Source: an uncultured Selenomonadales bacterium
GTDB lineage: Bacteria > Bacillota > Negativicutes > Selenomonadales > Selenomonadaceae
Reading direction: 5' to 3'
NCBI GenBank assembly: GCA_947165145.1
Contig: CAMUZG010000016.1
Coordinates: 1 to 50,126 of the forward strand
DNA: 50,126 nt
Shown here one piece after another: positions 1-50,126 of this stretch. Position numbers and translations under genes: made by a program. The notes under the pieces are model-generated. The model did no database searches. It saw only the letters and a list, made by a program, of their open reading frames with translations, and was not told the origin of the DNA. Every line of letters begins with the position of its first letter. Position 1 is the first letter of the stretch.

Positions 1-320
1 CGCCCGCCGAACATCTTTGCTTGCCGACGATTGAGGACGTGCACGACGGAGTTATTGTCTCACGGATTGCCGCTCATGCCGCCGATTTGGTTAAAGGTGT
101 CAATGGTGCCCGCGATTGGGATTTGAAGATGGCTCGCGCCCGCAAAGTACTTGATTGGGACGAACAGCTTAGCTTAGCGATTGATCCTGAACTTGCACGC
201 AAAAAACGTGGTGCCCGCAACAAAATCGGTGAAACTGCCTGTTCAATGTGCGGAGACTATTGCGCCGTGAAAATCGTCGGCAAATATTTCGACGCGCCGA
301 TTTGTCCGTGCAATGATTGA
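1..320 (+). CDS. thiC: Phosphomethylpyrimidine synthase ThiC, C-terminal end (5' truncated by window edge)
   Basis: ThiC is the radical SAM enzyme that turns 5-aminoimidazole ribotide into the HMP pyrimidine of thiamine. Only about the last 105 residues are present; the frame is open from base 3 and begins with the family segment PAEHLCLPTIEDV, followed by RIAAHAADLVKG and ARDWDLKMARARKVLDW, all typical of the ThiC C-terminus. The AdoMet-cluster cysteines are CSMCGDYC, a CX2CX3C spacing. From memory, E. coli-type ThiC has CX2CX4C and the shorter spacing is known in ThiC of anaerobes. The TTG at 21 is not a real start, because the conserved sequence continues upstream of it. The gene ends with TGA at 318-320, about 70 bp before the pilin gene. 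Confidence 0.93.
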   Translation, partial: PAEHLCLPTIEDVHDGVIVSRIAAHAADLVKGVNGARDWDLKMARARKVLDWDEQLSLAIDPELARKKRGARNKIGETACSMCGDYCAVKIVGKYFDAPICPCND

Positions 321-336
321 TACGAGAAAATTTTTC

Positions 337-365
337 TTGCCGCAAAAATTTTTTTGCTTTACAAT
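337..365 (+). promoter_or_regulatory. Sigma-A-type promoter for the pilin gene
   Basis: TTGCCG at 337-342 and TACAAT at 360-365 are separated by 17 bp. The predicted transcript starts near 372, just upstream of the Shine-Dalgarno AAAGGAG (376-382). The pilin therefore seems to be transcribed separately from thiC. Confidence 0.55.
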
Positions 366-390
366 CAGCAAAAACAAAGGAGTGGTTCTT

Positions 391-780
391 GTGCGCCAGA
401 AAGGTTTTGCAACGCTCGAAGTCATCTTGATGGTTGTGGTTATCGGCATTCTTGCATCGATTGCAGTGCCGCGATTCACGTCCGTGACGACCGCCGCCAA
501 TACCGCAAAAATTCAATCCGACTTGTCGACTATCGACACCGCCATTTCGATTTACTACATGGAGAAAGGCAGCTACCCGACGACACTCGACAACTTGTCC
601 GACTATCTGAAGGACGCCGCCAACGTCAAGCCGCCTACGGGCAAAGCTTACATTAACGGAACCGCAACGGACATTTCAGCGAAGACTTACGCGATTAAAG
701 CCGCAACTGCCACCGACGAAGCTCGCGCAACTCTCGACGGACACACGGCAGGCGAATTCACCAACAAATCATCAACCTAA
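391..780 (+). CDS. Type IV pilin or pseudopilin (class III signal peptide)
   Basis: This small prepilin-like protein has about 129 residues. From GTG at 391 it reads MRQKG followed by FATLEVILMVVVIGILAS, the classical prepilin-peptidase site G|F with Glu at +5 and a hydrophobic helix. The rest is a small globular domain with no cysteine pair, similar in size to PilA, PilE or GspG-type major subunits. An in-frame ATG at 313 would add a non-pilin tail; AAAGGAG at 376-382 lies 8 nt before GTG 391, which decides the start. No pilus assembly genes adjoin it; a PilO-like gene lies about 23 kb away. Whether it builds a pilus, a secretion pseudopilus or a DNA-uptake fibre cannot be told from sequence. 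Confidence 0.85.
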   Translation: MRQKGFATLEVILMVVVIGILASIAVPRFTSVTTAANTAKIQSDLSTIDTAISIYYMEKGSYPTTLDNLSDYLKDAANVKPPTGKAYINGTATDISAKTYAIKAATATDEARATLDGHTAGEFTNKSST

Positions 781-810
781 AGCAATTACCGGCTCAAGGT
801 GAGCTGCAAC

Positions 811-930
811 TCGACCGTCATGGATGACGGTCGCCCCGTCGCTCGTTCAAGGATTGAACGAACGCGGGGGTTATGCGCCTTTTCTTTGCTTACTTTCTTT
901 TGGCGCAACAAAAGAAAGTAAGATAAAAAA
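811..930 (+). repeat. GGA-hairpin repeat, copy A (short, divergent copy)
   Basis: Hairpin 1 has arms 812-820 and 825-833 (CGACCGTCA/TGACGGTCG) with loop TGGA. Hairpin 2 has inner arms 844-850 and 854-860 (CGTTCAA/TTGAACG) around GGA, plus an outer CCCCG/CGGGG clamp. Hairpin 3 has arms 889-902 and 909-922, a perfect 14-bp stem beginning CTTACTTTC, followed by an A/T-rich run. The order, the GGA loops and the CTTTTCTTT tract match copies B, C and D, but the middle segment of about 50 bp is missing. Confidence 0.7.
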
Positions 931-1072
931 ATTTAATTCAAATTCAACGTCTCGGACGTTCACGAAGTGCACGACAACAAAATTTTCCCGCGACACTACT
1001 TCGATTTTTGTTGACGTGACGCCACTTTATTGATAAAATCCTGCCAACGAAAAAAATTTTTTTCAAAACTCT

Positions 1073-1099
1073 TAAGGTTGTACAACCAAACTCCGATAC
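1073..1099 (+). promoter_or_regulatory. Sigma-28 (FliA) promoter for flagellin
   Basis: TAAG at 1073-1076, 15 bp, then TCCGATAC at 1092-1099. This is close to the FliA/SigD consensus TAAA-N15-GCCGATAA, with the correct spacing. A fliA gene is present in the same window. It implies a flagellin leader of about 160 nt. Confidence 0.7.
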
Positions 1100-1266
1100 T
1101 GTTTTCAAGAAGGCAATCAGCGGGTTACAAGTTGCGGCACTCGTTACGCGTGCGAGGCTCGAAGTCCCGACGACGGTCGGGATTGCAACGAAACTCGTTC
1201 GTTTGGCGGCGGTAAGGAAACCGTCGCGAATAAGGAAATTGTTCTAAAATCAAGGAGGAAATTATC

Positions 1267-3420
1267 ATGGCAATGGTAGTAAAGAACAACTTGTCTGCGG
1301 TTCGTACGCTTAACATTCTCAACAGCAACAGCTCCGCTCTGCAAAAGGGTATGGCTAGAGTCTCCAGCGGCATGAAGATCACCGGTGCCCAAGACGACGC
1401 AGCAGGTTTTGCAATCTCTGAACGCATGCGCGTTCGCATCCGTGCTCTCGATCAAGCTAACCAAAACTCCCAAAACGACTCCAGCTTGATGAAAACCGCT
1501 GAAGGCGCGGTTGGCAACACTATCGATATCCTCAAGGCTCTCAAGGAAAAGTGCATCAACGCCGCCAACGATTCCAACACCGACGAAGATCGCCAGACCA
1601 TCCAAAAGGAAATCGACCAGTACATCGACCAAATCGATGACAATGCTCAAGTTACCTTCAACGGCAAATCTCTCGTTGACGGCACCAAAAACAACGCTGC
1701 TGTCGCAACCAAGACCATCCTCCTCAACCAAAGCTTGAAAGTCGGCACTTTGGCAAGCGATCTCCTTACCTCTTACAAGAATCGTGTGGGCGACTCTCTC
1801 GGCATTCAAGAAACCGACTACTATCAAGTTTCTTGGGTTGAGAACGGCAATATCCACACCACCAGCGGTCAAGTCGGCACAAAATCCCTCTCAGATATTT
1901 TGTCAACACCTGATGCCAATGGTGCTACTCTTCAGGCCACTGTCGCTGCAACTGGCACCGACGGCAAAATCGGAACGACAGAGACAAGTCGAACTGCGGG
2001 CTATACTTCGGCGTTCACGTTTGAAGAGCAGACGGAACTGTCTTCTGCACAAGTTATTAATAAACTGGGTGCTTGGGGCATAAATGGTGGTACCGATTCG
2101 GCTATTGATATTGCTCTTGCACCAGGTAGCTTAAACGCAACAGATTTGACGATTACCGGTTACAAAGCGAACATTCCTGACTCCGAAGGCAACCCGAATC
2201 TTGTCGATGCGACTATAACCGTTAAGCAGACTGACAGCACAACAGGATATGAGAAATACTCCATCACCATAACGGACGCGAACGGCGATCCGCTCAAAGA
2301 TGCAAGCGGCACAGTTGTTGAAAAGCCTACCCTTTATAAGGCTGTGGATACGGCGGCAAGTAAAACGGCAGTCGATTCTACGGGAACGCCGGTGTCGGCC
2401 GCAGATGCCGGTTCCGGTTACCTCGATGCTCCGACAGCGGCAACAAACAAACTCAACAATACTTCCTATCTCTATGCTTCCGGTAGTTGGCCGACAGAAA
2501 TTCAGAATTTTGCTGATGAAGTAGGTTTTACTATTGCGGCTAATGCGACGTTTGATATGTCCACTTCGGGCTACTATATAAAGAGTGGCAATTCGTACGT
2601 AGCGGCTACGGGAACAATATCAATTGACGCTGGCGGGAACACTGCTACCGTAGGATCAAACAACTTCGTCGGTCAGCAACTCTATAAATTCAACACCGAG
2701 ACGCCCGGTGAAATTGCCACCATTTCCGGCGGTGCCAATGTTAACAGTAAGTTAAGCTACAAAGTTCCTGGCACGATCACTGTCGACACGATTAGCGATG
2801 AAAAAGAAGTCGCTGACAAGTACAACAAAGACGTCTACACTCCCGACAATACGCAAGGTTTGGCTGTTGTCGCTAAAACGGCCGGCGTCGACGAGCAAAT
2901 TTCCGGTCTTACGATCAGCATCCTCGACCAAGACCTCAACGTCAAAAAGTCGGCAAACGCGGCTCTCGACCAGTTCAAACAGTATCAGCGCGCAGAGAAC
3001 AAGACGGGCGATAATGCTCTGAACTTCCATCTCGGCTCCGAAGCCAACCAGGCAATCAAAGTTGGCTTTAGCGATATGCGTGCACAGGCTCTCGGTCTGA
3101 AAGGCGCAGACGGCACCAGAATCAACGTCTACACGAAAGAGAACGCCAACGCGTCCATCAACGTTATTGAAAACGCGTTGACCAAAGCTCTTGACCAGCA
3201 GACCACGATCGGCGCAGTCGAATCCCGCCTCGAATACACCAGCGCGAACCTCACGACTGCGAGCGAGAACGTCCAAGCATCGGAGAGCACGATTCGCGAC
3301 GCGGATATGGCGAAAGAAATGACCAACTACACGAAGGCAAATGTCCTTCTGCAGGCGGCACAAGCCATGTTGGCACAAGCGAACCAGAGCAGCTCCTCCG
3401 TTCTCAGCTTGCTCCAGTAA
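1267..3420 (+). CDS. fliC: Flagellin, large (717 aa) with expanded central domain
   Basis: This is the flagellar filament subunit, exported by the flagellar type III apparatus. The N-terminal D0/D1 part (residues about 1-150) carries the conserved VSSGMKITGAQDDAAGFAISERM block. The C-terminal D1/D0 part (about 590-717) has RDADMAKEMTNYTKANVLLQ and ends in SVLSLLQ. Between them lie about 430 variable, Thr/Ser/Asp-rich residues with no cysteine, presumably surface-exposed D2/D3 domains; typical flagellins have 270-500 residues in all. AGGAGG at 1253-1258 sets the ATG at 1267. Transcription is from the sigma-28 promoter at 1073-1099 and ends at the hairpin at 3463. Codon choice in the centre differs from the ends (more ACG, GCG and GCT, fewer of the preferred C-ending codons), which suggests a faster-evolving or exchanged segment. 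Confidence 0.96.
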   Translation: MAMVVKNNLSAVRTLNILNSNSSALQKGMARVSSGMKITGAQDDAAGFAISERMRVRIRALDQANQNSQNDSSLMKTAEGAVGNTIDILKALKEKCINAANDSNTDEDRQTIQKEIDQYIDQIDDNAQVTFNGKSLVDGTKNNAAVATKTILLNQSLKVGTLASDLLTSYKNRVGDSLGIQETDYYQVSWVENGNIHTTSGQVGTKSLSDILSTPDANGATLQATVAATGTDGKIGTTETSRTAGYTSAFTFEEQTELSSAQVINKLGAWGINGGTDSAIDIALAPGSLNATDLTITGYKANIPDSEGNPNLVDATITVKQTDSTTGYEKYSITITDANGDPLKDASGTVVEKPTLYKAVDTAASKTAVDSTGTPVSAADAGSGYLDAPTAATNKLNNTSYLYASGSWPTEIQNFADEVGFTIAANATFDMSTSGYYIKSGNSYVAATGTISIDAGGNTATVGSNNFVGQQLYKFNTETPGEIATISGGANVNSKLSYKVPGTITVDTISDEKEVADKYNKDVYTPDNTQGLAVVAKTAGVDEQISGLTISILDQDLNVKKSANAALDQFKQYQRAENKTGDNALNFHLGSEANQAIKVGFSDMRAQALGLKGADGTRINVYTKENANASINVIENALTKALDQQTTIGAVESRLEYTSANLTTASENVQASESTIRDADMAKEMTNYTKANVLLQAAQAMLAQANQSSSSVLSLLQ

Positions 3421-3462
3421 TATTCAGCGTCCGCAAGGGCGCAGGTTGTTCGATACTTACAA

Positions 3463-3494
3463 GATCGTCGACTTCGGTCGGCGGTCTTTTTTTT
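3463..3494 (+). terminator. Rho-independent terminator of flagellin
   Basis: A 10-bp stem (3463-3472 with 3477-3486, two G-U pairs) closes a TTCG tetraloop and is followed by eight T residues. Confidence 0.92.
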
Positions 3495-3496
3495 AA

Positions 3497-3566
3497 TTAG
3501 GAATTTGGAATTAGGAATTTGGAATTAGAAACCTATAACCTATAAGCTAAAAGCTAAAAGCTAATC
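3497..3566 (+). repeat. Heptamer array, 10 units (70 bp)
   Basis: Ten consecutive 7-bp units: first TTAGGAA/TTTGGAA alternating, then CCTATAA twice, then GCTAAAA twice and GCTAATC. The array changes from a GGAATT-type block to an AGCT-type block without losing the 7-bp phase. It lies between the flagellin terminator and the yybS promoter. Confidence 0.85.
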
Positions 3567-3569
3567 CTC

Positions 3570-3598
3570 TGGTAAAAGTCGGCGGCGTTTGCTATAAT
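3570..3598 (+). promoter_or_regulatory. Promoter for yybS-gdpP
   Basis: A perfect TATAAT at 3593-3598, preceded by a weak -35 TGGTAA at 3570-3575 with 17-bp spacing. Transcription would begin near 3605, so the upstream ATG at 3597 cannot be the start codon. Confidence 0.55.
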
Positions 3599-3626
3599 GC
3601 ATAAAATTTTCCTGCGAGGTCATGTG

Positions 3627-4577
3627 ATGAGAAAAAATTTAACGCCGACAATCGAAAGCGGACTGTTGGCGGCAATGACGGTGATATTGGGGCTCGTGAC
3701 GGTCTATGTTCCGCTGTTGGGAATGTTGACCGAATTTTTCTGCGCGGTACCGTTGGCGGTGCTGACGGCTCGACACGGTGCAGGCAAAGGCTTGAGTGCG
3801 CTTGTAGTCGCGACGCTCGTTTTGTCGATGTTAATCAGCCCGATATTGTCGTTGCGTCTGGCAATGAGTTCGGGAGTTTGCGGCGTGATATTGGGTTGGT
3901 GCGTGTGGAAAAAATTCGGTGCGACAAGAATTTTCTTTACGACATTGATTGCGGCGTCAATGGCTCAGGTTGTGACGTTGGCATTGTTGCTTGCCGTCTT
4001 GGACTTGAACTTCATCGAAACGCAAATTGAAATCCTGCGCGAAGCTTTCGACGAATCGTTCAAAATGTACGAATCAATGGGCGTCGACCCTGCACGAATC
4101 GCCGAGACAAAAAGTCAAGTCGATCCGGCATTGCAGTCGCTGATGATTTTGATTCCGACGCTCTTGATGTTGTCCGCGCTGATGAGCACGGTTGCGACGT
4201 GGCTGACTTCGCGTTGGATTTTCCCGAAATTGCGGTTGACGTTGCCGAAACTCCCGTCCTTCGCCGAGTGGAAATTCCCCGCAATCTTCCTGTACATGGC
4301 GGCATTCGGCGGTATCGGAATATATTGGGGCTTCACGCGCGGTTGGAACGTCATTTACGAAATTTCGCTGAACTTGACGATTGTCGCGATGATAATCGGT
4401 TTGATTCAAGGTTTGTCGCTGATGTCGTTCATCTTTGACCGCTATAAAGTTTCAAAGTTCGTGCGGCGATTTTTGTACGTGCTGTTGATTCTGAACATGT
4501 TCCTGTTGCAACTCGTGGCGATAACCGGTTTGATTGACACGCTCTTCGACTATCGCAAACGATTTTTCAAAGATTGA
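3627..4577 (+). CDS. yybS: YybS family (DUF2232) multipass membrane protein
   Basis: This integral membrane protein of about 316 residues has around seven or eight hydrophobic segments and few charged residues outside the loops. Length and layout match the YybS/DUF2232 family, which resembles ECF-transporter substrate-binding (S) components; its substrate is not established. The most polar part (residues about 130-165) would be a loop. GCGAGGT at 3614-3620 favours ATG 3627 over the upstream ATG 3597, which overlaps the -10 box. The next gene is gdpP, 23 bp downstream; the same pair is conserved in Bacillus subtilis, where it is followed by rplI, absent here. Confidence 0.8.
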   Translation: MRKNLTPTIESGLLAAMTVILGLVTVYVPLLGMLTEFFCAVPLAVLTARHGAGKGLSALVVATLVLSMLISPILSLRLAMSSGVCGVILGWCVWKKFGATRIFFTTLIAASMAQVVTLALLLAVLDLNFIETQIEILREAFDESFKMYESMGVDPARIAETKSQVDPALQSLMILIPTLLMLSALMSTVATWLTSRWIFPKLRLTLPKLPSFAEWKFPAIFLYMAAFGGIGIYWGFTRGWNVIYEISLNLTIVAMIIGLIQGLSLMSFIFDRYKVSKFVRRFLYVLLILNMFLLQLVAITGLIDTLFDYRKRFFKD

Positions 4578-4600
4578 ACGGCTCCTAAGGAGATGATGAC

Positions 4601-6673
4601 GTGCCGAGAAATTTGTCCTCGTGGCCGGACGCGCTGATAAATTTGGTCGTGATATTGGTCATGGCCGCCGTGATTTTCCACTACAACGAAATTTTGGGCG
4701 CGACGGCTTTTTTGGCGGGTTTTTTGCTGATTTGGTTTACTTACGAACGCCAGATCGATCGCGACAAAAAATTCAAGGAGTACTCCGAGAACGTAATCGG
4801 CAACTTCAACGACATGATGTATTACGCTATGACGAAGTTGCCCGAAGGTATCATTGTCGTCGACGAGAACGGTCGCTTGCAATGGTGCAATACCGTCATG
4901 CAGAATTTTGCCGAGGTCGATCCGCAACAGGGCATGGACATTGACGAATTTTGGGAAGGTCTCATTCCCAAAGAAATTTTGTCGCTTGCACCGCAAGGCA
5001 CTGAACCTGCGCCAATGGAAGGCGAATATCCTGTAAAAACACTGCGTCGCAAGACTGCGAAGAACGGCACGGTTGAGGAATTTTATCGTCATTTCAAAGT
5101 CAAATATCGCCACCTGCAAGCCAATCAAGATTATTCGCGGATGATTGTTCTGTTCGCGCGGGAAGTCACGCCTTACGAGGATTTGAAAATCGAATACCAA
5201 AACAGTCGCACGGCACTGATTTACGTGCAAATCGACAATTACGACGAAGTTACGCAAGGTCTCAGTGAGGCTGAAAAAACGTCGTTGCTACTGTCCGTCA
5301 GCCAAATCCTTGAGGAGTGGGTCGCGTCACTGAAAGGCTTTATGCGGCGCGTGGCAAGCGATTTGTACATCGTCATTCTGGAGCGGTGCTCACTTGAACA
5401 GGCAATCGACGAAAAATTTATCGTGCTCGACAAAATTCGCCAGCTCGTCAACAAAAATCAACTGCAGGTCACGCTGTCAATGGGCGCGGCTGTTGCCGAT
5501 AAATCTTCCAACGAACAATCGATTGGCGAACTCGGCGAAAAAGCTCAAGCGGGACTTCAACTGGCACTCGGTCGCGGCGGCGATCAAGTTGCTGTCAACA
5601 TCGACGACAAAACACAATTCTTCGGCGGACGTGCCAAAGCTGTCGAAAGAAATACCCGCGTAAGAGCCCGCGTGATGAGCAGTTCGATTCACGACATGAT
5701 GGAAGCTTCCGACGAAATTTTTATCATGGGACACACCCGCGAAGATTACGACGCGTTCGGGGCGGCAATCGGCGTCGCGGTTATGGCGAAACATCTCGAT
5801 AAGCCCGTCCACATTGTCTTGAGTAATTGGCTCGACAGCATTGAAAAAATTTTGGAGCTTTTCCGCAAAGACGAAGACTACAGAAAAATTTTCGTCGAAG
5901 AGAAAGATATTTTACTTATCCCCGCGATTGACCCGCTACTTGTCATCGTCGACACGTTTATTCCTCACCTTGTCGCCGTGCCGAGTCTCCTTGAACGCAT
6001 CAAAAAAGTTATCGTCATCGACCACCACCGCCGTAGCGAGAACACGATTAAAAATCCCGAACTGATTTATCTGGAGCCAGGCTCAAGCTCGACGTGCGAG
6101 ATGGTCACTGAATTGCTGATGTACTTCGACGAAAAAATGCGTATCGGCAAGCTTGCGGCGACAGCGATTTATTCCGGCATTGTCGTCGACACGAAAAATT
6201 TTTCCATACAGACGGGTGCACGAACTTTTGAGGCGGCGGCTTATCTTCGTCGCAGCGGCGCGGATCCCGTCGCGGTCAATCATCTTTTCAAGGCGGATTT
6301 CGAGACGATGCTGTATCTTGCCAAAACGCAAGCCCGTTCCGAATGCTACGAAGGCGGGCTCGTCGTGTCTTACATCGAAAGAATCATTCCGAACGTCCAA
6401 GTCATTGCCGGTCAATCGGCGGATTCACTGTTGCGCGTCGAAGGCGTTCGCATGACGATTATCCTTTTCCAAATAAAAAACGATACGGTCGGCATCAGTG
6501 CGCGGTCGACGGGCGATTTGAACGTGCAGGTCATCATGGAGAAATTCGGCGGCGGCGGTCATCAAAACGTTGCGGGCGCACAGGTCAAAGACGTTCCGCT
6601 TGCCAATTTGAAAAAATCCGTCGTCGAAGTTGCACGCAAATATATTGCCGAGACCGATAAGCGCGATAAGTAG
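4601..6673 (+). CDS. gdpP: c-di-AMP phosphodiesterase GdpP (DHH-DHHA1)
   Basis: This is a membrane-bound enzyme of 690 residues that hydrolyses the second messenger c-di-AMP. Two N-terminal membrane segments (about residues 12-27 and 31-47) precede a PAS-like domain (about 65-165, with LPEGIIVVDENGRLQW) and a degenerate GGDEF domain (about 205-300, with SDLYIVIL at the active-loop position). The DHH domain has GHTREDYDAFGAAIG and VIDHHRR, and the DHHA1 domain ends with the substrate loop FGGGGHQNVAGAQ. All metal-binding aspartates and histidines of the motifs look intact, so it should be active. It starts at GTG 4601, 8 nt after TAAGGAG (4586-4592). It is cotranscribed with yybS and ends at a terminator-like hairpin at 6692. 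Confidence 0.94.
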   Translation: MPRNLSSWPDALINLVVILVMAAVIFHYNEILGATAFLAGFLLIWFTYERQIDRDKKFKEYSENVIGNFNDMMYYAMTKLPEGIIVVDENGRLQWCNTVMQNFAEVDPQQGMDIDEFWEGLIPKEILSLAPQGTEPAPMEGEYPVKTLRRKTAKNGTVEEFYRHFKVKYRHLQANQDYSRMIVLFAREVTPYEDLKIEYQNSRTALIYVQIDNYDEVTQGLSEAEKTSLLLSVSQILEEWVASLKGFMRRVASDLYIVILERCSLEQAIDEKFIVLDKIRQLVNKNQLQVTLSMGAAVADKSSNEQSIGELGEKAQAGLQLALGRGGDQVAVNIDDKTQFFGGRAKAVERNTRVRARVMSSSIHDMMEASDEIFIMGHTREDYDAFGAAIGVAVMAKHLDKPVHIVLSNWLDSIEKILELFRKDEDYRKIFVEEKDILLIPAIDPLLVIVDTFIPHLVAVPSLLERIKKVIVIDHHRRSENTIKNPELIYLEPGSSSTCEMVTELLMYFDEKMRIGKLAATAIYSGIVVDTKNFSIQTGARTFEAAAYLRRSGADPVAVNHLFKADFETMLYLAKTQARSECYEGGLVVSYIERIIPNVQVIAGQSADSLLRVEGVRMTIILFQIKNDTVGISARSTGDLNVQVIMEKFGGGGHQNVAGAQVKDVPLANLKKSVVEVARKYIAETDKRDK

Positions 6674-6691
6674 GTTGGTAGATTGTTGAAG

Positions 6692-6727
6692 ACGGGCACG
6701 CCGATATTCGCGGTGATGCTCGTTTTT
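6692..6727 (+). terminator. Terminator of gdpP
   Basis: A 12-bp stem with one bulged A (ACGGGCACGCCG paired with CGGTGATGCTCGT) and loop ATATTCG is followed by TTTTT. It lies between convergent gdpP and metQ. Confidence 0.65.
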
Positions 6728-6791
6728 GATTGCAAAAAAATACGTGATGCGTCGCGATTGACACACCACGTATAAAATTTTCCGTTCAGTT

Positions 6792-7622
6792 TCAGAACGC
6801 GGGAACGATTGCGCCTTTGTACTTGTCCTCGATGAATTTTTTAATCTTCTCGGATGTGAGCGCGTTCAAAAGTTTTTTAATTTCGTCGCGATTCTCGTCG
6901 CCGTCGCGAACCGCAATGATGTTGACATACGGCGAAGTTTTATCCTCGATGAAAAGCGCGTCCTTCATTGGGTTGAGGTCGGCATTCATTGCGAAATTCG
7001 TGTTGATAATCGAGATTGTCACGTCTTCAAGTGTGCGCGGAAGTTGTGCCGCCTCGACTTCCTGAATCACCAAATTGCGCGGATTGCCGACGATGTCTTG
7101 AACAGTTGCAGTTTCGTTGGCATCATCCTTGAGCTGAATAAGTCCAGCCTTTTGCAGCAGAAGCAAAGCGCGTCCGCCGTTAGTCGGGTCGTTGGGGATT
7201 GAAACGCTGTCACCGTCGGTTATTTCGGTCAAGTTCGTGATTTTCTTGGAATAAATGCCCATCGGCTCGACGTGCACGCCGCCCGCGTTCTTGAGCTTAA
7301 CGTCAGTGTGTTCCTTTACGAAGTTGTTGAGATACGGCTCATGTTGGAAAAAGTTGGCGTCGAGTTCCTTGTCGTTGAGCGCGATATTCGGCTGAACGTA
7401 GTCGTTGAACTCTATGATTTCGAGATTGACGCCTTGCGCTTGAAGATCGGGCTTGATCTGCTCCAAAAGTTCGGAGTGTGGAACAGGCGTCGCACCGACT
7501 TTGAGCGTGACTTCCTGCGCGGGCTTGTCGGATTTTGCGGGAGTATTGCCGTTGTCGCCACCGCAACCCGTCAGCAACATTGTCGCCGCAAGAGTTATCA
7601 TTGCAAAAAATTTTCCTCGCAT
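6792..7622 (-). CDS. metQ: Methionine ABC transporter substrate-binding lipoprotein MetQ
   Basis: The protein has 276 residues and belongs to the NlpA/MetQ family. It has a lipoprotein signal peptide with lipobox LLTGC (Cys about 20), then the family core: VGATPVPHSELLEQIKP, FNDYVQPNIALNDKELDANFFQHEPYL and IPNDPTNGGRALLLLQKAGLI. It should bind L- or D-methionine in the periplasm and deliver it to a MetNI transporter. No metN or metI is adjacent, so the ATPase and permease must be elsewhere. The start ATG at 7620-7622 follows an AAGGAG on the - strand. Its promoter lies close upstream, leaving a leader of about 30 nt with no room for a SAM riboswitch. Confidence 0.94.
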   Translation of the reverse strand: MRGKFFAMITLAATMLLTGCGGDNGNTPAKSDKPAQEVTLKVGATPVPHSELLEQIKPDLQAQGVNLEIIEFNDYVQPNIALNDKELDANFFQHEPYLNNFVKEHTDVKLKNAGGVHVEPMGIYSKKITNLTEITDGDSVSIPNDPTNGGRALLLLQKAGLIQLKDDANETATVQDIVGNPRNLVIQEVEAAQLPRTLEDVTISIINTNFAMNADLNPMKDALFIEDKTSPYVNIIAVRDGDENRDEIKKLLNALTSEKIKKFIEDKYKGAIVPAF

Positions 7623-7655
7623 AAAAATTTCTCCTTGTGATGTGTTACGCCGCGC

Positions 7656-7683
7656 ATTATATCAGACTGAAAAAGAAACGCAA
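7656..7683 (-). promoter_or_regulatory. Promoter for metQ
   Basis: On the - strand, TATAAT (complement of 7656-7661) is preceded by TGA, giving an extended -10 TGATATAAT. TTGCGT (complement of 7678-7683) lies 16 bp upstream. Confidence 0.65.
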
Positions 7684-7699
7684 GCTTGCCGCCCGACGC

Positions 7700-7728
7700 T
7701 GTAAAATTTTTCGTTGACGTGATACAAT
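7700..7728 (+). promoter_or_regulatory. Promoter for the hemL cluster
   Basis: An extended -10 TGATACAAT at 7720-7728 has a weak -35 TGTAAA at 7700-7705, 17 bp from TACAAT. It is oriented away from metQ. Confidence 0.45.
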
Positions 7729-7734
7729 CCTAAA

Positions 7735-7769
7735 AGCTATCAGCTATCAGCTGTCAGCTGTCAGCTAAC
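7735..7769 (+). repeat. Heptamer array, 5 units, in the hemL leader
   Basis: AGCTATC twice, AGCTGTC twice, AGCTAAC once: 35 bp of exact 7-bp units between the hemL promoter and its Shine-Dalgarno at 7771. The CAGCTG steps are palindromic, so the RNA could fold weakly. Confidence 0.85.
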
Positions 7770-7784
7770 AAAGGAGGTCGTCAC

Positions 7785-9071
7785 GTGAATTTGAAAAAAT
7801 CTGCCGCCGCGTTTGCCGAAGCCAAACAATTCATGCCTGGTGGCGTCAATAGCCCCGTTCGTTCGTTTTCAAGCGTCAATTCAAATCCGCCGTTCATTTC
7901 GCACGGCTCAGGAAGCCATATTTTCGACATTGACGGCAACGAGTACATCGATTACGTTTTGAGTTGGGGTCCGCTGATTCTCGGTCATGCTCACGAAAAA
8001 ATTGTTGTCGCGCTGAAAAATGCTGTCGAACGCGGCACCAGTTACGGGGCTCCGACTTTGCTTGAAACTCAACTTGCGCGGCTCGTGCAGAAAATTTTTC
8101 CGTCAATGGAAGTCATGCGCATGGTAAATTCGGGCACCGAGGCCACGATGAGCGCGTTACGTGTCGCCAGAGGTTTTACTCGTCGCGAAAAAATTGTCAA
8201 GTTCGTCGGCTGTTATCACGGTCACAGCGATTCACTGCTCGTTAAGGCTGGTAGCGGCGCGGCGACGTTCGGAGAACCGTCAAGCCCAGGTGTCACGCGC
8301 GGAACTGCTCAAGACACGATAACTTTGCCTTACAACGACATTTCCGCTGTCGAAAAAATTTTTGCTCAATGCGGCGAAGAAATTGCGGCGATTATTGTTG
8401 AACCTGTCGCGGGGAATATGGGTCTTGTCTTGCCGAAAGAAAATTTTCTGCGCGGACTTCGCGACATCACAAAAAAATTCGGCGCGTTGTTGATTTTCGA
8501 TGAAGTTATGTGCGGCTTTCGAGTTGCGCTCGGTGGTGCACAGGAAAAATATCACGTCACGCCCGATTTGACTTGTCTCGGCAAAATTATCGGCGGCGGC
8601 TTACCGTGTGCGGCTTACGGCGGTCGCGAAGACATAATGCGCAACGTTTCCCCCGACGGAAAAATTTATCAAGCGGGAACGTTGAGCGGCAATCCGTTGG
8701 CGATGACTGCAGGCATTGAAACGTTGACAGTTTTGCTTGAAGACAATTTGACCGAAAAAATTTCCGCGAAGACTTCAAAGCTCGTTGCTGGTATCCGTGA
8801 CGCCGCGCAGGTTGCAAACGTGACGATTCAAACAGCTCAAGCCGGTTCGATGTTCGGAATTTTTTTCAGTGCGCAACCCGTCACGAACTTCGACGAATCA
8901 GCCGCCGCCAATCAAGAGCAGTTCAAAAAATTTTTCGTGTCGATGTTGGAGCAGGGAATTTACCTTGCGCCGTCGCAATTTGAAACGCTGTTCATGTCGG
9001 CAGTTCATTCGGACGAAGACATTGCACGAACGATTGACGCGGCAGGAAAAGCTTTCGAGGTATGCAGATGA
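7785..9071 (+). CDS. hemL: Glutamate-1-semialdehyde 2,1-aminomutase
   Basis: This PLP enzyme converts glutamate-1-semialdehyde to 5-aminolevulinate in the C5 route of tetrapyrrole (haem, cobalamin) synthesis. The 428 residues contain the family signatures [57 protein letters not shown] and the PLP lysine in [11 protein letters not shown]. Length is normal for the family. GTG 7785 is chosen because AAGGAGGT (7771-7778) lies 6 nt upstream. It is the first gene of a + strand run to 13461; its TGA overlaps the start of the heptose kinase (ATGA), implying translational coupling. No other haem gene is near. Confidence 0.96.
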
Positions 9072-10036
9072 TTGACGAACTGAAAAATTTTGTCGCAAAC
9101 GATATGAGCGCGTGCAAAGTTCTTGTCGTCGGCGATGTCATGCTGGATAAGTATTATTTCGGCGAAGTTACGCGCATTTCGCCAGAAGCTCCCGTCCCGA
9201 TTGCCCGCGTCCTCAACGTCAAGGAAACTCTCGGCGGCGCGGCGAACGTCGTGCACAATCTGGCATTGCTCGGCTGTCAAACGTCGATAATCGGGCAAAT
9301 CGGCGCGGACAATCACGGCGAAATTTTTTTGAGCAAGCTGAACAAACTCGGCGTTAATTTTTCCGGCGTGATTGAAACGTCAAAGCCCACGACAACGAAA
9401 ATCCGCGTGATTAGCGGTCATCAGCAGATGCTTCGGCTTGACTTCGAGGACGCGACCGAAATTGACGGCTCCGCGACTGAACAGCTGTTGGAAAATTTTT
9501 CTGCGCAGTTGCCGAACGTCGACGCGGTGATTGTCTCCGATTACGGCAAAGGCGTCTGCACGAAGAAAATTTGCCGCGAAATTATCGGCGCGTGTCGTGC
9601 GCTGAAAAAATTCGTCGTCGTCGACCCGAAAGGCGATAATTGGCAGAAATATTTCGACGCAAGTTTCATCACGCCGAATTTAAAGGAACTCAACGCTGTT
9701 CTGCCGAAAAAAATTTCCAACGACGACAATCAAATTGCCGAGGCGGCTCAAAAAATCGTCGACGAATTCAATCTGCGCGGACTGGTCGTGACTCGTTCGG
9801 CGCAAGGATTGAGCTTGATTGACGGCGAAAAAATTTCCCACATCAAGGCGCGTGCTCAAGAAGTCTTCGACGTGTCCGGCGCGGGCGACACGGTCATTGC
9901 AGTATTCGCGTTGGCTTTGGCTGGGAAATTAAATTCTGCGGCGGCGGCTTACCTTGCGAACGTTGCGGCAGGCGTCGTCGTTGCAAAAGTCGGAACCTAC
10001 GCTGTTGCCCGCGAAGAATTGTTAAACGCTTTGTGA
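9068..10036 (+). CDS. rfaE1: D-glycero-beta-D-manno-heptose-7-phosphate kinase (kinase-only HldE/RfaE1)
   Basis: This is a PfkB/ribokinase-type kinase of about 322 residues. It matches the kinase half of HldE, which phosphorylates heptose-7-phosphate for ADP-heptose, the precursor of the inner core of lipopolysaccharide. Seen: [64 protein letters not shown] and the catalytic loop [11 protein letters not shown]. The adenylyltransferase (HldE C-terminal) domain is absent and must be a separate gene. Start: ATG 9068 forms an ATGA overlap with the hemL stop and sits 7 nt from GAGG; ATG 9062 is too close to that site. Confidence 0.9.
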
Positions 10037-10050
10037 GGAGGAATATTTTT

Positions 10051-11244
10051 ATGGAATTCAATGTGAGCAACAAACAGCTGACGATTTTTCTTGACGGGCG
10101 AATTGATTCAAACAACGTCGCGGCGATTGAAAAGGAAGTTGCGGCGATTGCGGCTGATAATCCCGATTGCGAACTGATTTTCGACGCTGACGCCTTGATT
10201 TACATTTCAAGTGCTGGCTTGCGTTTTCTGATGAAATTCCGCAAATCTCGCGGGAAAATTACCGTCACGAACGTCTCGAAGGAAGTTTTCGATATTTTTG
10301 ACATGACGGGCTTCACGAAACTTTTCGACGTGCAAAAGAAGTTGCGCAACGTTTCAATCGACGGCTGCGCGGAAGTTGGCTCCGGCTTGAGCAGCAAAGT
10401 TTATCGAATCGACGCGGACACGATCATCAAGGTTTACGACAAAAAAGTTCCCTACTACAAAATCACGCGCGAAATTGATTTGGCGAAGAAAGCTTTTCTT
10501 GCGGGCATTCCGACGGCGATTTCCTATGACATTGTTCGTTGCGGCGAAAATTACGGCGTGGTCTTCGAAATGATTGCCAATGCCAAAAATGTCGGCGAAT
10601 CGCTCGTTGCTGACGGTGGCGCAAATTTCGACGTCATCATGAAAAAATTCGCCGCGATGTTGAAACTCATGCACCAAACCGAGGTCAGCGACGATTACGG
10701 CTTGCCTTCGATAAAGGGCACGTGGCTCGATTGGGCGGAAGGCATGAAGCAATTTTACACCGCCGACGAATTCAAGCAACTTGAGCGGATGATTTTGGCT
10801 GTCCCCGACAGGAAAACGATTGTCCACTGCGATTTTCATTCGGGCAACACGATGTATCAAGCCGGCGAGATTGTCGTTATCGATATGGCTGATGTCGGCT
10901 ACGCGCACCCGATATTTGATTTCGCGGCGGGCTCATTCCATAATATGGTTCGCAATCAGTCGAACGTTCAGCGGGCATTGAGCTTATCGGCGGACAACAT
11001 TGCAAGATATTGGGACGCGCTACTCGTGAATTACTTTGAGACGAACGACACGACCAAACTTGACGCGTTGAAGGAAATTTTCCTGGCGTTTGCGTATTTG
11101 AGAGCCGCACTCTTCCCGATGAAACACGTACAAATTCCCGACGAGAGCAAACAAAATTACGTGGCGAGTGCACGCAAAAATTTCTTTCCAAATATCGATT
11201 GGGCACTCAAACAAGCCGCGCAGTTGCAGTCTTTAGAGTTGTGA
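10051..11244 (+). CDS. STAS domain fused to an aminoglycoside-phosphotransferase-like kinase
   Basis: Two domains are fused in 397 residues. The first 100 or so residues are a STAS (anti-sigma antagonist) domain: LTIFLDGRIDSNN, then LIYISSAGLRFLMKF, with the serines of the phosphorylatable SSAG site present, as in SpoIIAA/RsbV. The rest is a small-molecule-kinase fold: a glycine-rich loop (EVGSGLSSKVYRI), the lysine in TIIKVYDKK, the catalytic HCDFHSGNTMY and the metal-binding VIDMADVG. It resembles a family of predicted kinases known as TIGR02172; the substrate is unknown. ATG 10051 lies 8 nt after AGGAGG (10037-10042), 14 bp after the heptose kinase. The neighbours suggest a sugar or envelope substrate, but this is only inference. 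Confidence 0.8.
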   Translation: MEFNVSNKQLTIFLDGRIDSNNVAAIEKEVAAIAADNPDCELIFDADALIYISSAGLRFLMKFRKSRGKITVTNVSKEVFDIFDMTGFTKLFDVQKKLRNVSIDGCAEVGSGLSSKVYRIDADTIIKVYDKKVPYYKITREIDLAKKAFLAGIPTAISYDIVRCGENYGVVFEMIANAKNVGESLVADGGANFDVIMKKFAAMLKLMHQTEVSDDYGLPSIKGTWLDWAEGMKQFYTADEFKQLERMILAVPDRKTIVHCDFHSGNTMYQAGEIVVIDMADVGYAHPIFDFAAGSFHNMVRNQSNVQRALSLSADNIARYWDALLVNYFETNDTTKLDALKEIFLAFAYLRAALFPMKHVQIPDESKQNYVASARKNFFPNIDWALKQAAQLQSLEL

Positions 11245-11268
11245 GCGATTGAAAGGAGATTTTTTGTA

Positions 11269-11394
11269 TTGGATTTGAACATTCCGCTTTCAAGGCGCGA
11301 TTTCATGAAGTTGGAAGGATTTACGACCGCGGGAGCAATTTTGAATCCTTCTTCTGAAAACGACGAGCTTATCAGCAGAAAGGAAGTTTCCAAC
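11269..11394 (+). other. Tat-like leader segment in frame with deoD
   Basis: The segment is 42 codons long and open in frame with deoD. It contains SRRDFMK followed by a short TTAGAIL stretch, as in the first residues of Tat-exported oxidoreductases. The two Shine-Dalgarno sequences (11252-11258 and about 11379-11385) suggest either alternative starts or a decayed signal-peptide gene fused to deoD. Confidence 0.5.
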
Positions 11395-12138
11395 ATGGCA
11401 TCAATTCACATTGCGGCTGAAGTCGGCGAAGTTGCCGAAAAAGTTTTATTGCCCGGCGATCCCGTTCGCGCAAAAATTATCGCTGAAAATTTTTTGACCG
11501 ACGTGCACCAATACACCGCTATAAGAAATATTTTCGGCTTCACGGGCAAATACAAGGGCGAACGCGTCTCGATTCAGGCGACGGGCATGGGCATTCCGTC
11601 AATCTCGATTTATCTGCACGAACTGATTGAGGTTTTTGGCGTGAAGAAATTGATTCGCGTCGGGACGTGCGGCGGCATGAACGAAAATATTCGTCTGCGC
11701 GACGTGGTTATTGCTCAAGGCTCGTCGACGGACTCTTCAATCGTCAACCAAGTTTTCGGCGGCGTCGTGAACTTTTCGTTGCTTGCGGATTTCGATTTGC
11801 TCAGAAAGTCGGTTGAAGTCTCGGAACGTTTGAATTTGCCCGTGAAGGTCGGCAACGTCATCTGCGTGGATTTGTTCTACAACGATTACGATGACGTTAA
11901 CGGCACGTTCAGCGACGGCAAGCACACTTTCAACGACAAATTGCGCCGTCACGGGATTTTGGCTGTCGAAATGGAGAGTGCGGCACTTTATCTGCACGCG
12001 GCGGCTGCTAACGTTCAAGCTTTGGGCATTTTCACGGTCAGCGATGATTTGTGGCGCAATGAACGTTGCACGGTGTCGGAACGCGAAAATTCTTTCAACG
12101 ACATGACTACAATCGCGCTGGAGACAATTATCTGTTGA
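11269..12138 (+). CDS. deoD: Purine nucleoside phosphorylase (DeoD type) with an N-terminal Tat-like extension
   Basis: From residue 43 on (ATG 11395) this is a standard hexameric DeoD phosphorylase, cleaving purine (deoxy)nucleosides with phosphate: MASIHIAAEVGEVAEKVLLPGDPVRAK, ATGMGIPSISIYLHEL, RVGTCGG, VEMESAALY and the active-site Asp in VSDDL. The 42 residues before it are unusual: PLSRRDFMKLEGFTTAGAIL looks like the start of a twin-arginine signal peptide. TTG 11269 has AAAGGAG 10 nt upstream; ATG 11395 has its own AAAGGAAG. Both starts are possible, and 11395 gives the normal family length (247 aa). The hydrophobic stretch is short and no clear signal-peptidase site follows, so export is doubtful. 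Confidence 0.88.
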   Translation: MDLNIPLSRRDFMKLEGFTTAGAILNPSSENDELISRKEVSNMASIHIAAEVGEVAEKVLLPGDPVRAKIIAENFLTDVHQYTAIRNIFGFTGKYKGERVSIQATGMGIPSISIYLHELIEVFGVKKLIRVGTCGGMNENIRLRDVVIAQGSSTDSSIVNQVFGGVVNFSLLADFDLLRKSVEVSERLNLPVKVGNVICVDLFYNDYDDVNGTFSDGKHTFNDKLRRHGILAVEMESAALYLHAAAANVQALGIFTVSDDLWRNERCTVSERENSFNDMTTIALETIIC

Positions 12139-12147
12139 GATGACGAC

Positions 12148-13461
12148 ATGAAAAATTTGGTTATGGGCGTGGCGAAGAGCTACGCCTGGAAAGACTTGGA
12201 GCCGTTCGTTGCGTCTTGCAAAAAAAATTGCCCCGACACGGAGATTGTTATGTTTGTCGACGACATCAGCGACTTCACCCGCGCACAGTTGATTCGTGAA
12301 GGTGTAAAGCTTATTGACATCTCCTCAACCTTAAAAGCCGTCATGATAATTAATTTGCGCTGGAAGATGTATTTGGATTTTCTTGAACAATTCGGCGACA
12401 ATTACGCTCAAATCTTTGTTGCCGACACCCGCGACGTTGTCTTTCAAGGCGACCCGTTCGCGCCGTTCAAAAATTTTTCAAAATGGCTGGGCTATCCGAC
12501 GGAACTGGAAACGATTGGCGGAAGATATAAGGTGAACTACAATTGGCTTGTCAGTCGTTTTGGCAAAGCGGAGGCGGATAAACTTGTCGACAAGCAAATT
12601 ATCTGTTGCGGCACGGTCATTGCCTCTAATAACGAGATGAAAATTTTCTGCCGCATGATGTGGGACGCTTTGCAAGATGACACCGTTTGGGGGCACGAGC
12701 AAGCTGTGATGAATTATCTCGTCCACAACAACCTCCTGCCGATTGAGAACCTGATTGAACTGGACGTTAACAGCGGCGCGATTTTTACCAACGCTCAGAT
12801 TAAGAACAACAAAACTCAGGGCGATTTCATTCTGCGCGGCGACGGCGGCATTCCAGCTGTAGTACATCAATACGACCGTCATGCAGAATTGGTCAGACTT
12901 GTCGACAAAGTCTATCGCGACAAAAATTTTTCTGCCGACGAACGCTTCACTGACCCGCGTAGCGTCTTGGAGCAAGCGGAACATCTTTTGTTTCTTGGCA
13001 AAATCAACGACACGGCGCGGTTGTTCCTGAATGTTGACGATAAAAACTTTGGCGAAGAAATCAATCGACTGTCAAAACTTTGGGAGCGAATTTTGAGCAA
13101 TGTCCTTGTGCCCGCAATCGGCTACTTGGAATTTTCGGTGCAAAACGCGTTGCTCACCGCGCGGAACATTTCCTTTCAGCAGTTGAACAAAATCTGTATG
13201 CTACTGATTCATTCGGTAAAAAATCGCCGCGCCGTGTTGCCACGATTCAAATTGGTCATTGCTCAACATCTGGTAACTGTCCTTGAGCAAACTGTCAAAG
13301 CAAACTTAGCCGAGCCGTCGTTTCAGTGTATTGACTTTGTCAACGCCTTGGATGTGCCGCCGAACAAAAATTTCTACTTCCTTGCGGCGGATGCGTACAA
13401 AACTTTCGGGCGCAAGGAACAAGCACTCGCGGCTTACAAAAAAGCTCTCGAACTCGACTGA
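12148..13461 (+). CDS. Putative glycosyltransferase with C-terminal TPR-like region
   Basis: A soluble protein of 437 residues. The N-terminal 270 or so residues look like a GT-A glycosyltransferase: NLVMGVAKSYAWKDLEPFVASC, then the metal-site region QIFVADTRDVVFQGDPF (a DxRD variant of DxD, as in GT8/GT77-like proteins), and later WGHEQAVMNYLVH. The C-terminus is helical and ends in a tetratricopeptide-like unit (YFLAADAYKTFGRKEQALAAYKKALELD). The start ATG is 9 bp after deoD, and it ends the + strand run begun by hemL. Donor and acceptor are unknown; surface polysaccharide or flagellin glycosylation would fit the neighbourhood but is not shown. Confidence 0.65.
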   Translation: MKNLVMGVAKSYAWKDLEPFVASCKKNCPDTEIVMFVDDISDFTRAQLIREGVKLIDISSTLKAVMIINLRWKMYLDFLEQFGDNYAQIFVADTRDVVFQGDPFAPFKNFSKWLGYPTELETIGGRYKVNYNWLVSRFGKAEADKLVDKQIICCGTVIASNNEMKIFCRMMWDALQDDTVWGHEQAVMNYLVHNNLLPIENLIELDVNSGAIFTNAQIKNNKTQGDFILRGDGGIPAVVHQYDRHAELVRLVDKVYRDKNFSADERFTDPRSVLEQAEHLLFLGKINDTARLFLNVDDKNFGEEINRLSKLWERILSNVLVPAIGYLEFSVQNALLTARNISFQQLNKICMLLIHSVKNRRAVLPRFKLVIAQHLVTVLEQTVKANLAEPSFQCIDFVNALDVPPNKNFYFLAADAYKTFGRKEQALAAYKKALELD

Positions 13462-13486
13462 AGCCGACCGCCGCCAAAAAAAATTT

Positions 13487-13514
13487 TTGCCATGAAATGA
13501 TTTTCTGATATAAT
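13487..13514 (+). promoter_or_regulatory. Promoter for flhF-flhG
   Basis: TTGCCA at 13487-13492, 16 bp, then TATAAT at 13509-13514, preceded by TGA (extended -10). It is one of the best sigma-A-type promoters in the window and implies that flhF-flhG is expressed independently of sigma-28. Confidence 0.7.
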
Positions 13515-13560
13515 TTCCTACGGAATTTAAATTAGTTAAGCATTTTGGTGGTGATTTTGT

Positions 13561-15147
13561 TTGCAGATAAAAGTTTTTAAAGCCGGCAACATGAAAGACG
13601 CCATGACTGCAATGAAGGCGGAGCTCGGCGATGAAGCTGTTATATTGCACAGCAAGAAATATAAAGAAGGCGGACTGTTGGGCATTGGTAGCCGCGAAGT
13701 CGTCGAGATAACTGCGGCGGTCGAAGAAAATTCAATGCCGAAAAAACAGGAGCCTCAGCGAACGACTGCGCCCGCCTCCGTTGTGAATCGTTACAAGACC
13801 GACGGAACTGCTCAAGGCGTGGCTGAAGCTGAACAGAACGTCGAACAGAGCAATCAGATTGATTCGCTCGTTGAAAAAGTTTCTGCGCAAAAAAATTCCG
13901 ACGTCGACGAAAAATCTGAATCTAAACCTGCTGAAGAATCTAAACCTGTCGATGAATCTAAGCCCGCTGGAGAATCTAAGCCTGTCGATGAATCTAAGCC
14001 CGCCGAAGAATCTAAGCCTGTCGATGAATCTAAGCCCGCTGAAGAATCTAAGCCCGCTGAAGAATCTAAGCCCGCCGACGAATCGCAACCTGCTGACGAA
14101 TCGACAACGCCGCAACCAAACGCCGCATTCACGCAGGAACAAATGGCTCAGACGCAGGCAATGATTATGGCGCAGTTCAATCAAATGCAGATGATGCAAC
14201 AGGCGGCAATCGCTCAAGCACAGGCAGCCGAACAGCTCCGCATTCAACAAGAACAGTCCGCGCAGTCGCCGCCGAACGAAGACAAAATCCGCCGCCTTGA
14301 AGACGAAATCGCGCAGATGAAAGCATTGCTCGCCGAAGTCTTAGGTCGCGACTCGAAACGCGGCACGCTCTCTCTGCACGAGGCAATGAAACTGCAAGAA
14401 GTCGACGAAGAAATTTTAACTGAAATGGCAACGCAATCGAACCCTGGCGACACGCTCGTTGATGTTCATTCGCCCACTGCAAAAGCGACGCTGACAAAAT
14501 ATCTGACTGATCACATGCTCTTTTCGGACGGAATAAAACTCAATCGGCACGGCGTGAGGATTGTCGCATTGCTCGGCACAACGGGCGTCGGCAAAACTAC
14601 AACGCTCGCCAAAATCGCCGCAAAATTCGTCTTGGAACAACGCACAAACGCCGCACTAATCACCGCTGACACTTACCGCATTTCCGCCGTCGAACAGCTC
14701 AAAACTTATTCGGACATTCTCGAACTGCCGCTGGAAATCGTTTACAATCCGCAGGAGCTTAGCTCGGCAATCGAACGTTACCGCGACAAAGAATTGATTC
14801 TGATTGATACCGCCGGTCGCAGTCAGCACAACGAATATCAAATGCGCGAACTGGAAGATTTCCTGCGAGTCAATCCGCGTATCGAAAAACATCTGGTCAT
14901 CAGCGCAACGACCAAATTAACCGACGCCCGCCAGATTATGAATAAATTTTCGCAAGTCAATCCCGACAAAATCATTTTCACGAAGACCGACGAGACAAGT
15001 AGCCTGGGCATGATTATAAATCTTTTGCGCGATACAAAATACGCGCTGTCATACGTCACAACGGGGCAAAGCGTCCCCGACGACATTGAACGCGCGACCG
15101 TCGACGTGCTGACGAATTTTCTGATGAGAAAAGTCGACGAGTTGTGA
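13561..15147 (+). CDS. flhF: Flagellar SRP-type GTPase FlhF
   Basis: FlhF is the third SRP GTPase, a membrane-associated protein that sets flagellar placement. The 528 residues divide into an N-terminal segment (QIKVFKAGNMKDAMTAMKAELGDEAVILHSKK, about 1-60), a low-complexity linker including ten ESKPAE-type hexapeptides (about 120-179), a Gln/Met-rich stretch (about 195-240), and the NG domain with P-loop GTTGVGKTTTLAKIAAKF (about 338-355), ADTYRISAVEQL, DTAGRS and TKTDE. It is longer than the roughly 370-430 residues usual for FlhF because of the linker. Start: TTG 13561, preceded by GGTGGTGA; no upstream start exists. flhG follows after 14 bp. Confidence 0.95.
   Translation: MQIKVFKAGNMKDAMTAMKAELGDEAVILHSKKYKEGGLLGIGSREVVEITAAVEENSMPKKQEPQRTTAPASVVNRYKTDGTAQGVAEAEQNVEQSNQIDSLVEKVSAQKNSDVDEKSESKPAEESKPVDESKPAGESKPVDESKPAEESKPVDESKPAEESKPAEESKPADESQPADESTTPQPNAAFTQEQMAQTQAMIMAQFNQMQMMQQAAIAQAQAAEQLRIQQEQSAQSPPNEDKIRRLEDEIAQMKALLAEVLGRDSKRGTLSLHEAMKLQEVDEEILTEMATQSNPGDTLVDVHSPTAKATLTKYLTDHMLFSDGIKLNRHGVRIVALLGTTGVGKTTTLAKIAAKFVLEQRTNAALITADTYRISAVEQLKTYSDILELPLEIVYNPQELSSAIERYRDKELILIDTAGRSQHNEYQMRELEDFLRVNPRIEKHLVISATTKLTDARQIMNKFSQVNPDKIIFTKTDETSSLGMIINLLRDTKYALSYVTTGQSVPDDIERATVDVLTNFLMRKVDEL
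13918..14097 (+). repeat. 18-bp tandem repeat inside flhF (10 units)
   Basis: Ten exact-length units of the type GAATCTAAGCCTGTCGAT encode ESKP followed by AE, VD, AG or AD. Units 2-7 alternate VD with A(E/G), so a 36-bp higher-order period is visible. The last unit reads ESQPAD. Confidence 0.95.
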
Positions 15148-15161
15148 AGAGGTATTGAATT

Positions 15162-16061
15162 ATGTCTGATCAAGCATCAAGGCTACGTGATTTAGTTGAG
15201 GAGATGGCTGAGGAAGAAGCGCAATCGAAGAGAGTCGGCGAACTTTCTTTTGGATTGTCGGAAAATACGCGTGTCATCGCCATAACGAGCGGCAAAGGCG
15301 GCGTCGGCAAAACAAATTTGGCGGTCAATCTTGCTGTCGCGTTGCAGTTGTCGGGCAAAAAAGTTATGGTAATCGACGCGGATATTGGCATGGCGAACGT
15401 TAATATTCTTATGGGCTCCGTCACGAACCGTAGCTTGATTGAACTTCTCGACGATGATGTTCAGCTCGAAGACGTGATTGTTGACGGTGCCGCCGGCGTG
15501 AAATATATTTCGGGCGTTGCGGGCGTCGAAGCGGCTTTGAATCTCAATCGCACCGAACAACGTCGACTGCACCGCAAACTCGGTCGTTGCTCCGAAATGG
15601 CGGACGTTATCATCATCGACACGGGCGCGGGCTTGAATCGCAACGTGATTGAATTCGTGCTTGCCGTCGAAGAAGTCCTGCTCATCACCACGCCCGAACC
15701 GACTGCGCTTGCCGACGCCTACGCCGTCATCAAAGCCTATTCGACGTACACCGAACGCCGCAACATCAAGCTTGTCGTCAATCGAATTCGCGACGAAGAA
15801 ATTTGCTACGAGGTCACCGAAAAAATAAATCAGACCACGAAAAAATTTCTTGGTCTGACGATTGATTATCTCGGTTACATTTACGAAGACAAAGCCGTTC
15901 TTGAAGCCGTGCAGAATCAAGAGCCGTTCGTTCTTTCGAAGCCTGATTCACCTGCGGCGCGTTGTATCGTTGAGATTGCAAACGGTCTGCTCAGCGGCGA
16001 AAAGATGAATTCCGTTTCCAGAGGTTGGCGCGGTTTTCTCGACCGATTGTTTGGCTATTGA
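15162..16061 (+). CDS. flhG: MinD/ParA-type ATPase FlhG
   Basis: FlhG (YlxH/FleN) controls flagellar number and acts on FlhF. The 299-residue protein has a short N-terminal stretch (SRLRDLVEEMAEEEAQ) of the kind that stimulates the FlhF GTPase. A deviant Walker A SGKGGVGKTNLA follows (about 43-54), then DADIGMANVNILMG, DTGAGLNRNVIEF and TTPEPTALADAYAVIKAY. The C-terminus should carry the membrane-targeting helix (GFLDRLFGY). The start ATG follows GAAGAGG. A strong terminator begins 5 bp after the stop, so flhF-flhG form a two-gene unit here. Confidence 0.95.
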   Translation: MSDQASRLRDLVEEMAEEEAQSKRVGELSFGLSENTRVIAITSGKGGVGKTNLAVNLAVALQLSGKKVMVIDADIGMANVNILMGSVTNRSLIELLDDDVQLEDVIVDGAAGVKYISGVAGVEAALNLNRTEQRRLHRKLGRCSEMADVIIIDTGAGLNRNVIEFVLAVEEVLLITTPEPTALADAYAVIKAYSTYTERRNIKLVVNRIRDEEICYEVTEKINQTTKKFLGLTIDYLGYIYEDKAVLEAVQNQEPFVLSKPDSPAARCIVEIANGLLSGEKMNSVSRGWRGFLDRLFGY

Positions 16062-16065
16062 ACAC

Positions 16066-16093
16066 AAGTTGCCCGCTCAAGGGCAACTTTTTT
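16066..16093 (+). terminator. Terminator of flhG
   Basis: A perfect 9-bp stem AAGTTGCCC/GGGCAACTT (16066-16074 and 16081-16089), loop GCTCAA, then a T run. The flanking CACA/TGTG extends the symmetry, so it may also act on the convergent kinase gene. Confidence 0.92.
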
Positions 16094-16115
16094 GTGTGTG
16101 ACGGTTATTTTTCCG

Positions 16116-16179
16116 CCTGACTGCGTTGCCGCACGTTTGACGTAGCGAACTACGCCTACGCGTTTGCGCCTTGTCAGCC
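16116..16179. repeat. Imperfect inverted repeat between flhG and the sensor kinase
   Basis: Centre CGTAG-CGAA-CTACG (16141-16154), with partly matching flanks ending in TGAC (16118) and GTCA (16173). It lies between convergent genes. It is found once in the window, so whether it is a dispersed repeat cannot be judged. Confidence 0.4.
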
Positions 16180-16216
16180 GAAAAAATTCCTCGCCACATT
16201 GCATTATCAACGCGTC

Positions 16217-17644
16217 CTAAATATTTTCGGCGACGGGAATTTTCAGCGTAAAGGTTGTGCCTTCGCCGAGCGTGCTCGCAACGTCAATCGTGATGTCGTG
16301 GCGGTCAGCAATCCATTTCGCAATCGACAAGCCAAGCCCGCTACCATTCGCCGCGTTGACTAAATCTTCGCTGTCAATGCGGAAGAATCGGTCGAAAATT
16401 TTTTCCAGATTGTCTTGAGCAATGCCGATGCCCGAATCCGAAATGCTCAACAAAATTTTTCCGTCAACGACAATCGACGCAACCCGAATACTTCCGCCTT
16501 TGGGCGTGTATTTTTGCGCGTTGTCCAGAAAAATTCTAATCATCTGCCGAATCGTCGTCTCGTCGCCGAAAATTTTCACGGGCGGGTTGCTCACGAGCTC
16601 AACGCGGTGTGTATTAAGGACGTTCTTCATCTTTTTCATCACGTCGCCGACAATGTCGTCCAAGTCCAAAATTTTTTTGTTGAGCCGCTGACGATTTTGA
16701 TCCGTGCGCGAAAGGAACAGCAGATTCTCCAGCAAGTCTTGCATATTTTTTACTTCGGAGGCGATATATTGAAGATTTTCTTTCAACAAAGCCTCGTCAC
16801 CAGTGCCGTATCTTTCGATTAAATCTATGCAACCTTTGATGACGGTAGCAGGCGTCCGCAGTTCGTGCGAGGCGTCGGAAACAAATTTCTGCTGTCGTTT
16901 TATGCTGCCTTGCAATCGGTCGAGCATTTGATTTAACGTCGCGGCTAGGCGGTTCAGTTCGTCGTCAGCGGTGCCGATTGGAATTCGTCCTTCCATTTTC
17001 TCGAAGGCAATTTCTCGCGCCAAATCGTTCATTGTTTTTATTGGCTTCAAAATTTTTCTGCTGATGAAACTGCCAACCAACAGCGCGGCGAAAATTCCCG
17101 CAATGTCCAACAGCAACAGTAGTTTCGCCAAATCGTCTAGCAATGCCGCTTCGGAAGTTATCGTTCGGAAAAAGTAGAGCGTTGCGGTTTGATTGTCATG
17201 CGTGTAAGGCATTTTGCCGCAATAAACCAGCGCGGAACCCAGTCTTGCAATTTCAAGCTCATCGTCGGCGAAGAACGGCGGATTTACCAGCAGTCCCGCG
17301 TAAAATTGCTCAATCGAAGGATAATTTTCGTCGGTGTCGATAAAAACTTCCCCGTGTTCATTGACGACGCGCAGGACAACGCCCGTGACGAGTGATCCGT
17401 GAAATGCGTTTGGATCGTATTCGGCGTAATTCTCTTCGAGTTCGTCGAAAATTTCTTTAACCTTCTCCATGCTGTAGTAGATTGTTTTTTCGGCGGGGGA
17501 ATAAAGCGCGCTCATGACGCCAATCCACATCGCGGCGTTAATCACGAACAGCAACAGGAAGAAGCACAACGAATAGCCGAGAGTGATTTTCGTGGAAATC
17601 TCGAAGCCGTTGAGCTTGCGCTTGATTTGTTCAATGACGCTCAT
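16217..17644 (-). CDS. Sensor histidine kinase (HAMP-HisKA-HATPase), orphan
   Basis: This two-component sensor has 475 residues. It has membrane helices at about 23-46 and 172-195, bounding an extracytoplasmic sensor domain of some 125 residues; a HAMP linker (about 196-248); the phospho-accepting His260 in VSDASHELRTPATVIKG; an N box FLDNAQKYTPKGG; and G boxes SDSGIGIAQDNLEKIFDRFFR and GSGLGLSIAKWIADRH. All catalytic motifs are intact. No response regulator is on either side, so its partner is elsewhere. The start ATG at 17642-17644 lies just inside a heptamer array (17662-17731) that forms its leader. The signal is unknown. Confidence 0.93.
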   Translation of the reverse strand: MSVIEQIKRKLNGFEISTKITLGYSLCFFLLLFVINAAMWIGVMSALYSPAEKTIYYSMEKVKEIFDELEENYAEYDPNAFHGSLVTGVVLRVVNEHGEVFIDTDENYPSIEQFYAGLLVNPPFFADDELEIARLGSALVYCGKMPYTHDNQTATLYFFRTITSEAALLDDLAKLLLLLDIAGIFAALLVGSFISRKILKPIKTMNDLAREIAFEKMEGRIPIGTADDELNRLAATLNQMLDRLQGSIKRQQKFVSDASHELRTPATVIKGCIDLIERYGTGDEALLKENLQYIASEVKNMQDLLENLLFLSRTDQNRQRLNKKILDLDDIVGDVMKKMKNVLNTHRVELVSNPPVKIFGDETTIRQMIRIFLDNAQKYTPKGGSIRVASIVVDGKILLSISDSGIGIAQDNLEKIFDRFFRIDSEDLVNAANGSGLGLSIAKWIADRHDITIDVASTLGEGTTFTLKIPVAENI

Positions 17645-17661
17645 TAAAATTCTCCAGGTTG

Positions 17662-17731
17662 AGCTTTCAGCTATCAGCTGTCAGCTTTCAGGTTGATTAT
17701 TCCTAATTCCAAATTTCTAATTCCCGATTCT
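17662..17731 (-). repeat. Heptamer array, 10 units (70 bp)
   Basis: On the + strand: four AGCTNTC units, one AGGTTGA, then five TAATTCC-type units, all in 7-bp phase. Read on the - strand, it has the same order as the array at 3497 (a GGAATTA block, then a linker containing ACCT, then an AGCT block). It is therefore an inverted copy of the same two-block element. It lies in the leader of the sensor kinase. Confidence 0.85.
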
Positions 17732-17775
17732 ACCACGGCGGCGGGTAATAGGGAACAATCGCTATCGAAAAATTG

Positions 17776-17804
17776 TAGACAAGCGAAAATCTTTGTGCTA
17801 TATT
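17776..17804 (+). promoter_or_regulatory. Promoter for fabG-acpP
   Basis: TAGACA at 17776-17781 and TATATT at 17799-17804 with 17-bp spacing, 27 bp before the fabG start. Confidence 0.65.
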
Positions 17805-17830
17805 CTGCAAACGGGAGGCGATAGGTTGTA

Positions 17831-18589
17831 ATGAGTGCGACGAATGAAATCCTAACCGGCAAAGTTGCGTTCGTGACGGGCGCATCACGCGGCATCGGTC
17901 GTGCCATTGCCGTACGTTTGGCAGCGGACGGCGCAAAAGTCGCGTTGAATTTCGCAAGCAACAGCGCGAAAGCCGAGGCGGTCAAATCCGAAATCGAAGC
18001 GGCTGGCGGTGAAGCTATGCTCGTTCAAGGCGACGTATCTAACTTTGAAACGGTCACAACTCTCATCAAGCAGATTGTCGACGCGTGGGGCAGAATCGAC
18101 ATCTTAGTCAACAACGCCGGCATCACCCGCGATAATCTCCTGCTCAAAATGAGTGAAGACGACTTCGACAAAGTTATCGCCACGAACTTAAAAGGCGTGT
18201 TCAACTGCACCAAAGCCGTTACAAAGCTCATGATGAAGCAACGTAGCGGACGTATCGTCAACATGTCTAGCGTCGTCGGGCTCAAAGGCAATATCAGCCA
18301 AGCAAACTATTCGGCGGCAAAGGCGGGCATAATCGGGTTCACAAAGTCTGCGGCACGGGAATTGGCGTCGCGCTCTGTGACTGTCAACGCAATCGCCCCG
18401 GGCTTTATCGACACCGACATGACTGCCGCGCTTTCCGAAAAAGTCAAGGAAGTTATGTTGCAAGAGATACCTGTCGGGAGAATGGGTACTCCCGAAGACG
18501 TTGCCAATGCAGTGGCGTTCTTGGTATCGGATCAGGCGGCGTATATCACCGGTCAAGTCCTGTCGGTCGACGGCGGAATGACCATGTGA
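17831..18589 (+). CDS. fabG: 3-oxoacyl-[ACP] reductase FabG
   Basis: This NADPH-dependent SDR enzyme performs the first reduction of the fatty-acid elongation cycle. The 252 residues show the Rossmann motif TGASRGIGRAIA, NNAGITRD, the catalytic Ser region NMSSVVG, the YSAAKAG catalytic Tyr-Lys, and the C-terminal ITGQVLSVDGGMTM typical of FabG. The ATG at 17831 is preceded by GGGAGG, 12 nt away, rather far; no better in-frame start exists. It is followed after 27 bp by acpP and then fabK, which makes a fatty-acid role much more likely than a generic SDR role. Confidence 0.95.
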   Translation: MSATNEILTGKVAFVTGASRGIGRAIAVRLAADGAKVALNFASNSAKAEAVKSEIEAAGGEAMLVQGDVSNFETVTTLIKQIVDAWGRIDILVNNAGITRDNLLLKMSEDDFDKVIATNLKGVFNCTKAVTKLMMKQRSGRIVNMSSVVGLKGNISQANYSAAKAGIIGFTKSAARELASRSVTVNAIAPGFIDTDMTAALSEKVKEVMLQEIPVGRMGTPEDVANAVAFLVSDQAAYITGQVLSVDGGMTM

Positions 18590-18616
18590 CGCAGCTTTGA
18601 AAGGAGGTGACTGTAA

Positions 18617-18853
18617 GTGTCAACGTTTGATCAGGTTAAAAAAATCGTCAAAGAGCAGCTTGGAGTCGAAGAGGATGAGATTCAGATGAGCTCAACTTTC
18701 GTCGACGACCTCGGTGCCGATTCTCTCGACATTGTCGAACTTATCATGGCGTTTGAAGAGGAATTCAACATCGAAATCCCCGACGAGAAAGCCGAAAAAA
18801 TCAAGACTGTCGAAGATGTCGTTAAGTACATAGACGGAGAAGGCAACGCTTGA
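18617..18853 (+). CDS. acpP: Acyl carrier protein
   Basis: Small acidic protein (78 residues) that carries acyl chains on phosphopantetheine in fatty-acid synthesis. The attachment site is Ser36 in [21 protein letters not shown]. Helical, strongly acidic, usual length. GTG 18617 sits 6 nt after an excellent Shine-Dalgarno AAGGAGGTGA (18601-18610), which suits a highly expressed protein. A 70-bp heptamer hairpin separates it from fabK. Confidence 0.97.
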
Positions 18854-18863
18854 AAAGCAATGA

Positions 18864-18933
18864 GGAATTAGGAATTTGAAATTAGGAATGATGACGCGCT
18901 TTTCAATTCCTAATTCCCGATTCCTAATTCTTT
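18864..18933 (+). repeat. Heptamer inverted repeat, 10 units (70 bp), between acpP and fabK
   Basis: Left arm of GGAATTA-type units (18864-18891), a 14-bp centre, and right arm of ATTCCTA-type units (18906-18933), all in 7-bp phase. The arms are largely complementary, so a long A-T-rich hairpin could form in the mRNA between acpP and fabK. Confidence 0.85.
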
Positions 18934-18950
18934 TTGGAGAGGATTAATCC

Positions 18951-19901
18951 GTGAAACTTCCGGAACTTAAGATAGGCAACAAAACAGCAAAAATCCCAAT
19001 CGTGCAGGGCGGCATGGCAATACGCCTATCAACGGCACGGCTCGCGGCTGCAGTCGCTCAAGAAGGTGGCATCGGGCTCATCGCGGCTTCGGGCATGACA
19101 CACGACGAACTGCGTTACGAAATAAAATTGGCACGCTCATTGACCGACGGAATAATCGGCATAAACATAATGGTCGCGGCAAGTGATTTCGCAGGGATTG
19201 TTCATACGGCAATGGACGCCGGCATCGACCTAATCGTTGCGGGTGCGGGATTTTCACGCGATATTTTCGGGCTCGGCAGAGAATCTGGCACACCGATAGT
19301 CCCGATCGTTTCCTCCGTCAAGTTAGCCAAAATCTCACAAAAACTCGGCGCGGCGGCTGTCGTCGTCGAAGGCAAAGAAGCAGGCGGTCACTTGGGCACC
19401 GATACTTCCGTTCGCGAACTTATCGCACCAATTCGTGCCGCAGTCCAAATTCCAATCATCGCGGCGGGCGGCGTGCTCACTGGCAAAGATATTGTCGAGG
19501 TGCTCAAATTGGGTGCTAACGGCGTGCAAATGGGCTCACGATTCGCGGCAAGTCTCGAATCAAACGGTGCGCCCGCTCTCAAAAATTATTACCTCAAATC
19601 TAAGCCCGAAGATGTTGTCGTCATCAACAGCCCCGTCGGTCTGCCTGGTCGTGCTGTGCGAACGCCATTTTCAAAACGCGTGATGGAAGGCAACGTTCCG
19701 CCAAAAACCTGCGATTCATGCCTGAAAGCTTGCAAGCACAATTTCTGCATCGTTCGAGCGTTGACTCGTGCTCAACAGGGCGACTTGGAGACGGGCTTAG
19801 TCTTCACCGGCGAATTCATGCCGCGTATCGAAGAAATTTTGCCCGCCAAAGAAATTATCCGACGCCTTGTCACCGAGGCAGAAGAATTTTATAAGCCGTA
19901 A
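18951..19901 (+). CDS. fabK: Enoyl-ACP reductase II FabK (nitronate monooxygenase family)
   Basis: This FMN protein of 316 residues has a TIM-barrel fold. Motifs: PIVQGGMAIRLSTARLAAAVAQEGGIGLIA, EGKEAGGHLG (the loop with the FabK histidine), IIAAGGVLTGKDI and GANGVQMGSRF. Placement directly after fabG-acpP supports the last reductive step of fatty-acid elongation. Unlike many FabK proteins it has a C-terminal Cys-rich motif CDSCLKACKHNFC (about residues 257-269) that could hold a metal or Fe-S cluster; this is inference. A role as a nitronate monooxygenase or 2-nitropropane dioxygenase-like protein cannot be excluded. Start: GTG 18951 after GGAGAGG. Confidence 0.85.
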   Translation: MKLPELKIGNKTAKIPIVQGGMAIRLSTARLAAAVAQEGGIGLIAASGMTHDELRYEIKLARSLTDGIIGINIMVAASDFAGIVHTAMDAGIDLIVAGAGFSRDIFGLGRESGTPIVPIVSSVKLAKISQKLGAAAVVVEGKEAGGHLGTDTSVRELIAPIRAAVQIPIIAAGGVLTGKDIVEVLKLGANGVQMGSRFAASLESNGAPALKNYYLKSKPEDVVVINSPVGLPGRAVRTPFSKRVMEGNVPPKTCDSCLKACKHNFCIVRALTRAQQGDLETGLVFTGEFMPRIEEILPAKEIIRRLVTEAEEFYKP

Positions 19902-19909
19902 TCAAAAAT

Positions 19910-19945
19910 CCCCGACAGTCAAAAACTATCGGGGAAATTTTTTTT
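19910..19945 (+). terminator. Terminator of fabK (probably bidirectional with hisD)
   Basis: Stem CCCCGACAGT/ACTATCGGGG with one C-A mismatch, loop CAAAA, followed by AAA and a run of eight T. It lies between convergent fabK and hisD. Confidence 0.88.
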
Positions 19946-19954
19946 AACGTGAAC

Positions 19955-21274
19955 TTATTGACGTTTGCGAATTGCTTGAGCGTGAGCCTTCAAACCTTCA
20001 GCTTCGGCAAGCCTGATGATGTCGTCCGCCGCGTCGAGAAGATCTGCTCGCGTGTAAGAAATTAGACTCGTGCGCTTGAGGAAGGTCTCGACGTTGAGCA
20101 CGGAATAAAATTTCGCGGTTCCACCCGTCGGCAAAACGTGATTCGGTCCAGCAAGATAATCGCCGAGCGGTTCGGGCGAATATTCTCCCAGGAAAATCGC
20201 GCCGGCATTTTTAATTTTCGGCAGAAGTTCAAACGGATTGTTCGTCAAAAGTTCGAGATGTTCGGGCGCGGAAAAATTCGCGAAGTCAACCGCCTCATTC
20301 AAATTTTTGGCGACTACAATCAAACCATTGCGCTCAATCGACGCGGCGGCAATTTCTCGACGTGGAAGTTTTTCAAGCTGAATATCAACCTGCGCGGCAA
20401 TTTTCTCGGCAAGCTCCGCACTCGTCGTGATGACAATGCTGCAGGCAAGCGGGTCGTGTTCGGCTTGGCTCAACATGTCGGCGGCGGCGTAGACAGGGTC
20501 AGCGAACTCGTCAGCAATAATCAAAATTTCGCTGGGACCGGCAAGCATGTCAATATCGCAGTGCCCGTAGACTTCCTTTTTGGCGAGCGTGACGAAAATA
20601 TTTCCAGGTCCGACGATTTTGTTGACGCGCGGAATTTTCTCCGTCCCGAAAGCCATCGCCGCAATCGCTTGAGCACCACCGATTTTAAAAATCTTGTCGA
20701 CGCCCGCAATTTTTGCGGCAACAAGCACATGCGGATTGGTGTTGGGCGTGCACATGACGATTTCGCGAACGCCCGCGACTTTTGCGGGGATAACGTTCAT
20801 CAGCACGCTTGACGGATACGCGGCAGTCCCGCCGGGCACGTAGACACCGACGCGTTCCAACGGAATAATCGCTTGACCGAGCAATGAATTTTCGCCACGC
20901 CACGTCATCCACGAACGCGGCAGTTGTTCAGCATGATAGCGACGAATATTTTCTGCGGCATGTTCGAGAGCGGCAAAGACTTCGGGTTCGACGAATTTTT
21001 TTGCCTCGTCAAATTCAGTTTCCGCGACGGTGAAATCACCCGCAAGTTCGACGCCGTCAATTTTTTTCGTCCAATCAATTAAAGCCGCGTCGCCGCGTCT
21101 GCGAACGTCATTGACAATTCGACGAACAATTTCAATCGCGCTGAGGTCTTCGCCGAAAATTTTTTTATTGACTTCGCGAATTTTGGGCGACAATTCCACT
21201 TCGTCGAAAGATTTTTTTGTCAAGAGCCGCTCAATTTCGCCGCGCTCAATGTTTTTGCTGTCGATAATTTTCAT
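19955..21274 (-). CDS. hisD: Histidinol dehydrogenase
   Basis: This zinc enzyme oxidises L-histidinol to L-histidine, the last step of histidine synthesis. About 439 residues with family blocks [77 protein letters not shown] (zinc/active site), FSAPEHLEL and [12 protein letters not shown]. The true start is the ATG at 21272-21274, preceded by GGAGGAAACAAC; the longer open frame to 21337 runs into repeat copy B and is not homologous. No other his gene is near, so it stands as a single gene on the opposite strand inside the fatty-acid region. Confidence 0.96.
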
Positions 21275-21303
21275 GTTGTTTCCTCCGAAAAAAATGTAAC
21301 TTT

Positions 21304-21480
21304 GGAGCCGACAAGGATGTCGGCTCCCCGCCGGCAACTGAAACAGGATGTTTCATTTGTCGGCACCACGAACTACGGTTAGTCTCAACGTTGACTGCAT
21401 GAAGACTGAGCCGCCCCTGCGAGGTGTCTTTTCTTTTTGTTACTTTTTCTTTGGACACGCAAAGAAAAAGTAAATCTAAA
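21304..21480 (+). repeat. GGA-hairpin repeat, copy B
   Basis: Hairpin 1: 10-bp stem GGAGCCGACA/TGTCGGCTCC with loop AGGA. Hairpin 2 (21330-21364): inner stem TGAAACA/TGTTTCA around GGA, outer GCCGGCAA/TTGTCGGC. The middle segment has a further stem pairing GGTTAGTCT with AGACTGAGCC. Hairpin 3: perfect 14-bp stem, arms 21440-21453 and 21460-21473, loop GACACG. Hairpins 1 and 2 contain ACAAGGATGT and ACAGGATGT, close to the CsrA consensus. Confidence 0.85.
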
Positions 21481-21555
21481 AATTTTAAATTGAATTCAAC
21501 GCTTCAAACGATCTCAATGCCCCTGCACCACAAACTTTAACGCAAAATTTTCAAG

Positions 21556-21584
21556 TTGACAAGTTCGAGGCTTTGAACTACGAT
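21556..21584 (+). promoter_or_regulatory. Promoter for kptA
   Basis: Consensus TTGACA at 21556-21561, 17 bp, then TACGAT at 21579-21584. It lies downstream of repeat copy B, so a transcript from here would not include the repeat. Confidence 0.6.
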
Positions 21585-21617
21585 TGACGGGAAATTTTTC
21601 GCGAGAGGTGACGGTCG

Positions 21618-22154
21618 TTGTCGTTGAAGGACACGAGCAAATTTTTGAGCCTGCTCCTGCGCCACAAACCGCAACTTGTCGGCTTGCAACTTGATGAGCA
21701 CGGTTGGGCTGACGTTGAGGATTTGATTCGCCGCGTGAATCGCAAACGCCCGCTTGACTTGCCGACACTTGAACAAATCGTCGCGACGGACGACAAGCAA
21801 CGCTATTCATTCAGCGCGGACGGCAAATTGATTCGCGCCAATCAAGGGCACTCAATCCCCGTGGACGTGGAACTTGCCGAACTTGAACCGCCCGAAATTT
21901 TGTATCACGGCACAAGCGAGCGATTCGCGGCGTCGATACGTGATCAAGGGCTGATTCGCAAATCGCGGCTGTACGTCCACTTGTCAAGCGACATCGACAC
22001 CGCAACGAAGGTCGGCAAACGTCACGGCACCCCGAAAATTTTTCTGGTCGAAAGCGGCAAAATGTTCGCTGACGGTCATAAATTTTTTAAATCAGTCAAC
22101 GGCGTATGGTTGACCGAACACGTCCCCGCAATTTACCTAAAGGAGAGATTTTGA
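21618..22154 (+). CDS. kptA: RNA 2'-phosphotransferase KptA/Tpt1
   Basis: This Tpt1-family enzyme removes an RNA 2'-phosphate by transfer to NAD+, giving ADP-ribose 1'',2''-cyclic phosphate. The 178 residues match the whole family: SKFLSLLLRHKPQLVGLQLDEHGWADVEDLI (winged-helix part with the Arg-His pair), then the ADP-ribosyl-transferase part ILYHGTSERFAASIRDQGL, RLYVHLSSDIDTATKVGKRHGTP and NGVWLTEHVPAIYL. In yeast it finishes tRNA splicing; in bacteria the natural substrate is unclear. TTG 21618 is 7 nt after GAGAGGTG. The stop overlaps the start of the next gene (TGATG), implying coupled translation. Confidence 0.94.
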   Translation: MSLKDTSKFLSLLLRHKPQLVGLQLDEHGWADVEDLIRRVNRKRPLDLPTLEQIVATDDKQRYSFSADGKLIRANQGHSIPVDVELAELEPPEILYHGTSERFAASIRDQGLIRKSRLYVHLSSDIDTATKVGKRHGTPKIFLVESGKMFADGHKFFKSVNGVWLTEHVPAIYLKERF

Positions 22155-22417
22155 TGACTGCATACACTTTTGAACCGCAACGCGTCTGTTCCAAGCGTAT
22201 CGATTTTGCTTTGGACGAGGCTGGACGTTTGCATGACGTGAAATTTTTGGGCGGGTGTCCAGGCAATCTTCTCGCAATCGCCAAACTCGTCGAAGGCAAG
22301 GACGCCAAAGAAATCGCCGACATTCTGCGCGGAAATCTTTGCGGAGCACGTGGCACCAGTTGCGCTGACCAACTGTCAATCGCGATTGATGAGGCGTTGA
22401 AGTCGCGCACGGCTTAA
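22154..22417 (+). CDS. TSCPD-domain protein (TIGR03905 family)
   Basis: A small protein of 87 residues, starting at ATG 22154 inside the kptA stop and 6 nt after AAGGAGAG. It matches the TSCPD domain, also found at the C-terminus of B12-dependent ribonucleotide reductases: VCSKRIDFALDEAGRLHDVKFLGGCPGNLLAI and, near the end, CGARGTSCADQLSIAIDEAL. Four cysteines (about residues 11, 33, 61 and 67) could bind metal. The stand-alone form has no known function. Coupling to KptA may hint at an RNA- or nucleotide-related role, which is inference. Confidence 0.8.
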   Translation: MTAYTFEPQRVCSKRIDFALDEAGRLHDVKFLGGCPGNLLAIAKLVEGKDAKEIADILRGNLCGARGTSCADQLSIAIDEALKSRTA

Positions 22418-22430
22418 ATTGACGAATTAA

Positions 22431-22610
22431 GAGGCCGACAGGACGTCGGCCGCCCGTCGCCCAGAAAACAGGATGTTTTCGAAGGCGACAACCACGAGCT
22501 ACGGTTGGTCTCAACGTTGGAATCGTGAAGACTGAGCCGCCCCTGCGAGGTGCCTTTTCTTTTGCTACTTTTCTTTGGGCATGCAAAGAAAAGTTGATCA
22601 TCAACTTTTT
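22431..22610 (+). repeat. GGA-hairpin repeat, copy C, in the fabF leader
   Basis: Hairpin 1: GGCCGAC/GTCGGCC around AGGAC. Hairpin 2 (22456-22489): GAAAACA/TGTTTTC around GGA, outer GTCGCC/GGCGAC. The middle segment pairs GGTTGGTCT with AGACTGAGCC, with a loop that also contains GGA. Hairpin 3: ACTTTTCTTTG/CAAAGAAAAGT (22567-22594). A second palindrome, arms AAAAGTTGA (22589-22597) and TCAACTTTT (22601-22609), shares bases with hairpin 3 and ends right before the fabF Shine-Dalgarno. Confidence 0.88.
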
Positions 22611-22625
22611 GGGAGGCTGATAAAT

Positions 22626-23876
22626 TTGTTTCAAGAAAATAGAGTTGTCGTCACAGGTCTCGGAGCTGTCTCGCCAATCGGTATCGGCAAAGAAAATTTT
22701 TGGTCGGCACTGATTGACGGCACCAACGGTATCGGGCGAATCACGCTGTTCGACGCCACGGATTACACTTCGCAAATCGCCGGTGAAGTTCTTGACTTCG
22801 ACGCCGCGCAGTTCATCGACAAAAAAGAACTCAAGCGCATGGATCGTTATACGCAATTCGCGCTGGCGGCAACGAGACTTGCCTTCGACGACGCAAAACT
22901 TGACGCTGACAAAATCGACAGTGACCGCGCAGGTGTTTTCGTCGGCACAGGTATCGGCGGCATGAGCACGCTACACAGCCAATATCAAAAACTTTTCGAG
23001 AAAGGTCCGAGCCGAATTAGCCCGTTCTTTATCCCGATGATGATTGCCAACATGGCGGCGGGCAACATTGCCATTACCTTTAAACTGCGCGGACCGAGTG
23101 AGTGCATTGTCACGGCTTGCGCGTCCGGCACAAACGCCATTGGCGACGCTTACCGTGTGATTCAGCGCGGCGAGGCTGACATCATGTTTGCGGGCGGCAC
23201 CGAGGCGGCAATTTCACCTGCGGGAGTGGCGGGCTTTGCTCAAATGAAAGCTCTTTGCTCTGACCACAACGACGATCCTGCGCACGCGTCCAGACCGTTT
23301 GATAAAAATCGTAGCGGCTTTGTCATGGGCGAGGGCGCGGGCATTATCGTCCTTGAAAATCTGGAACACGCAATCAATCGCGGTGCGCACATCTACGCGG
23401 AAATTGTCGGCTACGGCTACAACAACGACGCCTATCACATCACGACGCCTGCGCCCGGCGGTCACACTCAAGCCAAATGCATGAAACTTGCGCTTGATGA
23501 CGCGGGACTTCAGCCTGAAGAAATTGACTACATCAACGCGCACGGCACTTCAACGCAATTCAACGACCGTGGCGAGACTGAGGCGATTAAAATTGTTTTC
23601 GGCGAACACGCGTATAAATTGGCTGTTTCGTCGACGAAATCAATGACGGGGCACATGCTCGGCGCGGCTGGCGGCATTGAGGCTGTCGCGACGATTCTGT
23701 CGATTGAAAATAGTATTGTGCACCCGACGATTAACTACGAGACGCCCGACGACGGCTTGGATTTGAATTACGTTCCTAACACGGCACAAACGCGCACGGT
23801 CAATGCGGCTATCTCGAATTCGTTCGGCTTCGGCGGGCATAATGCTTGCGTTGCCTTTAAAAAGTTCGTCGACTAA
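22626..23876 (+). CDS. fabF: 3-oxoacyl-[ACP] synthase II FabF
   Basis: This is the condensing enzyme of fatty-acid elongation (beta-ketoacyl-ACP synthase II). From TTG 22626 it reads MFQENRVVVTGLGAVSPIG, the normal family N-terminus. The catalytic Cys lies in VTACASGTNAIGDA; the two histidines are in INAHGTSTQFND and MTGHMLGAAGG; it ends SNSFGFGGHNACVAF. About 416 residues, usual for FabF. GGGAGG at 22611-22616 lies 9 nt before the TTG; the longer frame from 22575 would start inside the repeat hairpin. Repeat copy C forms its 5' leader. It is separated from fabG-acpP-fabK by hisD and kptA. Confidence 0.95.
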   Translation: MFQENRVVVTGLGAVSPIGIGKENFWSALIDGTNGIGRITLFDATDYTSQIAGEVLDFDAAQFIDKKELKRMDRYTQFALAATRLAFDDAKLDADKIDSDRAGVFVGTGIGGMSTLHSQYQKLFEKGPSRISPFFIPMMIANMAAGNIAITFKLRGPSECIVTACASGTNAIGDAYRVIQRGEADIMFAGGTEAAISPAGVAGFAQMKALCSDHNDDPAHASRPFDKNRSGFVMGEGAGIIVLENLEHAINRGAHIYAEIVGYGYNNDAYHITTPAPGGHTQAKCMKLALDDAGLQPEEIDYINAHGTSTQFNDRGETEAIKIVFGEHAYKLAVSSTKSMTGHMLGAAGGIEAVATILSIENSIVHPTINYETPDDGLDLNYVPNTAQTRTVNAAISNSFGFGGHNACVAFKKFVD

Positions 23877-23897
23877 AAAATTTTCCGCAAAAAAAAT

Positions 23898-23924
23898 CTC
23901 CCGCGACTGTCGGGAGGTTTTTTT
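23898..23924 (+). terminator. Terminator of fabF
   Basis: Stem CTCCCG/CGGGAG (23898-23903, 23911-23916), loop of seven bases, then G and seven T residues. Confidence 0.88.
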
Positions 23925-23937
23925 GTTGGAACGCTGA

Positions 23938-24468
23938 TTATTTGCTTGACGGTGCCGCGAAAATTTTAAAACTCAATTCGCACGAAAGAACATTATCGCC
24001 GCTACTCATCACGGAAAAATTTTCTAAGCTGACCATTCGTCCGCCGTCGATTGTTTCACGAATAAAATTGAGCAACGAGACGTAATCCGCTTCCAAGCTC
24101 ACGTTCACGACCTGCGATTGAATTTCCGCCGCCGAAGTTACTTCGCCCGCCTGCACAGATATTAATCGCGCACGATAAAATTCTGCCGTTCGATAAAGTT
24201 CGTCGATGAATTTGTCCTGCGCGGGTGTCGTCGGCAAAAAAATCCGCGCCTCGTCGAGCTGATGTTCTTTCGTCGACAACAAAGCCGTCAAGTCGTGTCG
24301 TGCTTTGAGCGTCGTAATTTCTCGTTCGAGTCCGCGCAGGCGTCGAGTTTCCAACTGCATTGTCAAAATTTCGCGCTGAGTTGTCTCGTAAAAAAATTGG
24401 TGCCAAATAACAACGACCGCCGTCAACGCGACGAACGTCATCAGCGGCAAGAAAAATTTTTTGTTCAT
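23938..24468 (-). CDS. PilO-like membrane protein
   Basis: A protein of 176 residues with the layout of PilO/GspM-type assembly proteins: a short cytoplasmic end (MNKKFF), one membrane helix (about 7-23, LPLMTFVALTAVVVIW), a coiled coil (about 26-70, rich in Glu, Arg and Leu), then a small alpha/beta domain (VNVSLEADYVSLLNFIRETIDGGRMVSLENFSV), which is the typical PilO core. PilO links the inner-membrane platform to the secretin in type IV pili. ATG at 24466-24468 follows CGGAGG; the longer frame to 24567 crosses its own promoter. No pilM, pilN or pilQ adjoins. Confidence 0.7.
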   Translation of the reverse strand: MNKKFFLPLMTFVALTAVVVIWHQFFYETTQREILTMQLETRRLRGLEREITTLKARHDLTALLSTKEHQLDEARIFLPTTPAQDKFIDELYRTAEFYRARLISVQAGEVTSAAEIQSQVVNVSLEADYVSLLNFIRETIDGGRMVSLENFSVMSSGDNVLSCELSFKIFAAPSSK

Positions 24469-24498
24469 GCCAAGCCTCCGAGCCGTAAATTTCCGCCA

Positions 24499-24527
24499 AT
24501 TATAAAGCATGTCCGCCGAAAAAGAAA
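24499..24527 (-). promoter_or_regulatory. Promoter for the PilO-like gene
   Basis: On the - strand, TATAAT (complement of 24499-24504) with TTTCTT (complement of 24522-24527) 17 bp upstream. Confidence 0.45.
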
Positions 24528-24533
24528 TTCCGC

Positions 24534-24564
24534 TTGACATAAGCCGACTGCAATGCGTTATAAT
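24534..24564 (+). promoter_or_regulatory. Promoter for the aldehyde dehydrogenase gene
   Basis: Consensus TTGACA at 24534-24539 and consensus TATAAT at 24559-24564, with a long 19-bp spacer. The spacing suggests a promoter that may need an activator. Confidence 0.6.
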
Positions 24565-24595
24565 CATAAAAAATATTTCTGGGAGGAATTTTGCA

Positions 24596-26083
24596 ATGGC
24601 TACAGTTCCGAAGAAAATTTGGCAAAACAGTTACCAACTTTACATCGGCGGGCAATGGCGCGACGCTGAGGACGGCAAGACTTTCAACGTGTACAATCCC
24701 GCGAACGGCGACTTCATGGCGAAATGCGCTGCCGCAAGCAAAGCCGACGTTGACGACGCAGTAAAAGCCGCGTGGAGTGCGTTTCCCACGTGGAAGAAAA
24801 CTTCGCCAGCCGAACGCGCCGCAATTCTCCTCAAAATCGCTGACATCATCGACGTAAACAAAGAGTATCTCGCAATGATTGAGACGCTCGACAACGGCAA
24901 GCCTATTCGCGAAACAATGAACATCGATATTCCAATGGGCTCCGACCACTTCCGCTACTTCGCAGGCGTCATTCGTTCGGAAGAAGGCTCCGCAAGCATG
25001 ATAAACGACAACACGCTGAGCATTATCCTCAACGAACCGATCGGCGTCGTCGGGCAAATCGTGCCGTGGAATTTCCCGTATCTTATGGCGGCGTGGAAAT
25101 TAGCTCCTGCGTTGGCGGCGGGCGATTGCATTGTCTTCAAGCCGTCAAGTGCCACGTCGTTAAGCGTCCTCGAACTCATGAAGCTCATCGAAAACGAACT
25201 TCCTGCGGGCGTCCTCAACATCGTTACGGGTTCGGGTAGCAAGACGGGACAATTCGTTCTTGACCACCCCGACATCCGCAAGCTTGCGTTCACCGGCTCG
25301 ACCGAAGTCGGTTATTCCGTCGCGAAGGCGGCCGCTGATAAATTGATTCCTGCGACGCTCGAACTCGGCGGGAAGTCTGCCAACATTTATTTCGACGATT
25401 GCAACTTCGACAAGGCGATTGACGGCGCGTGCGTTGGTATTCTGTTCAATCAGGGTCAAGTTTGCTGTGCGGGCTCAAGAATTTTCGTGCAGGAAAAAAT
25501 TTACGACAAATTCCTCGCCGCGCTGAAGACTAAGTTTGAAAGCGTCAAAGTCGGATTGCCTTGGGAACCGGATACGCAAATGGGCAGCCAAATCGACAAC
25601 CGTCAGCTTGAAAAAATTTTGAACTACATCGCAATCGGCAGGGCTGAAGGTGCGCAAGTCATCACGGGCGGCAAACGTGCGTTCGTCGAAGGCGGCGAGA
25701 ACGGTGCCTTCATGCAACCGACGATTCTTGCCGACGTGAACAATTCCATGCGCGTTGCCTGCGAAGAAATTTTCGGACCCGTTGCCGTCGTTATCAAGTT
25801 CCGCGACGAAGAAGAAGTCATCAAAATGGCGAACGACAGCGAATACGGCTTGGGCGGCGCAGTATGGTCGCAGGACATCAATCGAGCGATTCGTGTCGCT
25901 CGTGCAATCGAAAGCGGAAGAATTTGGATTAACACCTACAACGAATTGAGCGCGGGCGCACCTTTCGGCGGTTACAAAAAATCGGGCATCGGTCGCGAAA
26001 CTCACAAGCTCATAATGAATTCTTACACGCAAAAAAAGAACATCTACATCAGCCTGAACGAATCACCGACAGGATTTTATTGA
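24596..26083 (+). CDS. NAD(P)-dependent aldehyde dehydrogenase
   Basis: This is a classical aldehyde dehydrogenase of 495 residues that oxidises an aldehyde to its acid. Motifs: VGQIVPWNFPYLMAAWKLAPALAAG, the cofactor motif FTGSTEVGYSVAKAAA, the general-base Glu in LELGGKSANIYFDD, the catalytic Cys in NQGQVCCAGSRIFVQ, EEIFGPVAVVIKF and the C-terminal APFGGYKKSGIGRE. It is closest to betaine/acetaldehyde-type enzymes (AldA, YwdH, AdhE-independent); the substrate is not predictable. GGGAGGAA lies before ATG 24596. Single gene, with a heptamer hairpin directly downstream that may end the transcript. Confidence 0.93.
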   Translation: MATVPKKIWQNSYQLYIGGQWRDAEDGKTFNVYNPANGDFMAKCAAASKADVDDAVKAAWSAFPTWKKTSPAERAAILLKIADIIDVNKEYLAMIETLDNGKPIRETMNIDIPMGSDHFRYFAGVIRSEEGSASMINDNTLSIILNEPIGVVGQIVPWNFPYLMAAWKLAPALAAGDCIVFKPSSATSLSVLELMKLIENELPAGVLNIVTGSGSKTGQFVLDHPDIRKLAFTGSTEVGYSVAKAAADKLIPATLELGGKSANIYFDDCNFDKAIDGACVGILFNQGQVCCAGSRIFVQEKIYDKFLAALKTKFESVKVGLPWEPDTQMGSQIDNRQLEKILNYIAIGRAEGAQVITGGKRAFVEGGENGAFMQPTILADVNNSMRVACEEIFGPVAVVIKFRDEEEVIKMANDSEYGLGGAVWSQDINRAIRVARAIESGRIWINTYNELSAGAPFGGYKKSGIGRETHKLIMNSYTQKKNIYISLNESPTGFY

Positions 26084-26087
26084 GTTT

Positions 26088-26164
26088 GGAATGTGGAATG
26101 TGGAATTAGGAATTAAAACCGCGTTATCATTCCACATTCCTAATTCCACATTCCTAATTCTAAC
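26088..26164 (+). repeat. Heptamer inverted repeat (11 units) after the aldehyde dehydrogenase
   Basis: GGAATGT twice and GGAATTA twice, a 14-bp centre, then TTCCACA and TTCCTAA alternating, all in 7-bp phase. The arms are mostly complementary. It begins 5 bp after the stop codon and ends just before the Shine-Dalgarno of the exporter gene. Confidence 0.85.
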
Positions 26165-26178
26165 AGCGGGTGATTAAA

Positions 26179-27537
26179 ATGGACGACAACAAATCAAAAA
26201 CTTATTACGCCGAACAACGCGAACTTCTGCGCGACACCTTCGCTGAAATCGGACAAAAGACTGAGCTGATTTTGTCGGTCGGGCAATTATTGATGGAGAA
26301 CGGCGCAGACACAAGCCAAATTTCCCGCGATATGAAACGTGTCGCCGCGTACATGGGCATCCCTTCCGAAAAATTTCACCTTCACATCATGTATACCACG
26401 CTCATGCTCAATATCAGCGATGAGACTCACTCGCACACGTCTTTCCGCAAATGTCCTAAGCACGGCGTCGACATGCGGATAATTTCTGGCGTAAGTCGGC
26501 TGACGTGGCGGGCAATGCGCGAACATTACACGCTTGACGAATTCCGTGGCGAACTCAAAATCATTGCTGAACGTCCCCGAATGTACAACAAATGGCTGAC
26601 TGCCTGCGCGGCGGGCACAGGTTGCGGCGCATTCTGCACGCTATTTGGTTGCGACATCAACGCGGCACTTTATACGGCGGTTAGCGCGATTATCGGCAAG
26701 CTCGTCCAAATGCAATGTCACGACCGTTTCGGAATCAATCCATACGTTTCAATGACGTTTGCGGCATTCGCGGCAACAATCGTCGCGTACTTCACACATC
26801 TCCTGCCGACAACAACGCCCTGGCACCCGCTGATTGCTGCGGCGTTATTTTTGGTGCCTGGTATTCCGATGATCAACGCCTTCAGCGACATGCTCAATAC
26901 GTATCTGATAAGCAGTTCGGCGCGAATCATGCACACGTCGATTATCGTCGGCGCAATGACTTTTGGTATCGTCTTCGCAATCGGCATGGCGGATTTCGAC
27001 TCGTTCACGAATCTCACAATGTCGCCCGACAGCAATTACATCATCTTCGCATTGGCGGCGGCTATCGGTGCGGCGAGTTTCGCGGTATTCTTCAACATGC
27101 CGACAAGGTTATTGTTCGCGGCGGCTATCGGCGGTATGTTGTGCGTTTGCGCGAGAAATTTTTTCGTTTTTGAGCTCGGATTTAGTTCGGCAGTCGGAAC
27201 GCTCGTTGGCGCGGCATTAGTCAGCATTGTCGCGGTCAAGGCGATTCATTGGTTGCACACGCCGTCATTAGTGCTCATCGTGCCCGCAGTAATTCCGCTC
27301 GTGCCTGGCGTGCTCATCTATCGCTTGCTGTTCGCGATAATCAATATCCGCACTATCACGCTTGAAGAATTGCTCTCGGCGGTTCAATCGGGTGTCGACG
27401 CACTGCTAATCATTTTGGCGATAGCAATCGGCGCGTCACTGCCGAACATCTTCGCGAGCCGCTCATTTGCTCAACAGAAAAAAGACAAGCAAGAGAAATT
27501 GCTTAACGAAATTTACGAGACCGATTTAAAAGATTGA
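26179..27537 (+). CDS. Threonine/serine exporter family protein (YjjP-YjjB type fusion)
   Basis: An integral membrane protein of 452 residues. A soluble N-terminal region (about 1-130) carries the DUF1212/ThrE signature: VGQLLMENGADTSQISRDMKRVAAYMGI, then HTSFRKCPKHGVDMRIISGVSRLTWR. About ten membrane segments follow, with the YjjB-like half (DUF3815) from about 270 onward (LVLIVPAVIPLVPGVLIYRLLFAI). Many bacteria encode the two halves as separate genes. The family exports threonine and serine (corynebacterial ThrE) or, for YjjPB, succinate. ATG 26179 is preferred over GTG 26170 because GGGTGA lies 5-6 nt before it. Confidence 0.85.
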   Translation: MDDNKSKTYYAEQRELLRDTFAEIGQKTELILSVGQLLMENGADTSQISRDMKRVAAYMGIPSEKFHLHIMYTTLMLNISDETHSHTSFRKCPKHGVDMRIISGVSRLTWRAMREHYTLDEFRGELKIIAERPRMYNKWLTACAAGTGCGAFCTLFGCDINAALYTAVSAIIGKLVQMQCHDRFGINPYVSMTFAAFAATIVAYFTHLLPTTTPWHPLIAAALFLVPGIPMINAFSDMLNTYLISSSARIMHTSIIVGAMTFGIVFAIGMADFDSFTNLTMSPDSNYIIFALAAAIGAASFAVFFNMPTRLLFAAAIGGMLCVCARNFFVFELGFSSAVGTLVGAALVSIVAVKAIHWLHTPSLVLIVPAVIPLVPGVLIYRLLFAIINIRTITLEELLSAVQSGVDALLIILAIAIGASLPNIFASRSFAQQKKDKQEKLLNEIYETDLKD

Positions 27538-27592
27538 TTCGCGCCCGCAACTTTCAAACTAACTTTAGAAATACTCTAAGCCGTTGATGATT

Positions 27593-28468
27593 TTAGTTCG
27601 GGTCAAACTTGACGGTCTCAAGAATTTTATCGCGCCGCTCCTTCGACTTTGCAAAGTAATCGTGGACGGCTTGACGGTCGTGATTGTCGATAGCGGTGAT
27701 GACGTCGCCCAAAATGTTTTGCAGTTCGCGAAGGTGCGCGGAAATGGCGTCGCCGTTCGTCATGCAGATGTCAGCCCACATGTCGGCATTCGAGCTGGCG
27801 ATTCGTGTCGTGTCCTTGAAACCGCCGCCGATTAACTTCAAGCACGAATCAAGGTCATCGCCCGCATTGTTGAGCAACGTAACGAGAGCCGCCGCCGCCA
27901 AATGTGGGACGTGACTGATAATTGACGCGCAACGGTCGTGTTTGGCGAGTTCAATCTCAAAAAAATTCGCTTCGGTCAGGCGCAGGACGTTCATCAATTT
28001 TTCTTTGACGTCAACGGGCGCGACGCTGTCTTTGACGATAACGTAAGCCTTGCCCTTGAAAAGATTTTTGTCTGCGGCGTCAACACCGGATTTTTCGCGA
28101 CCGGTCATAGGATGTCCGGCAATGTAAAAAATATCGGGCGGAAGAATTTTATCGAGTTCCTGCCGAATGAATTGCTTTGTACTGCCTGCGTCGGTGAGAA
28201 TCGTTCCAGGCTTGAGGTGCGGCAAAATTTTTTTTACCATAGGCACAATCTGCAAGACGGGCGGACTTAGGTAAACAATATCCGCGTCGCCGACAACTGT
28301 TTCAATGTCCGAAGATGCCACGTCAACCGCGCCGAGTTCTTCAGCACGCCGCATTGATTCCTGCGAACGACACAGCCCCGTTATAAAAATTTTGTCGCCG
28401 AGCTTGTCTTTCAAACAAAGTCCCAACGAGCCGCCGATTAAGCCGACGCCGATAATTGCAAGCTTCAT
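27593..28468 (-). CDS. tyrA: Prephenate dehydrogenase TyrA
   Basis: Converts prephenate to 4-hydroxyphenylpyruvate in tyrosine synthesis. The 291-residue protein starts with the NAD-binding MKLAIIGVGLIGGSLG and contains DAGSTKQFI, the substrate motif AGHPMTGREKSGVDAAD and the catalytic SHVPHLAAAAL. There is no C-terminal ACT domain, so tyrosine feedback through one is not expected. Its ATG overlaps the stop of the upstream DAHP synthase (ATGA), so the two are translationally coupled. Confidence 0.95.
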   Translation of the reverse strand: MKLAIIGVGLIGGSLGLCLKDKLGDKIFITGLCRSQESMRRAEELGAVDVASSDIETVVGDADIVYLSPPVLQIVPMVKKILPHLKPGTILTDAGSTKQFIRQELDKILPPDIFYIAGHPMTGREKSGVDAADKNLFKGKAYVIVKDSVAPVDVKEKLMNVLRLTEANFFEIELAKHDRCASIISHVPHLAAAALVTLLNNAGDDLDSCLKLIGGGFKDTTRIASSNADMWADICMTNGDAISAHLRELQNILGDVITAIDNHDRQAVHDYFAKSKERRDKILETVKFDPN

Positions 28469-29478
28469 ATCGTCCTGTTCATCACCTTTGCAATGCCGTC
28501 AAGATTGCTCATCAGTTCGCGGAAAGCTTTGGGCGTGAGTGATTGGTCGCCGTCGGACAAAGCTTTTTCGGGGTGCGGATGAACTTCGATTATCAAGCCG
28601 TCAGCACCCGCCGCGATAGCCGCACGAGCCATAGGCGCAACCATTTTCCAACGACCAGTGCCGTGACTTGGGTCAACGACAATCGGCAGGTGACTGAGCT
28701 CTTTGACAGCCGCGACTGCCGACAAATCCAACGTGTTGCGTGTGAACGTCTCGTAAGTTCTGATGCCGCGTTCGCAGAAAATGACTTGCTCGTTGCCGCC
28801 GCTCATGATGTATTCCGCCGCGTTGAGCCATTCGGAAATTGTCGCGCTAAGTCCGCGTTTCAAAAGAACGGGCTTTGAACATTTGCCGAGAGCTTTGAGC
28901 ATTTGGAAATTCTGCATGTTTCTTGCGCCGACTTGCAGAATGTCCGCGTACTTGGCAAAAATGTCGATGTCGTCTTTGTCGACAATCTCCGTGACGACGC
29001 GCAAATCGAATTCGTCAGCGACCTTGCGCAAAAGTTGCAAACCTTCTTCGCCGAGACCTTGGAAGTCGTACGGGGAAGTTCTAGGCTTGAATGCACCGCC
29101 GCGCAGGAATTGAGCACCGCAAGCTTTGACCGCCTGAGCAGCCTCGCGCAACTGTTCAAGACTTTCGACAGCGCAAGGACCCGCCATAACGACGATTGAA
29201 TTGCCGCCGATTTTCACGCCGCCCGCGTCGATGATAGTATCTTCGGGGTGGAAGTCGCGACTGACGAGTTTGTATTTCTCCGTGATGCGAACGGTTTTTT
29301 CAACGCCCGCCATCATTTGCAGTTCGAGGTTGGCGATAATTTTTTTGTCTCCGATGACGCCGACGATTGTGACTTCCTCGCCTTTGGAAAGATGTGTGCG
29401 CAGACCAGCCGCTTCAATTTTTTTGACGACTGCCGCCAAATTTTCTTGCGTCGAGCTAGGTTTCATAACAACAATCAT
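28465..29478 (-). CDS. aroF: 3-deoxy-7-phosphoheptulonate synthase (DAHP synthase, type I-beta)
   Basis: First step of the shikimate pathway: PEP plus erythrose 4-phosphate to DAHP. The protein has 337 residues. The N-terminal 90 or so form a ferredoxin/ACT-like regulatory domain (MIVVMKPSSTQENLAAVVKKIEAAGL), as in Thermotoga-type enzymes. The barrel shows VVMAGPCAVES, FLRGGAFKPRTSPYDFQG, GARNMQNF, LLKRGLSATI, RGIRTYETFTRNTLDLSAV and VDPSHGTG. It should be controlled by an aromatic amino acid; which one is not visible. The ATG at 29476-29478 follows AAGGAG; the longer frame to 29598 lies outside the transcript. It heads a two-gene operon with tyrA. Confidence 0.95.
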   Translation of the reverse strand: MIVVMKPSSTQENLAAVVKKIEAAGLRTHLSKGEEVTIVGVIGDKKIIANLELQMMAGVEKTVRITEKYKLVSRDFHPEDTIIDAGGVKIGGNSIVVMAGPCAVESLEQLREAAQAVKACGAQFLRGGAFKPRTSPYDFQGLGEEGLQLLRKVADEFDLRVVTEIVDKDDIDIFAKYADILQVGARNMQNFQMLKALGKCSKPVLLKRGLSATISEWLNAAEYIMSGGNEQVIFCERGIRTYETFTRNTLDLSAVAAVKELSHLPIVVDPSHGTGRWKMVAPMARAAIAAGADGLIIEVHPHPEKALSDGDQSLTPKAFRELMSNLDGIAKVMNRTI

Positions 29479-29509
29479 ATAAAAAACTCCTTTTGTGTTG
29501 ATGTTGGTG

Positions 29510-29538
29510 AGAATAGCACAAACTGCACGCGACCGCAA
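29510..29538 (-). promoter_or_regulatory. Promoter for aroF-tyrA
   Basis: On the - strand, TTGCGG (complement of 29533-29538), 17 bp, then TATTCT (complement of 29510-29515). It is divergent from the ald promoter. Confidence 0.55.
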
Positions 29539-29564
29539 GCGACAAGTTGCCGTAGCGATTGTCA

Positions 29565-29592
29565 TTGCAAAATTTTCGGCGCGTGTTATAAT
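29565..29592 (+). promoter_or_regulatory. Promoter for ald
   Basis: TTGCAA at 29565-29570, 16 bp, TATAAT at 29587-29592. Confidence 0.65.
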
Positions 29593-29624
29593 CGTCATAA
29601 CAAAATTTTCTGGAGGTTTGCAAC

Positions 29625-30746
29625 ATGATTATCGGCGTATCGAAAGAGATAAAGAACAACGAAAATCGCGTTGGATTGACGCCCGCAGGTGCCGATGCTT
29701 TCGTTAAGGCTGGTCACACGGTTTTGATTGAGCAAAGCGCGGGTATCGGTAGCGGCTTCGACGATGACAGCTATTCGGCGGTCGGGGCTCAAATCGTCGC
29801 GGACAAGAAAAAAATTTTCGACGACGCGGAGATGATCATCAAGGTCAAAGAGCCGCTCGAACCCGAATACGAACTTTTCCACGAAGGTCAAACGTTGTTC
29901 ACGTATCTGCACCTTGCGCCGGAACCTGAACTTACAAAAGCATTGCTTAATAAAAAAGTCACGGGCATTGCTTACGAAACGGTTGTTGGTCGTGACGGCA
30001 AAAGTTTACCGTTGCTCGCACCGATGAGCGAAATTGCTGGTCGTATGTCGATTCAACTCGGCGCACAATTTTTGGAAAGTCAATACGGCGGACGCGGCGT
30101 CCTGTTGGCTGGTGTTAGTGGCGTTGCGGCGGGACAAGTCGTCATAATCGGCGGCGGTGTCGTCGGCACGAATGCGGCAAAAATCGCGCTCGGTATGCGT
30201 GCTCGTGTCACGGTCATTGATTTGTCGATTGACCGGCTCCGTTATCTCGACGACATTTTTGGCGGCAAAATCAACACCGTCATGAGCAACAGCTACAATA
30301 TCGCGCAATGGGTCAAGCAGGCTGATTTGCTTGTCGGCGCAGTGCTCGTACCCGGTGCGAAAACTCCTCAGCTCGTCACCGAAGACATGGTTAAAACTAT
30401 GCGGAAGGGCTCGGTTATCATCGACGTTGCGATTGACCAAGGCGGCTCGATTGCCACATGCGACCACGTCACCACGCACGACAATCCGACATTTGTCAAG
30501 CACGGCGTGATTCACTACAGCGTTGCAAATATCCCAGGTGCGGTTGCAAGAACGTCGACGCTCGCGCTCACGAACGCCACGTTGCCTTACGCGTTGCAAA
30601 TCGCCCGCAAAGGTTGGAAAGTTGTTTGCAAAGACGACGCGGGACTTGCCAAAGGTCTCAACACGATTGACGGCAAATTGACTAACAAAAACGTTGCGGA
30701 GGCTCTCGGTCTCGAATATGTCGACTACTCAAATTTTCTTGCGTAA
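29625..30746 (+). CDS. ald: Alanine dehydrogenase
   Basis: Reversible NAD-dependent deamination of L-alanine to pyruvate and ammonia. 373 residues, standard length. Seen: [31 protein letters not shown] (substrate Arg and Lys region), [34 protein letters not shown], the NAD motif [34 protein letters not shown] and [23 protein letters not shown]. The usual GGVPGV segment reads AGVSGVAAG here. GGAGG lies before ATG 29625. Single gene with its own promoter and terminator. Confidence 0.97.
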
Positions 30747-30793
30747 CAAATGGGGCGACACTCCCCTATAAATATCCACGGTAATCCGTTTGA

Positions 30794-30835
30794 ATCAGCA
30801 GTCTCGTTTATTGACGGGGCTGTTGATTTTTTTTT
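30794..30835 (+). terminator. Terminator of ald
   Basis: A 13-bp stem (ATCAGCAGTCTCG with CGGGGCTGTTGAT, three G-U pairs) closes an 8-base loop and runs into about ten T residues. It lies between convergent ald and the permease gene. Confidence 0.9.
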
Positions 30836-30848
30836 CGCGTTTGAATTG

Positions 30849-31679
30849 TCAACGCTGTCGGCTCATGAAGTCACGCAATTTGTCGCCGAGCAAATTGAAC
30901 GTCGCAACCGTGATGAATATCGCTGTGCCTGGTGCAAGAATCACCCACGGTGCGGTTTGCAACATTGAGCGACCGTTGTTCATCATCGCGCCCCATTCGG
31001 CTGTCGGAGGCATTGCGCCCAATCCGAGGAACGATAAGCCTGCTAATTCCATGATGATTGTCCCGATGTCCAAAGCCGCCGTCACTAGCACAGGTCCCGC
31101 GATGTTCGGCAGGACGTGCACAAATAAAATTTTCGTCGAACTTGAGCCCGCCATTTTCGCCGCGTCGAAGTACGGCATTGACCGAATCGCCAGCACAAGT
31201 CCGCGCGAAATTCTTGCGTATTTAGTCCAGCCGATTATCGCCAAAGCAACCGCCGCGTTCAAAAGTCCGCCGCCCAATGCTCCAGCCGCTGCAATCGCGA
31301 AAACCATTTGCGGGAAGGCTAAAAATACATCAGACAGCCGCATCAGGAACGTATCGAGCCTGCCACCGTTGTAGCCGCAAATCGCGCCGATTAAACTGCC
31401 GACGGTCGCAATCACCGCCAACAAAATCAGCGACGCGCACAACGTCGTTTGCGAGCCGACAATCACACGCGACAAAACGTCTCGTCCGTAACGATCGGTG
31501 CCGAGCAAATTTTTTGAATCGGGCGGAGCAAGTGCATTCGACAAATCCTGCGCGTATGGGTCGAACGGCGTTAGAAATTCTGCGAAGACCGCGATAAAAA
31601 TCAACGTTCCCGCCGCGATTAAAAACGGTAGTAATGGACGATAACAATCCGTAATGCTTAGTGGGTAGGTAATTTTCAT
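30849..31679 (-). CDS. ABC transporter permease, DppC/OppC/NikC family, orphan
   Basis: Inner-membrane permease of 276 residues with about six helices. Motifs: LLGTDRYGRDVLSRVIVGSQTTL (family N-terminal signature), ICGYNGGRLDTFLMRLSDVFLAFPQMVFAI, the ATPase-contact (EAA-like) loop SSTKILFVHVLPNIAGPVLV and ELAGLSFLGLGAMPPTAEWGAMMNNGR. The family imports peptides, nickel or metal chelates. The partner permease, two ATPases and binding protein are not next to it on either side, which is rare for this family. ATG at 31677-31679 follows CAGGGGAAATG. It may be the displaced end of an operon. Confidence 0.9.
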   Translation of the reverse strand: MKITYPLSITDCYRPLLPFLIAAGTLIFIAVFAEFLTPFDPYAQDLSNALAPPDSKNLLGTDRYGRDVLSRVIVGSQTTLCASLILLAVIATVGSLIGAICGYNGGRLDTFLMRLSDVFLAFPQMVFAIAAAGALGGGLLNAAVALAIIGWTKYARISRGLVLAIRSMPYFDAAKMAGSSSTKILFVHVLPNIAGPVLVTAALDIGTIIMELAGLSFLGLGAMPPTAEWGAMMNNGRSMLQTAPWVILAPGTAIFITVATFNLLGDKLRDFMSRQR

Positions 31680-31795
31680 TGTTCATTTCCCCTGGCTTTG
31701 ATGTGATAGAATAAGTTTAGCATAAACAAATTCTTTCTTTCAAATTATTATTGGAGATTTGCTTATGCTTTCTATCGTCATGCGAGGTGAGCAAA

Positions 31796-32677
31796 ATGAA
31801 ACCGTGTGAACTTTGTCCGCGCAGATGTCGTGTTGACCGCGTGAACCGATTTGGATTCTGCGGTGCTGGCGAAAATTTACGTGTCGCTTTGGTGAGTCTT
31901 CATCGTTGGGAAGAACCATGCCTTGTCGGGAAATTTGGCGCGGGCACAATTTTTTTCTCGAACTGCAATTTGCGTTGCGTCTACTGCCAAAATTTTTCAA
32001 TCAGCCACGAAGGTTTTGGCGGGGAAATTTCGATTGAACGGCTTGCAGAAATTTTTCTTGAGCAACAACGACGCGGTGCCGCAAATGTTGAGCTCGTGAC
32101 GCCAACGCATTTCACCGACAAAATCTGCGCGGCAATCGACGTTGCAAAAGCTCACGGGCTGACGTTACCGATTGTCTGGAACTCGAACGCTTACGAGAAC
32201 ATTGAGACGCTGGAGATGTTGCGCGGACGAATTGATATTTTCCTGCCCGACGTGAAATACATTGACGACGACGTAGCTAAAAATTTTTCTGGCGCACCGA
32301 ATTATTTTGCAGTTGCGTCCGCCGCCGTCAGCAAGATGTTTGAACTTGTTGGAGCCGCGCAGTTCGTCGACGGGCAGATGATTCGCGGGGTGATCGTCCG
32401 TCATTTGATTCTGCCGAATTTTCGACGCGACGCCATGCGCATTGTCGATTGGCTTCACGAAAATTTTGGCGACGAAATTTTTATCAGCTTGATGAATCAG
32501 TACACGCCGGTTTATCGCGCGAACGAGTTCAAAAAAATTAGCCGCCCGCTCACAACATTTGAGTACAATTCCGTCGTCGAGCACGCGACTAACCTTGGCG
32601 TTAAAAATTGTTTCGTGCAAGTCGGCAAGACTGCTGACACGAAGTTTATACCGAATTTCAATTTGGACGGCGTATAG
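31796..32677 (+). CDS. PflX-like radical SAM protein
   Basis: Radical SAM protein of 293 residues, of the uncharacterised PflX group (related to pyruvate-formate-lyase activases). It begins MKPCELCPRRCRVDRVNRFGFCGAG, a Cys-rich motif typical of the group. The AdoMet-cluster motif CNLRCVYCQNF (CX3CX2C) follows, then VTPTHFTDKI, WNSNAYE, DIFLPDVKY and LPNF. ATG 31796 is 6 nt after GAGGTGA (31783-31789); the upstream ATG 31751 gives a non-conserved tail. No glycyl-radical enzyme gene is near, so the target is unknown. It precedes cheB by 220 bp and is probably not part of the chemotaxis operon. Confidence 0.85.
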   Translation: MKPCELCPRRCRVDRVNRFGFCGAGENLRVALVSLHRWEEPCLVGKFGAGTIFFSNCNLRCVYCQNFSISHEGFGGEISIERLAEIFLEQQRRGAANVELVTPTHFTDKICAAIDVAKAHGLTLPIVWNSNAYENIETLEMLRGRIDIFLPDVKYIDDDVAKNFSGAPNYFAVASAAVSKMFELVGAAQFVDGQMIRGVIVRHLILPNFRRDAMRIVDWLHENFGDEIFISLMNQYTPVYRANEFKKISRPLTTFEYNSVVEHATNLGVKNCFVQVGKTADTKFIPNFNLDGV

Positions 32678-32733
32678 TTAGAGCGTGTTAATAAACTGAA
32701 ACTATTACGTGACGAGGAATTTTTTCGACTGAC

Positions 32734-32778
32734 AGGGCTTAACGTCCGAATGGTTAACCGAGAGTCCCTAATTTTTTT
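32734..32778 (+). terminator. Possible terminator or leader hairpin before cheB
   Basis: AGGG/CCCT closes an inner TTAAC/GTTAA stem with large internal loops, and seven T residues follow. It may end the pflX-like transcript, or be part of a structured cheB leader. The folding is my own hand reading and not compelling. Confidence 0.35.
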
Positions 32779-32897
32779 GCCGCATTGAAGGAACTTTATC
32801 AAGTCAAGCGAATAGTAAAGTGATTAATTGCAATGTAACGGCAGACGGCGCGAGTCGTCGACAAAAAAAATTTTCAGCTGAAGGGGAGGCGTCCAAA

Positions 32898-34040
32898 GTG
32901 ATTCGTATTTTGATTGCTGATGACTCGGCTTTTATGCGAAAAGTCCTCTCTGATTTGTTCAACAGTCAAAACGACTTCCAAGTTGTCGGCACGGCGGTTA
33001 ACGGTCAAGACACCATTGAAAAAGTCAAGCGACTTCAACCAGACGTGTTGACGCTCGACGTTATCATGCCGGTGATGGACGGTCTCGAAGCGTTGGCAAT
33101 CATCATGGAGCAATGCCCTTTGCCCGTGATAATGATAAGCTCGACGACGCAGAAAGGCACCAACGAAACAATCAGAGCATTGGCACTCGGCGCGGTAGAT
33201 TTCGTCAGCAAGGCAGGCGGCGCAATCTCCAAAATCGACACGATTAAAGACGACATACTGATGAAATGCAGAATGGCGGCCAAAGCTCGTGCACGAAAAA
33301 ATTTCACCGCGAGCACGCCAATCGTCTACAAACCAAAATTGTCAAGCGAAGAACCTACCATGCGTCGAATAGAAGTCAAACGCAGAACAGGTTTTATTCC
33401 CATGCCAAGACCAACGCTCACTCGACAACCCGCAACGGTTGAGCCCGTCAAAAAAATTATTCCAGGCACAGGCAAAAAGCTCGTGGTTATCGGAACATCA
33501 ACGGGCGGTCCGCAAGCACTGCAAGCCGTCATAACGCGTCTGCCCGCAAATCTTCCCTGCGGCGTCGTCGTCGTGCAACACATGCCCGCCGGCTTCACAA
33601 AATCGCTTGCCGAGAGATTGAACTCAATCAGCGAAATCGCGGTCAAAGAGGCTGAACAAGATGAAATTATCCGTCCTGGTCAAGTCTACATTGCGCCAGG
33701 CGATTATCATTTGAGAATTTTCCCCGCAGGTGGCGAACGGAAAATTGTGTTGAGCCAAGAACCGCGTGTCGGTAATCTTCGTCCAACCGTCAATTACATG
33801 TACGAATCAGCCGCGCAATTCGGCAGAGATTTAGTCAGCGTCATAATGACGGGCATGGGTAGCGATGGTTGCGAAGGTATGAAAAAAATTAAAGCGACAG
33901 GCGGCTATTCAATCGCGCAAAACGAAGAAACTTGCGTCGTGTACGGAATGCCGAGAGCTGTAGTTGAAGCGGGGCTCGCTGACGAAGTAATCCCCTTGAA
34001 TAAAATTGCCGAGGCTATCGTCGAGGCAGTGAGGAGATAG
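32898..34040 (+). CDS. cheB: Chemotaxis response regulator and methylesterase CheB
   Basis: CheB removes methyl groups from chemoreceptor glutamates (and deamidates glutamines) during adaptation. The 380 residues comprise an N-terminal receiver (VIRILIADDSAFMRKVL; phospho-acceptor Asp54 in LTLDVIMPVMDG), a linker of some 70 residues, and the methylesterase domain with its triad: Ser in GTSTGGPQAL, His in VVVQHMPAGF, Asp in MTGMGSDGCEGM. GTG 32898 follows GGGGAGGCG (32883-32891); the longer frame from 32820 has no homology. First gene of the che run. Confidence 0.96.
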   Translation: MIRILIADDSAFMRKVLSDLFNSQNDFQVVGTAVNGQDTIEKVKRLQPDVLTLDVIMPVMDGLEALAIIMEQCPLPVIMISSTTQKGTNETIRALALGAVDFVSKAGGAISKIDTIKDDILMKCRMAAKARARKNFTASTPIVYKPKLSSEEPTMRRIEVKRRTGFIPMPRPTLTRQPATVEPVKKIIPGTGKKLVVIGTSTGGPQALQAVITRLPANLPCGVVVVQHMPAGFTKSLAERLNSISEIAVKEAEQDEIIRPGQVYIAPGDYHLRIFPAGGERKIVLSQEPRVGNLRPTVNYMYESAAQFGRDLVSVIMTGMGSDGCEGMKKIKATGGYSIAQNEETCVVYGMPRAVVEAGLADEVIPLNKIAEAIVEAVRR

Positions 34041-34080
34041 GCGATTTTATTTTGCAGATAAATTTACAGGAGGCTTTTGC

Positions 34081-36201
34081 ATGGAAACCAATCAATACAT
34101 GGATATGTTTCTGGATGAGTCGCATGAACATTTGCAGTCGCTCAATGACGGATTATTGGGCTTGGAAGACAACGCAGAGGATCTTTCGATTCTGAACGAA
34201 ATCTTCCGCAACGCCCACACACTAAAGGGAATGTCCGCCACAATGGGCTACAACAAAATCGCCGAACTCACTCACGAGATGGAAGACGTTCTCGACATGC
34301 TCCGCAAGGAACAGCTCAAAGTAAATGGCGACATCATCGACACCCTTTTCAAGTGCATTGATTCCCTTGAGCAGATGATTAACAACGTTGCCAATGGCGA
34401 CCCAGAAGATCTTATCGATGTTTCAGATTTGGTTGCCAAACTCTCCGCAATTCTGCGCGGCGAAGATCCTAATGCAATGTTGACTGGTCAAGCAGTCCCT
34501 GCGGCATCAGCACCTGCTCCTGCGGCAACAACTTCAGACACGTCAGCGGCAGCTGTAAGCGCAGATCTTCCCGTCGAAATTTCCGACACGGAAAAAAATC
34601 TCATTCTCGAAGCGCGCAAACGCGGTATGCGCGGCATTTATCTCAAGGTCACGCTCGCCGATTCTTGTCTGCTCAAGTCAGCACGCTCTTACATGGTTAT
34701 GAACGCACTCGACGAAATCGGCGAAGTTATCCGCACAATTCCTTCCGCTGAAGACCTTGAACAGGAAGCGTTCGAGTTTACGTTTGAAGTCATTCTTATC
34801 ACCGCGTCCGAAGAATCGGCCGTTCAAAACGCGGTCATGTCAATTTCGGAAATCGACAAGGCGGAAACAATCGTTATAAGGTTCGATACTCCTCAATCCG
34901 AACAAGCTCAACAGACTGCCGCACCTGCGCCGCAACCTGCTCAACCGTCAGCGTCGACCGCGCCCGCAACTCAACCGAAATCTTCTTTACCGGTCAATAA
35001 ACCTTCCGCATCGCCGCCACCTACTCAATCCGCCGCCGCAGGTAAAAAATCTCACGCAGGACAATCAGTCCGCGTCGACATCGATAAACTCGACAACCTC
35101 ATGAATCTCATGGGCGAGCTCGTTATCAATAAAGTTCGTCTGGAACAAATCGGGCAAACACACAGATTATCCGAACTCACCGAGACTTTGGAGCAAATGG
35201 ACCGCGTCACCACAGACCTTCAAAATATCGTCATGAAAGTCCGCATGGTTCCCGTCAGCCAAGTCTTTAACCGTTTCCCGCGCATGGTTCGCGACGTTAC
35301 CAAGGAACTCAACAAGGAAATTAACTTGACAATCGAAGGCGAGGACACCGAACTCGACCGCACCGTTATCGACGAAATCGGCGACCCCATCATGCATCTG
35401 CTGAGGAATTCGCTTGACCACGGTATCGAAATGCCTGACGAACGCGAAGCCAAGGGCAAGCCTCGCGTCGGCGAAGTCGGTCTTATCGCGCGCCACGAAG
35501 GCAACAACGTCGTTATCATGGTTACCGACGACGGCAAGGGCATTGACGCCGACATTATTCGCCGCAAAGCTGTCGAAAAGGGGCTGTACACTCAAGACGA
35601 AGTCGACTCAATGGACGACTCCGACGCTGTCCGAATCGTCTTTCTGCCAGGCTTTTCCACGGCGGAAAAAATCAGCGACATTTCGGGACGCGGCGTCGGT
35701 ATGGACGTTGTCCGCAGTAAAATCGAATCGCTGTCGGGACAAGTCGACGTTGAGACGCACGTCAACGAAGGTTCCGTTTTCAAGATTAAGTTGCCGCTGA
35801 CGTTGGCGATTATTCAAGCGATGTTGGTACAGGTGCAAGACGAAATGTACGCCATACCGCTCGCGTCAATCGACAGCACGTTGAGCGTTCAGCCGACCGA
35901 CATTCGCACCGTCCAAAATAACGAGGTTATCGTCCTGCGCGGCGAAATCATTCCGATAATCCGCATGGAAGAAACGCTTATGGTTCCGCACGTGAAAGAT
36001 TCGCATGAACTGTTCGTGGTTGTCGTGCACGCGGGCGACTCCAAAGCCGGTATCGTCGTCGACAAGCTTATCGGTCAGCAGGAAATCGTTATCAAGACGC
36101 TGGGCAACTTGTTCATGGGCTTGAAGATGTTCTCAGGCGCGACGGTGCTCGGCGACGGTCGCGTAGCTCTGATTCTCGACGTGGCAACCATGCTTAACTA
36201 A
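34081..36201 (+). CDS. cheA: Chemotaxis histidine kinase CheA
   Basis: The central chemotaxis kinase, a cytoplasmic dimer at receptor arrays. 706 residues with all five domains: P1/HPt (His46 in RNAHTLKGMSATMGY), P2 (about 165-275), a Pro/Ala/Gln-rich linker (about 280-325), P3 dimerisation helices (VRVDIDKLDNLMNLMGELVINKVRLEQI), P4 ATPase (LLRNSLDHGIE, DDGKGID, DISGRGVGMDVVRSKIESLSG) and P5/CheW-like (IPLASIDSTLSV). ACAGGAGGC precedes the ATG. cheW follows after 12 bp. Confidence 0.97.
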   Translation: METNQYMDMFLDESHEHLQSLNDGLLGLEDNAEDLSILNEIFRNAHTLKGMSATMGYNKIAELTHEMEDVLDMLRKEQLKVNGDIIDTLFKCIDSLEQMINNVANGDPEDLIDVSDLVAKLSAILRGEDPNAMLTGQAVPAASAPAPAATTSDTSAAAVSADLPVEISDTEKNLILEARKRGMRGIYLKVTLADSCLLKSARSYMVMNALDEIGEVIRTIPSAEDLEQEAFEFTFEVILITASEESAVQNAVMSISEIDKAETIVIRFDTPQSEQAQQTAAPAPQPAQPSASTAPATQPKSSLPVNKPSASPPPTQSAAAGKKSHAGQSVRVDIDKLDNLMNLMGELVINKVRLEQIGQTHRLSELTETLEQMDRVTTDLQNIVMKVRMVPVSQVFNRFPRMVRDVTKELNKEINLTIEGEDTELDRTVIDEIGDPIMHLLRNSLDHGIEMPDEREAKGKPRVGEVGLIARHEGNNVVIMVTDDGKGIDADIIRRKAVEKGLYTQDEVDSMDDSDAVRIVFLPGFSTAEKISDISGRGVGMDVVRSKIESLSGQVDVETHVNEGSVFKIKLPLTLAIIQAMLVQVQDEMYAIPLASIDSTLSVQPTDIRTVQNNEVIVLRGEIIPIIRMEETLMVPHVKDSHELFVVVVHAGDSKAGIVVDKLIGQQEIVIKTLGNLFMGLKMFSGATVLGDGRVALILDVATMLN

Positions 36202-36213
36202 GGAGGAATTCTA

Positions 36214-36705
36214 ATGGCTAAAGACAGCGCGGCAAATAAAAAGCGCACCCCGGTTGACGACCTCGACGGCGAGGAACAGATTGAGGCTATGCAAGTCGTC
36301 GCGTTCAAATTGCGTGACGAAGAATACGGCGTAAATATTTTTCACGTGCAAGAAATTCGCAACCTTGTCGATATAACGCGCGTCCCCTTCGCGGCAAGCT
36401 TTATCAAGGGCGTTATCAATCAGCGCGGCTCGGTTATGCCCGTTATCGACTTGAAAAAGCGGCTCGGCATTGAGGAGACGCCTTACACCTCCTTGACCCG
36501 AATCGTTACCGTTATCGTTGACGACCTGCAAGTCGGCATGTTGGTTGACGCCGTCACCGAAGTTTTGACTATCCGCACAAAGCTCGTCGACCCGAAAAAA
36601 ACCGTCAGCGACAGGGCTATGGAAAAATTCTTGAGCGGCATTGGCAACATCGACGGTCGCCTTGTCACCATGCTCAATCTTGAAGAAATCGTCAATGCTA
36701 ACTAA
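36214..36705 (+). CDS. cheW: Chemotaxis coupling protein CheW
   Basis: Couples CheA to methyl-accepting receptors. 163 residues; an N-terminal tail of about 25 charged residues precedes the CheW fold: MQVVAFKLRDEEYGVNIFHVQEIRNL, the interface motif GVINQRGSVMPVIDLKKRLG, and VDAVTEVLTI. AAGGAGGAA sets the ATG. An octamer-array hairpin (36712-36793) lies between it and cheC. Confidence 0.96.
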   Translation: MAKDSAANKKRTPVDDLDGEEQIEAMQVVAFKLRDEEYGVNIFHVQEIRNLVDITRVPFAASFIKGVINQRGSVMPVIDLKKRLGIEETPYTSLTRIVTVIVDDLQVGMLVDAVTEVLTIRTKLVDPKKTVSDRAMEKFLSGIGNIDGRLVTMLNLEEIVNAN

Positions 36706-36711
36706 GGGGTC

Positions 36712-36793
36712 AGGTTAGTAGGGAATTAGGTTAATAGGTTATTAGAAAAGTCTTTCACTATTAACCTACTAACCTATTAACCTATTAACCTAC
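36712..36793 (+). repeat. Octamer array forming a long inverted repeat between cheW and cheC
   Basis: Four AGGTTAGT-like units with 8-bp period (36712-36743), a short centre, then four AACCTATT-like units (36763-36793). The arms are complementary over about 30 bp. It is related in style to the heptamer arrays but has period 8. It ends just before the cheC Shine-Dalgarno AAGGAGG. Confidence 0.85.
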
Positions 36794-36808
36794 AAAGGAG
36801 GTTTTGAA

Positions 36809-37423
36809 ATGCTTGATGAATTTAACTTGTCAGCGAATCAGCTCGACGCTCTGCGCGAAATCGGCAACGTCGGTGCAGGAAATTCGGCTACTGCACTGTC
36901 ACAAGTCATCAACAAAAAAATCGATATGAACGTCCCGAAAGTTTCGATCATCCCGATTGAAGACGTGCCCGACCTCGTCGGCGGTCCCGATGCGTTAGTC
37001 GTCGCAGTATTTTTGCGTGTCTACGGCAGAGCACCAGGAAATATTCTTTTCCTCATGCCGAAAGAAAACGCGTTCTATCTCGTCGACGATTTGATGGGCA
37101 GAGAACACGGCACAACACAAAGTTTGGACGAAATGGATGTTTCCGCGCTGAAAGAAGTCGGCAATATCTTGACGGGCTCATATCTCAACGCGTTCTTCCA
37201 CTTCACGAATATTTCAATGATACCGTCAATCCCGTCGTTAGCAATGGACATGGCGGGCGCAATCTTAAACGTCGTGTTGGTGCAGCTCGGACAAATGGGC
37301 GATCACGCTTTGGTTATCGAAACAAAATTCCTAGCGGAAGATGACAGCGTCAACGGACATTTTTTCCTCGTGCCCGATCCAGGCTCATTGGGCACTTTGG
37401 TCAAAGCAGTGGGGGTTGAATAA
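36809..37423 (+). CDS. cheC: CheY-P phosphatase CheC
   Basis: 204 residues of the CheC/CheX/FliY family. Two phosphatase centres are visible, each with the Glu-Asn pair: LREIGNVGAGNSATALSQ (about 15-32) and LKEVGNILTGSYLNAF (about 112-127). It removes phosphate from CheY and binds CheD. Transcription continues from cheW through the octamer repeat, or begins inside it. cheD begins 2 bp after the stop. Confidence 0.96.
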   Translation: MLDEFNLSANQLDALREIGNVGAGNSATALSQVINKKIDMNVPKVSIIPIEDVPDLVGGPDALVVAVFLRVYGRAPGNILFLMPKENAFYLVDDLMGREHGTTQSLDEMDVSALKEVGNILTGSYLNAFFHFTNISMIPSIPSLAMDMAGAILNVVLVQLGQMGDHALVIETKFLAEDDSVNGHFFLVPDPGSLGTLVKAVGVE

Positions 37424-37425
37424 TT

Positions 37426-37911
37426 ATGGCAGACCTTATCAAAGTCGGCATGGCTGATTACAAGGTCGGTCGTAGTCCGTCCACGCTAATAAGTTACGGT
37501 TTGGGCTCGTGTATCGGAATTTCGCTTTATGACCCGCAACGTAAAATCGGCGGTCTTCTGCATATCATGTTGCCCGACAGCACGCAAGCCCGTTCCAGCG
37601 ATAATCCTGCAAAATTCGCCGATACAGGTATTCCGCTGATGATTAACGATGTCATTGCGTTGGGAGCGTCGCGTTCCAGGCTCGTCGCCAAAATCGCGGG
37701 CGGGGCTCAAATGTTCGCCTTCTCCAACGCTACCGACATTATGCGCGTCGGCACACGCAATGCCGAAAGTTGCAAACAAATCCTAAAACGCAACGGCATC
37801 AGAGTTATCGCCGAGGACACGGGCGGCACATACGGGCGCACAGTTTCTATCGATTTGTCGACTGGTGCCTACAAAGTCAAAACCATTGACCGCGGCGAGA
37901 AAAATATCTAG
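37426..37911 (+). CDS. cheD: Chemoreceptor glutamine deamidase CheD
   Basis: 161 residues. CheD deamidates receptor glutamines and stimulates CheC. The catalytic Cys is in YGLGSCIGISL, the His in GGLLHIMLPDS, and the Thr-Gly region is KIAGGAQMF. The start ATG lies 2 bp after the cheC stop, with GGGGGTTG inside the end of cheC serving as ribosome site, so translation is coupled. Confidence 0.96.
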   Translation: MADLIKVGMADYKVGRSPSTLISYGLGSCIGISLYDPQRKIGGLLHIMLPDSTQARSSDNPAKFADTGIPLMINDVIALGASRSRLVAKIAGGAQMFAFSNATDIMRVGTRNAESCKQILKRNGIRVIAEDTGGTYGRTVSIDLSTGAYKVKTIDRGEKNI

Positions 37912-37923
37912 TGGTGATTGACT

Positions 37924-38337
37924 GTGACAGGATTTTACAACTATCTTGAAAGCATCATGCCCGTCAAAAGAGTTCTAATCTCGTTGGCAGTGGGCATGGT
38001 GTCATTGTTTATCGTGCTTATTTCGGGGCTGACAAGTGAGTTCGTGCGCAGTGAAACAATTGCGTCGCGAACTTTTTCAGCCTTTTGTTTTACAGGCTCG
38101 CTGGCATTTATTTTGATGATGAGTTGCGAAGAATACGCCATTTACAAAACCAAACGGGAGCTTGAACACTTTATTGACGACGCGCCAATCGAAGAGAGCG
38201 ACGAAGATTTCAACCGCGCGGAATATCTTCACGAGGACGAGGAAGAACCTGTTGCCGACAATGAATCTGCCAACGCTGAACCTGCTACCGACGACAACAC
38301 TTTCCGCCCGATTGACTTTGCTGGACATCAAGCGTAA
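37924..38337 (+). CDS. Small membrane protein of unknown function in the che-fliA cluster
   Basis: About 137 residues. Two membrane helices (about 18-37 and 52-69) are followed by a charged helix and a very acidic tail of about 55 residues rich in Glu, Asp and Asn. GTG 37924 is preferred over TTG 37918 because GTGGTGA lies 6 nt before it. No family was recognised. Position between cheD and fliA suggests a role in motility; B. subtilis has another small membrane protein, SwrB/YlxL, after sigD, but I see no sequence evidence of a relation. Confidence 0.7.
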   Translation: MTGFYNYLESIMPVKRVLISLAVGMVSLFIVLISGLTSEFVRSETIASRTFSAFCFTGSLAFILMMSCEEYAIYKTKRELEHFIDDAPIEESDEDFNRAEYLHEDEEEPVADNESANAEPATDDNTFRPIDFAGHQA

Positions 38338-38340
38338 TTT

Positions 38341-38520
38341 GAGGCCGTCAAGGATGACGGCCTCCCCGTCGCCTCTGAAAACGTGATGTTTTCACAGGCG
38401 ACAACCACGAGTCACGGGTAGTCTCGACGCTGGAATCGTTTGGACTGAACGCCCCCGCGAGGTGCCCTTTCTTTTGCAACTTTTCTTTGGGCATGCAAAG
38501 AAAAGTTGATCATCAAACTT
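38341..38520 (+). repeat. GGA-hairpin repeat, copy D, upstream of fliA
   Basis: Hairpin 1: GAGGCCGTCA/TGACGGCCTC with loop AGGA. Hairpin 2 (38368-38402): TGAAAAC/GTTTTCA, outer GTCGCCT/AGGCGAC; its loop reads GTGAT, so GGA has been lost. The middle segment contains two further GGA motifs. Hairpin 3: AACTTTTCTTTG/CAAAGAAAAGTT (38478-38507), loop GGCATG, followed by TGATCATCA as in copy C. Confidence 0.88.
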
Positions 38521-38582
38521 AAAATTAACTTCAAACAACGGCTGAAACCGAAACCCAAAACCAGACGGACGGTGAACCGACT

Positions 38583-39335
38583 ATGGAAATTGACGCCAAG
38601 ACAAACGACATGACGACGCTTTGGCTCAAATACCGCGAAAATAAATCCGTGGAGTTGCGCAACGAAATTGCCGAACATTATTTGCCGCTCGTCAAGATCG
38701 TCTGCGGAAGATTGGCAGTCAGTCTGCCGCAACATCTGGACAAAGACGACCTGTTGAGTAGCGGCTTTTTCGGCTTGCTTGACGCGATTGACCGTTTCGA
38801 CATCACGCGCAACATAAAATTCGAGACCTATGCCGGCGTGCGAATTCGCGGCGCAATGATTGATTACCTCCGCTCAAAAGATTGGATACCCGTTTCCATG
38901 CGCCAAAAAATCCGCCGCTACGAACAAACCGTTTGCCGCCTGGAAAACGAACTCGGTCGTTCTGCCACGGACGAAGAACTTTCCACCGCCTTAGAAATTT
39001 CCAACGAGGAACTGCAGACGCTCATCGGGCAATGCAATTCGGCAACCGTCATTCCGCTTGAAGAATATCTCAAAACCGACGTGAACGAAGCCGTCGACAC
39101 GAATCCCGCCAACTCCACCGAGCTATTTGAACTCAAAGAAACTCTGGCAAGCGCAATCGACCGCCTGCCCGAAAAGGAACGCATCGTCGTTTCGCTTTAC
39201 TATTACGAAGAAATGACGCTGAAAGAAATCAGCATGATACTCCACCTCACCGAGGCGCGAATTTCCCAGCTGCACACAAAGGCGATTTTCCGTATGCGCG
39301 GCTATCTGGCACAAAGCAAAGAAGATTTGGTTTAG
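38583..39335 (+). CDS. fliA: RNA polymerase sigma factor FliA (sigma-28, SigD/WhiG family)
   Basis: Directs transcription of late flagellar genes. 250 residues: region 2 (LVKIVCGRLAVSLPQHLDKDDLLSSGFFGLLDAIDRFD, then FETYAGVRIRGAMIDYLRSKDWIPVSMRQK), region 3, and region 4 helix-turn-helix (LTEARISQLHTKAIFRMRGYL). It lacks region 1.1, as the family does. It should read the TAAG-N15-TCCGATAC promoter of the flagellin at 1073. The ATG at 38583 has only a modest ribosome site (GGTGA), and repeat copy D is its leader. No flgM anti-sigma gene is seen in the window. Confidence 0.95.
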   Translation: MEIDAKTNDMTTLWLKYRENKSVELRNEIAEHYLPLVKIVCGRLAVSLPQHLDKDDLLSSGFFGLLDAIDRFDITRNIKFETYAGVRIRGAMIDYLRSKDWIPVSMRQKIRRYEQTVCRLENELGRSATDEELSTALEISNEELQTLIGQCNSATVIPLEEYLKTDVNEAVDTNPANSTELFELKETLASAIDRLPEKERIVVSLYYYEEMTLKEISMILHLTEARISQLHTKAIFRMRGYLAQSKEDLV

Positions 39336-39351
39336 GAAAGGAGGTCGCCTG

Positions 39352-41004
39352 ATGAGCGAGAAATTAACTTTGGGCGGACCGGCAGACGGCTATAAATACG
39401 AATTCAAAGCGGACGGGGTCTACTTGACAATATATCCCGCTGCGGACGGCGAGCGGCTATTTGAACTGTCCGATATGCGCCAAATCCTGCGCGATTGCAA
39501 AGTGCTCGATTACGACGTCGGAATTTTATCGCGGACAATGCGCGAGGCAAATGGTCGCCCGCAAAAAATCGCTGAACCAATCGAAATCACGGCGCAAGAC
39601 ATTGAACTTTTGGCGAACGGTGAAAAACCCGTCGAGCAAACAGAAGAACCCTACGCGCGAATGATAGTCGAATTGGCACGCGACAAAATGAAGGCAACAA
39701 TCCGCTACGACACCCGCGAAGGCGCACGTTTGCCGACAAAAGAAATGGTTATGACTGCCCTTGAAGAAGCCGGCGTTGTCTACGGTATCGACGAAGAATC
39801 AATCGAAATCGGTATCCGCAGTTTGAGTCCGTTTGTTGCCGCCGAAGGTCTTTTGCCGGTTGCGGGCGAGAACGCTTACATCGACAGAAAATTTGATTTG
39901 GGCGTCAAAGGTCGTCCCGTCGTCGACGAATACGACAAAGTTGACTACAAAGATTTAAATCTGTTCGTCCTTGCCAAAGAGAATCAGACGTTGGCGATAA
40001 GAGTTCCGCAGACGAAAGGCACGCCTGGCAAAAATATTCTCGGCGAAGTCGTTCCCGCGCAAAACGGTCGTCCCGTTCCCATGCCCGAAGGTAAAAATAC
40101 TAAAGCGGTCGGCGACAGGCTTATCGCGACTGTCAACGGGCAAATCGTCGACAAAGGCAATCGAATCAGCATTGACCCCAAACTTGAAATAAAAGGCTCA
40201 GTTGGCGTATCGACGGGCGACGTTGAATTTGACGGCTCGATTAAAATCAATGGCGACGTGGACTACGGCTTCACGGTCAAAGCGACAGGCGACATTGAAA
40301 TTAAAGGCTCGGTTAACGGCGCAATCGTCACTGGTCGCAATGTCTACATCAGCGGAGGCGTCACTGGTGCAGATCGTGCCAAAGTTTTCGCTGAACACGA
40401 CGTTCGAACAGCTTTTGCCGAAAACGCTTTCATCGAGGCTGGCAACGATATTTTCATTTCGGATATCGCTTTGCACTCTCACATTCGCGCGGGCAAACGT
40501 ATCATCATGGAAGACAAGCACGGGCAGATTACGGGCGGTCATGCTGTGGCTGGCGAATCAATCAGCGTGAAAATTATCGGCAACGAGGCGTTTGTTGTCA
40601 CGAGAGTATCCGTTGGCGTTGATCCGACTTTGCAGAAAGAATACCAGGATTTGAAGAAGTCTTACAAAGAATCGCGCCGCCGATTGACGCATATCACGCA
40701 GACGCTTAACACTTTGTCGAAGATTGATATAAACAAGTTGCCGCCGGAACGCGTCGAGTCGATTAATGCTTTGACTCGTTCGCAATTCCCGTTGGCTGGA
40801 CAAATTAAGCGCGACGAGAAACGAATTTTGGAGATTGAAGCGAAACTCGCCGAGATGAAGAACGGTAAAATTCGCGTCAGCGACATAATTTATCCCGGCA
40901 CGCGACTTGCCGTTAACAGCGTCTTGAAGAGCATTCAGTCTGATTACAGACGTTGCACCATTTCTCTGAACGACCTTGGCGAAATCGAAGTAGGACCGTA
41001 CTGA
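39352..41004 (+). CDS. FapA family protein (DUF342)
   Basis: A protein of 550 residues with the DUF342/FapA plan: N-terminal alpha/beta part, then a right-handed beta-helix-like core (GSVGVSTGDVEFDGSIKINGDVDYGFTVKATGDIEIKGSVNGAIV; about residues 280-400), then a coiled coil (about 430-510), then a small C-terminal domain ending LGEIEVGPY. The family often sits at the end of che/fli operons in Firmicutes; its biochemical role is not settled, with links to polar flagella and motility. AAAGGAGG precedes ATG 39352, 16 bp after fliA. Confidence 0.88.
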   Translation: MSEKLTLGGPADGYKYEFKADGVYLTIYPAADGERLFELSDMRQILRDCKVLDYDVGILSRTMREANGRPQKIAEPIEITAQDIELLANGEKPVEQTEEPYARMIVELARDKMKATIRYDTREGARLPTKEMVMTALEEAGVVYGIDEESIEIGIRSLSPFVAAEGLLPVAGENAYIDRKFDLGVKGRPVVDEYDKVDYKDLNLFVLAKENQTLAIRVPQTKGTPGKNILGEVVPAQNGRPVPMPEGKNTKAVGDRLIATVNGQIVDKGNRISIDPKLEIKGSVGVSTGDVEFDGSIKINGDVDYGFTVKATGDIEIKGSVNGAIVTGRNVYISGGVTGADRAKVFAEHDVRTAFAENAFIEAGNDIFISDIALHSHIRAGKRIIMEDKHGQITGGHAVAGESISVKIIGNEAFVVTRVSVGVDPTLQKEYQDLKKSYKESRRRLTHITQTLNTLSKIDINKLPPERVESINALTRSQFPLAGQIKRDEKRILEIEAKLAEMKNGKIRVSDIIYPGTRLAVNSVLKSIQSDYRRCTISLNDLGEIEVGPY

Positions 41005-41010
41005 CGTTAA

Positions 41011-41059
41011 TTAGGAATGTGGAATTATAATTCCTAATTCCTAATTTCCAATTCCAAAT
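41011..41059 (+). repeat. Heptamer array between fapA and the next gene
   Basis: Seven units of TTAGGAA/TCCTAAT type in 7-bp phase. The first two and the last four are complementary, so a short hairpin can form. Confidence 0.75.
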
Positions 41060-41080
41060 TGATAGAACGGAGTGATCACG

Positions 41081-41404
41081 ATGGAAATTGCGCCAGTTGG
41101 AGTGCAAATGACCTACGCCAATGCCAACAACGCCGCGCAGGTTCAACACAACATGAATCACGCCGCAGCACTGCAACAAGATTATGATGCTTTGCGCGAA
41201 AAGCTCGACGCCTCGCTTAAACAAAAACAAGTTCGCACCAAAGACGATAGCGAAGGCGGCAAAATCAAAGATGACCCCGACCGTCGCAACAGACAGGGCG
41301 GTCACTACTACAACAGCAAGCGGCAGAAGCAGGAACCTAAACAGGAAGAAGAAAATTTCGCCGTCGACCCAAGACGCGGACATTTCTTAGATATTTCTTT
41401 GTGA
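41081..41404 (+). CDS. Small hydrophilic protein of unknown function
   Basis: 107 residues, starting at ATG 41081, 6 nt after CGGAGTGA. It has an N-terminal segment MEIAPVGVQMTY, a helical part rich in Gln, Asn and Ala (residues about 15-50), a very basic Lys/Arg/Asp-rich middle and the C-terminal motif VDPRRGHFLDISL. No family was recognised. It is the last gene of the che-fliA-fapA strand run; the ends look conserved in style and the middle disordered. A function in motility is only suggested by position. Confidence 0.65.
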   Translation: MEIAPVGVQMTYANANNAAQVQHNMNHAAALQQDYDALREKLDASLKQKQVRTKDDSEGGKIKDDPDRRNRQGGHYYNSKRQKQEPKQEEENFAVDPRRGHFLDISL

Positions 41405-41417
41405 TTGAGGCGCAACA

Positions 41418-43790
41418 ATGACGATTGAAATTTTTGACGGAGCAATGGGCACAATGCTCCAAGCCGGCGGTCTCAAAGCTGGTGCTTGCCCCGAATTGAT
41501 GAACGTTGACGCTCCCGACGTCGTGAAGAAAATTCATCGCGCGTACATCGAAGCCGGCTCAACGATTATCACGACAAACACTTTCGGCGCGTCGCGAATC
41601 AAACTTGCTCACTACGGGCTTGCTGACAGAGTTCGCGAACTAAACTTTGCCGCCGTCAAAATCGCCAAAGAAGTCGCTGGCAATCGAATCAAAGTTGCGG
41701 GCGACATCGGTCCAACAGGAAAATTTATCGAACCGCTCGGTGATTTGAGTTTCGATGACGCTTACAAAATTTTTTACGAACAAGCTCAAGCATTGGCGGA
41801 GGCTGGCGCAGATTTTCTGATTATCGAGACGTGCATTGATATTCAGGAGATGCGTGCCACGTTGCTTGCCGCCCACGACGCTTGCAATCTGCCTGTGATT
41901 TGTCAGCTCAGCTACAGCGAAGACGGACGCACCGTCACGGGCACCGACCCGCAATCTGCCGCCGTGATTCTCGACGCAATGGGCGCGAACGTTATCGGCG
42001 TTAACTGCTCGCTTGGTCCCGAACAGCTTGTTCCCGTCGTGAAAATTTTGGCGGAAAATTGTCGCGTGCCCGTCAGCGTTCAGCCTAACGCAGGTATGCC
42101 TTATCTTGAAAACGGCGTCACGAAATTTCCCATGGACGCGAAAACTTTCGGCAGTTGGGGCAAAGCTCTCGTCGAAGCGGGTGCGACATATCTCGGTGGT
42201 TGTTGCGGTACGACGCCCGATCATATCCGCGAATTGTCTGCGACTGTGAAAAATCTTCAACCCGCGCAGAGAAATTTTAATCGGCGATTGATGTTGTCGA
42301 GTCGTTCAAAAACCGTCGTCATCGATAAAAATTCCACAACGCTCATCGGCGAACGGATCAATCCTACGGGGCGAAAGAAACTTGCCGCTGAAATTCGCGA
42401 AGGTTCACTGCTCGGCGTCAAACGCGACGCGCTCAACCAAGTCAAAGCGGGCGCACAAATTCTTGATGTCAACATGGGCGTCGGCGGTATCGACCAATCT
42501 CAAATGATGGCGAAGTCCGTCCGCGAAATCGCGCAGATAACTGATGTGCCGCTGTCGATTGACACGAGCGATGTTGCCGCGTTGGAGGCGGGCTTGAAAA
42601 ATTTCCCTGGGCGTGCACTGATTAATTCGGTCAGCGCGGAGCCCGAACGTCTCGAAAAATTTTTGCCGCTCGCCAAACGTTACGGTGCGGCAATTTTAAT
42701 TCTCCCGCTCACAGAACACGGCGTCCCGAAAACTGCGGTTGAACGCGTTGCAGTCGCGAAAACGATTATCGACGCGGCAAAAGCTCACGGACTCGACGAC
42801 GGAGATTTTTTGCTTGACGCGCTCGTGATGACGATTTCCGCCGACAAAAACGCTTGCCTCGAAGTTTTGCGCACACTCAAACTTTACGGTGAAATGAACT
42901 TGCCGACAACAATGGGATTGAGCAACATTTCATTCGGGCTGCCGAATCGCCCGCTGATTAACTCGACGTTCTTCGCGATGTGTTTGGCGAACGGGCTCGA
43001 CGCGCCGATAATGAATCCCTACGACGAACTGATGATGAACGCGCTTAAAGCGTCCGCCGCGCTACTTGCTCACGACCCGAACGGTCTGCAATTCAGCAAA
43101 CTCGGTCAGTTAAGCGGCACGCTGTCATTCACCGCAGACAAGTCGCAAAAAAAAACTGCCCGTGACACCTTGAGCGCGATAAAACTTGCCGTGCAGGAAG
43201 GTGACAAGGACGAAATTCCCGCGCTGATAAAAAAAGCTGTTGACGAAAATTTTTCCGCGAACGAAATCACCGAACGCGCACTAACCGCCGCAATGAACGA
43301 ACTTGGCGAAGACTTCGGCGCAGGAAAAATTTTTCTCCCGCAAGTGCTGTTGAGTGCTGAAACGATGCGGCTTGCCTTCGACGAGCTCAAAAAAAATTTC
43401 CCCGCGCAGGAAAATTCTACGCAGGGAACGTTTGTTATTGCGACTGTCAAAGGCGACGTGCACGACCTCGGCAAAAATATCGTCGGCGCGTTGATTTCAA
43501 ACAGCGGCTTTAAACTCGTCGACCTCGGCAAGGACGTTGATTCCGCCGAAATTGTTCGTGCCGCCCTTGAACACGACGCCGATATTGTCGGGCTGTGCGC
43601 GTTGATGACGACGACGATGGTGCAGATTGACAAGGTTATCGCGGATTTGCACGCGGCTGGATCTTCGGCAAAAGTTATGGTCGGTGGCGCGGCTCTCACG
43701 CAGGAATATGCTGACAGTGCCGGTGCCGATGCCTATGCCCGCGACGGTGTCGAAGCTGTGCGTTTGGCGAAAAGTTTAGTCACGAAATAA
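41418..43790 (+). CDS. metH: Cobalamin-dependent methionine synthase MetH lacking the reactivation domain
   Basis: Transfers a methyl group from methyl-tetrahydrofolate to homocysteine. 790 residues in the usual order: homocysteine-binding barrel (about 1-285; zinc cysteines in GVNCSLGP and GGCCGTTPDH), pterin-binding barrel (about 290-560; LIGERINPTGRKK, LDVNMGVGGID), cap (about 590-660) and cobalamin domain (about 670-790; GDVHDLGKNIVGALI with the cobalt-ligating His). The C-terminal AdoMet reactivation domain of E. coli MetH (about 1227 residues) is absent; a separate activator must exist elsewhere. It starts 13 bp after the preceding gene; no cobalamin or SAM riboswitch fits there. Its 3' end overlaps sbcC tail to tail by 11 bp. 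Confidence 0.95.
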   Translation: MTIEIFDGAMGTMLQAGGLKAGACPELMNVDAPDVVKKIHRAYIEAGSTIITTNTFGASRIKLAHYGLADRVRELNFAAVKIAKEVAGNRIKVAGDIGPTGKFIEPLGDLSFDDAYKIFYEQAQALAEAGADFLIIETCIDIQEMRATLLAAHDACNLPVICQLSYSEDGRTVTGTDPQSAAVILDAMGANVIGVNCSLGPEQLVPVVKILAENCRVPVSVQPNAGMPYLENGVTKFPMDAKTFGSWGKALVEAGATYLGGCCGTTPDHIRELSATVKNLQPAQRNFNRRLMLSSRSKTVVIDKNSTTLIGERINPTGRKKLAAEIREGSLLGVKRDALNQVKAGAQILDVNMGVGGIDQSQMMAKSVREIAQITDVPLSIDTSDVAALEAGLKNFPGRALINSVSAEPERLEKFLPLAKRYGAAILILPLTEHGVPKTAVERVAVAKTIIDAAKAHGLDDGDFLLDALVMTISADKNACLEVLRTLKLYGEMNLPTTMGLSNISFGLPNRPLINSTFFAMCLANGLDAPIMNPYDELMMNALKASAALLAHDPNGLQFSKLGQLSGTLSFTADKSQKKTARDTLSAIKLAVQEGDKDEIPALIKKAVDENFSANEITERALTAAMNELGEDFGAGKIFLPQVLLSAETMRLAFDELKKNFPAQENSTQGTFVIATVKGDVHDLGKNIVGALISNSGFKLVDLGKDVDSAEIVRAALEHDADIVGLCALMTTTMVQIDKVIADLHAAGSSAKVMVGGAALTQEYADSAGADAYARDGVEAVRLAKSLVTK

Positions 43791-46428
43791 ATTTTGCCTC
43801 ACTGCCCGTTTTGGTCTTGGAAATTTCAAGCCGAACGGGCATTTGATTTTTCAGCTCCTCGACGTGAGAAATTATCCCGACGAGCCGTCCGTCGCTCTGC
43901 AGTTCAAGCAAAGTTTTCATCGCGAAGTCAAGCGTTTCCGTGTCGAGCGTGCCGAAGCCTTCGTCGATAAAAATCGTATCGAGCTTGATACCGCCCGCGT
44001 TATTCTGCACGACAGCCGCCAATCCCAACGCCAAACTCAACGACGCCAGAAAACTTTCCCCGCCACTGAGCGTTTCGACGGCTCGCGCCGTGCCGCTGTA
44101 ATCGTCGACAATTTCCAAATCCAAGCCCGCCGAATATCTGCGGTCGGTGACATTTTCCTTGCGTTGAAAGCGATAACGTCCGCCGCTCATCTTTTCAAGC
44201 CGATTGTTTGCCTCGCCGATAATTTCTTTGAACATCGTCGCCAGATAGTAGCGTTGGAAAGAAATTTTCGAGACTTGACCGTTGGCGGCGTCGCTGAGCG
44301 TCTTCCACATCAAAAAATTTTTTTCGGCAACGTTCAAATCGTCGGACAGCGCGGAAATTTTTTCAGCAATGACTTTGAGCCGTTCGAGACGTGCAGACAA
44401 ATTCGCTTGAGATTTAATCGCCGCAACGTGAGCCGCGTTTGTGTCGTCACGATTTTTTTTCAGCGCGGGAAGGTCGGGTTTGGTCTTGTCCGCAAGTTGC
44501 GTCGCGAGTTCGTCACGATTTTTTTGCGCCGCGTCTACTGTCGACTTTTGAGCCGCTGCCCGATTGTTCAGCTGATTGAAATTGTCCTGCGCCCGTTTGA
44601 AAGCCGCATTGAGTTCGGTGAGTTGTCGGTTCGTCGCGGAAATTTCATCGTCGAGCAAAGTTTCATCTGCCGAATATTTTTTGTCAACGTCGCGTTCCAT
44701 TGCCGCAACTTCGCCGCGCAAAGTGTTCGCCGCGTCGGAAAATTTTTTGTCGTCGGATTGTGCCGCTTCCAAGTCCGCGACAGTTTCAGTAGTTTTTTTC
44801 AAGCCGCGTTTGATTCGTTCGCGATGGCTCTCCAAAGTTTTCACGTCCGCCGAAAGTTTGTTGAAATCGGCTTGAGCCTCAGCAACAGTCATGAACTGCG
44901 CGGACTCTGCCAAAGATTTTTCTTTCTCGACGAGTTTGCCTTTGAGACCCGCCAAAAGTTCAACGGCGGAATTTTTTCTGTCAGCAAGCGATTTTACTTC
45001 GGATTCGGCGTCGGTGATTTGTTCATCGGTCGGGATTGCGGAGTCGGACGTTGCAGGCTTTGGGTGATGAATCGCGCCGCACACGGGACAAGGTTCGCCG
45101 TCAACGAGTGTCGCCGCTAGACGTGTCGCACTGCCTGAAATTTGTCGTCCGCGCAGTTCAGAAAGATTTTTTTCAGCCGCCTCGTGATTTTTGGTTGCCG
45201 TCGATAAATTTTTTTCCGCCAATGAAATTTTTCTGCGCAAGTCGTTGAGTTCCGCCGAAAGTTCTTCGCGGGCTTGAGCGTCCTTGAGTTTCTGTTTGGC
45301 GACTGCAAGTTTCGCGGGCGCGTCTTGAAGTTGTTCGGCTTCCGCAGTGAGATGCGTCATCGTCTCGTCGCAGGATTTTTTGAGCTTAACAAGCCGTTCG
45401 ACTTCCGCCGCAGATTTTTCCGCCGCATTGATTGCCTTTTTGAGTTCGTCGCGTTTGGCTTGCAATTTTTTGAGCGCGAGCCTTTTTTTATCGAGTTCGT
45501 CGGCAAGTCTTTGCAATTCTTTGAGCTGCGGTTCTTCAGCCGTTCGCTTGTCGAATTCGATTTGAGCCGCTGACAGTTCGTCACGAATTCTTGCAAGCAA
45601 ACGTTGCGCGTCGTCGAGTTCCTGCGATTTCGTTGCCAAATCCGCGAAGAGCTTGGATAAATTTTGGGCGTCGGAGAATTTTTTTTGCGCGTCGAGTGCC
45701 AAAGATGCCAACGAATCGATTTGCGTTTGTGCCGAGTCGAATTCTGTGGCAAGTCGATTTATCAGCGCGGGCAATTCGGCTTCGGTGCAAGCTGCTTCGT
45801 CGAGAAAATTTTTTTTGCGCTCCGACAGTTCGTCGGAAATTTTTTTTGCGTTCGACGCTTTAAGTTTGAGTTCGTCTTCCACGCGCTTGAAAAATCCTGC
45901 GTTGAACAGCGTGTTTAAGACGCCTTGTCGCACGTCGGATTTCGCCAGCAAAAATTTTTGGAACGCACCTTGCGGGAGCACGACGACTTGGCGGAATTGG
46001 TCGCATTCAAAATTCAGCAGGTCGCGCACGTATTCCGAGACATCACGCGTATCGATTTTTCTGCCGTTCTCGAAAATTTCCGCCGAGGCTTTTTCCTCCG
46101 TCAAACCGCCGCCGCGTCGACTTGCGCGAAGATATTTCGGGTTGCGTCGGATTCGATAGGTCTTGCCGCGCAGGGTGAACGTGAATTCGACTTCGGTCTT
46201 GTCGGTGGGCTTTGACTGTTCGGAACGCATCATTTCGCCCGTCCGCGAGCCGCCAGAACTTTTGCCGTACAGCGCGAAACAAATCGCGTCGAGAATCGTC
46301 GTCTTGCCGGAACCAGTCGCGCCGTGAATCAGGAAAAAATTTTCGCCGCCGAGTCCGCGTTCAAAGTCGAGCTCAACGGGATTGACGTATGGTCCGAACG
46401 CCGTCATCTTCAATCGAACAGGTCTCAT
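43780..46428 (-). CDS. sbcC: Exonuclease subunit SbcC (Rad50-like ATPase)
   Basis: An SMC-like ATPase of 882 residues; with SbcD it cuts DNA hairpins and processes double-strand ends. Walker A is HGATGSGKTTILDAICFALYGK (about 35-55). Two long coiled coils surround the zinc hook CPVC (about residue 446), and the C-terminal part has the ABC signature LSGGESFLASLSLALGLA and Walker B IFIDEGFGTLD. It begins 3 bp after the sbcD stop. It is a little shorter than E. coli SbcC, mainly in the coiled coils. Confidence 0.96.
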   Translation of the reverse strand: MRPVRLKMTAFGPYVNPVELDFERGLGGENFFLIHGATGSGKTTILDAICFALYGKSSGGSRTGEMMRSEQSKPTDKTEVEFTFTLRGKTYRIRRNPKYLRASRRGGGLTEEKASAEIFENGRKIDTRDVSEYVRDLLNFECDQFRQVVVLPQGAFQKFLLAKSDVRQGVLNTLFNAGFFKRVEDELKLKASNAKKISDELSERKKNFLDEAACTEAELPALINRLATEFDSAQTQIDSLASLALDAQKKFSDAQNLSKLFADLATKSQELDDAQRLLARIRDELSAAQIEFDKRTAEEPQLKELQRLADELDKKRLALKKLQAKRDELKKAINAAEKSAAEVERLVKLKKSCDETMTHLTAEAEQLQDAPAKLAVAKQKLKDAQAREELSAELNDLRRKISLAEKNLSTATKNHEAAEKNLSELRGRQISGSATRLAATLVDGEPCPVCGAIHHPKPATSDSAIPTDEQITDAESEVKSLADRKNSAVELLAGLKGKLVEKEKSLAESAQFMTVAEAQADFNKLSADVKTLESHRERIKRGLKKTTETVADLEAAQSDDKKFSDAANTLRGEVAAMERDVDKKYSADETLLDDEISATNRQLTELNAAFKRAQDNFNQLNNRAAAQKSTVDAAQKNRDELATQLADKTKPDLPALKKNRDDTNAAHVAAIKSQANLSARLERLKVIAEKISALSDDLNVAEKNFLMWKTLSDAANGQVSKISFQRYYLATMFKEIIGEANNRLEKMSGGRYRFQRKENVTDRRYSAGLDLEIVDDYSGTARAVETLSGGESFLASLSLALGLAAVVQNNAGGIKLDTIFIDEGFGTLDTETLDFAMKTLLELQSDGRLVGIISHVEELKNQMPVRLEISKTKTGSEAKFIS

Positions 46429-46431
46429 TGT

Positions 46432-47511
46432 TCACGCCTCTCTTTCGTCGCGGGCAATTTCAATTAGCAATTCGCGCATCGCCTCGCGGTAATCGTCGCT
46501 CAAAATTTCGCCGGTCTGTTCAACAAAAAAATCCGCGAAATAATCGAGCGTCGAGCCTTTAGCGCGGGCAGTCGGCATTTCGTCGGTAGTCGCCAAATTT
46601 TTCTGCGGCATGAATTCAACGCTCAACAGTTGCGGAAAAACATCGGCGAGCTTGTCTTGAACGTTGATGACGCGTTCGGTCAATCGTGCGTGAATGTAAT
46701 CTTCTGTGCGCGGGAATTTTTTCAAATCGGCAAGCGTGCCCGTCACAATGCGAACATCTCTGCGCGGCGTCAAGGGAATTTGTTCAGCGCGAACGGAGCC
46801 TTGAGCGTCAATGTCGACAACCGTAACGGATTTTTTGTGCGTGGACTCGTCGAAGGAATATTTCAGCGGCGAACCAGCGTAACGGATATTTTTCGGTGCG
46901 CCTTTCGGTGTGTGTGAGAAATGCAGGTGCCCCAACGCAACGTAATCGTAGCCCGAAAAAATTTGCGCGTCGACATTCGCGGAGCCGCCGACAAATTTGC
47001 GTTCGGATTCAGACTCAATGCCGCCCGTCAAAAACGCGTGAGCAATCGCGACACTTCTTTTGCCAGCGGGAATTTTTTGTCGTGCAGACTTTATCATTGC
47101 GGCAAGCGTGGCGGGTTCTGCGTACGGAATCGGCGTGAAAAAAATTTCTCCAAAGTTGTCAGCCAAAACAACCTGCGCGGGCTCATCGACCTTCGCCGCA
47201 ATGAAAATGTTCTGCCGCTCAAAAATTTTTCTACCGAAATTCAAACGTGTCGCGCTGTCGTGATTCCCCGCGATAATCAGCGTCGGCAAATTTTTTTCAA
47301 CAAGTTTTGTGAGCGTCTCGTTGAACAGGTCGACGGCTTCGGGCGGCGGAATTGCGCGGTCGTACACGTCGCCAGCAATCAGCAACACGTCGATTTTTTC
47401 GTCGGCGATGATTTTGAACATCTCGTCGAGAATAAAAATTTGGTCGTCGAGTAGCGGTTGACCTTTCAGCGTTTTGCCGAGGTGCAAGTCCGCCGTGTGG
47501 AGCAGTCTCAT
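46432..47511 (-). CDS. sbcD: Exonuclease subunit SbcD (Mre11-like nuclease)
   Basis: A metallophosphoesterase-type nuclease of 359 residues, partner of SbcC. The five metal motifs are present in order: MRLLHTADLHLGK, LIAGDVYDRAIPP, LIIAGNHDSATRL, VAIAHAFLTGG and YVALGHLHFSH. The true start is the ATG at 47509-47511 (GGAGGCG upstream on the - strand); the longer frame to 47556 extends into the promoter. Confidence 0.96.
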   Translation of the reverse strand: MRLLHTADLHLGKTLKGQPLLDDQIFILDEMFKIIADEKIDVLLIAGDVYDRAIPPPEAVDLFNETLTKLVEKNLPTLIIAGNHDSATRLNFGRKIFERQNIFIAAKVDEPAQVVLADNFGEIFFTPIPYAEPATLAAMIKSARQKIPAGKRSVAIAHAFLTGGIESESERKFVGGSANVDAQIFSGYDYVALGHLHFSHTPKGAPKNIRYAGSPLKYSFDESTHKKSVTVVDIDAQGSVRAEQIPLTPRRDVRIVTGTLADLKKFPRTEDYIHARLTERVINVQDKLADVFPQLLSVEFMPQKNLATTDEMPTARAKGSTLDYFADFFVEQTGEILSDDYREAMRELLIEIARDEREA

Positions 47512-47542
47512 AAAAAAAATCGCCTCCAAAGTTTTTGAGACG

Positions 47543-47548
47543 ATTATA
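47543..47548 (-). promoter_or_regulatory. Extended -10 promoter for sbcDC
   Basis: The complement of 47543-47548 is TATAAT preceded by TGA, giving TGATATAAT; no good -35 is visible. It implies that sbcDC can be expressed separately from polA. Confidence 0.45.
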
Positions 47549-47577
47549 TCACACATTGTGAAAATTTTTATGGAAAT

Positions 47578-50052
47578 TTATTTTGCGAGCGACCAATTTG
47601 CTCCACTGTGAATGTCGACGACGAGCGGCACCGCTAGCTTTACGACGTTTTCCATGGCTTCGCGCAAAATTCGTTCGGCGTCAGCAAGTTCAGCGTTCTT
47701 TGCCTCCAAAACAAGTTCGTCGTGCACCTGGATAATTATTCGGCTCTCCAGCCCGCGAAGATTGTTTTCGGCACGAATCATCGCCAATTTTATGATATCC
47801 GCCGCGCTGCCTTGAATCGGCGTGTTCATGGCGGTTCGTTCGGCGAAAGATCGCTTGTTAAAATTCCTGTCGTTAATCTCCGGCAACAGCCGCCGACGCC
47901 CGAACATCGTCGACACGTAGCCGCAATCGTGAGCTTTGGCAACGGTCTCGTCCATAAAATTTTTCACGCCCGGATAACGTTCAAAGTAGCGCGAAATGTA
48001 TTCAGCCGCCTCCTTGCGCGTGATGTTCAAGCTTTTCGACAAGCCGTAATCGCTAATGCCGTAGACGATGCCGAAGTTGACAGCCTTTGCCTTGCGCCGA
48101 AGGTCGGGCGTTATCGTGTCGAGGTCAATGCCGAACACTTCAGCCGCCGTCCGCGAATGAATATCCTGCCCGCGATTGAACGCGTCAATCAAATTTGCGT
48201 CGCCGCTCATGTGCGCCAAAAGTCTCAATTCAATCTGCGAATAGTCAGCTGATAGAATGCAATCGTAGCCGTCGCCCGCCTTGAACAACGCACGAATCTC
48301 ACGACCTTCACGGGTGCGCACGGGAATATTTTGCAGGTTCGGGTCGGAGCTGGACAATCTGCCCGTCACGGTCACGGTTTGATTAAAATTCGTGTGAACG
48401 CGTCCGTCGCTGCCGATGAGTTTGCCGAGTCCGTCAAGGTACGTCGACTTAAGCTTTGTCAACGCGCGGTAATCGAGAATCGTCGCGACAATCGGATTGC
48501 GCCACTTGAGTTCCTCCAAAACTTCAGCGTTGGTCGAGTAGCCTGTTTTAGTCTTCTTGACGGGCGGCAACTTGAGCTTGACGAACAGCACGTCAGCCAT
48601 TTGTTTTGGCGAATTGATGTTGAAAATTTCGCCTGCCAGCTCGTAAATCTTTTTTTCCAGCGCGAAGATACGACCAGTCATTTCGACGGATTTTTTTCCG
48701 AGCCCGTTCACGTCGATGAAAACGCCGCGTTCTTCCATGCGTGCAAGGACTTCGGTCAACGGCAATTCAATTTCTCGATAAAGCCGCGTCAAATCGTCGT
48801 CCAAAAGTTTTTCGTAGCTTGCGGCAATTTCTTCGAGCGTCATCACGTCGCTGGTAAGTTCGGCGTCACGAATCGCCTTGTCGCGTTCGGGATAAAGCAG
48901 ATAGGCGATAAGCTCCACGTCGAAAATTTTTGTCGGGGCGTCGATGTGGAATGTGCGCAGATAAATTTTCACGTCGCTCAAAATAATTTTGCCGCCGAAT
49001 TCGTTGAAGACGCGCTGAATATCTTCGTGGGTCGCCGAAAAAATTTCTCCGCCGAAAATTTTTATCGCGAAATTTTCCGTATCACGGCGGACAATCGTCA
49101 CTGTTTCCGCCGAAAAAATTTTGTCGAAGTCAATCGCGTTAATGTCCTGCGCGGGCGGCTGAAATGTCGGCTCAATGTCGAAAAGAGTTATTTCGCCGAA
49201 TAGCTCATGAATCTTCGTCTTGATTTTGTTGAGCGCGTAACGTTTGCAGAATTTGTCGGCACGAATCAAATCGGGCGTGATTGCAAAATTTTCCGCGTCG
49301 AAGATGATGTTCGGCACGTCGCGGACGATTTGCGCAAGTTGCTTGCTTTTGAGCGCGTCATCAGCGTGAATCGTCAATGCGTCGCGAATTTTTTTTGACG
49401 TGAGCTCATCGCGTCGGGCAAGAACATTTTCCACCGTGCCGAAGTCGTGAATCAGTTTCAAAGCAGTCTTGTCGCCGATACCGTGCACGCCTGGGATATT
49501 GTCGGATGGGTCGCCGCGCAGACCTTTGAAGTCGACGAGCAGTTGAGGATCGAATCCGTATTCAGCGAAAAATTTTTTCTCGTCGTAAAGTTCGGTACCA
49601 TCTTTCTTGTTGAGCAAAACGCTAGTCGTCGCGTTGATGAGCTGCAGAGCGTCTCGGTCGCCCGTCAGAATCTTGACGTGAAAATTTTCGGACGCCTGTG
49701 CCGACAACGTGCCGATAATGTCGTCCGCCTCGTAGCCGACAGCCGCGCAGGTTTTCAAGCCGATAACGTCAATGAATTCCTTGAGCAAGTCGAGTTGAGC
49801 CGCAAGGTCGTCGGGCATTTGTTGACGCGTCGCTTTGTAGTCGGAAAAAATTTCGTTGCGGAAAGTTTTCTTTGACGTGTCGAGAGCAACTGCCGCCAAG
49901 TCGGGTGATTGTTCACGCAAAATTTTCAAGATGATGTTCGCGAAGCCGACAACCGCCCCAGTAGGTTCGCCGCTCGGTGCAGTCAAGCTCGGCATGGCGT
50001 AAAAGGCGCGGTAGAAAATGCTGCTGCCGTCGATTATCAGAAACTTTTTCAT
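47578..50052 (-). CDS. polA: DNA polymerase I
   Basis: Removes RNA primers and fills gaps in replication and repair. 824 residues: 5'-3' exonuclease (about 1-290; IIDGSSIFYRAFYA, YEADDIIGTL, LTGDRDALQLI, GDPSDNIPGVHGIGDKTALKL), a degenerate 3'-5' exonuclease domain (about 300-450) in which the catalytic DxE motif is not visible, and polymerase (about 450-824; motif A DYSQIELRLLAHMSGD, motif B RRKAKAVNFGIVYG, motif C IIQVHDELVLE). Proofreading is therefore probably absent, as in Taq or B. subtilis Pol I. ATG at 50050-50052 follows GAGGCGG. A LexA box lies 25 bp upstream of the start. Confidence 0.97.
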   Translation of the reverse strand: MKKFLIIDGSSIFYRAFYAMPSLTAPSGEPTGAVVGFANIILKILREQSPDLAAVALDTSKKTFRNEIFSDYKATRQQMPDDLAAQLDLLKEFIDVIGLKTCAAVGYEADDIIGTLSAQASENFHVKILTGDRDALQLINATTSVLLNKKDGTELYDEKKFFAEYGFDPQLLVDFKGLRGDPSDNIPGVHGIGDKTALKLIHDFGTVENVLARRDELTSKKIRDALTIHADDALKSKQLAQIVRDVPNIIFDAENFAITPDLIRADKFCKRYALNKIKTKIHELFGEITLFDIEPTFQPPAQDINAIDFDKIFSAETVTIVRRDTENFAIKIFGGEIFSATHEDIQRVFNEFGGKIILSDVKIYLRTFHIDAPTKIFDVELIAYLLYPERDKAIRDAELTSDVMTLEEIAASYEKLLDDDLTRLYREIELPLTEVLARMEERGVFIDVNGLGKKSVEMTGRIFALEKKIYELAGEIFNINSPKQMADVLFVKLKLPPVKKTKTGYSTNAEVLEELKWRNPIVATILDYRALTKLKSTYLDGLGKLIGSDGRVHTNFNQTVTVTGRLSSSDPNLQNIPVRTREGREIRALFKAGDGYDCILSADYSQIELRLLAHMSGDANLIDAFNRGQDIHSRTAAEVFGIDLDTITPDLRRKAKAVNFGIVYGISDYGLSKSLNITRKEAAEYISRYFERYPGVKNFMDETVAKAHDCGYVSTMFGRRRLLPEINDRNFNKRSFAERTAMNTPIQGSAADIIKLAMIRAENNLRGLESRIIIQVHDELVLEAKNAELADAERILREAMENVVKLAVPLVVDIHSGANWSLAK

Positions 50053-50076
50053 ACTTGTGCCGCCTCGTCGGTCTTA

Positions 50077-50088
50077 GAACGTGTGTTC
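50077..50088. promoter_or_regulatory. LexA (SOS) box
   Basis: GAACGTGTGTTC is an exact GAAC-N4-GTTC, the core of the Gram-positive (DinR-type) LexA operator. It sits between polA (- strand) and the promoter of the next + strand gene. Confidence 0.6.
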
Positions 50089-50103
50089 ATAGAAAAAAAG
50101 TAG

Positions 50104-50109
50104 TATAAT
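50104..50109 (+). promoter_or_regulatory. -10 box of the next gene beyond the right edge
   Basis: Perfect TATAAT at 50104-50109, pointing out of the window. The LexA box overlaps its expected -35 position, so the unseen gene is probably SOS-regulated. The opposite strand reads TATACT here and could serve polA. Confidence 0.5.
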
Positions 50110-50126
50110 GAGCTTACTATGAGAAA

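What the first reader, a model, noticed from the sequence alone, without database searches (positions are those of the whole stretch)
811..38520. Four-copy intergenic element displaying CsrA-like GGA hairpins
Copies at 811-930, 21304-21480, 22431-22610 and 38341-38520 share one architecture. Two strong hairpins come first; in seven of the eight the loop presents GGA. A variable middle stem and a third long pyrimidine/purine hairpin (TTTCTTTG/CAAAGAAA) follow. The loop contexts include ACAAGGATGT and ACAGGATGT (copy B) and ACAGGATGT and ACAGGACGT (copy C). The CsrA SELEX consensus is RUACARGGAUGU with GGA in a hairpin loop (established knowledge). The stems differ in sequence between copies but stay paired (GGAGCC.., GGCCGAC, GAGGCCGTC, CGACCGTC), i.e. 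compensatory changes that argue for selection on RNA structure. All four are on the + strand upstream of + strand genes, two of them flagellar (flagellin, fliA). Possibilities: leader elements controlled by CsrA, small CsrB/RsmY-like RNAs that titrate CsrA, or a mobile element with this structure.
Basis: partly seen in the sequence, partly recalled or inferred. Interest (0 to 1): 0.85.

Follow-up and report, generated by a model that had tools for sequence, protein, structure and literature searches.

The report
Dispersed RNA repeat with triplex pseudoknot
The four similar intergenic sequences are copies of a widespread, apparently mobile bacterial repeat whose transcript should fold into two loops that look like docking sites for the regulator CsrA, followed by a knotted, possibly three-stranded structure; I found no catalogue entry for it, and what it does is untested.

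Summary
The 3' 'pyrimidine/purine hairpin' is half of an H-type pseudoknot whose loop covaries with the segment upstream. The pyrimidine linker between them mirrors the hairpin's pyrimidine strand, as a Hoogsteen third strand must: 175 of 187; asymmetric cases 158 mirror, 0 direct, 9 other. The module recurs in Beta- and Gammaproteobacteria, Selenomonads and a few others. Rfam 15 gave no match for the window or 18 sampled loci. The CsrA reading gains support: GGA loops in 66 of 82 hairpins 5' of the pseudoknot here versus 1 of 23 in control windows. Canonical CA(N)GGANG loops occur in 16 of 22 csrA-positive versus 5 of 52 csrA-negative genomes; any GGA loop in 17 of 22 versus 16 of 52. Clade confounds this. 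Copy D is absent at its site in 14 of 14 relatives resolved, so it is a recent insertion. CsrA binding, triplex formation, mover and function remain untested.

The parts
812..833 (+). Copy A, hairpin 1, loop TGGA
834..869 (+). Copy A, hairpin 2, GGA in loop (AAGGATT)
875..922 (+). Copy A, pseudoknot: S1 875-879 with 902-906; third strand T4CT3 880-887; S2 889-901 with 910-922
21304..21327 (+). Copy B, hairpin 1, loop AGGA
21330..21364 (+). Copy B, hairpin 2, ACAGGATGT
21425..21472 (+). Copy B, pseudoknot: S1 UGUCU 21425-21429 with GGACA 21453-21457; third strand T3CT5 21430-21438; S2 21441-21452 with 21461-21472
22433..22451 (+). Copy C, hairpin 1, ACAGGACGT
22456..22489 (+). Copy C, hairpin 2, ACAGGATGT
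22551..22594 (+). Copy C, pseudoknot: S1 UGCCU 22551-22555 with GGGCA 22577-22581; third strand T3CT4 22556-22563; S2 22567-22576 with 22585-22594
38341..38364 (+). Copy D, hairpin 1, loop AGGA
38368..38402 (+). Copy D, hairpin 2, GTGA in loop (the one of eight without GGA)
38463..38508 (+). Copy D, pseudoknot: S1 UGCCC 38463-38467 with GGGCA 38489-38493; third strand T3CT4 38468-38475; S2 38477-38488 with 38497-38508

Best explanation
A dispersed, non-coding, apparently mobile element of about 170-200 nt that acts as a folded single strand, most simply RNA, of its + strand. SHOWN by sequence: two 5' hairpins, mostly with GGA loops, a variable middle, and a 3' H-type pseudoknot (5-bp S1; S2 of 9-13 bp) whose first loop is a pyrimidine strand that mirrors S2. 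This geometry allows a U.A-U / C+.G-C major-groove triple helix, as in the telomerase RNA pseudoknot (recalled). SHOWN: one copy (D) is missing at the orthologous site of relatives, and match numbers vary widely between same-genus drafts. INFERRED: in csrA-bearing hosts a transcribed copy docks a CsrA dimer on its GGA hairpins (two or more in 27 of 37 copies here), and the pseudoknot stabilises or insulates the RNA. In this genome most copies lie in sense before the next gene, so many would be co-transcribed, together offering some 66 GGA-loop hairpins in 37 copies. I think the likeliest effects are local tuning of the downstream gene and diffuse titration of CsrA. How it moves is unknown.
For: S1 covariation: all five pairs form in 37 of 37 own copies (19 with a G-U); pairs 2-5 all formed in 86% of 142 broad-set copies against 41% when loops are permuted. 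In 61 distinct gapless cross-phylum pseudoknots 98.5% of cells pair (89.5 in shuffles), 80 cells have double changes against 19.7, 0 of 500 shuffles as high, slid controls at most 16; the weakest measure, pairs with any double change, is 6 against 4.7, 19 of 500. Third strand, cases chosen by S1 and S2 only: mirror in 175 of 187; outside the type fixed by my pattern scan 50 mirror, 0 direct, 3 other among asymmetric cases. Wobble: G-U to A-C is 43 to 6 in S1 and 41 to 3 at the foot of S2 in the broad set; these are cells, many inherited together. GGA loops: own 66 of 82 hairpins against 1 of 23 in control windows; genus 19 of 28 against 1 of 9; broad 68 of 139 against 14 of 196. csrA association: canonical loop 16 of 22 against 5 of 52 genomes. 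One Methylomonas hairpin has the SELEX consensus in 12 of 12 positions (L095:2853; consensus in PMC6849547 passages). Copy D absent in 14 of 14 relatives.
Against: No transcription, binding or probing data. The csrA association rests on two clades (Methylococcales, Selenomonadaceae); six csrA-positive genomes lack the canonical loop, and 16 of 52 csrA-negative ones have some GGA hairpin. Orientation: 49 of 100 downstream genes co-directional in the broad set and 3 of 8 in other Selenomonads, against a general leader role. For copies A and B promoter-like sites lie downstream of the element. A mirror repeat could also serve as H-DNA. Insertion difference was tested at one site only. No mover found.
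Confidence: 0.6

Rival explanations
1. A DNA-level element: an intrastrand-triplex/MITE-like repeat whose single strand folds during replication or transposition; RNA is irrelevant and the GGA loops are incidental or bind the mover.
For: Mirror repeats are the H-DNA signature (recalled). Bacterial intrastrand triplex repeats are in print (PMC4666352). In the broad set 20 of 22 close pairs face away from each other, like ends of an inverted-repeat element (also Pasteurella and Caballeronia). Orientation random there.
Against: S1 covariation and G-U excess need a folded single strand of fixed polarity, though ssDNA could do this. Sense bias 22 to 3 in this genome, not seen elsewhere. GGA loops track csrA, within two clades.
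Confidence: 0.22
2. Cis-acting CsrA leaders selected at each gene (riboregulators of flagellar and metabolic genes).
For: Copies often end shortly before a ribosome-binding site and start codon (read by eye); the window's copies A and D precede flagellin and sigma genes; csrA and fliW present.
Against: Empty orthologous sites for D; matches from none to 66 or more (the cap) among same-genus genomes; random orientation elsewhere; promoter-like sites downstream of A and B.
Confidence: 0.1
3. Guide-RNA scaffolds (omega/tracr-like) of TnpB or Cas12 proteins, some of which also contain pseudoknot and triplex parts (recalled).
For: Topology only; a search listing shows a Cas12 tracrRNA paper holding both words (PMC11246509, listing only).
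Against: DNA 3' of the pseudoknot looks partly conserved rather than a free guide (by eye); no Rfam match. TnpB itself was not searched.
Confidence: 0.05

Closest known systems
CsrB/CsrC, RsmX/Y/Z CsrA-titrating sRNAs
   Same: Several hairpins with GGA in the loop, canonical CANGGANG context in many
   Different: About two sites per copy, dozens of dispersed copies, 3' pseudoknot; rsmX scores 12.5 bits on copy C against a cut-off of 56
PIT / BoxC / intrastrand triplex motifs (Holder 2015, PMC4666352; abstract, passages and sections 15-16 read)
   Same: Intergenic repeat with three blocks able to form a triplex
   Different: The motif studied there (TMECO) is a G/C-rich purine motif of proteobacteria; the word pseudoknot does not occur in the main text. 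Ours is a pyrimidine motif within a covarying H-type pseudoknot. Whether its ITxF database lists our motif was not testable
REP/REPIN with RAYT, MITEs (recalled)
   Same: Dispersed, non-coding, structured, intergenic; inverted pairs in Proteobacteria
   Different: No Y1/RAYT found in this genome or in G010, G015, G029; no clear terminal repeats or target duplication seen by eye
Telomerase RNA, preQ1-II and SAM-II type triplex pseudoknots (recalled)
   Same: H-type pseudoknot with loop 1 in the major groove of stem 2
   Different: No Rfam match; multicopy element
BRE, Beta-proteobacterial repeat element (Hot 2011, PMC3110155, passages and section 14 read)
   Same: Repeat with mobile features in Polaromonas, Acidovorax, Bordetella, Delftia
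   Different: About 90 bp, mean 69% GC, often tandem; its sequence is not in the text I saw, so identity with part of our betaproteobacterial form is not excluded

Membership tests
CsrA-binding RNA | GGA in the apical loop, context CANGGANG / RUACARGGAUGU | tested here: met
   consensus read in PMC6849547 passages. Met by most copies, not all (e.g. GTGA loop of copy D)
CsrA-binding RNA | csrA in the host | tested here: met
   for this genome, 33 of 37 in the genus set. The pseudoknot element also occurs in genomes without a csrA hit (64 of 90 genomes or records), mostly without canonical loops
CsrA-binding RNA | Physical binding of CsrA | not testable with these tools
   Needs gel shift or CLIP
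CsrB/RsmXYZ sRNA | Match to the Rfam models | tested here: not met
CsrB/RsmXYZ sRNA | One or few genes per genome | tested here: not met
   39 matches
CsrB/RsmXYZ sRNA | Own promoter and terminator | tested here: inconclusive
   Consensus scans of the four copies: no promoter-like site upstream and no + strand terminator; sigma-70 type only
Triplex pseudoknot RNA | Covarying S1 and S2 | tested here: met
Triplex pseudoknot RNA | Loop 1 complementary in Hoogsteen sense to the S2 purine strand | tested here: met
   175 of 187
Triplex pseudoknot RNA | Triple helix actually forms | not testable with these tools
   Needs NMR, SHAPE or a crystal
REP/REPIN-RAYT | RAYT/Y1 transposase in host | tested here: not met
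   no match in G000, G010, G015, G029 (drafts of 79-91% completeness); matches in 5 of 37, among them G028, which has 43 model matches
MITE / mobile element | Empty sites in relatives | tested here: met
   14 of 14 relatives resolved, one site (copy D) only
MITE / mobile element | Terminal inverted repeats and target duplication | tested here: inconclusive
   One search shows none by eye; inverted pairs in Proteobacteria

The most novel reading that the evidence does not exclude
A cross-phylum family of mobile RNA elements, marked by a pseudoknot with a coevolving third strand, that has recruited the host's CsrA at least twice (Methylococcales and Selenomonadaceae) by acquiring or keeping canonical GGA hairpins, so that genome-wide insertions form a distributed, evolvable CsrA sponge and a ready source of CsrA-controlled leaders.
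Probability: 0.33. Interest if true: 0.9.

Novelty: new variant of a known kind. Interest (0 to 1): 0.8.

Why it matters
It appears to be a structured element of Proteobacteria and Negativicutes, with a single record in Fusobacteria and perhaps a few in Bacteroidota, without a match in Rfam 15 where I looked, and with covariation evidence for a pseudoknot whose third strand coevolves. If the CsrA reading is right, a mobile repeat can rewire a global post-transcriptional regulator. In Negativicutes, where no CsrB-like RNA is known to me, it would be a first candidate CsrA-titrating RNA. The third-strand covariation also makes RNA triplex evolution testable on natural variants.

Tried and rejected
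Stand-alone sRNA: rejected on copy number, lack of Rfam match and lack of promoter/terminator signs. Direct duplication as origin of the pyrimidine linker: rejected, 0 direct against 158 mirror among asymmetric cases. RAYT mobilisation: not supported for this genus (G028 is an exception with one partial match). Transposase cargo inside widely spaced inverted pairs: ORFs of three (L100, L157, L160) listed, no transposase recognised by eye, no profile search made. Spread by phages or into E. coli: no match to a 58-nt query in the phages or E. coli genomes collections; 2 stretches of viral contigs match the pattern. csrA presence within the genus does not discriminate. The pattern was badly built (it catches only the T3CT3 type), so its copy counts are low bounds. 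First-pass ORF contexts (downstream co-directional 29 of 38 here, 55 of 111 broad) were redone with the element masked (31 of 38; 49 of 100; 3 of 8 in other Selenomonads). In one search copies with fewer than 4 of 5 S1 pairs or too little upstream sequence were dropped, and 16 of 90 genomes or records then had no usable copy. The csrA-negative genomes with a canonical loop are L133, L117, L151, L168 (MAGs, so possibly incomplete; L133, L117 and L151 are titled as Selenomonadaceae or Methylococcales kin, L168 only as a proteobacterium) and L069 (an odd loop). The antisense control (0 hairpins) is weak, since a GGA loop reads TCC on the other strand. Literature: ten searches; in the rows listed I recognised no description of this element, with BRE left open; one search searched six fragments of its letters and found 0 papers. 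Figures, supplements and subscription journals were not searchable.
Full report
WHAT IS THERE. Each folds better than all 200 shuffles. Seven of eight 5' loops show GGA. BLAST of copy C against the window's own genome (1.94 Mb, 43 contigs, 83% complete) gives 37 strong matches including itself, on both strands, some covering only the 3' part; copy A appears only as a weak match. A covariance model of the 3' two thirds, built from 35 of the 36 distinct copies parsed (copy A left out), gives 39 matches. Hairpin 2 comes in several sequence classes (loops ACAGGATGT, ACGTGATGT, CACGGAAAG and others), hairpin 1 varies in its stem, and RNAalifold on 20 copies shows 13 of 37 pairs with a change on both sides.

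THE PART THAT WAS MISSED. The loop of the third hairpin (GGGCA, GGACA, GUGCG, GGCGC) pairs with the segment just before the pyrimidine linker (UGCCY, UGUCU, CGCAC, GCGCC). All five pairs form in 37 of 37 own copies, 19 of them with a U-G next to the linker; there are only five distinct combinations among them. This is an H-type pseudoknot: S1, loop 1, S2, and a loop 3 of about three bases, often NGC. Loop 1 is itself pyrimidine, T3CT4, T3CT5, T4CT3, T3CT3 or T4CT4 in this genome, and reads as the mirror of the S2 pyrimidine strand. That is what a parallel Hoogsteen third strand on the S2 purine strand requires; a simple duplication would give a direct repeat. Selecting cases by S1 and S2 alone, 175 of 187 mirror. 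Among asymmetric cases 158 mirror, 0 are direct and 9 are neither. 108 of the mirrors are of the type my pattern scan had fixed; outside it the count is 50 mirror, 0 direct, 3 other. Whether the triple helix forms is inferred.

DISTRIBUTION. Of the Bacteroidota hits L118 and L124 have good S1, while L129, L152 and L183 do not and may be chance. Plasmid-collection records add three of Pasteurella multocida and one each of Variovorax, Paraburkholderia, Caballeronia and Ilyobacter, with new S1 combinations such as UGUA/UACA and GCUGC/GCAGC. On 61 distinct gapless pseudoknots, 98.5% of cells pair, with 80 double changes against 19.7 in shuffles and at most 16 when slid. In a survey of 398 genomes of the phylum the relaxed pattern hit 17: five in the window's own family (38, 13, 6, 3 and 1 hits), one with 2 in another family (G526), and 11 singles; the reversed control hit 13 genomes once each. 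Within the genus 29 of 37 genomes match the model, and none of 23 from other families (candidates scored were capped at 66 per genome). The window's genus is that of Quinella sp. 2Q5: G029 and the genome of L071 have csrA at the same place (inference). Rfam 15 has no match for the window or for 18 of the 118 loci (only rRNA and tRNA).

RNA OR DNA. G-U exceeds A-C 43 to 6 in S1, and 41 to 3 at the foot of S2 in the broad set; these are cells, not independent events. The + strand therefore folds as a single strand; RNA is the simplest reading, and ssDNA is not excluded. In this genome the downstream gene is co-directional in 31 of 38 copies, and between co-directional genes copies are sense 22 to 3 (own ORF caller). 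This does not hold elsewhere: 49 of 100 downstream genes in the broad set, and 3 of 8 in other Selenomonads, where co-directional cases are 1 sense to 5 antisense. Consensus scans of the four window copies found no promoter-like site upstream and no terminator on the + strand; the promoter-like sites near A and B lie downstream of the element.

MOBILITY. With the copy D region as query, 36 of 37 genus genomes gave some match. Of the loci fetched, 14 relatives had both flanks resolved, and none has the element there; three of the 14 have longer spacers for other reasons. Only this site was tested. In the broad loci 20 of 22 close pairs are divergent, 17 of the 20 at 261-577 nt, like an inverted-repeat form. 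Methylomonas and Polaromonas copies carry what looks like a second, downstream pseudoknot (by eye; not counted). The REP-type Y1 transposase has no match in this genome or in the high-copy drafts G010, G015 and G029; it has matches in 5 of 37, including G028 with 43 model matches.

THE CsrA QUESTION. In this genome 66 of 82 perfect hairpins 5' of the pseudoknot have GGA in the loop (closing bases counted); control windows 1 of 23. Genus loci: 19 of 28 against 1 of 9. Broad set: 68 of 139 against 14 of 196. The commonest context, CA-N-GGA-UG, is the Rsm/CsrA consensus (passages of PMC6849547). A Methylomonas copy has AUACAAGGAUGU, 12 of 12 of the SELEX consensus. CsrA (PF02599) was then sought in 90 genomes or records that carry the element: 26 have it (14 of 40; 12 of 50). 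Of the 74 with usable copies, canonical loops occur in 16 of 22 csrA-positive and 5 of 52 csrA-negative genomes (Fisher p = 1.3e-7), any GGA hairpin in 17 of 22 and 16 of 52 (p = 3e-4). The p-values ignore phylogeny. The positives are essentially two clades, and six csrA-positive genomes (for example Rheinheimera, L110) have none. This genome has csrA, with the fliW domain match ending 34 bases before it.

MECHANISM. I commit to this: co-transcribed copies present CsrA sites, two or more GGA hairpins in 27 of 37 copies, and the pseudoknot gives a hard 3' structure that may stop exonucleases or hold the RNA apart from the downstream ribosome-binding site. Steps shown: sequence architecture, covariation, one insertion difference, loop motif, csrA association. 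Steps inferred: transcription, CsrA binding, titration, the triplex itself. Not known: the mover.

Noticed in passing
L095:2997-3050, L084:1996-2057, L103:7161-7190: Downstream of the pseudoknot in Methylomonas and Polaromonas copies a further hairpin whose loop can pair with the segment after it (e.g. UGUCGGG with CCCGACA), apparently a second pseudoknot; read by eye, not counted.
   Followed up: partly
L160:980-1801, L157:3452-3877, L100:1899-2793: Some divergent element pairs enclose small ORFs of unrecognised function, as if the pair carried cargo.
   Followed up: partly
L189:2600-3080: Pasteurella multocida carries a divergent pair of the pseudoknots around a long inverted repeat between dapF and a DUF484 gene, with xerC next.
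   Followed up: partly
window 3485-3545, 18856-18936, 26080-26159, 41027-41060: Dispersed short AT-rich repeats of the GGAATTAGGAATT type, a different family.
   Followed up: no
window 13882-14115: 18-bp repeat array within the ORF 13561-15147.
   Followed up: no
window 21618-22151: A KptA/Tpt1 RNA 2'-phosphotransferase gene downstream of copy B.
   Followed up: no
G071 (genome of L109, Silvimonas terrae): 65 pattern hits of the T3CT3 type alone, 0 in the reversed control, and no csrA hit: a high-copy host without csrA.
   Followed up: no
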